Source: Deltaproteobacteria bacterium (GTDB lineage: Bacteria > Myxococcota_A > Polyangia > JAAYKL01). Taken from it: 39,407 bases of DNA. The stretch lies in NCBI GenBank assembly GCA_030621515.1, contig JAUXHN010000014.1:1-39407 (forward strand), read 5' to 3'. How positions within the stretch are numbered: the first letter of the stretch is position 1; every line of letters starts with the position of its first letter. Shown here piece by piece: positions 1-39,407 of the stretch. The notes under the pieces were generated by a model. That model saw only the letters and a list, made by a program, of their open reading frames with translations, searched no databases and was not told the DNA's origin. The position numbers and the translations under genes are program-made.

Positions 1-260
1 CCGGCAACGTACGCGAGCTTCAAAACGTGATCAACCGGCTGGTAGTGATGACCGATTGTGATGTTATCGACATGCCGGATTTGCCGTCCCTGATGCGCGG
101 CAATCACATGAGACAGGCAGGCTTCAATCGCCCCCTTGCCGAGGTCGAGGCAGAGCACATTCAAAATGTCCTGGCGAGTGTGGACGGAAACAAGACCCGG
201 GCCGCCGAGATCCTCGGTATCGATCGCAAGACCCTCCGCAAGAAACTCAAGACGGACTGA
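1..260 (+). CDS. C-terminal part of a sigma54-dependent transcriptional regulator (bEBP) with Fis-type HTH; 5' end outside window
   Basis: Frame open from base 3: GNVRELQNVINRLVVM...; GNVREL is the end of the AAA+ sigma54-interaction domain; Fis-like HTH NKTRAAEILGIDRKTLRKKLK at the C-terminus. Confidence 0.93.
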   Translation, partial: GNVRELQNVINRLVVMTDCDVIDMPDLPSLMRGNHMRQAGFNRPLAEVEAEHIQNVLASVDGNKTRAAEILGIDRKTLRKKLKTD

Positions 261-392
261 ACTGGAGAGATTCTCCCCGGTGGGCCTGAATTCCCCGGCC
301 GATCGATCCTTTTTTCTTCGCGGCGGTCTGTTTTCGAGTGCTTCTTCAAGTAATTTGCAATGAATTCGGGCGCTGTTCCTTCGCGCAATTAC

Positions 393-409
393 TGGCACGC
401 GGGCTGCAT
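393..409 (+). promoter_or_regulatory. Candidate sigma54 (-24/-12) promoter for the downstream redox operon
   Basis: TGGCACGCGGGCTGCAT against consensus TGGCACG-N4-TTGCW; GG (394-395) and GC (406-407) at the required 12-bp offset; just downstream of a bEBP gene and 44 bp upstream of the ATG at 453. Confidence 0.8.
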
Positions 410-452
410 AGCTCGCAAGGCAAATCATTCGAGGAAACATGAGGAGACCGCC

Positions 453-890
453 ATGAGTACGCTGGATGAGATGGGCCAAGAAGAGACCCCGGAAAAGAAA
501 GCGAGAGCCACGCGGAAAAGCCCGAGGAAGCACGAGAAGACCGCCGTGGCCACGCCGAAGGAGATCGGAAGGAGCAAGCCCCACAAGATGAGCGCGGGAG
601 ACATGAGGCAATACGGTCTCTGTTCGACCTGCAACTCCATCGAAACGTGCATCAATCGAAAAAACTGGAAGGGGCCGGTGATGTTCTGTGAAGAGTTCGA
701 CGATTGCGGTCCTGTCGTTACGACCGGCGGGGCCACTGAAAGCGCAAAGAAAGATACGGCGATTGCCTCGTTGAAAAAAACGAAAGCCGCGAGCGTGCGC
801 CGGGGCCTCTGCGTGAACTGCCTGCACTGCGAAACGTGCGGTTTCCCGATCGTCGAAGGCGGCGTCTGGCATTGCGAAGAATACGAATAG
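453..890 (+). CDS. Cys-rich protein with two related GLC-x2-C...C...(F/H)CEE(F/Y) modules
   Basis: Start ATG at 453 after AGGAGA; GLCSTCNSIETCINRKNWKGPVMFCEEFDD and GLCVNCLHCETCGFPIVEGGVWHCEEYE repeat the same pattern. Confidence 0.8.
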   Translation: MSTLDEMGQEETPEKKARATRKSPRKHEKTAVATPKEIGRSKPHKMSAGDMRQYGLCSTCNSIETCINRKNWKGPVMFCEEFDDCGPVVTTGGATESAKKDTAIASLKKTKAASVRRGLCVNCLHCETCGFPIVEGGVWHCEEYE

Positions 891-903
891 GGAGGTCAAT
901 CGA

Positions 904-1791
904 ATGGTCGAACTGGCTTTACAACCTCTCAAGGAAAGCGATGAAGTGACTCCGGAACGGATCCGGAAGATCATCGACAGGCACGAAGGCGCCCTGGGCG
1001 GCCTGATAGCTATTCTGGAAGGGGTCCAGGCGCAATTCGGATATCTTTCCGAGAAGGCTCTGGGAATAGTGGCGCAAGAGACCGGTCGTTCCCTCGTCGA
1101 CATATATGGAGTCGCCAATTTCTATCAATCGTTTTCCCTGAAGCCTCGGGGCAAGCACCTCGTATCCGTATGCGTGGGCACGGCCTGTCACGTGCGCGGG
1201 GCGCCCGCCATCGTGAGCGAGTTCGAGCAGCGGCTTGGAATAGAAGTGGACGAAACCACGGAAGACAAGGAGTTCACCCTGAAGACGGTGAACTGCCTCG
1301 GGGCGTGCGCGCTCGGGCCTGTCGCCGTGATCGACGGCCATTATTTTTCCAAGCTGAAAAAATCCGACATCGAGAAGCTGCGCCATGATGCCCAGGAGGG
1401 CTTTGACAGGGCAGGAGACGAGGAAGACCGTAGAATTTTCCCGGTCGATGTTGGATGCCCGTTTTGCAATCACAGCTTCATGGACAGTGGTTTCTACATC
1501 AACGGCCGCCCGTCTATTCGGGTAACAGTGTCGTTTGGTGACAAGCACGGCTGGTTCAGGATGTCCTCGTTGTACGGCAGGTACGACATCTTCTCTGAAT
1601 ACGAGATTCCCGTTGACACGGTATCCCACTTTTTTTGCCCACATTGCCATGCGGAGTTGATCGGCTCATGGGAGTGCCCCATGTGCAGCGCGCCTATGGT
1701 GCCGATGATCGTGCGCGGAGGAGGAACGATTCGTATTTGCTCTCGCAGTGGATGCACCGGATCCGACGGCCACATGCTGGACTTGAGATGA
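904..1791 (+). CDS. NuoE/HoxE/HndA-like [2Fe-2S] thioredoxin-fold subunit with a C-terminal zinc-ribbon extension
   Basis: NuoE motifs CVGTACHVRGAP...VNCLGACALGPV; then about 130 extra residues with CPFC, CPHC, CPMC and CSRSGC. Confidence 0.9.
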   Translation: MVELALQPLKESDEVTPERIRKIIDRHEGALGGLIAILEGVQAQFGYLSEKALGIVAQETGRSLVDIYGVANFYQSFSLKPRGKHLVSVCVGTACHVRGAPAIVSEFEQRLGIEVDETTEDKEFTLKTVNCLGACALGPVAVIDGHYFSKLKKSDIEKLRHDAQEGFDRAGDEEDRRIFPVDVGCPFCNHSFMDSGFYINGRPSIRVTVSFGDKHGWFRMSSLYGRYDIFSEYEIPVDTVSHFFCPHCHAELIGSWECPMCSAPMVPMIVRGGGTIRICSRSGCTGSDGHMLDLR

Positions 1792-1801
1792 GGTAATTCG
1801 A

Positions 1802-4800
1802 ATGTCAAAGCTATCTTCCATTTTGGATCTGGAACAGCTGCATCAGAGGCTGTTCGATGACAGCGACCATGAGAAACTGCGGTTAGTCGTCTGCGCCGGT
1901 ACAGCCTGCCAGGCGAGTGGTTCCAACGGAATAATCCGGGTAGCCAAAAAACATATCATCCAGAAGGATCTGCTCAACAAGATCTCCTTGCGTATTACCG
2001 GATGCCAGGGATTTTGCGAGATGGGTCCTTTTGTCCTGACCGAGCCGCAAAACGCGTTTTATCCACAGGTCGCCCTGGACAACATCTCGCCTATCATCGA
2101 GAGCGTTCTCGATGACAAACACGTGGAGGAGTTGCTTTACCGGGATTCAAATACGGGCAAAAAATGCTCCAACCTGGAGGACATCCCATTTTTCAAGAAC
2201 CAGAAGAGGACAGTCCTTGGTGCGAACCAGAAGATCGACCCGATTCGCATTTACGATTACATCGCCCAGGGAGGTTACCTGTCGCTCGCCAAGGTCTTGT
2301 CGAGGGAGGATCCCGATTGGGCTGTAGAAGAGGTCAAGACTTCCGGGCTCAGGGGCCGTGGCGGCGCCGGGTTCTCGACCGGCATCAAGTGGGAGTTGCT
2401 GTCCAGACAGCCAAACGGCAAAGGCAAATTCCTGGTATGCAACGCCGATGAGGGCGATCCCGGCGCATACATGGATCGTGCCATCCTCGAGGGAAATCCG
2501 CACAGTATCCTCGAAGGGATGATCATTGGAGCGTATGGCACCGGGGCCACCAACGGCGTCATATACGTACGCGCCGAATATCCCCTCGCGATAAAGCATC
2601 TGACCATCGCTCTTGGACAAGCTCGCGATCTGGGTGTTCTGGGCGAGAACATTTTGGGAACCGGGTTCTCTTTTGACATCGATATTGTGCGAGGCGCGGG
2701 AGCGTTCGTCTGTGGTGAGGAGACCGCGCTCATACGCTCGATCGAGGGGCAGACGGGCGAGCCGCGTCAGCGCCCCCCGTTTCCCATAACAAAAGGTATC
2801 CACGGCAAGCCGACCGCGATCAATAATGTCGAAACATGGGCCAATATCCCCGTGATCTTCAGGCTCGGGGCAAGGGAGTTTGCAAAGGTAGGAACAAAAG
2901 GCAACTCCGGCACCAAGATCTTCAGTCTCGTGGGCAAGATCAAGAACACCGGGTTGGTCGAGGTGCCCATGGGCACGACCATCGGAGAAATTGTTTTCGG
3001 CATCGGAGGCGGACCGCCCGGAGATGCCAGGATCAAGGCCGTGCAAACGGGGGGGCCTTCGGGAGGTTGCATCCCCGTGAAAAAATTCGATCTTCCCGTA
3101 GATTACGACAGCCTTGCGAAGGCCGGATCGATCATGGGTTCGGGCGGCATGATCGTGATGGACGAGAACACCTGCATGGTCGATGTGGCCAAATATTACA
3201 TGAACTTCCTCAAGGATGAGTCGTGCGGCAAGTGTTTCTCATGTCGCAAGGGCACGCAGCGGATGTACGAGATCCTGGACGGCATCTCAAAGGGAGAAGG
3301 GACCCTCGAAGATCTGGATCTCCTCGAGGAGCTGGCCATAGCGGTCATGGACTCGACCATGTGCGGCCTGGGACAGACCGCGTCGAACCCGGTCTTGAGC
3401 ACGCTCAAGTATTTCAGGGAGGAGTACCGGCGCCACATCGTGGACAAGAGATGCGACGCCCTCGTATGCAAGGAGCTGACAGGAGCGCCTTGCCAGGCAA
3501 CGTGTCCGGTGGGAACCGAAGCCTGGCGTTACATTGCACATATCGGAAAGGGAGAATTCGAGGAGGCCTATCTCGCCATCAGGGAGCCGAACCCGTTCCC
3601 ATCCGTGTGCGCGCGCGTCTGCAACCATCCGTGCGAGTCGAGATGCCGCGCCGGAGAGAGCGGAGGCGAGCCAGTCGCGATAAGGGCTCTCAAACGATTC
3701 ATAACAGACCGCGTCGACCCGGGCGCCTACAAGCCGATGCGCCTCGTGAAAAGCGATCCAGAGATGCCAAGGATTGCGATTGTAGGCTCCGGGCCGGCCG
3801 GTTTGACCGCGGCCCATGGGTTGTCGCTTATGGGATATAAAGTCACGATCTTTGAAGCCGAGGATCGTCCCGGGGGCATGTTGACGTCGGCCATTCCGGC
3901 CTATCGCCTGCCTCGCGAGGTGCTGCAAAAGGAGATCGATTCGCTCATCGACGAGAATGTCACACTAAAATGCAACAGCGCGCTGGGTCGCGATTTCACT
4001 CTCCAGGAGTTGTTGGACGGCGATTACAAGGCGGTCTACCTGGCGATGGGCGCGCACAAGAGCAGACGACTCGGGCTAGAGGACGAAGATGCGAAGGGTG
4101 TGCATCCGTCTATCAAGTTCTTGAAGGCGTTCAATCTGCGCGGCGAGAGCCTGGCGGAAGGCCGTGTCGGCGTCATAGGCGGTGGCAACTCGGCGATAGA
4201 CGCAGCCAGGGTGGCGCTGCGGCAGGAAAAGGTGGACAGCGTCACGATCCTGTACCGCAGAACCCGCGAGGAGATGCCCGCCTTCCCCGAGGAGATAGAA
4301 GCCGCGCTCGAAGAGGGGATAGAGCTTGTTACTCTTGTCACTCCTGCAAAGATCCTATCGAAGAACGGGAATCTGGAGGGGATCGAATGCCTCAGGAACG
4401 AGCTCGGTGATTACGATTCTAGCGGCCGCCGCAGGCCGGTCCCGCTCGATGGGTCGGAGTACCCAATCCCGCTCGACAACCTGATCGTGGCAATCAGCGA
4501 AAGCTCCGACCTCGATTGCGTTGCGGGGTCCGGCGGGACAGAGATCGACACCGTGGACAACGACCGAATCAAGGTCAACCCCAAAACGCTCTGCACAAAC
4601 CTGCCCGGCGTGTTTGCCGGCGGGGACGTTGCGACCGGTCCGTCTACTGTGGTCGAGGCCATCGCCGCAGGTAAGAAGGCCGCAGTTGTGATCGATCGCT
4701 ACACCCGAGGTGACGAACTTGAACAACCCGCTTCGCCGCTTGTTCCCAAAGTTTACATAGAGCCCGGGGCGCCTGTTGATGAAGAGATCGAAGCATCGCG

Positions 4801-4981
4801 CCCCCGGCAGCCGGAGATTTCCGCAGAGTCGAGAAGACGCGGGTTCGACGAAGTGGAGCTGTCGCTGACGCAGGAGGATGCGATTCGCGAATCGTCCAGG
4901 TGTCTCAGGTGCGATCTCGAATTCACCAGGCCGAATCAGGATGAGGCTGAAAAATCGACAGCAGAAAGCAAACCGGCATGA
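1802..4981 (+). CDS. NuoF-like flavoprotein fused to a GltD/NfnB-like FAD oxidoreductase
   Basis: N-terminal CAGTACQASG...ITGCQGFCEMG [2Fe-2S]; NuoF GLRGRGGAGFSTGIKWELL and ESCGKCFSCRKGT; then GltD-like CVGTEAW-type Fe-S region, VAIVGSGPAGL-type dinucleotide fold and VFAGGDVATG. Confidence 0.93.
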   Translation: MSKLSSILDLEQLHQRLFDDSDHEKLRLVVCAGTACQASGSNGIIRVAKKHIIQKDLLNKISLRITGCQGFCEMGPFVLTEPQNAFYPQVALDNISPIIESVLDDKHVEELLYRDSNTGKKCSNLEDIPFFKNQKRTVLGANQKIDPIRIYDYIAQGGYLSLAKVLSREDPDWAVEEVKTSGLRGRGGAGFSTGIKWELLSRQPNGKGKFLVCNADEGDPGAYMDRAILEGNPHSILEGMIIGAYGTGATNGVIYVRAEYPLAIKHLTIALGQARDLGVLGENILGTGFSFDIDIVRGAGAFVCGEETALIRSIEGQTGEPRQRPPFPITKGIHGKPTAINNVETWANIPVIFRLGAREFAKVGTKGNSGTKIFSLVGKIKNTGLVEVPMGTTIGEIVFGIGGGPPGDARIKAVQTGGPSGGCIPVKKFDLPVDYDSLAKAGSIMGSGGMIVMDENTCMVDVAKYYMNFLKDESCGKCFSCRKGTQRMYEILDGISKGEGTLEDLDLLEELAIAVMDSTMCGLGQTASNPVLSTLKYFREEYRRHIVDKRCDALVCKELTGAPCQATCPVGTEAWRYIAHIGKGEFEEAYLAIREPNPFPSVCARVCNHPCESRCRAGESGGEPVAIRALKRFITDRVDPGAYKPMRLVKSDPEMPRIAIVGSGPAGLTAAHGLSLMGYKVTIFEAEDRPGGMLTSAIPAYRLPREVLQKEIDSLIDENVTLKCNSALGRDFTLQELLDGDYKAVYLAMGAHKSRRLGLEDEDAKGVHPSIKFLKAFNLRGESLAEGRVGVIGGGNSAIDAARVALRQEKVDSVTILYRRTREEMPAFPEEIEAALEEGIELVTLVTPAKILSKNGNLEGIECLRNELGDYDSSGRRRPVPLDGSEYPIPLDNLIVAISESSDLDCVAGSGGTEIDTVDNDRIKVNPKTLCTNLPGVFAGGDVATGPSTVVEAIAAGKKAAVVIDRYTRGDELEQPASPLVPKVYIEPGAPVDEEIEASRPRQPEISAESRRRGFDEVELSLTQEDAIRESSRCLRCDLEFTRPNQDEAEKSTAESKPA

Positions 4982-5655
4982 TTAATCTGACGATCAACGG
5001 GTTGAAGACCTCGGTCGAGGACGGATCGACCGTTCTGGAAGCCGCGCAATTCCTTGGTTTTCCCATCCCCACGCTATGTCACATGGAAGGCCTCGAGCCG
5101 TACGGCGCCTGCCGTCTCTGCCTGGTGGAGATCGGAAAAGCGCCGAATACCAAATTGGTTTCTTCGTGCACGTATCCTGCGCAGGAAGGGCTCGTAGTTC
5201 GTACGGCCTCCTCGCGCGTCTTGAAGGCGCGAAAGATGGTCATCGAGTTGCTTCTGGCGAGCTGTCCTCAATCGAAAGTGATTCAGGACATAGCGTCGGC
5301 TCACGCGGTGAATCAACAACGCTTCAAGCAGGAGCACGAAGACTGCATCCTTTGCGGGCTGTGTGTGCGGATGTGCAAGGAACAGATGATGGCCGGCGCA
5401 ATCGGCTTTCGGGGCAGGGGCGAGAACCGGAGTCTCGGCACACCGTTCGATGTAAAATCAGAGGAGTGTCGTTTTTGCGGCGGCTGTATGTATGTCTGCC
5501 CCGCGTGTCAGCTCAGATGCACCTTTAATGAACCGGAGAAGGCGATCTGCGGCGGTTGTCAGAACTTGAGCCCACCTTGCGTGGAAGAAGAAAAGTTCGA
5601 CGACATGATGTGCTACATGGCGCCCTGCGTCGCCTGTGAAATCGATAAGGCGTGA
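4978..5655 (+). CDS. NuoG/HoxU-like iron-sulfur subunit ([2Fe-2S] ferredoxin plus [4Fe-4S] motifs)
   Basis: CHMEGLEPYGACRLCLVEI plant-type ferredoxin motif; CILCGLCVRMC and CRFCGGCMYVCPAC; ATGA overlap with the upstream gene. Confidence 0.9.
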   Translation: MINLTINGLKTSVEDGSTVLEAAQFLGFPIPTLCHMEGLEPYGACRLCLVEIGKAPNTKLVSSCTYPAQEGLVVRTASSRVLKARKMVIELLLASCPQSKVIQDIASAHAVNQQRFKQEHEDCILCGLCVRMCKEQMMAGAIGFRGRGENRSLGTPFDVKSEECRFCGGCMYVCPACQLRCTFNEPEKAICGGCQNLSPPCVEEEKFDDMMCYMAPCVACEIDKA

Positions 5656-5678
5656 TTTTCAAAAAGGAGTAAACCGCA

Positions 5679-7259
5679 ATGTCATTCTCAAAAGTCAACC
5701 GTTCTGCGGCAACACTGACCAAGAACAGAACCGAGGACTCAATCCATCCGGGCTCGGGTATGTGCACTACCTGCGTGGACGGTTGCATCGGCATGTGTGA
5801 AATCGGCAAGTCCGCATATCGCGGTCACGAGGTGATCTATCCCCAGCCGTTCGGAGTGATAACAACGGCGTCGGAAAAGGATTACCCGGTAGACTACTCG
5901 CATCTCAACATCATCGGTGGAGTCGTCGGCGCTCAGGGCATCGAAGCAGACAGCGACAAGGCGGTATTTCCAGCCGTGGATCTAGAGGTGCGCTTCGGCC
6001 ACGACAATGGATTGAAGTTCCGTTTGCCGATCATGATCCCGGGCATCGGTTCGACCAACATCGCAAAGAACAACTGGGAGGGTCTGGCCATAGGAACGGC
6101 CCTTGCCGGCACCGGCCTGACCATCGGAGAGAACGTCGTGGGCATGGATCCCGAGTCGACCTTCAAGAACGGCAAGGTTGTGAACACTGTCGATCTCAAG
6201 AGGCGAGTCAAGCTGTTCACGGATAACCAGATTGACGGCTACGGCGCGATCGTCGTCCAGGCCAACGTGGAAGACACGAGGTTGGGCATTCAGGAGTACG
6301 CCATCAATACACTGGGCGCCGAGGTCGTGGAGTTGAAATGGGGCCAGGGCGCCAAAAACATCGGCGGCGAGGTGAAGATCCGCGATCTGAAAAAGGCCCA
6401 GATGCTCTACGATCGCGGCTATGTGGTGTTGCCCAACCCAACCGATCCCACCGTGATCGAGGCGTTCAAGCGCGGAGCATTCAAGGAGTTCGAGCGCCAT
6501 TCCAGAGTGGGCATGGTCACCGAAGAGGGCTTTGCAAAGCGAGTGGAAGAGCTGCGCAAGGCCGGCGCAAAGTACATCTTCCTGAAAACCGGCGCGTACA
6601 GGCCGGAGGCGCTGGCGATGGCGATCTCCTTCGCATCGAAATACAAGATCGATCTGCTCACGGTGGACGGGGCCGGCGGCGGCACGGGAATGAGCCCCTG
6701 GAGGATGATGAACGAGTGGGGCATCCCCCCGGTGGAGTTGCACTCGCTTCTCTTCCAATACGCCAAGCGCCTGGACGACAAGGGAGAGCACGTGCCGGCG
6801 ATCGCGGTGGCCGGCGGCTTCACGTTCGAGGACCAGATGTTCAAGGCCCTGGCCATGGGCGCGCCCTATGTGAAGTTGATAGGCATGGCCCGCTCTCCCA
6901 TCGCGGCCGCCATGGTGGGCAAGACGATAGGCAAGGCGATCCGCGACTACGCCCTGCCGGTATACGTGGAGCGTTTCGGCAACAGCATCGACGAGGTCTT
7001 CGTGACCGCCGCACACCTTCGCAAGGAGATGGGCGACAAGGAATTCGACAGCCTCCCGACCGGGGCCATCGGCCTCTACACGTACTACGAGCGCCTCGGA
7101 CAGGGCCTGCGCCAGCTCATGGCCGGCAGCCGCAAGTTCGCTCTGAAGTACATGACGCGGGACGATCTCACGTGTCTGACCAGGGAGTCCGCAGATATCA
7201 CCGGCATTCCCTACGTGATGGATCTCGACAAGAAGAAAGTGGACGAAATCCTCGGTTAA
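5679..7259 (+). CDS. Glutamate-synthase-like FMN-binding protein (GltB central-domain family, no glutaminase domain)
   Basis: IPGIGSTNIAKNNWEGLAIG, TVDGAGGGTGMSPWRMMNEWGIPP, AVAGGFTFEDQMFKALAMGAPYVKLIGMARSPIAAAMVGK; N-terminal CTTCVDGCIGMC. Confidence 0.88.
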   Translation: MSFSKVNRSAATLTKNRTEDSIHPGSGMCTTCVDGCIGMCEIGKSAYRGHEVIYPQPFGVITTASEKDYPVDYSHLNIIGGVVGAQGIEADSDKAVFPAVDLEVRFGHDNGLKFRLPIMIPGIGSTNIAKNNWEGLAIGTALAGTGLTIGENVVGMDPESTFKNGKVVNTVDLKRRVKLFTDNQIDGYGAIVVQANVEDTRLGIQEYAINTLGAEVVELKWGQGAKNIGGEVKIRDLKKAQMLYDRGYVVLPNPTDPTVIEAFKRGAFKEFERHSRVGMVTEEGFAKRVEELRKAGAKYIFLKTGAYRPEALAMAISFASKYKIDLLTVDGAGGGTGMSPWRMMNEWGIPPVELHSLLFQYAKRLDDKGEHVPAIAVAGGFTFEDQMFKALAMGAPYVKLIGMARSPIAAAMVGKTIGKAIRDYALPVYVERFGNSIDEVFVTAAHLRKEMGDKEFDSLPTGAIGLYTYYERLGQGLRQLMAGSRKFALKYMTRDDLTCLTRESADITGIPYVMDLDKKKVDEILG

Positions 7260-9211
7260 TCCTCTGTAAGTTCCTTGAGGTCGGCGTAGTGGAGGAGCGC
7301 TTCGGGATTTCTGAGGGCATCCTTGTTCAGGACGGCTTCTCCGTGGATGGTCTTCCTGACGGCGAGTTCGACCTTCTTCATGTTGAGCGTATAGGGGATA
7401 TCCGCAACCGCGATGGTCTTTGCCGGCACGTGTCTGGGCGAGGCGTTTTTGCGCAGGGTGACCTTTATCTTTTTTATCAGATCGTCGGACAGCGTATGTC
7501 CCTGCGCCACCTTGACGAAGAGCACCACGCGAACGTCGCTCTTCCAGTTCTGACCCACCACGATGCTGTCTTCCACTTCCTCCATGCTCTCCACGAGCCT
7601 GTAGATATCGGCCGTACCGATCCTCACACCGCCGGGGTTGAGAGTGGCATCCGACCTCCCGTAAATGACCACCCCTCCCCGATCGTTGATCTCGATGAAA
7701 TCGCCGTGCCGCCAGATATCCGGATAGACGTCAAAATAGGCCGAGTGATATTTTTTGTTGTCGGGATCGTCCCAGAAATACAGCGGCATGGATGGGAAGG
7801 GGGCCGTACAGACAAGCTCCCCCTTCCGGTTGACTACCGCCTTGCCATTCTCATCGAAGGATTCGACCTTCATGGCCAGCCCCCTGCATTGCAGCTCGCC
7901 GGCATAGACAGGGCCCATGGGGTTTCCGAGGGCAAAGCACCCATTGAGATCCGAGCCTCCGGAAATGGAGGCCAGCTGAAGGTCCTCTTTGACTTCGCTG
8001 TAGATATACTCAAATCCTTCCACGGAAAGGGGCGAACCGGTTGAGAGCACCGACTTCAGAGGTGTGAGATCATACTCTGCGCCGGGCCGTGCTCCCGCGC
8101 TTTGAAGAGCGGCGATATATCCCGCGCTCGTTCCGAAGACAGTGATCTTCTCGTCCTGGGCCATCTTCCAGAGGGCTCCCGGACCGGGATGGAAGGGATT
8201 GCCGTCGAAAAGGACCAGCGTTGCGCCCACCCCCAATGAACTCGTGAGCCAGTTCCACATCATCCAGCCGCACGTGGTGAAATAGAAGATGACATCCTCT
8301 CGCTTCAGATCGGTGTGGAGTATCAGCTCCTTTAGCTGAAGGAGGAGAATTCCGCCGGCGCTCTGTACCATGCATTTGGGAAGTCCCGTGGTTCCCGAGG
8401 AGTACATGATGTAGAGAGGATGATCGAAGGGTAGCTGTTCGAATTCGATCTCGAGACCGGAGTCTTTCGACATGAAATCCGTGTAGTGGACGGCATTGGG
8501 TATGGCGCCGATATCCGTTTTTTGCCTGGTGTAGGGCACCACCACTACCTTCTCGATGCTCGGCAGATCTTTCATGATGTTTGAAATGCGCTCGATGGAA
8601 TCGAGTGGTTTTCCCTTGAACCAGTACCCGTCGGCCGTGAAGAGAACTTTGGGCTTGATCTGTCCGAACCGGTCGAGCACGCCCTTGATCCCGAAATCCG
8701 GGGAGCAGGAGGACCAGACGGCCCCGAGACTTGCGGCGGCCAGCATGGCAATGATCGCCTCGGGCATGTTGGGCATGAACCCGACGACGCGATCACCCGG
8801 CCCCACGCCCATGTCCCTCAGGGCCTTTGCGACCCGGGCCGTGTTGTCGTACAGCTGCGCATAGGTCATCTTCGTGCTGTCGTGATCCTCACCCTTGAAG
8901 ACGAGGGCAACCCGGTCATCCCGGTAGCGAAGAAGGTTCTGAGCGAAGTTGAGACGCGCCCCGGGAAACCAGCTGGCGCCGGGCATTTTGGCGACGTCGT
9001 CAATCACTTCGTCGTAGGGTTGTGAAGCCTTGATCTCGGCAAAGTCCCACATGGTTGCCCAGAAATCGGGGATATTCTCGACGGACCACCGGTAAAGGGG
9101 TTCGTATTCGGTGAAGTTTTTCCGGTATTTCTCGTTGATGATACCCATGAATCGATGGAGGTTGGTGTTCCTGATCTTTTCCTGTGAAGGTTTCCATAAC
9201 TGCTTGGCCAT
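7256..9211 (-). CDS. aacS: Acetoacetyl-CoA synthetase (acetoacetate-CoA ligase)
   Basis: YEPLYRWSVENIPDFWATMWDF, YSSGTTGLPKCMVQSAGGILL, FYFTTCGWMMWNWLTSSL, IYGRSDATLNPGGVRIGTADIY. Confidence 0.93.
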   Translation of the reverse strand: MAKQLWKPSQEKIRNTNLHRFMGIINEKYRKNFTEYEPLYRWSVENIPDFWATMWDFAEIKASQPYDEVIDDVAKMPGASWFPGARLNFAQNLLRYRDDRVALVFKGEDHDSTKMTYAQLYDNTARVAKALRDMGVGPGDRVVGFMPNMPEAIIAMLAAASLGAVWSSCSPDFGIKGVLDRFGQIKPKVLFTADGYWFKGKPLDSIERISNIMKDLPSIEKVVVVPYTRQKTDIGAIPNAVHYTDFMSKDSGLEIEFEQLPFDHPLYIMYSSGTTGLPKCMVQSAGGILLLQLKELILHTDLKREDVIFYFTTCGWMMWNWLTSSLGVGATLVLFDGNPFHPGPGALWKMAQDEKITVFGTSAGYIAALQSAGARPGAEYDLTPLKSVLSTGSPLSVEGFEYIYSEVKEDLQLASISGGSDLNGCFALGNPMGPVYAGELQCRGLAMKVESFDENGKAVVNRKGELVCTAPFPSMPLYFWDDPDNKKYHSAYFDVYPDIWRHGDFIEINDRGGVVIYGRSDATLNPGGVRIGTADIYRLVESMEEVEDSIVVGQNWKSDVRVVLFVKVAQGHTLSDDLIKKIKVTLRKNASPRHVPAKTIAVADIPYTLNMKKVELAVRKTIHGEAVLNKDALRNPEALLHYADLKELTED

Positions 9212-9256
9212 CTGTGCGTTCCTTTCCGTCTAAAAGCCGGTCTCCATCATCTTCCC

Positions 9257-9277
9257 CTTCCCCTACCTCAGGGGAAG
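9257..9277. repeat. Perfect inverted repeat CTTCCCCT-acctc-AGGGGAAG between two minus-strand genes
   Basis: 8-bp arms, 5-nt loop; no clear adjacent U-tract on the minus strand. Confidence 0.6.
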
Positions 9278-9298
9278 GCCGGGATGGGGTTTTTCGGT

Positions 9299-10810
9299 TC
9301 AGTGCTCACCCATGTAGCCGAGCCCCTTGAGTTTCTCCACGGTGTCCTTGTCGAGGATTGTCTTCTCGGCCTCGCCCTCGAGAGAGTCTTGATGGGCGCG
9401 CACCATCCTGTCGAAACCGGCGGCAAGTTGTTCAGTATGGGCGTCGTGCTCGCCGGCAAGAAGGTTCCTTCGCTCCTTCGGATCGCTCTTCAGGTCGTAT
9501 AGCTCGATGCGGGCCGGATTGGGGGGGATGAAGCCGCGACCGTGCTTCTCCACGCTCTCCTTGCCGATAGTGATGATGTACTTGTATCGATCCGTGCGGA
9601 TGCTCTTCTTCTCTTCCTTGCGGGCCATGGCTTCGGTGAATACTCCCGGCCTCTTGGAGACGGGTTTCGAGCCCATCCAGTAGGGTTTGAGCGAGATGCC
9701 CTGCATCTGGTTCTTTTTTGGAGTGACTTCCAGGAAGTCGAGGATGGTGGGCATGATATCGATGGTGCTGACCGGGTCGCCGATGCGGGTTCCGGCTGCG
9801 TACTGCCTGGGAAGCTTGATGACGAGCGGAACGCGGATCATCTCCTCGTACAATGTGTGCCCGTGCACATTGTAGAATAACATGGGGTTGTGATCTCCCA
9901 GCTCCTCGCCGTGGTCGCTGGTGAATACGATCATGGTGTTGTCGTACAGACCCTTCTTCTTGAGGAGCTTGACCAGCTTTGCGAGCCATCTGTCCTGCTT
10001 GAGAACTCCGCCCACGTACAGGGATTCGCACACCTCCATGTTGAAAGCCTCGTTGTCCCTGAGCACGTTCCGCTGCTTCTTCCTCAAGCCGGATGCGCCC
10101 GCCGGCCAGACCGAGGCCAGGGAGATGTCGGCGATGTGGTTAATCTGTGCCGCAATAGTCCTTCCCGTGTCGTTTGGAAGCACGTCGGGCACGAAATCGG
10201 CGTTGAGATAGGGAGCGTGAACCTCGAAGTGATGCCAGAAGAGGAAGAACTGCTCGCCCGAGTTGTTGCGGATCCAGTCAAGCATTTCGCCCATGTTTTC
10301 ATGGCGCAGTTTGAACATGGCGGTGCCGTAGTAGCCGAAGCCCTGATCGAAGCCGATGTTCGGATCTACCGGTCCTCCGGCGGTGAAGGCCACGGTCTTG
10401 AAGCCGGAGGCCCTGAGAACCTCCGCCAGGGTGACCCGATGGGCGGGGAGCTTGAAGAAATCGCCCCTGCCGAAGAGGGCGCTCCACATATCAATGAACG
10501 AGGAGGTGAGGCCGTGGGTGGATGGGTAGAGGGAGGTCAGCATGCTCAGGTGCGCGGGCGTGGTCCAGGGGGAGTTGGTGATCAAGTTCTCGAAAACGAT
10601 GCCCTCCGATGCCATGGCGTCAAGATTGGGGCTGGACCGGCGCTTGTCATAACCGTAGCAGCCCAATCGATCCGCCCTGAGAGTGTCCGCCGAGATCAGG
10701 ATGACGTTGAACTTCCCGGTTTTCGGATCCGGCGCGCTCGGTTTTTCCTCGCCCCCGCAAGAGGCGAACACCAGGATGGAGAGCAGTGCCATGAAGGTCG
10801 CTTGTTTCAC
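9299..10810 (-). CDS. Sulfatase-fold (alkaline phosphatase superfamily) predicted lipoprotein
   Basis: NVILISADTLRADRLGCYGYDKRRSSPNLDAMA, SPWTTPAHLSMLTSLYPS, FTSDHGEELGDH; GTG start at 10810 overlaps the upstream stop (GTGA); lipobox-like LLSILVFASCGG. Confidence 0.88.
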   Translation of the reverse strand: MKQATFMALLSILVFASCGGEEKPSAPDPKTGKFNVILISADTLRADRLGCYGYDKRRSSPNLDAMASEGIVFENLITNSPWTTPAHLSMLTSLYPSTHGLTSSFIDMWSALFGRGDFFKLPAHRVTLAEVLRASGFKTVAFTAGGPVDPNIGFDQGFGYYGTAMFKLRHENMGEMLDWIRNNSGEQFFLFWHHFEVHAPYLNADFVPDVLPNDTGRTIAAQINHIADISLASVWPAGASGLRKKQRNVLRDNEAFNMEVCESLYVGGVLKQDRWLAKLVKLLKKKGLYDNTMIVFTSDHGEELGDHNPMLFYNVHGHTLYEEMIRVPLVIKLPRQYAAGTRIGDPVSTIDIMPTILDFLEVTPKKNQMQGISLKPYWMGSKPVSKRPGVFTEAMARKEEKKSIRTDRYKYIITIGKESVEKHGRGFIPPNPARIELYDLKSDPKERRNLLAGEHDAHTEQLAAGFDRMVRAHQDSLEGEAEKTILDKDTVEKLKGLGYMGEH

Positions 10811-12285
10811 CGAGAAGTCTTCTTTCGCTTCGTGCCTCTGGGTAAATACACCACGAACTTGTCGTTCCTCAAGGCGGGGCTGTAATTTGTTGCGACGGTC
10901 TTCATGAACGCGCGGTGTGCTTTCTTCGGTTGCCTGCGAAGGGACGGGTTGATCCACTTGAAGTTCCAGACCGGGTTCCCGATCAAGAGCACTATCGCCG
11001 CGGGCTCCTTGCCGGTCACCGCGTCGGTGATGAGCTTCAATGTAGTGAAGTGCAGACGTTCAGCTCGTTTCTCCTCGCCTGGCCCCATGGCGCTGAACAT
11101 GCCCATTTCGGTGCCCGCGATGATCTCGCGGCCCGATTCCACCGCCACGATGGGAATAGATGTGAGGATAGGGCCGTCGGCAGCGGAGCTTTCGATGAAT
11201 GCGGCGACCTCATTCAGGGCGGTCGACGTGTCTCCCCTTGCCAGCCTGGGCAGCGGGTGGAAGAGCACGAGCAGTGGAAGCAGCCATACCACGTGACGAA
11301 GGGGGCTGCCGTTTCCGGTGGCCAGCGTCCAGCCGGCGGCCAGGCCGGCGACGGAGGCTGTCAACGTTGCCGGTGCGATGTAGTTGCCGTACGAACTCGA
11401 CGGGATCATGGGGATGGTTATGCCGGCGGTGGCTGCCGCGAGGAGCAAGGCGACGGTCCATTGCCTCGTCCTGACCAGCCGGGGAAGAGTCATCAATCCG
11501 GTGGCGAGCACCATGATCGCGGCCGGGGAGATCTTCCACCACTGGATCCAGTTGCCCAGCACCCGGCGATCGAAAACCGAGGCCAGGTGGTACTCCCACG
11601 TGTTGAACAACGCTGCCTGCAGATCCGCCGCAAAGAACGGGAGCAGGAAGGCAAGGGCGAACCCCGACGGTACGGCGATCGCGAGCAGTCTGCGCCGGGT
11701 GTCCGGCGCCTCGACAATGAAGACTACGGCCAGAACAGCCGTCACCGGCGCGACCGAGAGGCGACACCCGACGGCGAGGGCCGCGAAGACGCCGAACGCG
11801 ATGAGCCGCCTCATGTATGGGAATCTGGTTATGGCGGCGGCGGTGGCGAGGGAGAGGAACATGGTCGCGGCGCCGTGGCTGTTGCCCATTCCGACCAGCT
11901 GTACGAAGTGGGGGGATGACACCACGCAGAAGGCGGCCAGGATGCCCGGCTCCCATCTTCCGAAGCGCTGGCGAAGGGCGAGGATAGCCGCGAGGAGTCC
12001 GATGCACGACCAGGTGATGTTGAGGATCCGCTGGGTTGTGAGCCCGAAGCCGAAGACCTTCATCATCGCGCCGTTCAGGTACGGCAGCAGGGGCATCTGA
12101 GTGTACGAGAAATCGCGGTACGGGATCTCGCCGGCCATCACCTTGCGCGCGGCGATGGCGTAGAATCCCTCGTCCGCGCCCATGCGCCCGTGGTCCAGAT
12201 AATAGCAGAACAACCCCAGGTGAAGCCCGAACACCACCGCGAAACCCAGACATATAAGGGCTGTTTTGGTAATGTTGTTTCGCAC
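10807..12285 (-). CDS. GT-C-fold membrane glycosyltransferase (GT39/ArnT-like)
   Basis: N-terminal TM helix, then MGADEGFYAIAARKVMAGEIPYRDFSYTQMPLLPYL (DE motif in first loop) and many TM segments; GTG start at 12285. Confidence 0.75.
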   Translation of the reverse strand: MRNNITKTALICLGFAVVFGLHLGLFCYYLDHGRMGADEGFYAIAARKVMAGEIPYRDFSYTQMPLLPYLNGAMMKVFGFGLTTQRILNITWSCIGLLAAILALRQRFGRWEPGILAAFCVVSSPHFVQLVGMGNSHGAATMFLSLATAAAITRFPYMRRLIAFGVFAALAVGCRLSVAPVTAVLAVVFIVEAPDTRRRLLAIAVPSGFALAFLLPFFAADLQAALFNTWEYHLASVFDRRVLGNWIQWWKISPAAIMVLATGLMTLPRLVRTRQWTVALLLAAATAGITIPMIPSSSYGNYIAPATLTASVAGLAAGWTLATGNGSPLRHVVWLLPLLVLFHPLPRLARGDTSTALNEVAAFIESSAADGPILTSIPIVAVESGREIIAGTEMGMFSAMGPGEEKRAERLHFTTLKLITDAVTGKEPAAIVLLIGNPVWNFKWINPSLRRQPKKAHRAFMKTVATNYSPALRNDKFVVYLPRGTKRKKTSR

Positions 12286-12340
12286 AATAGATCCTTGCCA
12301 CGGGCGACCATGACGGGGCAAGGGAAAGCGGGGGTCGATC

Positions 12341-12436
12341 CTAAAACTGAAAGTAGATGAATTGCTGGTCAGTGTCCGGGCTAATGATTCGACACCCCAT
12401 CCGCGCCGCCCGGGCCGTGAGCTCCACCTCGCCAAA
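12341..12436 (-). pseudogene. Orphan 3'-end remnant of an MBOAT-type gene
   Basis: Minus-strand reading FGEVELTARAARMGCRIISPDTDQQFIYFQF* after an in-frame stop; the tail matches the MBOAT C-terminus at 24859 (VDTTEQFIYFQF*), with near-identical DNA (AACTGAAAGTAGATGAA shared exactly). Confidence 0.55.
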
Positions 12437-12507
12437 TTAGTAAACCGTAACGCGAGAATACCTCGATGACGGCTCTTCGTCGAGCGACCTGGATCACCCT
12501 CCCCGCA

Positions 12508-13350
12508 CTATCTGTCCTCAAACAACCTCGAGTAGCTGCCATTCTCCAGATGTCCGCCGATAAGCCCACGGATCGACCGCGCCTGCATCTCCCAGTGCTT
12601 CAGCATCAGCTCGGTCATCTTGCCAATGCCGTACCTTGGAAGAAAAAAAAGCAACATCGCGTAGTTTACGAAACAGTCCTGCAGGCACACCATTTGCGGC
12701 CTGTTCTTCTGCTCGAAATCGATCTTCACCTCCCCCTTTACCAACCCGATGTCCCGCGCCTCCGCACTCGTGCTTTGGCCCCAGCGGATCGAACTCCGGA
12801 TCGTGTCATCGCCGCTGAACTCCTCGCTGCCGAAGAGCATCATCACATCCTCGTTTTCGTACCAAAAAACGGGAAGATAAACCTCGACACCGAACGAACG
12901 GGCAAACTCGCCCACCTTCTCGACACAGCGAGGATGCTGGTACGGATAGCAGCTCATCATCACGTTGTGTCCGCCGTAGAGGTGCTCGACTCCGTTCCGC
13001 AGGCAGAACACCAACGCCCGGGCAAAGATCGCCGGGTTGCAGGTGGCGCACGGGAGGTTAGCCCACAGGCCGATCTTGAACATCTCCAACCGGGACCTTC
13101 GCCAGAGATGCCGATGCAACGCCCGGGCATCGAGAACGACATGAACGAACTCCGTATCCACATACTTCTCCCGCAGCATGTTCAGGCCCGGGAGCATATT
13201 CTCAGGTGAGTTGGCCAACTGATCGTGCCCGCGGTGAGCCATGGTGACGCACGTGAGCAGGTAGACCTTCCTCGCCTGCTGTGCGGCCCGGCTCGCCACC
13301 AACGTGGAGTCCACCCCGCCGGAGTACAGCACGGCCGCCCTATCCAACAT
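12508..13350 (-). CDS. PP-loop ATPase (adenine nucleotide alpha-hydrolase-like; QueC/asparagine-synthase-like N-terminus)
   Basis: AAVLYSGGVDSTLVAS signature; LPCATCNPAIFARAL Cys motif. Confidence 0.8.
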   Translation of the reverse strand: MLDRAAVLYSGGVDSTLVASRAAQQARKVYLLTCVTMAHRGHDQLANSPENMLPGLNMLREKYVDTEFVHVVLDARALHRHLWRRSRLEMFKIGLWANLPCATCNPAIFARALVFCLRNGVEHLYGGHNVMMSCYPYQHPRCVEKVGEFARSFGVEVYLPVFWYENEDVMMLFGSEEFSGDDTIRSSIRWGQSTSAEARDIGLVKGEVKIDFEQKNRPQMVCLQDCFVNYAMLLFFLPRYGIGKMTELMLKHWEMQARSIRGLIGGHLENGSYSRLFEDR

Positions 13351-13618
13351 CTCGATCTCCCCGGGTACTGCGCCGCTGCTCTTCGAACAGCCTCATCGTC
13401 TCAACCGCGTACCGGTGGCGCGGGTTCTTCGCCAGCAGCAAGCTCACTGCATAATACAGCTTATTGCTCAACCCAATCGGCAACACCGTGCTCGCCACCA
13501 GGGTCAGCGCGACAGCGACCCGTTCGTACCGCCGGGGAGCGTCCCGAAAGAACGATTGGAGCAACGCCGCGTTTCGCTTCAGTCGCTCGACGTTACGTGT
13601 CGTCTTTTCGTCAATCAC
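13340..13618 (-). CDS. Small protein of unknown function, one possible membrane segment
   Basis: 92 aa; fits between and overlaps neighbouring same-strand genes; VAVALTLVASTVLPIGL hydrophobic stretch. Confidence 0.55.
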   Translation of the reverse strand: MIDEKTTRNVERLKRNAALLQSFFRDAPRRYERVAVALTLVASTVLPIGLSNKLYYAVSLLLAKNPRHRYAVETMRLFEEQRRSTRGDRDVG

Positions 13619-13654
13619 GATCCGAACTCTCCTTGGGCCGCCCGTTGGCTGCCG

Positions 13655-15889
13655 CTAGTCACCGATAAACCACGGCCGCTCGCTCACACCCTTCTTGAGA
13701 GAATACCAGAAGACGACCGGGAGCTCCGGTTGTATCCCCCGAAACTCTGGTTCGCCGTACGTGAAGAAGATGCAGCCGTCGAGATGCCTGGTGAGTACCT
13801 GCCGGTCCTCATGGGTCACCGCGTGGTAACGCCGGGCCACCTCCTCTGCCCGTCGGGTGTCGTCACAGTGCCTGGCCGCCCGACGGACGAAGTCCTCCCT
13901 GAGGGGAAAAGACGCCCACCGTTCCTCGAACACGGGATCGTTGATCGCTCCCACGACCGTGTCGAAGTCCAGCCCGTACCGCTCCCAGATCGAGCTCAAC
14001 AGCTCCGTCTCGAATCCCATCCGGGTGGCCTCCTCCCCCACCGCACCGAGGTACCGATCGATGATCTCGGCCTTCACCTCGTTGCTGCGGCCGTGCAGGT
14101 CGGCAAGGATCAGCCGCACGCTGCCCATTGGGTAGCCGGCGCAGTCGTTGACCGCCTCGACGATGGTCCGTAAGCGCTCGAGAGCGAATCGATCGGCAGT
14201 TCCCAACTCTTCGCGGGCGCCGACCCCCCAGTAGCCCGCGAACTCGAACGCCCCGCGTCGAAGGAGCGCACCCTGCACCAGATCCTCGATCCGGTCGATG
14301 TCCGGCGATCGCGCACGACGAATCTTCTGTGTATTGAACCTGCCGATGATCTCTCTCGCCTTTTCGCCGCTGAGCAGCTTGCGCAGATTCGCAACGTGAA
14401 CCTTGCCCAGTTGGTTGCGCGGCAGATCGGCAAGAAGTTCGAACCGGTCGGGGCACTTGTACGCGGAGAGCCGGTCGAAGACATATCGACGAAGGTCTCG
14501 GGCCAGCCCCGGCTCGTCCGACTCCGGCACACAGGCGGAGACGATCAGTTCCCCCTGTTTCCGATCGCGGATACCGATCGTCGTGCATTCCCGCACGCCG
14601 ACATGGCCGAGCAACACCCCATCGATCTCCTCGGGGTAGATCACATTGCCCTTGCGCTTGATGATGTTCTTGATCCGCCCGACGACCACGAGCTGGCCAT
14701 CCTCGTCCGTATATCCAAGATCGCCGCTCCTGAACCAACCGTCGCAGAGCGCGCCGGGACCAGCCTTCGGATTGCTGTAGCCCTTCATCACACAGTCGCC
14801 GCGAATCAGGATCTCACCGATCCCCAGTCCTCTCCCCTCAAGAGGGGCCGCGCCACCGACCGGTCGGATACGAACCTCGCAACCGAATGGCAGACCCGCA
14901 GTGTCGTAGCGCTTGCGCTCATCCGGCGGAGTCATCGTAGCCCAGGCCGTGGTCTCGGTGAGCCCGTATCCCTGATAGCACGGGAAACCAAACCGCTCCT
15001 CGAACTCGCGCCAGAGCCGCTCGTCCAGTTGAGCCGTACCAACCATGGCGTACTCCACCGAGGAGAGATCCTCCCCGGCGCCCCCTGGAAACAGGTCGAG
15101 CAACGAGGCCATGATCGACGGGGTGAGACTGAGTACGTTCACCGCCCGATCGGCAACGATCTTCCAGAAAAACCGGGCAATGGTGAACCCGTACACCTCA
15201 GCGAGCACGACGTGGGCGCCGCCACGAATGCAGCTCAGCCCGGTCAGCATCGGCGCGTTGATGTGATAGAAGGGGAGAACGCAGAGGAACCGGCGTCCCC
15301 CAGAGTACGGATACACGGAGACAAATGTCGCGGACATCGCGTCCAGGTTTCCGTGGGTCAGCACAATGCCCTTGCTGCTCTGGGTCGTCCCCGAAGTGTA
15401 GATGACAAGTGCCTCGTCCCCCGGGGCGCAGGGGACCACTGCCCACCCTTTGTCCTTGGTAACGCAGTTCTCCACAGCGATGTTGATCCACTGCAAGTCC
15501 ACCGCGTTCCACGCGCAGGCCAAGATCGAGTCGAACGCCTCGACCCGGACCTGTTCATCATGAAACACCAGCGCCGGTCGCGCATCCGCCAGCACCGCAC
15601 GCAACTCGTCGTCGTGGTGCTCTGCCCCGAGCGGCACCATCACGGCCCCCCGAGCGGCGCAGGCAAAGAAGAGCGGATAGAAGAACGGGTTGTTCCTGGT
15701 CAGGTAGGCCACCCGATCGCCACGGCCGATGCCCCGCTCGGCGAGCTGCTTTGCCACGGCGCGAGAGGCGGCCCGAAGGTTGCGATAGGTCAGCGAAACA
15801 TCCCCCCTGATGTCTGTCAGGAAGGTCGCCTCCGGCGTGGCCTCAACGGTAGCTTCAAGGATGTCAATCAGCGGGTTCGCGCCGCTCAT
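13655..15889 (-). CDS. AMP-binding acyl-CoA/acyl-ACP synthetase-like protein with an unassigned C-terminal module of about 240 aa
   Basis: LVIYTSGTTQSSKGIVLTHGNL, YQGYGLTETTAWATM, WFRSGDLGYTDEDGQLVVVGRIKNIIKRKGNVIYPEEID, RNQLGKVHVANLRK; then a long extension ending EPEFRGIQPELPVVFWYSLKKGVSERPWFIGD. Confidence 0.9.
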   Translation of the reverse strand: MSGANPLIDILEATVEATPEATFLTDIRGDVSLTYRNLRAASRAVAKQLAERGIGRGDRVAYLTRNNPFFYPLFFACAARGAVMVPLGAEHHDDELRAVLADARPALVFHDEQVRVEAFDSILACAWNAVDLQWINIAVENCVTKDKGWAVVPCAPGDEALVIYTSGTTQSSKGIVLTHGNLDAMSATFVSVYPYSGGRRFLCVLPFYHINAPMLTGLSCIRGGAHVVLAEVYGFTIARFFWKIVADRAVNVLSLTPSIMASLLDLFPGGAGEDLSSVEYAMVGTAQLDERLWREFEERFGFPCYQGYGLTETTAWATMTPPDERKRYDTAGLPFGCEVRIRPVGGAAPLEGRGLGIGEILIRGDCVMKGYSNPKAGPGALCDGWFRSGDLGYTDEDGQLVVVGRIKNIIKRKGNVIYPEEIDGVLLGHVGVRECTTIGIRDRKQGELIVSACVPESDEPGLARDLRRYVFDRLSAYKCPDRFELLADLPRNQLGKVHVANLRKLLSGEKAREIIGRFNTQKIRRARSPDIDRIEDLVQGALLRRGAFEFAGYWGVGAREELGTADRFALERLRTIVEAVNDCAGYPMGSVRLILADLHGRSNEVKAEIIDRYLGAVGEEATRMGFETELLSSIWERYGLDFDTVVGAINDPVFEERWASFPLREDFVRRAARHCDDTRRAEEVARRYHAVTHEDRQVLTRHLDGCIFFTYGEPEFRGIQPELPVVFWYSLKKGVSERPWFIGD

Positions 15890-16683
15890 GGTGTCGCCTC
15901 TGCTCCCCAGAGCCTGCCCAGATCCACATCGATCAGTCGACTGATCTCATCGACCTCGCGCCGATCGTGCCGTCGCTCGAGTTCGGCCCGGACCGCCGGA
16001 GGCATCTCAACATCCGCTCCCTTGAAGACCACCTCGGTGGTGGGGAACCTGTCCCACTCCACGTTCCGGGAGACCCCGAGAAAGTCGAAGATCTCACCGA
16101 GTACCCGTTGCGGGTGAGCGACCATCCGCTCAAACACGCCGAGGTACAGCTGATCAACGGGAAAGACCCGGCTCCAGTTGTTGATGATCGTCCGGTAGTC
16201 GCCCTGCCTGCAAATTTTGTCGCTGCGGGACGTCTCCAACAGCAGCTCTTCGGTCCAGTCCTCTCGCGGGATCTTCCGGATTACGGAAAGCTCCATCCGA
16301 ATATCGGACCAGTCGCGCGCCACGGGATGGCGCAGCAGCAGAATCAACCGAAGATTGGGCATGATCCGCCTGAGGAACAGGATCTTCCACAGGGGCAAGA
16401 TGCTGTAGGAACCCGTTATCTCACCCTTGCACCGTCCGCCGGCCGCCTCGAAGATCGAGGAGTACTCGGCGAGGGGCCGGGCGAAGTTTTTGTCGAAGTA
16501 CCAGACCGGCTTCTTCACGCACAGGAACAACTCGGGGTGCCGGTAGAGATTGCGGTGCAGCCAGGTGGTGCCGGCCTTGACCGCGCCAATTCCGAGGAAG
16601 TCAGGGAGATAGAGACCGTCGGTACGGCGAACACCGGCGGCGAGAAGCGCCTTCTCCAGGTATCCGCCAACGTGCAGTCTCAA
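15886..16683 (-). CDS. PAPS-dependent sulfotransferase
   Basis: LGIGAVKAGTTWLHRNLYRHPELFL (5'-PSB loop), LRLILLLRHPVARDWSDIRMEL (3'-phosphate binding); likely TTG start overlapping the upstream stop. Confidence 0.88.
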   Translation of the reverse strand: MRLHVGGYLEKALLAAGVRRTDGLYLPDFLGIGAVKAGTTWLHRNLYRHPELFLCVKKPVWYFDKNFARPLAEYSSIFEAAGGRCKGEITGSYSILPLWKILFLRRIMPNLRLILLLRHPVARDWSDIRMELSVIRKIPREDWTEELLLETSRSDKICRQGDYRTIINNWSRVFPVDQLYLGVFERMVAHPQRVLGEIFDFLGVSRNVEWDRFPTTEVVFKGADVEMPPAVRAELERRHDRREVDEISRLIDVDLGRLWGAEATP

Positions 16684-17348
16684 GCCCACTGGATCAACTC
16701 CACGTGCTCCCCGCACGGACCCACCACGAAGCCTACGGTCAACTCCCGTTGGTTCACGCGCACGTGGACCACATCACCGTGGATGCGACCGCCGTGAGCG
16801 CGGAGCCTCTCCATGTCTCCGGTCAGGTCCGTGGTCATGAAGGCGAGAACGACACACCCGGGATCGTCAATGAACTCGAACTCCCTGCGCTCCTCGGCGC
16901 AGGCTTCCAGCAGCAGTCGAACTCGGGACCCGAACAGGTTCTGCTCCATCTCCAACACGCGACGACCGTCCGTTCCCTTCTCTACAACACCGAAACCAAG
17001 TCCGTCGCGCCAGAACCGCTCACCGCGCTCGAGATCGCAGGTGCGCACCGCGATGGTGCTCCGGATACCGTTTGCTGCAACCGCGTCACAGAAGAATGGC
17101 CGGTACACCGAACCGCTCCCGCCGGGGATCCCCACACGACAGTTGATCAGCTCGACTGAGAACGTGCCATCGGCGCCTTGGTAGTACGCGATGTTCTTGC
17201 CCCGACCGCCGTAGAGCGACCCGTCCTCCCTGTCGTCGAAGAGGTCCTCCTGCTCGAACTCCTTCTGATATCCGAACGTCTCGAGGAGCGCCCCCGCCGC
17301 CGCCAAATCAGGCACAGCAATCTGAAGGTGGTCGACTCCCAAGATCAT
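16680..17348 (-). CDS. VOC/glyoxalase-fold protein
   Basis: Two beta-alpha-beta-beta-beta style repeats: MILGVDHLQIAVPDLAAAGALLETFGY and STIAVRTCDLERGERFWRDGLGFGVV; ends GPCGEHVELIQW. Confidence 0.75.
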   Translation of the reverse strand: MILGVDHLQIAVPDLAAAGALLETFGYQKEFEQEDLFDDREDGSLYGGRGKNIAYYQGADGTFSVELINCRVGIPGGSGSVYRPFFCDAVAANGIRSTIAVRTCDLERGERFWRDGLGFGVVEKGTDGRRVLEMEQNLFGSRVRLLLEACAEERREFEFIDDPGCVVLAFMTTDLTGDMERLRAHGGRIHGDVVHVRVNQRELTVGFVVGPCGEHVELIQWA

Positions 17349-17596
17349 GCTCGCTTGGCCTCGATGAAGCCGACCATACTGTCTATCGACTCGAAATTTT
17401 CTTTCTGAAGATCGTCCGGCTCGATGGTGATCGAGAAGCGCGCCTCTAGCTCCACGACGAGTTGGATCAGACCGAACGAATCGACGATGCCCTGTTGCAG
17501 CAGGGAATCCGAATCCTTCACCTCGTCCGACATCTTCGCCTTGAACTCCCTGGTCGTCATTAGGATCTCTCTGATCTCCTCACCAATCATGCGCAT
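17345..17596 (-). CDS. Acyl carrier protein (cassette 1)
   Basis: GIVDSFGLIQLVVELEARFSITIEPDDL: DS-x2-L phosphopantetheine site and ACP helix pattern; start position uncertain. Confidence 0.85.
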   Translation of the reverse strand: MRMIGEEIREILMTTREFKAKMSDEVKDSDSLLQQGIVDSFGLIQLVVELEARFSITIEPDDLQKENFESIDSMVGFIEAKRA

Positions 17597-17621
17597 CCTT
17601 TCATCCGCGGATCCCGGTATG

Positions 17622-19091
17622 TCAAAACTGAAAATACAAAAAGCGATGGTCCGCGATCGCTCCAATCTGAATGTACAGGAAGATCAGCACCAGATAAAAG
17701 ACCATCTGCGTATAGAAGCCCGCACGGCAGATGAAGAGCTGGTCAGCTCGCCGGTACTGCACTGCCTCGTAGAACGCGAGCAGAACCATAATCACGTAAA
17801 GATACCAGTAACGCGCGACGACCAGCGCAAGGGGGTCGAGGTCGGTGAACAGAGCGAAGGTGAATGCCGCGATCTGCTGCAGGTCGTGGGAGCGGAACAG
17901 CAGCATGGCGTAGCAGAAGATGTGGAACATCAACAACACGCGCAGGGTGTTTCCCGCCCAGCGCAGGGGCGTACGACCCGTCTCCGGAACACGGTGCAGG
18001 AGCATCCGAAAACCAACCGTCAACAGCTGCGTGACGTAGATGAAGACCCCGAGCAGCAGGAAGTTGATCGAGGCACCGTGCCAGATGGCGAAGATGAGCC
18101 GGGTGGCCAGCAGCGACAACGTCGCGCCGAGGAGCAGCTGCACCCTGATCCCGCCGAGACGCCGCACCCAGGACAAGGTGGGGATGTAGAAGTAGAGCGG
18201 CATGTAGACGTACTCGGCGATCCACCCGCTGAGGGTGATGTGCCAGCGGCGGAAGAATTCGAAGTAGCTCTTCGAAAAGAACGGCAGGTCGAAGTTGGTG
18301 CTCAGCCGGATACCGAACAGGTGCGAGACGCCGCGAGCCATGTTCGAGTAGCCGGAGAAGTCGCAGTACAGCTGGATGGCGAACGCCCACAGCCCGATCA
18401 ACACCTGCGCGCCCGACGCCTCCGGCGTGTCAAATATCTCGTTGACCACGCGCCCGAGCGAGTCGGCCAGCACGACCTTCTTGAACGCGCCGTACACGAA
18501 GAGGTAGATCCCCTCGCGCAGCTGAACCCGACGCCACTCCTTGACCGCCTGGATCTGAGGCAGCAGATCGCGCGCCTTCTCGATCGGACCGGCGATCAGC
18601 TGGGGGAAGTAGGCCACGTACAGCGAGAAGTCTATCCAGCTTCTGATAGGCTCGAACTTGCCGCGATAGATGTCGATCGTGTAGCTGAGCGTCTGGAATG
18701 TGTAAAACGAGATCCCCAGCGGCAGCACGAGGTTGAGCGTCGTAAACCCCGGATCGAAGCCGAACGCCCCACACAGCGCCACCATGCCCTCGATGAAGAA
18801 ATCGAAGTACTTGAAGAAGCAGAGCAGCGACAGGTTGACGCCGAGGCTCACCAGCAACAGCGCCTTCCTGGTCGACTTCTTCTTCGCGCGGTGAATACCG
18901 AGTCCGCAGTTGTAATCGACGAAGGTGGAGACGAGGATCAGACTGAGGAACCGCCAGTCCCAGGAGCAGTAGAAACCGTAGCTCGCGGCGAGCAGCAACC
19001 GGTTGCGGAAGCGATGTGGCAACGCCCAGTAACAGACGAGGACCAGGCTGACGCAAATGATGAACGCCGGAGAGTGAAAGAGAAAAACCAA
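17622..19091 (-). CDS. MBOAT-family O-acyltransferase (AlgI/DltB-like), cassette 1
   Basis: LVLPLGISFYTFQTLSYTIDIYRGKFEP, YVAYFPQLIAGPIEKARDLLPQ, FFRRWHITLSGWIAEYVYMPL, IFAIWHGASINF, C-terminal FLYFQF. Confidence 0.93.
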   Translation of the reverse strand: MVFLFHSPAFIICVSLVLVCYWALPHRFRNRLLLAASYGFYCSWDWRFLSLILVSTFVDYNCGLGIHRAKKKSTRKALLLVSLGVNLSLLCFFKYFDFFIEGMVALCGAFGFDPGFTTLNLVLPLGISFYTFQTLSYTIDIYRGKFEPIRSWIDFSLYVAYFPQLIAGPIEKARDLLPQIQAVKEWRRVQLREGIYLFVYGAFKKVVLADSLGRVVNEIFDTPEASGAQVLIGLWAFAIQLYCDFSGYSNMARGVSHLFGIRLSTNFDLPFFSKSYFEFFRRWHITLSGWIAEYVYMPLYFYIPTLSWVRRLGGIRVQLLLGATLSLLATRLIFAIWHGASINFLLLGVFIYVTQLLTVGFRMLLHRVPETGRTPLRWAGNTLRVLLMFHIFCYAMLLFRSHDLQQIAAFTFALFTDLDPLALVVARYWYLYVIMVLLAFYEAVQYRRADQLFICRAGFYTQMVFYLVLIFLYIQIGAIADHRFLYFQF

Positions 19092-19099
19092 GCTGCCGC

Positions 19100-20911
19100 C
19101 TACTCGATCTGCTGCTCGCCCAGCTCGGCGTGCAGGGTCCTGGCCACGGCATCCGCGATCAGGCGACTGCCCGCGGATGAGGTGTACTTGAACGGCCTTT
19201 TGTACTCCACGAAATACTCCCTGATCGGCTTCTTTCGCAGAGCTTCCTCGAACACTAGAAGATTGTCGACAAACAGAACGTTTTCATGCGGGGACAATCC
19301 ATGACGAAGGACCTCGACCGAACGGAACGGGAACGACATCACGACGAGCTTTCGTCCCGAACCCGCCACCTTGTCCTGGATCTTCTGGAGCCGCCGAAAG
19401 AACTCCTCATGCTGCCCCTGACTGACCATCCGCAACTCGTTCTCCTTGACTCGCTCCATCCATGTATGGGCCTCCTCGGACCGACCCAGCTCCTCGCAGA
19501 TGAACGCAATCTGCCGCAGCACTTCGCTCGGAACCTCCCCGGAGCTGAGTGTCTCGGCCAGCAAATAGAGATCGAGCGCCTTCTCCTTCGCGCCAATGGC
19601 GAGGTAGCGAGGCGCCAGCCAGGCCGCGATCTCCGACCGGTCGTTCTCGTCCTCTCCACCACCACCTCCTCGCGGCGACGGGAGATCGACAAGGAACCGC
19701 TGCTCCATCTCCTCGAGTAGGGCCCTGGCCGCGGCCCTGTCCCGATTGTGCAATCCCGTACGGGATTGAAAAGCAATCAAACCTCGATAGGCATCCGAAG
19801 AATCTGGAAATCGGTTCTTCCATTCCCGGTAAAAAATTTCCTGGTTGGCACGAAAACGCTGTCGATTGAGATGACGCTCCGCCTCCTCTTGAGATTGCTC
19901 CCCCGCGCCATCCTCCAACGCCGTGTGCCTTGCTTCGCGCTTGAGCCGATTGGACACGTGGCGGCTGAAGCGAAAGGCCTTGTCGAGGGTCTCGTATGCG
20001 CGAGCATCATCCGGATTAAGCTTCATATATCGTCGGCAAGCGACCTCGGCCTCTTTTTGACCGTCAGCGTCCTGACCATAGCAACTACAAGCCTTGAGCA
20101 GGTAGTCCCGATGCGTCGGATCGGACTCTCCCCGCCGACGATAGAGTTCGGCGGCCAGGCGGTACTGCGTAATGCCCTCTTTCAGAAACGAACGGTGTTT
20201 CACGAAATCCTGGCGATCGATGAGGAAACGGCCCAGCATCTCATATCCTGCGGGATCGTCCGGGTGTTCCTCTATATATTGCTCAAACGTTGCCCTGGCC
20301 TGGTCGAGTCGATCCTGCCGGTCGTAGATCCTGGCGAGCGCGAGCTGGTCGCCCGGCACGGATGAGGGCAGGAGCGTTCGCCACTTGCCCCACCAGAGTT
20401 CCAGTTGTGACGACAAATCCTCCTCTAAGATCTGCCCCAACTGGTAGAGCCGGCTGTGCTCGGCGAAGAAGCCGCTGCGGAAGATCGCCGTCTTCTCGCT
20501 CTGTAATTCGGAGATCTCCCCGTCGGTGTCGTGCGATTGGTTGTATTTGATCATGACCACCACTGTGGCCGGATCGTATTCATCGAGGTAATCCTGGATC
20601 GAAACAGACAGCCGATCTATGCCCTGGAGTGCATTACCCCGGTTAACGACATCGAAATCGACCCGGGGGAAAACCACGCTGAGCGCCGCGGCGAGGTGTA
20701 CCGGCCAACCTCGTATCGCCACGCAGCCGCCAAGGCAGAGGACTCGGTAGGCATCTTCGTCACGATCAGCCACTCGGTATTTGATCGTCTGGAGTGTCGA
20801 CCGTGTCAGCTCACCGATGCGAACCGTCACCTCGAGCAGCACGACCACGAGCACCACCCGGAACAGGATGCGCCCCAACCGACGCATCCTCTTTTTAGAG
20901 CAGGTAGTCAC
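19100..20911 (-). CDS. Membrane-anchored SGNH-hydrolase-like protein with internal TPR-type region; catalytic residues appear replaced
   Basis: N-terminal TM; AYRVLCLGGCVAIRGWPVHLAAAL...VVNRGNALQG...YDPATVVVMIKYNQ resembles SGNH blocks; TPR-like middle; LFVDNLLVFEEAL...SSAGSRLIADAVART at the end. Confidence 0.65.
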   Translation of the reverse strand: MTTCSKKRMRRLGRILFRVVLVVVLLEVTVRIGELTRSTLQTIKYRVADRDEDAYRVLCLGGCVAIRGWPVHLAAALSVVFPRVDFDVVNRGNALQGIDRLSVSIQDYLDEYDPATVVVMIKYNQSHDTDGEISELQSEKTAIFRSGFFAEHSRLYQLGQILEEDLSSQLELWWGKWRTLLPSSVPGDQLALARIYDRQDRLDQARATFEQYIEEHPDDPAGYEMLGRFLIDRQDFVKHRSFLKEGITQYRLAAELYRRRGESDPTHRDYLLKACSCYGQDADGQKEAEVACRRYMKLNPDDARAYETLDKAFRFSRHVSNRLKREARHTALEDGAGEQSQEEAERHLNRQRFRANQEIFYREWKNRFPDSSDAYRGLIAFQSRTGLHNRDRAAARALLEEMEQRFLVDLPSPRGGGGGEDENDRSEIAAWLAPRYLAIGAKEKALDLYLLAETLSSGEVPSEVLRQIAFICEELGRSEEAHTWMERVKENELRMVSQGQHEEFFRRLQKIQDKVAGSGRKLVVMSFPFRSVEVLRHGLSPHENVLFVDNLLVFEEALRKKPIREYFVEYKRPFKYTSSAGSRLIADAVARTLHAELGEQQIE

Positions 20912-21139
20912 AGATTTCTATCTATGTTCATTGTGTCTATAGTGCCGCTACCCGAGGAAAAATGGAAGGAAAACACTGTCGCCGCGTTCAACTTCACCGA
21001 AGAATTTCAGTTCTGGTCGGCGAGTGGATGCGCCAGTGAACTGAATAGCCCATATTTTCTTTTTATGGACGTCGTTTTCAGCCACACATTTGATTCTATT
21101 CCTTACCTTTCCATCCATTCATCAAGTAAAATGCATTTC

Positions 21140-22840
21140 ATGAGTCTCAGATCGCCAGTGGTAATTCTGACGCCCCGCTTCACGTCCCTGGCGCGATTCG
21201 GCGGAAAGTCATTTGAGGCCAAGCTATCGCTTGAAACCCGATCGGGCCACCCCGCCTCTCTGCCCAACCTGGATAGCTTGATCAACTCGCCGCTGGCCAA
21301 TCCTCGTCTCGGACGGGGTCTCAAAACGGCCAATCCACTGGCCGGATACGTACTGGAGACGTTCCTCAAACTCAACGGCTACCCCACACGCACCGTGTTC
21401 GACTGGGACGACGACGGACCGCTGGAGCAAGCCCTGAGCGTCGATCCGATGGCGGTGCTACTGAGCACCACCTACATCACCGACCCCGGGATACTCGCCG
21501 CCTGCCTCGGACAGCTGCGAAAGCTCGTCGGAAATCTGCCGATCGTAGTCGGGGGGCCCGGCGTGCTCAAGCAACGCATGTTGATGGGACGGAACGCCAA
21601 GCGAGCGCGGGCGGCGGCCCTGGCCTCCTTCGGGGTGGATGAACAGGCCGATCTCCTGTTCTCCACCCGCCCGGACCCCAGAACGACCGACGCGGTGTAC
21701 GTGACCTCCACCCACGGGTTGCACACCCTACTGGATCTACTGCCAGCCATCGAAGGTGGAGGGAACGAAGAGCTGCGCCGGGTGCCGAATCTGGTGCTTC
21801 ACGATGATAATTCCGGCTGGTACGCCACCGAGGAGCGTGGCGAACCGGTCGATATCGACCGGGATTACACCCGCTGGAAGTTGGTCGACGAGATGCCGAC
21901 GGTGATCCCGATGCGCACCTCCCAGGGCTGTCCTCACCGCTGCCGCTTCTGCGACTTCCACATGCTCCATCAGGGTGTGAGTCGCCGGAGCATGACTTCG
22001 ATCATCGCCGAGCTGACCGAGGCCAATACCCGGGGATCCGGCCTGATTAACTTCGTCGATGAAGACACGTTCCTCGATGCCACGAGGATCGACGAGCTGA
22101 CCCAGGGCATCATGGAGGCCGATCTCGACATCGCCTGGGGCGGCTTTTTTCGAGTGGAGCGGATTGACGAGGGCAACATCGAGGCCATCGTCGAGTCGGG
22201 ATGCCGGTTCGGCTTCTGTGGAATCGAGAGCGCCGACCCGGGACAGCTAAAACGGATGAACCGAACTTGGGACCGGGCTCGAGCCGAGCGGGGCATCGCT
22301 CTGGCCACGAGCGCCGGGATCGAGCTGGAGCTGACCCTGGTGCTCGGCTTCCCCGGAGAGACCGAGCAGTCCATCGCCAACACCGCCGAGTTCCTTCGGA
22401 GCCTTCCCACCGGCGGCCAGGCCTTTCCCACCTGGGAGATCTACCCCTTCCTGCTCTCCCCCAACAGTCCGGCCGACGCCCCGTGGTTCCGACGTCGCTA
22501 CAACCTGCAGGGCCGCCACCATCGCTGGTCCCACAACACCATGAGTTACCGGGAGGTGGTCGAGCACTGGACCCCGGTGCTGTTCAACCAGGTCCCCGCG
22601 ATGCCGTACTGGCACCATACCTCGGACGCCATCCACTGGTGGGAGCCCGAGCGACGGGATCGGGCCTTCGCGGCGCGGCAGAATCTCACCGCGGCGTTCC
22701 TCTCCGGCGCCCCGGACGGGACGTTGCAGGAGCGGTTCGCTTCCCTCCACCAGATTTTCCTCGATGAAGAGCGTACGGCGCCTCCCTGGAACGAGCTGCT
22801 CGCGGACAAGGAGCGTCAGCCCGGAGGAACCACCCGATGA
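21140..22840 (+). CDS. Cobalamin-binding-type radical SAM protein
   Basis: N-terminal Rossmann-like region, then PMRTSQGCPHRCRFCDFHMLHQ (CxxxCxxC), GFCGIESADPGQLKRMNR, LTLVLGFPGETEQSIANT. ATG at 21131 is an alternative start. Confidence 0.88.
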   Translation: MSLRSPVVILTPRFTSLARFGGKSFEAKLSLETRSGHPASLPNLDSLINSPLANPRLGRGLKTANPLAGYVLETFLKLNGYPTRTVFDWDDDGPLEQALSVDPMAVLLSTTYITDPGILAACLGQLRKLVGNLPIVVGGPGVLKQRMLMGRNAKRARAAALASFGVDEQADLLFSTRPDPRTTDAVYVTSTHGLHTLLDLLPAIEGGGNEELRRVPNLVLHDDNSGWYATEERGEPVDIDRDYTRWKLVDEMPTVIPMRTSQGCPHRCRFCDFHMLHQGVSRRSMTSIIAELTEANTRGSGLINFVDEDTFLDATRIDELTQGIMEADLDIAWGGFFRVERIDEGNIEAIVESGCRFGFCGIESADPGQLKRMNRTWDRARAERGIALATSAGIELELTLVLGFPGETEQSIANTAEFLRSLPTGGQAFPTWEIYPFLLSPNSPADAPWFRRRYNLQGRHHRWSHNTMSYREVVEHWTPVLFNQVPAMPYWHHTSDAIHWWEPERRDRAFAARQNLTAAFLSGAPDGTLQERFASLHQIFLDEERTAPPWNELLADKERQPGGTTR

Positions 22841-24567
22841 GGGCGCCGTCGATGAGCGAAGCTCCGCCTTTCGATACCGTAGTGGACTGCCTGCGGTACT
22901 GGGCCGAGCACGAACATGAGGCGTCGGCCTGCGTGTTCCTGCGAGGCGATGCCGACGGCTCCGCCGACTCGCTCTCCTTCGCCGACCTCGATCGTCGGGC
23001 CAGAGAGATCGCAGCGACCCTCCAGGCAAAAGTGGAGCCCGGCGACAGGGTTCTGTTGACCTTATCCTCCAACCGCAACATGGTGCAGGAGTTCTACGGT
23101 TGCCTCTACGCCGGCACCATCCCGGTGCTCTGCCCGATGCCACAACCCAACCGTCCGCAGGGCCTGGTCGCGGGGATCGTCCGCGATTGCGCCCCGGCCG
23201 CCCTGATCGCCACGGCCGAAGCGATCCCGCTGCTGCGCCGGCGCCTGGCCGACGCCCTGCCCGACGCCGCGGTGCACTGGATCCCGGCAGACACGCTCGG
23301 AGAGGCCGATGGGCAGGACTGGGAACCTCCGGCACTCACCCGCAACTCGATCTCCCACCTGCAGTACACCTCGGGCTCCACCTCCCGCCCGCGCGGGGTG
23401 ATGATCAGCCACGGCAACCTGATCCACAACGCCGCGGTCCTCTCGAAAGCGTTTGAGTGGACTCGCCAGACGGTCCCGGTCTCCTGGCTTCCCCTGCACC
23501 ACGACATGGGGCTGGTGGGCTTCCTGCTCGGTCCGCTATGTTACGGGCTGACTACCCACCTGATCCCGCCGCTGGATTTCGTGCAGAGCCCCATCTGCTG
23601 GTTGCGCGCTATCTCCGATTACAGAGGCACCTACACCTCGGCCCCCAACTTCGCCTACGATCTCGCGGTGAGGCGGATCTCGGACGATCAGCGGCGAGAG
23701 CTCGACCTCTCCAGCTGGATCTCCGCAGCCAACGGCTCTGAGCCGGTGCGCCCCGAGACGATCGTTCGCTTCACGGAGGCCTTCGCCCCATGCGGGCTCC
23801 GCCCCGAGGCGATGTTTCCCTGCTACGGCCTGGCCGAGGCCACGCTGATTGTCTCCGGTGGGCCGAACAAGGAACAACCCGTCATATTATCGGTGAATCG
23901 GGAGGCGCTCGCCGATGGGATCATCAAGCCGGTAGAGCCCCACAGCGAAGGGTCGACGGAGATCGCCTCCAGCGGACAGGCGCTGGCCGGACAGAACCCC
24001 CGAGTGGTGGATCCCTCCAGCGGAAAGCGGTTGGGGGATCTCGAGCTTGGGGAGATCTGGGTCGGTGGCGCCAGCGTGGCAGCCGGCTACTGGCAAAAAC
24101 CCCTGGAGAACCGAGAGAGCTTCGGCGCCCGGATTCCGGGTGATCCTCTGAGTTACCTCCGGACCGGCGACCTGGGGTTCCTCCGCAACGGGCAACTGTT
24201 CGTCACCGGTCGGCTCAAGGACCTGATCATCATCCAGGGCCGCAACCACTACCCTCAGGATATCGAGATCACGGTGGAAGATAGCGACCCTGCCCTGCGC
24301 CCCGACTGCGGCGCCGCGTTCTCCATCGACGAGGACGGCGAGGAGCGACTCGTCGTGGTTCAGGAGGTGAAGAGATCGGCCATCGGAAAGCTGGACCCGG
24401 TCGAGGTCACCGACAGAGCGCGGCAGGCGGTGGCGGAACGGCACGGGATCACCCTGCGCGAGCTCGTGCTGATCAGGACCGGAACGCTACCCAAGACATC
24501 CAGCGGCAAGCCACGCAGGCAGGCCTGCCGCCAGGCGTACATCGACAAGAAATATCATCGCCTTTAG
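22837..24567 (+). CDS. Fatty acyl-AMP ligase (FAAL-like), cassette 2
   Basis: LQYTSGSTSRPRGVMISHGNLIHN, SWLPLHHDMGLVGFLLGPL, MFPCYGLAEATLIVSGG, YLRTGDLGFLRNGQLFVTGRLKDLIIIQGRNHYPQDIE; ATGA overlap with the radical SAM gene. Confidence 0.92.
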   Translation: MRAPSMSEAPPFDTVVDCLRYWAEHEHEASACVFLRGDADGSADSLSFADLDRRAREIAATLQAKVEPGDRVLLTLSSNRNMVQEFYGCLYAGTIPVLCPMPQPNRPQGLVAGIVRDCAPAALIATAEAIPLLRRRLADALPDAAVHWIPADTLGEADGQDWEPPALTRNSISHLQYTSGSTSRPRGVMISHGNLIHNAAVLSKAFEWTRQTVPVSWLPLHHDMGLVGFLLGPLCYGLTTHLIPPLDFVQSPICWLRAISDYRGTYTSAPNFAYDLAVRRISDDQRRELDLSSWISAANGSEPVRPETIVRFTEAFAPCGLRPEAMFPCYGLAEATLIVSGGPNKEQPVILSVNREALADGIIKPVEPHSEGSTEIASSGQALAGQNPRVVDPSSGKRLGDLELGEIWVGGASVAAGYWQKPLENRESFGARIPGDPLSYLRTGDLGFLRNGQLFVTGRLKDLIIIQGRNHYPQDIEITVEDSDPALRPDCGAAFSIDEDGEERLVVVQEVKRSAIGKLDPVEVTDRARQAVAERHGITLRELVLIRTGTLPKTSSGKPRRQACRQAYIDKKYHRL

Positions 24568-24619
24568 GGGGTGGCCCACGCCGCCCGATGAACCGTCCGA
24601 CTGGACAGAGGGGAACACC

Positions 24620-24862
24620 GTGCAAACCGAGCAAGAGATCATCGACTGGTTGCGCCAGCGAGTGGCCAGCAAACTCGATGTCAGCGCCGCTGAGATCGGC
24701 GCCGACGTGCCGTTCACCCGGCTGGGCATCGACTCCACCGAGGCGGTGGTGATCACCGGTGAGCTCCAGGAGTTGCTGGAGATCAGGGTGCCTCCCACCG
24801 CATTGTGGGACACTCCCACGATCAAGGAACTGGCCGAGTACCTGCTGAGCAAGTCCGGCTAG
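24620..24862 (+). CDS. Acyl carrier protein (cassette 2)
   Basis: FTRLGIDSTEAVVITGELQELL phosphopantetheine site; 80 aa; GTG start after AGAGGGGA. Confidence 0.93.
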   Translation: MQTEQEIIDWLRQRVASKLDVSAAEIGADVPFTRLGIDSTEAVVITGELQELLEIRVPPTALWDTPTIKELAEYLLSKSG

Positions 24863-26274
24863 AACTGAAAGTAGATGAACTGCTCGGTGGTGTCCACCGC
24901 CCCGTAGAGTATGCCCAGGGTCAGCAGACACCACAGGACGGCCCGGACTGGGGCGGGCATCGACACGTCTTCACGACCTCGCAACTTCAGCCGGGTGGCG
25001 ATCACGCCCAGACCGATCAGGGCGATCATCCCCGCCAGCAAGTATAGCTGGGGACCGAAGCTCATCTTGCCGCCGACGATCCCACCGAGGACCTGCCCCA
25101 GGTGATCCATCGAAGTGCAGCGAAACAGCAGGATCAGGCCGCCGAGGTACAGGGAGTTCAAGACGACGGCCGCCGGATCGGACCACCGGCTCCGGCCGAA
25201 CCAGGGCCGATTGCGCGGGCGCCGGGTGACAATGAAACTACCTTCGTAGAAGGCGATGCCCATCCCGGCGAACAGACCGAGCAGGACGAACATCCAGGTA
25301 GCCCCGTGCCACAGCCCCATCAGCGACAGCACCGTGACCAGGTTGAGCAGCTTGCGCAGCGGCCCAGGCCGGCGCCGACCCATTATCGCGGTGAACAGGT
25401 AGTCGCGAAACCAGTGGCTCAGGGAGATGTGCCAGCGGTTCCAGAAGTCCACCGGGTTGCGAGCCAGGGTGGGCCAGTTGAAGTTCTCCCGCAACCGTAT
25501 GCCGATCATCCTCGCCAGTCCGATAGCGATGTCGGTGTAGCCGCTGAAGTCCATGTAGATCTGCAGGCCGAAGGCGGCGGTAGCCAGGATCAATGCCGGG
25601 GAGCCGGCCTGGCCCGGGTCGACGAAGATCTGATCGACGAACAGGCCCAGGCGGTCGGCGATCACCACCTTTTTGAACAGGCCCCACAGGGCCCGCTGGA
25701 AGCCGATTTCCCGGTCGGCGCGGGTGATATCCAGCTCACGCTGCAGCTGGGGCAACAGGCTGCCGGCACGTTCGATGGGGCCGGCAAGCAACTGGGGGAA
25801 GAAGGCCACGTACAGGGAGAATCCCAACAGATCCCGCGTGGGCTTCACCTTCTCCTGGTAAACGTCAATGGAGTAGGACATGGTCTGGAATGTGTAAAAT
25901 GAGATGCCCAGCGGCGCCATCCAGTGAAACTGCTCGGCGTTGCCCCAGCCCAGCGTGTCGGCCAGCAGGTTCCAGTTCTCGATGCCGAAATCGGCATACT
26001 TGAAGAAGACCAGCAACCCCAGGTTCACCGCGATGCTCAAGGCAAGCCATCGCTTGCCGTGGCCAGTCTCCACGGCGGCGGCAATGCGCTGGGCGGCGAA
26101 GAAGTCCACCAGGGTGGAGGTGAGCAACAGCAGGCAGTACCAGGGGTTGCCGAAACCGTAAAAGACGTAGGAGGCCACCACCAGCATCACCCGCCGCGGA
26201 CGGAACGGGAGCAACCTGTGCAGGACCAGCACCACGGCGAAGAAAATAGCGAAGGTGATCGTGTTGAAGCTCAT
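24859..26274 (-). CDS. MBOAT-family O-acyltransferase (AlgI/DltB-like), cassette 2
   Basis: MAPLGISFYTFQTMSYSIDVYQEKVKP, YVAFFPQLLAGPIERAGSLLPQ, FWNRWHISLSHWFRDYLF, MGLWHGATWMF, C-terminal FIYFQF. Confidence 0.95.
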   Translation of the reverse strand: MSFNTITFAIFFAVVLVLHRLLPFRPRRVMLVVASYVFYGFGNPWYCLLLLTSTLVDFFAAQRIAAAVETGHGKRWLALSIAVNLGLLVFFKYADFGIENWNLLADTLGWGNAEQFHWMAPLGISFYTFQTMSYSIDVYQEKVKPTRDLLGFSLYVAFFPQLLAGPIERAGSLLPQLQRELDITRADREIGFQRALWGLFKKVVIADRLGLFVDQIFVDPGQAGSPALILATAAFGLQIYMDFSGYTDIAIGLARMIGIRLRENFNWPTLARNPVDFWNRWHISLSHWFRDYLFTAIMGRRRPGPLRKLLNLVTVLSLMGLWHGATWMFVLLGLFAGMGIAFYEGSFIVTRRPRNRPWFGRSRWSDPAAVVLNSLYLGGLILLFRCTSMDHLGQVLGGIVGGKMSFGPQLYLLAGMIALIGLGVIATRLKLRGREDVSMPAPVRAVLWCLLTLGILYGAVDTTEQFIYFQF

Positions 26275-27374
26275 CGCCCGAGCTCCTCGTCGATCACCTC
26301 GAGCAGCCGCCGGCCGTAGGCCTCGTGGGCCGTATCGTCGAAGTGTCCGGGGGTGAGGAACCGCTCGGCTTCGACGGACAGATGAAGATCGTGGACCGGG
26401 ATGGACGAGTCATCGAGGACCTCGCCGGCCTCGTCGATGAATCGCTGGACGTTGGCCAGGGAAGCCCGGTCTATCACGCCGGTGTTCACCGGGCACCAGA
26501 TCCACAGAACGCGGGTACCGGTCCCAGCGAGTCGCTCCCGCAGCCGGGGAAGAAAGGCACGGAAGCTCTCCAACCGCTCCCGCAGTCCGCTGTCGTTGAG
26601 CCCTCGTTGCTCGCCCCGCCGCTTTCCCGCCTCCTTCAGCTCGACGAGCGCAGCTCGCTGATCGATCCAGAAGATCGACCCCTCGTCGCTCGCGGCGCTG
26701 TCGAGCCGCTGCCGTGGCCGACGCAGCTTGCCCAGCACCCAGCGGTGCCACCGCATCGACATCTGCTCGGCCGTGAGGTCGAGGACGGCGAACCGAGAAC
26801 GAGCCAGGTGGCTGTGGAGTTGAACGAAGCGCCTGACCATGCCCTCGGTGGTCAGGCTCCCGGCGAAGGCGGCGTCGGGCAGCCATCTCCAGATGGCCGG
26901 ATCACCGGCCAGGAGCGGGATATCGGAGAAGGGGAAATCCAGGTTCATCTGCGGCAAGGGCTCGAAGTTGGTGGCTGCCACGGCAAAGACCACCAGGTCG
27001 GCCCCGCGTTCGACGGCCTTCATCGACAGCAGCTCCATCTCGCTGGCGCGGATCCCCGAGCAGGCCCAGTTCTCCAGGTGTGCCGGCGGCTCCCGCGTCT
27101 CGAGTCCTCGCCGGACGTAGGCCGGAGCTATTTCGGAGGAGTCGGCGATCTCCGGAGCAACCCCCTGTGAGTTGGTGATCAGCACCACCACGGGCGCTTC
27201 GTCCCCGTACTCCACATCGATGTACTCTGGCCAGCCCCGGTGGAAGACCTGGTTGCGGATCACCTCGTCGGCCCCGGGTGTCCGGCCGTAGGGCAAGACG
27301 CGCCAGGCCGTGACCTCGAGCAGAATCAGCATCACGGCGAGCCAGGAGAACGGGCTGCCGGTGATCTTTTTCAT
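26271..27374 (-). CDS. SGNH-fold (AlgJ/DltD-like) membrane-anchored protein, MBOAT partner
   Basis: N-terminal TM; VVVLITNSQGVAPE (nucleophile block), VFAVAATNF, terminal HFDDTAHEAYGRRLLEVI (DxxH); ATGA overlaps with both neighbours. Confidence 0.75.
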   Translation of the reverse strand: MKKITGSPFSWLAVMLILLEVTAWRVLPYGRTPGADEVIRNQVFHRGWPEYIDVEYGDEAPVVVLITNSQGVAPEIADSSEIAPAYVRRGLETREPPAHLENWACSGIRASEMELLSMKAVERGADLVVFAVAATNFEPLPQMNLDFPFSDIPLLAGDPAIWRWLPDAAFAGSLTTEGMVRRFVQLHSHLARSRFAVLDLTAEQMSMRWHRWVLGKLRRPRQRLDSAASDEGSIFWIDQRAALVELKEAGKRRGEQRGLNDSGLRERLESFRAFLPRLRERLAGTGTRVLWIWCPVNTGVIDRASLANVQRFIDEAGEVLDDSSIPVHDLHLSVEAERFLTPGHFDDTAHEAYGRRLLEVIDEELGR

Positions 27375-30121
27375 CGGTCCCGCCCGCCGCCTGCGCCCTC
27401 CCGCGAGTCGATGTAGCCCAGGGCGCGCAACCGCTTTTGCAGATTGCGGTAGAAGTCCTGTGTTTCTTGCGACGGTTGACCGGCCGGCACCGTGTGCTGA
27501 TCGATCCACTCCTCGAGGCGAACGAGCAGCTCCTCGCCCCGATCTCCGCTGCCGGCGAGGTTGACGAGTTCTCCGGGGTCAGCTTGCAGGTCGAACAGCT
27601 CCCGCAGACCCTCGCGGGGATTCAGAATTGCCTTGCGCCGCTCGCTGACCAGCGTGAACTGATTGGGCTTGTTTTTCGCTCCAGCGCGATCGCGACCATT
27701 GCCGGCGTATAACCACGTACGGGCGACCACCTCGCCCCGGGGGCGAGGAGTCCTGCCGGCCGAAGCCTCGCGCACGATATCGTTCACCCAGAAAGTAGAT
27801 GCGGCGCCGAGCACCCGACCGGACTTCTTTGAGCGGGGGTTGTAGATGATCAACGGCACATGCACCAGCTCGTCGTGCACCGTAGCGCCGTGGCCGATCC
27901 GAGTCCGTTCCTTGAACTCCTCGCCGTGGTCGGAGAACAGGATGACCAGGGTATTCTCGGCCAGGCCCAGGGTGTCGAGCCGATCGAGCAGCTGGCCCAC
28001 GTACCGGTCGGTGTGGAACAGCTCGGCCTGGTGCAACGCGACGAGGCACTCTACCTCCGTGGGAGTCAAGCTGTCCTCGATCCGACGGATCTCGTCCACG
28101 TCGAGGTTGTTCACCACTCTCCCACAGCGCTCCGGGTCGTACCCGAACCGGCGCTCCACCTCGGATGGAGGCGCGTAGTTCAGGTGCGGATCCAAGTAGT
28201 GCACCCAGAGAAAGAACCGGTCGTCCCGGTGCTGCCCAAGCCATCGGGACACCTCGTTGGTAAGCTGGGGCGCGGTCACGCTGTACCGGCCCTTGCTGAT
28301 GTTGGTCACCTCTTGGAAGCCGCGCATCAGGTTTCCTGGGGCGGTTTGCTCGTTGTCCGTCATGTTGAGGGCGTAGTGATCGGTGAGCGCGGCCGTGGTG
28401 AAACCCCGCGCTGTCATCTCCTCGCCGAGGAACGATTGCTTCTCGTAGTGAGCCAGCACGTGTTCCATGGGCTCGTTGGCGATCAGCGACCCGGACATGA
28501 TCGCGGTGAATGCGGGCAGGGTAACCGGCGCCGGGCTGTAGGCGTTCTCGAACAGGATGCTCTTCTCGGCGTAGGCGCAGATATTGGGAGTGGTGTCTCT
28601 CTCGTTGCCGTAACACGGCAGGTGATCGGCACGGACCGTGTCGATGGTGAGCAGCAGTACGTTGCAATCGGGGCACGCCAGACCGGATAAGGCCTCTTTA
28701 ACGGACAACGAGTCGTCCTTCACCAAATAGCCGAGCGCCTCGAGCCGCGCGCGCTGCTCGGCGTCAACATCGACCTTGTCGGGGCGCTCCGCCGCCGGCC
28801 TGGCCGCCCAGTCCAGGCGGGCGGCCTTTAACTCGTCGAGCCGAGCCTCGAGGCGATCCTGCTCCTCGGGGTACGCCGCAGCGAGGTCGTCCTGCTCGCC
28901 CGGGTCGCGCTCGAGGTCGAACAGTTGCTGACCGTTCTCCCGGCGGCGGTTGTAGTACTTCCACTTGCCCAGGTGCAGGCTCTCTGGTAGCTCGTTCTCC
29001 ACCGCGTCCCGCTGGGCCACCGACTCCTCGATCGAACTCTCTCCGTCCAGGGCGAAGCCGAGCAGGCTCTGGCCGTCGATCCCTCGGGCCGGCGGCAGAT
29101 CGGCCGCCTCGAGCAGGGTGGGAAGGATGTCGATGCCGCGGGAGATACCGCGTACTCTCTTGCCGGCCAGGACTTTCCCCGGCAGCTTGACGATCAACGG
29201 CACGCGCAGCAGCTCGTCGTACAGGGTGTGCGAGTGCCACCCCATCCAGCCGTGCTCGCCGAACTCCTCGCCGTGGTCCGAAGTGAAGACGATCAGGGTG
29301 TCGTCGTACAGGCCGAGCTTCTGGAGCTGCGACACCAGATTGCCGAACGCCTCGTCTACCGAGTGGATCTCCGCGCCGTAGGTGGCGATGATGTGGCGGC
29401 GATCATCGTCGTCGATCTCGAGCTGGCCGTGGTTGATCTTGTTGAGCAGATCCTTGTCGATGTAGTCCGGCAGCTCGCCGTCGTAGCGGTGGCCGATGGC
29501 GTCGAGATGGCGCTGCTCTGCCAGGTAGGGATGGTGCGGCTCGTAGGTGTGGAGGAAAAGGAAGAACTGCTCGTCCTGATGCTGTTCGAGCCAGTCGTTG
29601 GCCTGCTCGACCGTCTTGCGGAAGCGAGCGCGGATCCCCCGCTTGAACACCGTGTTGTACTCGTCGAACCCCTGGCTGAAGCCCCAGAGCCGATCGACCT
29701 GTCCGGAGTCGCTGAAGCCCGCGGTGCGGTAGCCGCCGGCCTTGAAGAGCTCGGCCATGGTGACCATCTCTTCGGGCAACGGCACCTTGCGAGAGAAGAA
29801 CGCCCCGTGGTGGGATGGGATCAGCGAGGTGAAGATGGAGGCGTGGGACGGCTCGGTGGACGGGGCCTGGGCCAGGCTGGTCTCGAACAGGACCGCGTCC
29901 CGCGCGAAGCGGTCGACGAACGGCGAGGTGGGGTGCTCCCACCCGTAGCAACCGAGGTGATCGGCCCGCAGTGTATCGATGGAAATCAAGATCACGTTGG
30001 CGCCCTTCCACGGCCAGGGTGCCCCGGACTGTTCGCGACCCACGAGTCGGAGCAGGGCGAACAGCACCATCAGGCCACACGCGGCGGCGATCACAACAGC
30101 GACTATTGTTTTCCTTCTCAT
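27371..30121 (-). CDS. Tandem fusion of two sulfatase-fold (alkaline phosphatase superfamily) domains with N-terminal TM anchor
   Basis: Domain 1 NVILISIDTLRADHLGCYGWEHPTSP...STEPSHASIFTS...FTSDHGEEFGEHG; domain 2 NVLLLTIDTVRADHLPCYGNERDTTP...VTLPAFTAIMSG...LFSDHGEEFKERT. Confidence 0.9.
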   Translation of the reverse strand: MRRKTIVAVVIAAACGLMVLFALLRLVGREQSGAPWPWKGANVILISIDTLRADHLGCYGWEHPTSPFVDRFARDAVLFETSLAQAPSTEPSHASIFTSLIPSHHGAFFSRKVPLPEEMVTMAELFKAGGYRTAGFSDSGQVDRLWGFSQGFDEYNTVFKRGIRARFRKTVEQANDWLEQHQDEQFFLFLHTYEPHHPYLAEQRHLDAIGHRYDGELPDYIDKDLLNKINHGQLEIDDDDRRHIIATYGAEIHSVDEAFGNLVSQLQKLGLYDDTLIVFTSDHGEEFGEHGWMGWHSHTLYDELLRVPLIVKLPGKVLAGKRVRGISRGIDILPTLLEAADLPPARGIDGQSLLGFALDGESSIEESVAQRDAVENELPESLHLGKWKYYNRRRENGQQLFDLERDPGEQDDLAAAYPEEQDRLEARLDELKAARLDWAARPAAERPDKVDVDAEQRARLEALGYLVKDDSLSVKEALSGLACPDCNVLLLTIDTVRADHLPCYGNERDTTPNICAYAEKSILFENAYSPAPVTLPAFTAIMSGSLIANEPMEHVLAHYEKQSFLGEEMTARGFTTAALTDHYALNMTDNEQTAPGNLMRGFQEVTNISKGRYSVTAPQLTNEVSRWLGQHRDDRFFLWVHYLDPHLNYAPPSEVERRFGYDPERCGRVVNNLDVDEIRRIEDSLTPTEVECLVALHQAELFHTDRYVGQLLDRLDTLGLAENTLVILFSDHGEEFKERTRIGHGATVHDELVHVPLIIYNPRSKKSGRVLGAASTFWVNDIVREASAGRTPRPRGEVVARTWLYAGNGRDRAGAKNKPNQFTLVSERRKAILNPREGLRELFDLQADPGELVNLAGSGDRGEELLVRLEEWIDQHTVPAGQPSQETQDFYRNLQKRLRALGYIDSREGAGGGRDR

Positions 30122-30166
30122 GATAAGCTGCAATTCATACGATATTCCCGTGTATTTATAAAGCGA

Positions 30167-31855
30167 TCAACGATCCAAAGAAGACAGGTGCTGTAGGTGT
30201 TTCCTGGCCCGCTCGACGTACATGGCGTCCTTGTTCTGCTTCCCCAGTTCGAGCACGCGCTCCCACGCGGTGACGGCTCTTGCGCGGCGCTTCGGCATTC
30301 TTTCCGTCATCAACGCCAGGTTGTGATGGGAGGAGATGTATTGCGGATTGAGATCGATCGATCTCTCGTACTCCTCGACGGCCCTGTCGATCTTTTTCAT
30401 CTGCCGGAACTTGTTCCCGAGATTGTAGTGGACCATGAATCGGCTGCCTGTCTCGTCCACCAGATCCATCTGCGTGACCGCGATACCAAGGGCGAGGGCG
30501 CCCGCGGCCAGTCCGATGGGGATCATTCGCTTCTTGCGGATCTTTTCGAATAACCAGATGACCCCGTAGGCCGCAAACAGGACCAGGAACGGCGCGACGG
30601 GCATCCTGTAATGAGAGAGAACGAAGAAAATCATCAACGACACCACGTAGGTGAGCACCATGGCGTACAGGGGGAACACCATCGCCTCTTTCTTTTTCCA
30701 CGCGAGCGCCATCCCGAGCAATGCGAGGGGCGCTACCAGCCCGAACGTGGGCAACGGTAATTTCATAACCGACGAGAAGTTGCGCGACGATGGATAGTCG
30801 CGGCTGTTGCCGGACTCGAATTCATTGAAGAACAGGCCGAGCTTCAATCCCAGGAGGCGGATCCATTGACCGGGGTGAGCGGCTATATGAGACGACGCCC
30901 GGTTCCACCAGTACCTGGAGATCTCCGACGGCGCGAGATCTTCGCCCATATCGCCGCTGGCCACCTTCGCGTACGCCAGCCGTTGCTGCATCGGGTCATC
31001 CGCCCGGGTCGGAGGGAACACGGACGGGACTCTGAAGACCCCTGTCGCCCCGGGCCCGTTGCCTATGTAGAAATTCGCGCCGCCCTGGGCGCTGATCAAC
31101 ACGATATCGTCTCCCACCACCAGGTTGCGAAAAGTGACCGGGAGGACCACTGCGCACGTCGATACGCCGAACACCAACGCCATGACAAACAGTCGCGTTC
31201 TGGAAAGCCTGCGGTGAAACGAGAAGTACATCCAGGGCAATATGGGGATGACGAGAAGGAGGACGTTGGGTCTGGCGAGGGCGCTGATGCCGAGGAGCGC
31301 TCCGGCCAGAGCCCAATTAAGGATGCCCGGCCGGGACGAAGCCCGAACCAGCGCCAGCGCCAGCAGGAGGTTGAGCGGAGTCTGGATGGCGGCGACCAGG
31401 AGGACTCCGTCGTAGAAGACCGACATGGAGTACACCGACCACGTGAGCGCGGCCAGTGCTCCTGTCGCGGCGCCGAGGGTTCGCTTGCCCAGGAGGTAAA
31501 TCAGCGCGCAACTCCCCGCCCCGATCACCAGCTGGAAGAGCCTGGCCGCGTAGATACTCGCTCCGGTGATCTTGTACAGGATGCCGAGCGTGTAGGGGTA
31601 AAGGGGGGCCAGGAAGAAAACGTCGTCTCCGAGCCACTCCCCAGAGGCTATCCGGGTCGCCCACTCGTGATACACACCCGGATCCACGGAGGGAAAATAG
31701 AAGTACGGATCGTTCGCTTCTATCTGGAAAAAATGAACCAGCCGCACCAGGAGCCCCAGCGCCACCAGACCGATGACGACCAGGCGCTCGTGCTTCTCCA
31801 CCATCGCGGATAACCCGATCTTGGGGGTTGTCGCCTTTGATTTCGACCTGGCCAT
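30167..31855 (-). CDS. GT-C-fold membrane glycosyltransferase (GT39-like) with C-terminal TPR region
   Basis: SVDPGVYHEWATRIASGEWLGDDVFFLAPLYPYTLGILYKITG, multiple TM; C-terminus VHYNLGNKFRQMKKIDRAVEEYERSIDLNPQYISSHHNLALM is TPR. Confidence 0.85.
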   Translation of the reverse strand: MARSKSKATTPKIGLSAMVEKHERLVVIGLVALGLLVRLVHFFQIEANDPYFYFPSVDPGVYHEWATRIASGEWLGDDVFFLAPLYPYTLGILYKITGASIYAARLFQLVIGAGSCALIYLLGKRTLGAATGALAALTWSVYSMSVFYDGVLLVAAIQTPLNLLLALALVRASSRPGILNWALAGALLGISALARPNVLLLVIPILPWMYFSFHRRLSRTRLFVMALVFGVSTCAVVLPVTFRNLVVGDDIVLISAQGGANFYIGNGPGATGVFRVPSVFPPTRADDPMQQRLAYAKVASGDMGEDLAPSEISRYWWNRASSHIAAHPGQWIRLLGLKLGLFFNEFESGNSRDYPSSRNFSSVMKLPLPTFGLVAPLALLGMALAWKKKEAMVFPLYAMVLTYVVSLMIFFVLSHYRMPVAPFLVLFAAYGVIWLFEKIRKKRMIPIGLAAGALALGIAVTQMDLVDETGSRFMVHYNLGNKFRQMKKIDRAVEEYERSIDLNPQYISSHHNLALMTERMPKRRARAVTAWERVLELGKQNKDAMYVERARKHLQHLSSLDR

Positions 31856-31955
31856 GGGCTGAATGATAACACTCAATCTCCGATTCTACTCTCAAGGATT
31901 TTCTGTTATCGTCGCGCTTGATTGACATGCATTTTCCGAGTCGAAGGAGCTTCAC

Positions 31956-32537
31956 ATGAAGAAGGTCGTTTTCATTACACTCCTGGCAGCAGTGTTTTCC
32001 TTGTCGTGCTCGAGCGGTCCGGAGGGGACCGGGACCGGCGATTGTGCGGATGACAAGGACAATGACGGAGACGGCCTGATCGATTGCGAGGACGACGGAT
32101 GCGACTTCGACGAGCGCTGTGCCGAGATCGCCCGCAAGGCCAGGGAGGCGGAAGACATTGCCACGGAGGCCAGGAAGAAGGCCGAGAAAGACGCTGCGGA
32201 GAAGGCCGCAAATGACGAGGCCAATCCGTATGTCGTGATAGACGACCTCTGGATTCAGCGGGCGCATAACGGAAGGAACGTGGCCCTGGACGCCGCCAGG
32301 GAATACTGCGAGCGCCTGAAACTGGCGGATCACAACGACTGGCGCCTTCCCACCGAGGCCGAGGCCGTGAAGGCCGCCAAGAGCAGAAAGCTCCTGTTCG
32401 AGGCCTTCGCGATGTGGACCTCGACCCTGCGTTCAAAGAAAAGAGGTGTCATTGTGGGCATTACCTCTGGCGCGGCGAACGAATTGGGCGTAATTTATGA
32501 TGGAGACTGCAGAGCCCGTTGTGTTCGGGTTAATTGA
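31956..32537 (+). CDS. Lipoprotein with Asp-rich calcium-binding-like repeat and DUF1566-like segment
   Basis: Lipobox AAVFSLSCSS; CADDKDNDGDGLIDCEDDGCDFDERC; DHNDWRLPTEAEA...MWTST. Confidence 0.7.
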   Translation: MKKVVFITLLAAVFSLSCSSGPEGTGTGDCADDKDNDGDGLIDCEDDGCDFDERCAEIARKAREAEDIATEARKKAEKDAAEKAANDEANPYVVIDDLWIQRAHNGRNVALDAAREYCERLKLADHNDWRLPTEAEAVKAAKSRKLLFEAFAMWTSTLRSKKRGVIVGITSGAANELGVIYDGDCRARCVRVN

Positions 32538-32606
32538 TTTTTCCGGTTTATGATATCGTGATCGAGGGTGCCTGACATTCCGGGCAACTCTTTTTTTTGA
32601 AAGCAA

Positions 32607-34385
32607 ATGGACTTCGTCGAGCACACAAGGCGATTGAACCGCGATCTTTACGACGCATGCGACAGGGCAGCTCTCAACAAGCTCGGCCGGTCGATGGATC
32701 GCGCCGGGAGTTTGTCCGTACTGCTCGAGGCAAACGACTCATCCCTCGACCCGTTCCCGGCGGGCCACCTGCGGGATCTCTCAAAAGTGCACCGCGAGTT
32801 CATGCGCTGGAAGGATGCTGCCAAGGAGATGCGTCGGGTGCTCGTGAAGAGCGGGCTGGGTCTTCCGGACGGCATCCTCTCGGAGATCGCCACGCCTCAT
32901 GAACTCGGCGCCCTCGAGCGCACCGCAAGGATGTGCCCTCGCTCCACTCATCCGGATCACGGAAGCTGGTCCTCGGCTGTCAAGGCGCACGTGGAGTTGT
33001 GGAACGCTTGTGTGGAGATCGGACTCTCCATGGGGACCGTCGCGATCACCGTCATCGATCCGGGTCACCCGGACGCGCAGGAGTACGCATCCATCGCGAT
33101 CTCCAGAGTCGACCTCAATGAGCTTCGCGGTTATCAATGGCTCGGCGCGCGCAGGGGCGAGCGCGCGGGAATGATCGGGATCGAACTGGACCTCCCGAAG
33201 AAGGATATCAAACAGCAAGGCGAGGCCCGCTTGTCCCTGTTGGGTCTGTCCTCGCAAAAGAGAGGCGTGGACAGCGTTCTCGAGGAGTTGGTCTGGAACA
33301 ACCTGGAGCCTGTGTTGGTTTCTCTCCTGGATCGAAAGGCTCGGGCCGAGGCGCTGGGCACCGCCGCGTCGGCATACGCGGGCCTTCTGGATACGCCTCC
33401 GCTGGCCTCAAAGGTGCTTGTTGCCGCGCACGTAAGCACCACGACGGCTCCCATCGGGGTAGCGGTCCTCTCCGGCGATGGTGCGCTGATCGCTCAGGAG
33501 GAGATCCTTGCGGGGACGGATGTGACTGCCCGGATCACTTCGATATTGGAAGAACACAGCCCCGACGCCGCCGTTCTCCCGGTAACGGCCAGTGATTCGG
33601 AGCGTTTACGCCTGCTCGAATCTACGCTCGAGCCCTTGCTGAAAGCCAGAATCCTCCCGGCGGCGCTCACCGAAGCGCGTGAGGGCCTCGATCACCCGCC
33701 GATGATCGCCGGCGCGATCGTTATTGGACGCAGGGCGTTGAACCCCGCAGTGGAGTACGGCGCGGTCAACCCCGCCTCTCTGGGACTCGGGGAGTATACA
33801 AGCGATATGGACGATGCGGTGCTCGCCGAGGTGCTCACCGAGACCCGGTTGATCACCCAGTGGGACCGCAAGCGTGGGAAGGGAGCATCCTCGAAGGGCG
33901 CCTTGTCGGGACCCAAGTCGGCGGGCGGGGTACGGTCGATCAAGCAGCTCAACCCACTTGTCAAAACAATCCGCGATCTCAAGCCGGGCATGGTGGTGGA
34001 CGGGATCGTCACCAACCTCACACGCTTCGGCGCCTTCGTGAATATCGGCCTCACAACGGAAGCGATGATCCACGTTTCCCAGCTCTCCGAAGAGTTTGTC
34101 GACGAGCCTTCCCAGGTGGTACGAGTCGGCCAGAACGTGAGCGCCAGGGTGCTCGAGGTCGTACCCGAGAAAAGCAGAATAGCCCTTTCCCTCAAGCCTG
34201 ACCCGGGCCCGATGGATCGCCAGGCTCCGCGCCGGGACACCCACAGGGAAAGACCCGCCGGGCCGGGATCTCCACAGATCGAAAAGTTGGGCGACAACAC
34301 TCAACGGCCAAAGAGATCGGGCAGCTCGGACAAGCCGAGCCGTTCCGCCGCACTGGCCGATCTGGATGCTCTGTTCAAGAAGTAA
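32607..34385 (+). CDS. Divergent, shortened Tex-like protein (YqgF-like region plus S1 domain)
   Basis: GAIVIGRRALNPAVEYGAVNPASLGLGEYTSDMD matches the Tex [29 protein letters not shown] pattern; C-terminal S1 GMVVDGIVTNLTRFGAFVNIGLTTEAMIHVSQLS. Confidence 0.82.
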   Translation: MDFVEHTRRLNRDLYDACDRAALNKLGRSMDRAGSLSVLLEANDSSLDPFPAGHLRDLSKVHREFMRWKDAAKEMRRVLVKSGLGLPDGILSEIATPHELGALERTARMCPRSTHPDHGSWSSAVKAHVELWNACVEIGLSMGTVAITVIDPGHPDAQEYASIAISRVDLNELRGYQWLGARRGERAGMIGIELDLPKKDIKQQGEARLSLLGLSSQKRGVDSVLEELVWNNLEPVLVSLLDRKARAEALGTAASAYAGLLDTPPLASKVLVAAHVSTTTAPIGVAVLSGDGALIAQEEILAGTDVTARITSILEEHSPDAAVLPVTASDSERLRLLESTLEPLLKARILPAALTEAREGLDHPPMIAGAIVIGRRALNPAVEYGAVNPASLGLGEYTSDMDDAVLAEVLTETRLITQWDRKRGKGASSKGALSGPKSAGGVRSIKQLNPLVKTIRDLKPGMVVDGIVTNLTRFGAFVNIGLTTEAMIHVSQLSEEFVDEPSQVVRVGQNVSARVLEVVPEKSRIALSLKPDPGPMDRQAPRRDTHRERPAGPGSPQIEKLGDNTQRPKRSGSSDKPSRSAALADLDALFKK

Positions 34386-34450
34386 TTACCCACATTTTTT
34401 TCGTTTTTGTGAGACAATAAATAGCTGACATGACAGCTTCCCAGGAGTGA

Positions 34451-35599
34451 ATGATGCGATCAGCCAATCCCTTATTTTGTTTCGTCGGAGCTTGCGGGCT
34501 ACTCCTCGTGGTCGGATGCCTGGATCAGGACACCCCATTCGAATCCGATGATGATTCCGTATGCACTGTGGGCGAGGAACAAGAGTGCTACTGCACCGCC
34601 GCGTTGACGGGAACTCAGACCTGCCTCCCGGATGAATCCGGCTGGAGCGATTGCGAATGCGGTTCGGACGCCGACACGGATACTGACACGGATACCGACA
34701 CAGATACCGACACGGATACGGATTGCGACGAACTGACCATGGACATCGATTACGCCACCGTGCGCATGGTTACCCTTCTGGACATGTCCAGTTCCATGCT
34801 GCCCGCCAACTTCGCCATTGCCCGGACGGCCATCACTAACTGGCTCACGGACATGGCGGGGCAACACATCGAGTTCGGGTTCGACACGTTTCCCGAAAAC
34901 CCGCTCGGCTCGTCCGGTTCGTGCGGTGTCAACACCTCTATCCCTTTCGAACCGACGATCGGAACGGAGGCGGGCATCATCAGCTGGCTCGCAAGCACCG
35001 GGGCACCCGACGGATTAACTCCACTGGCGTGCGGCCTGGACAACTTCAACAGCCTCACGTATTCGACCAATCTCCCGGGCGCGGGCATCGACTCGTATCT
35101 CATCGCGATCGTGGACGGACCCGACAACTGCGGATTGGACTGCACCGGCGGGAGCGTCACTAACGCGGAACTGACAACTATTACTGCGGATCTGCTCACC
35201 AACGATATTATGACCTTCGCGATAGGCCTGGGGACGGCTTACTCCCACTCCCAACTGGACGCCATTGCGGCGGCCGGCGGTACGGAGATCACGACACATC
35301 TCCCCTCCACAAACGCCACCGAGCTGGAAGGAGCCCTCAACATTATTGTGAGATCCTCCCTTGGATGTGTCTTCGATCTGCCCGATCCCGCTGCCCAGTC
35401 AAATCCCAATATGATAAACATTTATGTCGATTCTACCGTCATCCCTCAGAACGAAGGCTGCAGCTCCGGTGAGGGATGGCAGTGGGTGGGCACCGCACAC
35501 ACGGCTATTGAGCTGTGCGAGGACACGTGCGACGACGCCATTGTTTCGCTCCCGCCCCCGGTCACGGCGACCAAGGGTTGCCCCACAATAACAATTTGA
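34451..35599 (+). CDS. vWA-like lipoprotein with poly(Asp-Thr) linker
   Basis: Lipobox LLLVVGCLDQ; CTVGEEQECYCTAALTGTQTCLPDESGWSDCEC module; DADTDTDTDTDTDTDTDTDCD; VTLLDMSSSMLP (DxSxS MIDAS). Confidence 0.8.
   Translation: MMRSANPLFCFVGACGLLLVVGCLDQDTPFESDDDSVCTVGEEQECYCTAALTGTQTCLPDESGWSDCECGSDADTDTDTDTDTDTDTDTDCDELTMDIDYATVRMVTLLDMSSSMLPANFAIARTAITNWLTDMAGQHIEFGFDTFPENPLGSSGSCGVNTSIPFEPTIGTEAGIISWLASTGAPDGLTPLACGLDNFNSLTYSTNLPGAGIDSYLIAIVDGPDNCGLDCTGGSVTNAELTTITADLLTNDIMTFAIGLGTAYSHSQLDAIAAAGGTEITTHLPSTNATELEGALNIIVRSSLGCVFDLPDPAAQSNPNMINIYVDSTVIPQNEGCSSGEGWQWVGTAHTAIELCEDTCDDAIVSLPPPVTATKGCPTITI
34670..34720 (+). repeat. 12-bp tandem repeat (CCGACACGGATA-type, about 4 copies) encoding Asp-Thr dipeptides
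   Basis: CCGACACGGATA/CTGACACGGATA/CCGACACAGATA/CCGACACGGATA read directly. Confidence 0.9.
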
Positions 35600-35633
35600 G
35601 CTTTTCGGAAAATTCAGAGCGCCGATCCAGGAA

Positions 35634-37502
35634 CTAGACCAGTCGCAACCCGCCGGCCACCGCATTGACAAGAGACCCGTGCTGGGCCTCGGAGAGCACC
35701 TGGCCGATGGCCGACAGGAACCCGTCGATGTGAATCTCTTCGAGGGCGCCCATGTTGGCAACCTGGAAATACTTGCCGGCGAGCTTGCCCTTGCTCTCGT
35801 ACACGATGAAGCCACGATCCTTGAGACCCAGGTATATCTCCTGGTAGGTCATGCCCTGCGGCACCTTCACCAGGGTGAGGCTGTGGGACGAGCGTTCCTT
35901 GTCGACGAGCAGTTCGAGGCCGAGCGATTCCAGCCCGATCCGGATCCGCTTGTTGAGTCGGAGATAGTGAGCGCGTCGACCCGTGACCCCTGTTTCCAGA
36001 AGCTCGTCAAGGGCGGCGTTCATGGACATCATTGTATTCACCGCCGGGGTGAACGGGGTCTGGCTGCGCTCGTCCATGAATTTCTTGTAGCGCCTCAGAT
36101 CCAGATAGTAACTGCGGGGCCTGTCCTGCGCGACGCTCTTCCAGGTTTGAGCGCGAACGCATACGGACGCCAGCCCGGAGAATGCATGCAGGCACTTGTT
36201 GGCGCTGGTAACGCAAACGTCGATGTTGTCGCGAACCACGTCCAGGTCCTCGGAACCGAGGCTGGAGACCGCGTCCACGATGAAAGTCACATTGCGAGGC
36301 CGCGTGATGTGACCAATCTCGGCCACCGGGTTGAGGACACCGATGGAGGTCTCATGGTGGATCATTCCGACGGCGGCGATGTCCGGTCGCGAATCGAGCA
36401 TCTTCTCGACGCGATCGATGGGGATGGGCGCTCCCCAGGGCACCACTATCTCCTCCACGTCAATGCCGTGGGTCCTGGCGATATCCGCGAGCCGCTCTCC
36501 GAAAGCGCCGTTGCGGATGACGAGGAATGTCTTTTCCCGCGGGGCGAATGTGTTGATGGCCGACTCCATGCCGCCGGTTCCCGACGCGGTGACCACCAGT
36601 ACGTCGTGATCATCATCGGCGCCGAAGACTAGCCTGAGCTTTCGCTGCACCGAATCGAGCAGGTTGGAGAAGATGGGCTCCCGGTGGCACATGTCGCGCG
36701 CGCCGACCGCCGCCTTGACCCTGGAAGTGGTGGTCACGGGCCCGGGGTTCAGGAGCACCGCATGCTCTCCGTGGTAGCAGGTCTCCAGGGTGTCTCCGTG
36801 AAGCTGCAACAACAACTCCGCGTAACGTCTCGCCTGGGGACTGCAGATGCTGAGCCATCTGGCATTTTCCACATCGAGCGTGCGAACGCGGCCTCGACGG
36901 GCCATGGCCCGAAGCGAGTCGATCAGGTTGATCTCAACATCGGGAAGTAATCGTCGGAGTGTCTCGACCAGATGAGCGGAGATCCGGACGATGCCCGGGC
37001 AGACGCCGTCGGAAGACTCGAGGCTCATGCCCATATCCACCACGGAATCGCCGTTCAGTCGGACCTTCAGGCACTCCTCCTCGTCGAAGACCTCATCGAG
37101 TCGTCGATCAACGGCCAGCACCACCGAATCGACCGGAGCGGGCGAGTTGATCAACCTTCGAACCAGGGACGGCGGATACAGGTGGTCCGAGGGTACCAGC
37201 ACCACTTGATCCCGGATCCAGCCGGATGCGGCAATCAGTGAATGGGCATTGCCCAGACGCCAATTCTCGTTGTGGACGATGATTACCTTGATGTCGAGAT
37301 GATAGCTGCCCAGAGCATCCGAGACCCTCTGTGCCTGATAACCCGTTACGACTATCGCTTCCTCGATGCCTGCAGCGTGAAGGGTGCGCAAGTTGCGAAT
37401 GATGAGAGGCAACCCGCCCACATTGACGAGAGCCCGCATGTGGCCGGAACCGTTTACGGCTCGGGGGCTTCTCTCATCTGCAAGCACAATCGCGCGTTTC
37501 AT
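35634..37502 (-). CDS. Fusion of nucleotidyltransferase-like domain and class V aminotransferase (2-aminoethylphosphonate-pyruvate transaminase-like; PntC-like architecture)
   Basis: N-terminal MKRAIVLADERSP...MRALVNVGGLPLIIRNLRTLHAAGIEEAIVVTGY; C-terminal LLNPGPVTTTSRVKAAVGARDMCHREPIFSNLLDSVQRKL, ASGTGGMESAINTF, FIVDAVSSLGSEDLD, TSANKCLHAFSGLASVCVR. Confidence 0.87.
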   Translation of the reverse strand: MKRAIVLADERSPRAVNGSGHMRALVNVGGLPLIIRNLRTLHAAGIEEAIVVTGYQAQRVSDALGSYHLDIKVIIVHNENWRLGNAHSLIAASGWIRDQVVLVPSDHLYPPSLVRRLINSPAPVDSVVLAVDRRLDEVFDEEECLKVRLNGDSVVDMGMSLESSDGVCPGIVRISAHLVETLRRLLPDVEINLIDSLRAMARRGRVRTLDVENARWLSICSPQARRYAELLLQLHGDTLETCYHGEHAVLLNPGPVTTTSRVKAAVGARDMCHREPIFSNLLDSVQRKLRLVFGADDDHDVLVVTASGTGGMESAINTFAPREKTFLVIRNGAFGERLADIARTHGIDVEEIVVPWGAPIPIDRVEKMLDSRPDIAAVGMIHHETSIGVLNPVAEIGHITRPRNVTFIVDAVSSLGSEDLDVVRDNIDVCVTSANKCLHAFSGLASVCVRAQTWKSVAQDRPRSYYLDLRRYKKFMDERSQTPFTPAVNTMMSMNAALDELLETGVTGRRAHYLRLNKRIRIGLESLGLELLVDKERSSHSLTLVKVPQGMTYQEIYLGLKDRGFIVYESKGKLAGKYFQVANMGALEEIHIDGFLSAIGQVLSEAQHGSLVNAVAGGLRLV

Positions 37503-37752
37503 CTCGTAACGGTCTTTCGTGTCCCTATGAAAGTACTGTTACCGTTCGTCACACTGATGCAATAGAACCACATCCTTACTGTTGCACAAACGCCACAGTA
37601 CCTTCCCGTAAACCAGGGTTGCTATCAGCTAACCACTGGAATTTTCGCTTTTTTTGTCAAAAAAGGCAGCCAATGCTGATCCGCCCAATACTATCATCGG
37701 ATGTATCATTGCAAGAAACAAACCACTGTACAAAAAAATAGAAGAAGTTGGA

Positions 37753-38733
37753 CTATTTTGCGGATCCGGTCGCGCTCGTTCTGAGCGCCGCAAGGGCATC
37801 GAGGAAGGGGGTGGGAGGATCGCTCTGAAAAGAGAGCCTTTGCCCTCCCTCCGGGTGCTCGAACCCGAGAATCTCCGCATGGAGGGCCTGCCCGCGCAAT
37901 GCATTGTGAATCTCCCGCAGAGCTTCGGTCATTCGCCGCGGGCCGTACCATGGATCTCCGAGGACCGGGAAACCGTGATCTGAGCAGTGCACTCGAACCT
38001 GGTGCGTTCGCCCCGTTCGGAGCGTCACGTTGAGCGCAGCCGCTCCGGGAAAACGCTCGACCGTCTTGAAAGAGCTGATCGCCCGTTTGCCCTGTCTCAC
38101 CCTGGTGCTGAACTTCTTTCTGTCGCCGTCCCTGCGACCGATGAGCGTATCCCACCGGCCGGCCGCCGGCGGATCACCGGCCACGAGCACCAGGTACCTG
38201 CGATCCACCGAGTGTACGGAGAACTGTGCCGCCAGATGGGCATGCACGCGCTCGTTCTTTGCCACGACCATCAGTCCGGAGGTGTCCTTGTCCAGCCGGT
38301 GGACTATCCCCGGCCGGAGAGGATCTCCCCCCATGGTGGAGCACGCGAAGAGGAGCCCGTTGACGAGTGTCCCGTCCGGATGCCCCGGCGCGGGATGGAC
38401 CACCAGTCCCCGGGGCTTGTTCACCACGACCAGGGAATTGTCCTCATGGCGAATATCCAGATCCATCTTCTGGGGCAGGGCGGACGACGGCTGTGGCGGC
38501 GGGATCCGGAGCTCCACGGTCTGACCGGCCCTCAGCTTCTTCGCCGGTCGCGAGGGCTCACCGTCCACCAGCGCGAGACCGGTTTCTATTATTTTCTTGA
38601 GCTGCGAACGGGTGGGACCGACCTCCTGCGCGGCGAGATACAGGTCCAGCCGGAGGCCATGATCTTCCTCCTCGACGATCCATCGCCATACATCGAGGAT
38701 CTCTTGTGGTTTGGATTCCGCCCCGTTGGTCAC
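37753..38733 (-). CDS. rluD: RluA/RluD-family 23S rRNA pseudouridine synthase
   Basis: S4-like N-terminus; LVVVNKPRGLVVHPAPGHPDGTLVNGLL, GIVHRLDKDTSGLMVVAKN, LRTGRTHQVRVHCSDHGFPVLGDPWYG; GTG start at 38733. Confidence 0.93.
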   Translation of the reverse strand: MTNGAESKPQEILDVWRWIVEEEDHGLRLDLYLAAQEVGPTRSQLKKIIETGLALVDGEPSRPAKKLRAGQTVELRIPPPQPSSALPQKMDLDIRHEDNSLVVVNKPRGLVVHPAPGHPDGTLVNGLLFACSTMGGDPLRPGIVHRLDKDTSGLMVVAKNERVHAHLAAQFSVHSVDRRYLVLVAGDPPAAGRWDTLIGRRDGDRKKFSTRVRQGKRAISSFKTVERFPGAAALNVTLRTGRTHQVRVHCSDHGFPVLGDPWYGPRRMTEALREIHNALRGQALHAEILGFEHPEGGQRLSFQSDPPTPFLDALAALRTSATGSAK

Positions 38734-38737
38734 GGAG

Positions 38738-39001
38738 CTACCAGAGCTTGCACTTGATGTGACCCTTGGACTTGACCAGCAGGTCGATGATGGCCCGATC
38801 GTAGTGATTCGATTCGAGGAGCTCCGGCAGAACTCGGGTCTTGAAGAGATCCCTGCCTTCCTGAATCTCCTCCTCGAGCACCTCGTAAAGATTGTCAGCC
38901 TGAAGCCCCTCCAGGATTTTATCTTCATTATAAAGGGACAGGTCCGAGGCGATGGCTCTGGACAGACGACGGGCCGCTTCTTCGTTTTCTATTACACGCA
39001 T
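38738..39001 (-). CDS. DUF507 family protein
   Basis: 87 aa MRVIENEEAARRLSRAIASDL...LYEVLEEEIQEGRDLFKTRVLPELLESNHYDRAIIDLL. Confidence 0.8.
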   Translation of the reverse strand: MRVIENEEAARRLSRAIASDLSLYNEDKILEGLQADNLYEVLEEEIQEGRDLFKTRVLPELLESNHYDRAIIDLLVKSKGHIKCKLW

Positions 39002-39053
39002 TCCAACCTCCTAAGGAGAATCCCGATCAAACTATCACGGCGCTCCGCCAGGG

Positions 39054-39407
39054 TCAATTTGGGGTTGGTTTGGGATTGGCGGCGGAGATTCTCTTTGGAT
39101 CCACCAGGACAGACGACAGGTGGATTGCGGGATCCTCCCGCTCCTTGTTCATCCTGAATTCCAGGTGAAGATGAGAGCCGGATTGCGCCGCGCCGCTGCG
39201 TCCCACGGTGCCGATGATCTCGCCCGCTTCAACCTGGTCCCAGTCCTGCACCGCCAGGGAGCCCATGTGCATGTAGTAGGTGCGAAACCCTCCGCCGTGG
39301 TTTATTGCGACGTAGAGGCCGCCCTTGCCCATGCTCCTGCCGGGAAATGATTGCGCTTCTTTGGGGCTCAGTTTCTTGCTGGCACCGCTCCCGGGAAGAT
39401 CGACTCC
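39054..39407 (-). CDS. M23-family metallopeptidase, C-terminal part (gene continues beyond window)
   Basis: Frame open to window end (GVDLPGSGASKK...); YVAINHGGGFRTYYMHM and GRSGAAQSGSHLHLEFRM. Confidence 0.85.
   Translation of the reverse strand, partial: GVDLPGSGASKKLSPKEAQSFPGRSMGKGGLYVAINHGGGFRTYYMHMGSLAVQDWDQVEAGEIIGTVGRSGAAQSGSHLHLEFRMNKEREDPAIHLSSVLVDPKRISAANPKPTPN

Follow-up and report, generated by a model that had tools for sequence, protein, structure and literature searches.

In a myxobacterium-like genome, a 17.7-kb block that carries two MBOAT acyltransferase genes has been found between two conserved GT-C (PMT_2/GT39-type) glycosyltransferase genes, and our leading explanation, to which we assign a probability of about 0.6, is that this block was swapped into a conserved GT-C locus, its left half being a self-contained acyl-export operon and its right half a divergent operon of the resident type. 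The window analysed is a stretch of 39,407 nucleotides from a draft assembly of 346 contigs.

The replaced block and its flanks

The left flank is formed by GT39a (10807..12285, minus strand; Pfam PMT_2, 3.8e-6), which probably starts at GTG 12285, and the right flank by GT39b (30167..31876, minus strand), which combines PMT_2 (5.8e-14) with TPR; the PMT_2 matches bear out the first-pass annotation, which had the cluster flanked by GT39-type enzymes. In the sister species (G002), GT39a is 88% and GT39b 92% identical, both flanks are collinear, and a different operon of 5.3 kb stands in place of the 17.7-kb block. DNA comparison with the sister-species locus L046 places the block at 12383..30099, with flanks of 90.6% and 88.3% identity and an interior that is mostly unalignable. 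The interval 12286-30133, earlier marked out as a single cluster, coincides with the block absent from the sister species, and its boundary is therefore real.

A 42-bp scar (12341..12382, minus strand) at the left edge, outside any MBOAT gene, is what remains of the resident MBOAT, namely its final 14 codons (SPDTDQQFIYFQF*), which agree at 40 of 42 bases with the 3′ end of the sister-species MBOAT gene. The right edge lies only a short way inside the sulfatase gene, among its conserved opening codons, and the block has its own MBOAT-SGNH-sulfatase operon, homologous to that of the sister species and matching it in position and orientation. Thus, although a draft genome in so many contigs might contain a chimera, with a foreign 17.7-kb stretch wrongly joined between true flanks, recombination fits better than random joining because of the collinear flanks, the homologous operon, the MBOAT remnant, and the position of the right edge, and an assembly error is judged highly improbable. 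The incoming block would have replaced a resident MBOAT-SGNH-sulfatase operon between the two GT-C genes, and the replacement together with the gene-tail scar suggests that such kits are traded like surface-antigen cassettes. By composition, a foreign origin is clear only for the 21-30 kb part of the block, where the most deviant composition is shared by the FAAL, ACP2, MBOAT2, and SGNH2 genes.

In the third congeneric genome (G001), GT39a homologues (44-56%) stand without such a cluster beside them, and no match to GT39b was found; no MBOAT was found among the GT39b neighbors in G006, G009, and G011.

The left half of the block

Cassette 1 is a single minus-strand run in the order SGNH1-MBOAT1-ACP1-VOC-sulfotransferase-ligase1, with genes overlapping or closely spaced, and from this tight packing on one strand it follows that the ligase, carrier, and MBOAT very probably cooperate. 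All the genes named in the first-pass annotation are in place, with domain matches for the AMP-ligase, FAAL, ACPs, MBOATs, VOC, sulfotransferase, PP-loop, and radical SAM proteins, and its Dlt-like logic, leading from a ligase through ACP and MBOAT to an SGNH partner, is supported for cassette 1.

Ligase1 (13655..15889; AMP-binding, 3.8e-72) is an AMP-forming acyl ligase with an extra C-terminal domain that spans residues about 510-744; it could be assigned to no family of Pfam or NCBIfam, and the PDB yielded no sequence match with a meaningful E-value. The AlphaFold model of this domain, built from two sequences, is poor (pLDDT 54), and the fold search with it gave nothing below 1e-3; cyclodipeptide synthases recur among its weak matches (E 0.03-0.2), which is a lead only. 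When genome contigs were scanned with the domain, a contig of G018 alone matched, and an ACP gene comes next to the family member there. The adjacent genes encode a sulfotransferase (15886..16716; Sulfotransfer_3, 6.6e-13), a VOC protein of the glyoxalase/dioxygenase superfamily (16680..17348; Glyoxalase_4, 1.8e-8), and the carrier ACP1 (17345..17596; PP-binding, 3.9e-7), which bears the attachment site GIVDS and scores 47 bits with the NCBIfam model AmcB and 37 bits with DltC. MBOAT1 (17622..19091; PF03062, 1.7e-18), ending in FLYFQF, is separated from ACP1 by 26 bp. A PP-loop ATP pyrophosphatase of the QueC/MnmA-like kind (12508..13350, minus strand; Pfam QueC, 5.8e-7) is also encoded in this half.

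Relatives of ligase1 elsewhere are located in PKS, OleA/OleC, FAAL, and carbamoyltransferase clusters without MBOATs, and ACP1 could for this reason pass its acyl group to an acceptor other than MBOAT1. The same surroundings favor another explanation, according to which the ligase, ACP, radical SAM, VOC, and sulfotransferase proteins make a soluble or secreted specialized metabolite, while the MBOATs merely acylate it or are unrelated neighbors; the non-catalytic appearance of SGNH1 agrees with this, as does the FAAL, whose closest counterparts are NRPS/PKS-loading FAALs (45-47%). However, the window contains no KS, PKS, or NRPS, MBOAT1 and ACP1 belong to one tight run with ligase1, and an extracytoplasmic shuttle motif is present on both MBOATs, and a metabolite pathway of this kind seems rather improbable.

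SGNH1 (19100..20911, minus strand) is a TPR protein (TPR_14, 1.6e-8) with SGNH-like motifs found by motif alignment, where Cys replaces the catalytic Ser (LCLGGCVAIRG) and the final block is devoid of His (EYKRPFKYT). It has no relatives among 241 genomes of the class, and its AlphaFold model, made for the protein alone, is unusable (pLDDT 48). Neither SGNH1 nor SGNH2 matches a GDSL/SGNH family, so that for both proteins "SGNH-like" is an assignment by motifs only. Of the SGNH-like pair proposed earlier, SGNH2 retains Ser and His (TNSQG ... GHFDDTAH) and SGNH1 does not.

According to the preferred explanation, ligase1 would adenylate a carboxylic acid and then load ACP1, and MBOAT1, by analogy with PatA/DltX, would take the acyl group from ACP1 across the membrane to the Tyr within the FLYFQF motif at its own C-terminus. 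Outside the cell, an SGNH-like partner or another acceptor would receive the acyl group; as regards SGNH1, this is the weakest step, since both catalytic residues, Ser and His, are missing. Judging by their place in the operon, the sulfotransferase and the VOC protein may tailor the acyl group, which probably ends up on a glycan or lipid of the cell envelope on which the flanking glycosyltransferases act, a guess based on gene neighborhood.

The right half of the block

FAAL and ACP2 are transcribed together with a radical SAM gene on the plus strand. The radical SAM protein (20984..22840; PF04055, 3.1e-16) is PhpK-related, scoring 182 bits with the PhpK model TIGR04479, below the cut-off of 600, and has no match to the B12-binding domain PF02310; thus, of its former description as a B12-radical SAM enzyme, only the radical SAM part holds. 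As a marker of the cluster this gene was rejected, since a 52% homologue occurs in the sister species at another place, without FAAL or MBOAT. The FAAL (22837..24567) scores 426-434 bits with FAAL models, the highest value being that of the FadD32-type model, and all are below the equivalog cut-offs. It is adjoined by the carrier ACP2 (24620..24862; PP-binding, 1.7e-16; attachment site GIDS), making up a FAAL-type adenylating enzyme with a partner ACP.

The minus strand bears MBOAT2 (24859..26274; PF03062, 2.2e-21), ending in FIYFQF, SGNH2 (26271..27374), recognized by motifs and by homologues in G002 and G009, and two fused sulfatase-like domains of the alkaline phosphatase superfamily (27371..30121; PF00884, 4.3e-87). 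SGNH2 is 38-39% identical to the G002 copies and 34-35% to the G009 copies; Ser and His are conserved in all three, Asp is off its usual place, and there is no Pfam match. The sulfatase-like domains, which are separate genes in G002 and G009, are fused here; Thr occupies the nucleophile position in TEPSH and TLPAF, as well as in TTPAH (sulfatase A), and the formylglycine sulfatase motif C/S-x-P/A-x-R is absent from the tandem domains. An MBOAT-SGNH-sulfatase-sulfatase arrangement without ligase or carrier is found in G002 and G009, the only other genomes with relatives of MBOAT2-SGNH2.

Because FAAL and ACP2 lie on the plus strand and MBOAT2 and SGNH2 on the minus strand, cassette 2 consists of two convergent runs. 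The earlier picture of two parallel cassettes thus survives for cassette 1, a single run, and not for cassette 2, whose MBOAT2-SGNH2 part recurs without ligase or ACP and whose FAAL-ACP2 part runs with the radical SAM gene. Moreover, the two MBOATs fall into separate supported clades, MBOAT2 grouping with the G002 and G009 copies (support 100/100) and MBOAT1 with the ACP-linked MBOAT of G014, which speaks against parallel cassettes; on the same grounds we rejected an origin by tandem duplication of a single cassette. Nor does the pair as a whole co-occur in relatives, an outcome that the first reading had itself named as refuting it.

Two true parallel Dlt-like systems, ligase1-ACP1-MBOAT1-SGNH1 and FAAL-ACP2-MBOAT2-SGNH2, each with a dedicated carrier supply, might still be proposed in view of the twofold presence of ligase, carrier, MBOAT, and SGNH-like genes within 14 kb of one replaced block, of the deviant composition common to all four genes of the second set, and of a FAAL-ACP-MBOAT-SGNH operon known from G014. 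Nevertheless, the opposite strands, the lack of ligase and ACP beside MBOAT2-SGNH2 in its only two other genomes, and the clustering of the G014 MBOAT with MBOAT1, not MBOAT2, make such a pairing unlikely. In the preferred explanation, the right half (MBOAT2-SGNH2-fused sulfatases) would be a copy that has diverged from the resident operon and moves a second acyl group, which may come from the convergent FAAL-ACP2 pair with its radical SAM gene or from the general acyl-CoA/ACP pool. The identities of acyl substrate and acceptor, as well as the pairing within the second cassette, are what we infer from these arrangements.

Relation to known MBOAT-SGNH systems

Both MBOATs exceed the PF03062 cut-off, possess the WHG motif with the invariant His, and end in FXYXXF, known as the acyl-Tyr shuttle of PatA/AlgI-type MBOATs (PMC12148441). 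Like cassette 1, DltXABCD unites an adenylating enzyme, a stand-alone carrier, an MBOAT, and an SGNH-like partner in one operon, but the shuttle motif there resides on the separate DltX and here within the MBOAT itself, and with the DltB model both MBOATs score 140-147 bits, below the cut-off of 375. Further differences are the extra C-terminal domain of ligase1, the loss of catalytic residues in SGNH1, the added sulfotransferase, VOC, PP-loop, and radical SAM genes, and the Gram-negative-type setting.

PatA/PatB, AlgI/AlgX(J), and WssH/I share with this locus an MBOAT with FXYXXF at its C-terminus beside an SGNH-like gene, and MBOAT2-SGNH2, as found in G002 and G009, fits this kind. According to a 2025 paper (PMC12148441), MBOAT-SGNH systems other than Dlt have no carrier protein and evidently draw on acyl-CoA, whereas the cassette 1 operon has both a ligase and a carrier; judged by sequence, MBOAT1, with its built-in shuttle in a ligase-ACP operon, appears to be a Dlt/PatA hybrid. 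No carrier-fed MBOAT outside Dlt was found in the literature searched, which does not prove its absence, and no named pathway with this gene set was found, in agreement with the first reading.

It may tentatively be proposed, with doubts prevailing, that the locus represents a new MBOAT-SGNH branch. Here an MBOAT carrying the Tyr shuttle within its own sequence would be supplied by a dedicated ligase and carrier and would export an acyl group of unusual, tailored structure; the block would be swapped at a hypervariable surface locus between two GT-C genes, the C-terminal domain of the ligase would be a catalytic domain of unknown type, and the SGNH-like partner would use Cys. One example of such a group, suggested by the VOC and sulfotransferase genes, would be an aryl or fatty acid bearing a sulfate. 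If true, a Dlt-style carrier route and a PatA-style shuttle could be combined in one system, and bacteria could decorate their surface with specialized acids, beyond acetate or D-alanine.

In plasmid searches, neither SGNH1 nor the ligase1 C-terminal domain was matched, PP-loop matches were weak, and ligase/FAAL matches generic; two plasmid MBOAT loci inspected list no ligase or carrier. Single ligase-ACP-MBOAT-SGNH runs recur in G014, a genome of the same class but another family (as an MBOAT-ACP-FAAL-SGNH run), and in G004, likewise of this class. These loci have the carrier-fed MBOAT-SGNH layout of cassette 1 but lack the sulfotransferase, VOC, PP-loop, and ligase C-terminal domain present here. 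Cys takes the place of Ser in the G014 SGNH protein, as it does in SGNH1. The G004 MBOAT, unlike MBOAT1 and MBOAT2, has no shuttle tail, while the G004 copy adjoins a GT39b homologue, as in the genome described here.

Gene layout and the putative carrier-fed operon

The source genome is a 4.64 Mb draft in 346 contigs, one of which (C191) is the window, and all the genes named in the first-pass annotation proved to be real and correctly placed. Two parallel Dlt-like cassettes had been proposed. Cassette 1 runs on the minus strand, in the order of transcription, from SGNH1 (20911-19100) through MBOAT1 (19091-17622), ACP1 (start at about 17596), VOC (17348-16680), and the sulfotransferase (16716-15886) to ligase1 (15889-13655), with neighbours overlapping or spaced by no more than about 30 bp; a PP-loop gene lies 304 bp past ligase1, downstream on the same strand. 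The presumed cassette 2 is split into a plus-strand run (rSAM and FAAL, with a 4-bp overlap, followed by ACP2) and a minus-strand run (the fused sulfatase-like gene, SGNH2, and MBOAT2), with ACP2 and MBOAT2 converging at 24859-24862. Thus, judging by strand and spacing, the first cassette stands as one transcription unit, whereas the second falls into two.

In MBOAT1, the invariant His motif is present and the C-terminus reads FLYFQF. An FXYXXF tail serves as the acyl acceptor in PatA and, on a separate protein, DltX, in Dlt; outside Dlt, MBOAT–SGNH systems reportedly have no carrier protein and evidently draw on acyl-CoA (PMC12148441). Since one operon in the window combines the FXYXXF-tailed MBOAT1 with the ligase1–ACP1 pair, cassette 1 is predicted to be a carrier-fed MBOAT operon working like a hybrid of both systems. 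By the tests made, it does not belong to Dlt, as its MBOAT missed the DltB cut-off and the shuttle is part of the MBOAT itself. It also departs from MBOAT–SGNH systems in having no strict SGNH triad: in SGNH1, Cys replaces Ser and the His is missing, and no SGNH1 relatives were found in 241 class genomes.

According to the proposed mechanism, ligase1 would load ACP1, and MBOAT1 would move the acyl group onto its own tail Tyr, outside the membrane, from where the SGNH-like protein or another acceptor would take it. The sulfotransferase and VOC may tailor the acyl group, on the carrier or as a free acid, and the acceptors would be glycans or lipids of the envelope whose synthesis involves the flanking GT-C enzymes. 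The final enzymatic step is the weakest part of this scheme; what the sequence establishes is the gene layout, motifs, block replacement, and recurrence.

Recurrence and ligase1 relatives

The comparison set comprised 63 other MBOAT loci (61 from other class genomes and two elsewhere in the source genome), picked mostly by similarity and not a random sample. A ligase and an ACP adjoin the MBOAT at two of them, in genomes G014 and G004, a count that may miss further small ACPs, as the G014 ACP was overlooked in the neighbour screen and later confirmed by Pfam. In G014, MBOAT, ACP, FAAL, and SGNH form a single run (L098, C44, 898-5652); its MBOAT shares a clade with MBOAT1 (support 97/92), and its SGNH carries Cys in place of Ser (IGACFAAG), with a candidate His retained. 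Next come a gene for a UbiA-like membrane protein and two B12 radical SAM genes that nearly duplicate each other. The G004 locus (L082, C147) comprises a ligase, a ligase–ACP fusion, an SGNH-like gene, a tail-less MBOAT, a radical SAM gene, and the adjoining GT39b; this MBOAT is of the DltB type, and no DltX-like ORF was found at the locus. The carrier-fed MBOAT theme is thus recurrent yet rare.

Ligase1 carries about 235 additional residues, a C-terminal domain that matches no Pfam or NCBIfam family and has weak structural similarity, from a poor predicted model, to cyclodipeptide synthases. Whole-protein relatives (34-37%) occur in G018, G137, and G380, the last with this domain shortened. 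Downstream of the G018 relative (L007/L079, C92) come an ACP and a multidomain gene of FAAL-like type; in G137 (L077, C78), OleA/OleC-like enzymes and a FAAL come after a second, partial copy of the ligase; and the G380 relative (L078, C126) lies near a carbamoyltransferase and KS/PKS; beyond Pfam, these names are our interpretation of the sequences. No MBOAT adjoins them within the stretch read. Such contexts suggest a role for the ligase1 family in specialised metabolism, acting together with carrier proteins. These clusters may represent an unstudied natural-product family.

A replaced block and the supply of MBOAT2

In the sister species G002 (same genus; locus L046), the neighbourhood matches that of the window, with amino-acid identities of 94% for acs, 86% for sulfatase A, 88% for GT39a (10807-12285), 92% for GT39b (30167-31876), and 87% for the S1 protein. 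Between GT39a and GT39b, G002 has only a lipoprotein-like ORF, an MBOAT that is 55% identical to MBOAT2, a homologue of SGNH2 (38%), and a pair of separate sulfatase-like genes (45-47%). The ORF (8624-9877, plus strand, C143), which bears TDTD repeats and lies between GT39a and the MBOAT, has no counterpart in the window. At the DNA level, the two genomes agree at 90.6% up to base 12321 and at 88.3% from 30100 onward, and the right edge lies slightly inside the sulfatase gene, within its conserved first codons; the interior gives only matches of 64-81%, except for one 42-bp stretch. This stretch (12341-12382), directly upstream of GT39a and part of no MBOAT gene, corresponds to the last 14 codons of the G002 MBOAT gene (SPDTDQQFIYFQF and stop), with 40 of 42 bases identical, and is only about 74% identical (counted by eye) to the MBOAT2 tail. 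The simplest reading of these sequences is that a resident MBOAT–SGNH–sulfatase operon was exchanged for its own divergent copy together with about 12 kb of new genes, and that the end of the old MBOAT stayed in place. As expected after such an exchange, the G002 MBOAT pairs with that of G009, from another genus, and not with MBOAT2 (support 100/96). Tetranucleotide deviation is highest at 21-30 kb (0.27-0.33) and lower at 12-21 kb (0.22), against a background of 0.15-0.20.

MBOAT2 ends in FIYFQF and forms one clade with the G002 and G009 MBOATs (support 100/100). SGNH2 homologues were found in only three of 241 class genomes, namely the source genome, G002, and G009; in the latter two, the run is MBOAT–SGNH–sulfatase–sulfatase with neither ligase nor ACP, so FAAL–ACP2 is no constant partner of MBOAT2–SGNH2. 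In the source strain, it may nevertheless feed them, since both lie within the replaced block and are alike in composition.

Sulfatase-like proteins and a nearby fusion

The three "sulfatase" domains of the window, in the fused gene (27371-30121, minus strand) and sulfatase A (9299-10810, minus strand), carry Thr at the formylglycine/nucleophile position instead of Cys or Ser. A Thr nucleophile is also found in phosphoethanolamine transferases and LtaS, to which types these proteins give weak NCBIfam matches, so that "sulfatase" may be a misnomer here. The 920-aa fused protein joins two genes kept separate in G002 and G009. Finally, 3.8 kb from GT39b, a MobA-like nucleotidyltransferase is fused with a 2-aminoethylphosphonate transaminase (35634-37502, minus strand; TIGR03301 315 bits, cut-off 360.8), resembling the PntC–AEPT fusions of phosphonate pathways.

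Follow-up and report, generated by a model that had tools for sequence, protein, structure and literature searches.

A domain with a predicted isocyanide-synthase-like fold fused to an AMP-ligase in a carrier protein and MBOAT operon of a Deltaproteobacteria bacterium

The fungal enzyme CrmA combines an isocyanide synthase (ICS) with adenylation, thiolation and transferase domains in one enzyme (PMC9381783). ICS-NRPS hybrids have been reported in fungi only, the forms known from bacteria being single-domain ICS and ICS-dioxygenase proteins (PMC5974471). The isocyanide-synthase fold need not yield isonitriles, as illustrated by Dit1 (PMC7345447), whose product is probably N-formyl-tyrosine.

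The window analyzed here is a stretch of 39,407 nt from a Deltaproteobacteria bacterium (GCA_030621515.1, contig JAUXHN010000014.1, positions 1-39,407, forward strand). Similarly to CrmA, it combines an ICS-type domain, in this case by predicted fold only, with an adenylating domain in one chain, and the operon supplies the carrier and acyltransferase functions (Table 1). However, the system is bacterial, the ICS-like domain is C-terminal (the reverse of the order in CrmA) and has no ICS signature, and the carrier and the transferase are separate proteins, the latter being an MBOAT. As in the Dlt system (DltA, DltC and DltB), a single operon of the window encodes a ligase, a carrier protein and an MBOAT similar to DltB, but the ligase is of the FadD/oxalyl-CoA ligase type and carries a further domain, and the operon has additional sulfotransferase and VOC genes.

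Table 1. Features of the fused protein and of its surroundings in the window
Feature	Position	Strand	Basis
AMP-ligase with C-terminal isocyanide-synthase-like domain (predicted), 744 aa	13655..15889	-	ORF call, Pfam, fused homologues
AMP-binding and AMP-binding_C ligase domains, aa 11-496	14402..15859	-	Pfam, motif positions
C-terminal domain, aa 506-744, predicted class-I aaRS/isocyanide-synthase-like fold	13658..14374	-	AF2, Foldseek
YWGxGxR, aa 553-559, loop after strand 1, at the place of the KSPN loop	14213..14233	-	alignments
DxHxRxN, aa 597-603, after strand 2, at the place of SDGRVFxD	14081..14101	-	alignments
FxTY, aa 708-711, at the place of RLSIHP	13757..13768	-	alignments
PWF, aa 739-741, near the C-terminus, at the place of PWH; model confidence low here	13667..13675	-	alignments, AF2
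Sulfotransferase (Sulfotransfer_3), start overlaps the fused ligase, same operon	15886..16716	-	Pfam
Glyoxalase/VOC protein, same operon	16680..17348	-	Pfam
Acyl carrier protein (PP-binding), DSF attachment site, same operon	17345..17665	-	Pfam, motif
MBOAT acyltransferase, DltB-like, same operon	17622..19091	-	Pfam, NCBIfam
TPR protein adjoining, before the MBOAT	19100..20911	-	Pfam, TPR only
Fatty-acyl-AMP-ligase-like gene; in G018 and G192, 42% homologues lie close to the fused ligase	22837..24567	+	homology

The frame of the fused protein has no break. Its N-terminal part is a complete AMP-ligase of the ANL superfamily, with the Pfam domains AMP-binding (aa 11-371, E 4e-72) and AMP-binding_C (aa 421-496, E 4e-12) and intact motifs, namely the P-loop TSGTT at aa 165, YGLTE at aa 308, GRIK at aa 404 and the A10 lysine motif GKVHV at aa 495. 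Among solved structures, FadD13 and oxalate-CoA ligase are the closest ligases. The stretch PFYHINAP, at the place of the amino-acid-binding aspartate of peptide synthetases, would make an acid without a free alpha-amine a plausible substrate.

The ligase models of NCBIfam stop at about aa 498-511, and the extension of about 239 aa begins at about aa 506. The first-pass annotation had proposed a module of about 240 aa without assignable family after the ligase end. This module is real, and leaving it unassigned was fair, as aa 506-744 gave no match in Pfam, NCBIfam or PDB sequences by phmmer and profile searches. Its placement past the ligase also holds, but the string quoted for it starts only at about aa 552, after a conserved linker that already belongs to the unassigned part. 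Matches of the extension to SPOP and a rubber oxygenase were due to chance (E 0.17-0.7), and there was no hit to a known domain that regularly occurs in fusion with acyl-CoA synthetases. The GC content by codon position is the same in both halves (0.65/0.46/0.78 in the ligase, 0.66/0.45/0.80 in the extension), indicating that the extension is coding in the frame of the ligase, and a chance read-through is ruled out, as unrelated contigs carry the same fusion at 33-35% identity.

Among 59 relatives, a single homologue of the extension was found, full-length and 35% identical (G018, whose contig matches JAHFDS010000004.1 of a Myxococcales MAG), and a search of the phylum added a full-length one in G192 and a shortened one in G221. 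The two full-length fused homologues (33-35% identity) belong to the same Myxococcota class as the window, and the whole proteins are 36-37% identical to that of the window. In G192, contig C78 presumably continues C357, as their ends are near-identical. No further homologues were identified in a class search (318 genomes, apparently the entire class set) or in other draws, and a viral scan gave no match for the domain. The contig scan across genomes relied on two narrow peptide patterns only, by which members in other phyla could be missed. A search with the whole gene at the DNA level matched short ligase motifs only, plasmid matches to the domain were due to chance (E 0.05), and a match in G377 (L007) is a P-type ATPase-like ORF, judged a chance match from its translation. 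The fused domain is therefore rare. The stand-alone homologues next to AMP-ligases that the first-pass annotation had suggested looking for did not turn up in the relatives, phylum or class searches, the domain being always fused. In all four proteins it follows an orthologous ligase, suggesting from these sequences that the fusion is probably old.

An AlphaFold2 model of the domain (one run, 3 sequences) reached a pLDDT of 82.7 and a pTM of 0.83. In a Foldseek comparison of this model with the PDB (350,542 chains), isocyanide synthases fill ranks 1-4 (E 3e-7 to 2e-5, TM 0.60-0.63), the best being PIsnA (9dh4, E 3e-7, TM 0.63), followed by 9dhm (twice) and PvcA (3e59, E 2e-5). Since the PDB contains no more than three distinct isocyanide synthase sequences, the whole family present there tops the list. 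The Rossmann-like enzyme fold anticipated in the first-pass annotation, which had also proposed this structural check, is thus borne out by a confident alpha/beta model whose predicted overall fold comes closest to that of the isocyanide synthases. The fold is taken from this one model; a model built from the G018 sequence alone failed (pLDDT 41). That the domain is an unrelated Rossmann-type domain, its likeness to isocyanide synthases being a product of a model built from three sequences, is quite improbable: there is no significant sequence match, but the top four chains are exactly isocyanide synthases, and the register of the sequences is consistent with this.

Next in the Foldseek list are class-I TyrRS/TrpRS and cyclodipeptide synthases (CDPS), and TyrRS and one CDPS were the matches in a viral structure library; the isocyanide-synthase fold is itself of the class-I aminoacyl-tRNA-synthetase-like Rossmann type. 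These neighbours, and the presence of ligase and carrier in the same operon, could be taken to indicate an aminoacyl-tRNA-dependent transferase like the CDPS, joining a tRNA-borne aminoacyl group to the ligase-activated acyl group. We consider this possibility small, as isocyanide synthases outrank CDPS and TyrRS by three to four orders in E-value. Moreover, CDPS carry their nucleophile serine in a motif after the first strand, whereas all three full-length proteins have the YWGxGxR loop and no serine at this place. Neither the domain nor its homologues match the CDPS family in Pfam (PF16715), a CDPS family search gave no match anywhere, and no HIGH/KMSKS was seen in the domain. The likeness to CDPS and class-Ic TyrRS/TrpRS is one of class-I aaRS-like fold, with weaker structural matches.

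For comparison at the sequence level, isocyanide synthases were gathered from myxobacteria, plasmids and the PDB, and 12 of them were included in a profile alignment. The domain and its homologues show no match to PF05141 (DIT1_PvcA) at E up to 10, and a PF05141 family search of G000 and G018 gave none; the domain does not belong to this family as an isocyanide synthase and lies below Pfam detection. Hhalign gave a probability of 2-5% between the domain profile and isocyanide synthases, with a score of 25.7 that was reached by one of 150 column shuffles with the four-sequence profile and by three of 150 with the three-sequence one. The merged alignment nevertheless extends from the first strand as far as PW(H/F), with the elements in their expected register. 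Sequence alone is no proof of homology to isocyanide synthases, but structure and register together make it probable.

The domain shares with PvcA, PIsnA and IsnA the predicted fold, the order of elements, an aspartate after strand 2, a tyrosine in the next helix and PW near the C-terminus, and retains 7 of the 57 positions invariant in isocyanide synthases. However, the KSPN lysine, the second lysine, RLSIHP and the TPWH histidine are all absent, being replaced by YWGxGxR, FxTYxxP and PWF, while SDGRVFxD is replaced by DxHxRxN. The strand region that follows PWH at the C-terminus of isocyanide synthases is also lacking, and, unlike these enzymes, the domain is fused C-terminally to a ligase. 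These losses bear on the possibility of a genuine isocyanide (or N-formyl) synthase that condenses an amino acid with ribulose-5-phosphate, the ligase activating the resulting acid as in CrmA. Such an enzyme would have the closest fold, and the function set of CrmA (ICS-like, adenylation, carrier and acyltransferase) is present, here split over an operon (PMC9381783). Yet with the signature residues gone, isonitrile formation by the domain is not supported and is very unlikely, and no PvcB-type dioxygenase was seen in the window or near the homologues.

The domain has conserved residues of its own. At 33-35% identity, the polar residues R559, D597, H599, R601, N603, S632, T710 and Y711 are invariant and lie in loops after strands, and in total three homologues show no variation at about 30 charged, polar or aromatic positions, which cluster at strand ends. 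Active sites of Rossmann enzymes lie at strand ends. This argues against a module without catalytic activity that is built on a decayed synthase fold and serves in docking or regulation, of the carrier protein for instance. Such a module would fit the loss of the known catalytic residues and the situation in G221, a member of another class, where the ligase is retained but the domain lacks its middle part together with the motifs, making the domain dispensable there; we nevertheless regard it as unlikely.

By its predicted fold, the domain can be placed near the isocyanide synthases as a diverged variant, a placement that relies on one model and four sequences. We tentatively favor, with somewhat less than even confidence, a strongly diverged relative of the PvcA/IsnA/Dit1 fold acting as an enzyme with a rebuilt active site, which would prepare or modify the acid for the fused ligase. 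Its chemistry would probably be related to that of isocyanide synthases but different, and the fold relatives would point to a free amino acid or amine that is not yet activated, or to an aminoacyl group, as its substrate, rather than to the adenylated or ACP-bound substrate that the first-pass annotation had taken the fusion to suggest. The domain may make or tailor a small acid, probably an amino acid or an N-modified derivative, which the ligase of the same chain would adenylate and load onto the acyl carrier protein of the operon, the likely acceptor of the ligase product. The DltB-like MBOAT would then pass the acyl group to an envelope or exported acceptor, as the co-occurrence of carrier and MBOAT suggests that a modified acyl group is loaded and transferred. 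It is a more doubtful proposition that this represents a new enzyme family with an isocyanide-synthase fold and a different catalytic center (YWGxGxR, DxHxRxN), fused to a ligase and placing an acyl group onto the myxobacterial cell surface via carrier and MBOAT, as a bacterial split counterpart of CrmA. Few reactions have been characterized on this fold. If the favored reading is true, a group that is linked to a ligase and has kept the fold but replaced its conserved residues would imply yet another type of reaction, and would offer a means of finding hidden biosynthetic loci that escape sequence profiles.

The genes for the MBOAT, the carrier, the VOC protein, the sulfotransferase and the fused ligase overlap at their ends and therefore form one operon. 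The MBOAT matches LTA_dltB with an E-value of 1e-40, under the curated cut-off, and an SGNH/DltD-like role for the adjoining TPR protein is a guess. With the VOC gene as query, the same operon was not found in 192 relatives and turned up in the window only. None of the operon partners points to a particular substrate. A PP-loop ATPase-like gene (12508-13350; QueC/MnmA-type, weak) lies directly downstream of the fused ligase. A radical SAM protein nearest to the PhpK P-methyltransferase subfamily (E 3e-53, under cut-off) is encoded at 20531-22840 and adjoins the fatty-acyl-AMP-ligase-like gene. The locus at 24859-30133 mirrors the first MBOAT operon and comprises a second DltB-like MBOAT, an overlapping gene without assignment (26271-27509) and a double sulfatase (27371-30133).

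The loci of the homologues hold KASIII-like, PKS (in G018) or OleC-like ligase genes near the fused ligase. The fused protein is thus part of biosynthetic loci that differ in their remaining content. A KASIII-like pair is present in G192 (L013:343-5998), and the OleC-like ligases of G192 (L013:343-5998) and G018 (L011:15315-17381) score above the PRK09274 cut-off, making beta-lactone or olefin-type clusters possible. Condensation-like proteins without Pfam match, related to each other as judged by eye, are also encoded near the fused ligase in G018 (L011:13062-14405) and G221 (L014:10679-12112).

Some unusual architectures were observed among other isocyanide synthases. One frame (L016:640-2286) combines a TetR-type DNA-binding N-terminus with a canonical isocyanide synthase (Pfam TetR_N and DIT1_PvcA). 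Two isocyanide synthase genes of G051:C190 (L015:25-2307 and L018:1333-2424) lie within about 4 kb, the first having two cyclic-nucleotide-binding domains ahead of the synthase domain. Finally, a 512-aa PvcA-like protein of G055 (L017:1081-2616) matches only the first half of PF05141 and has a long, different C-terminal part, and by its sequence is another divergent branch.
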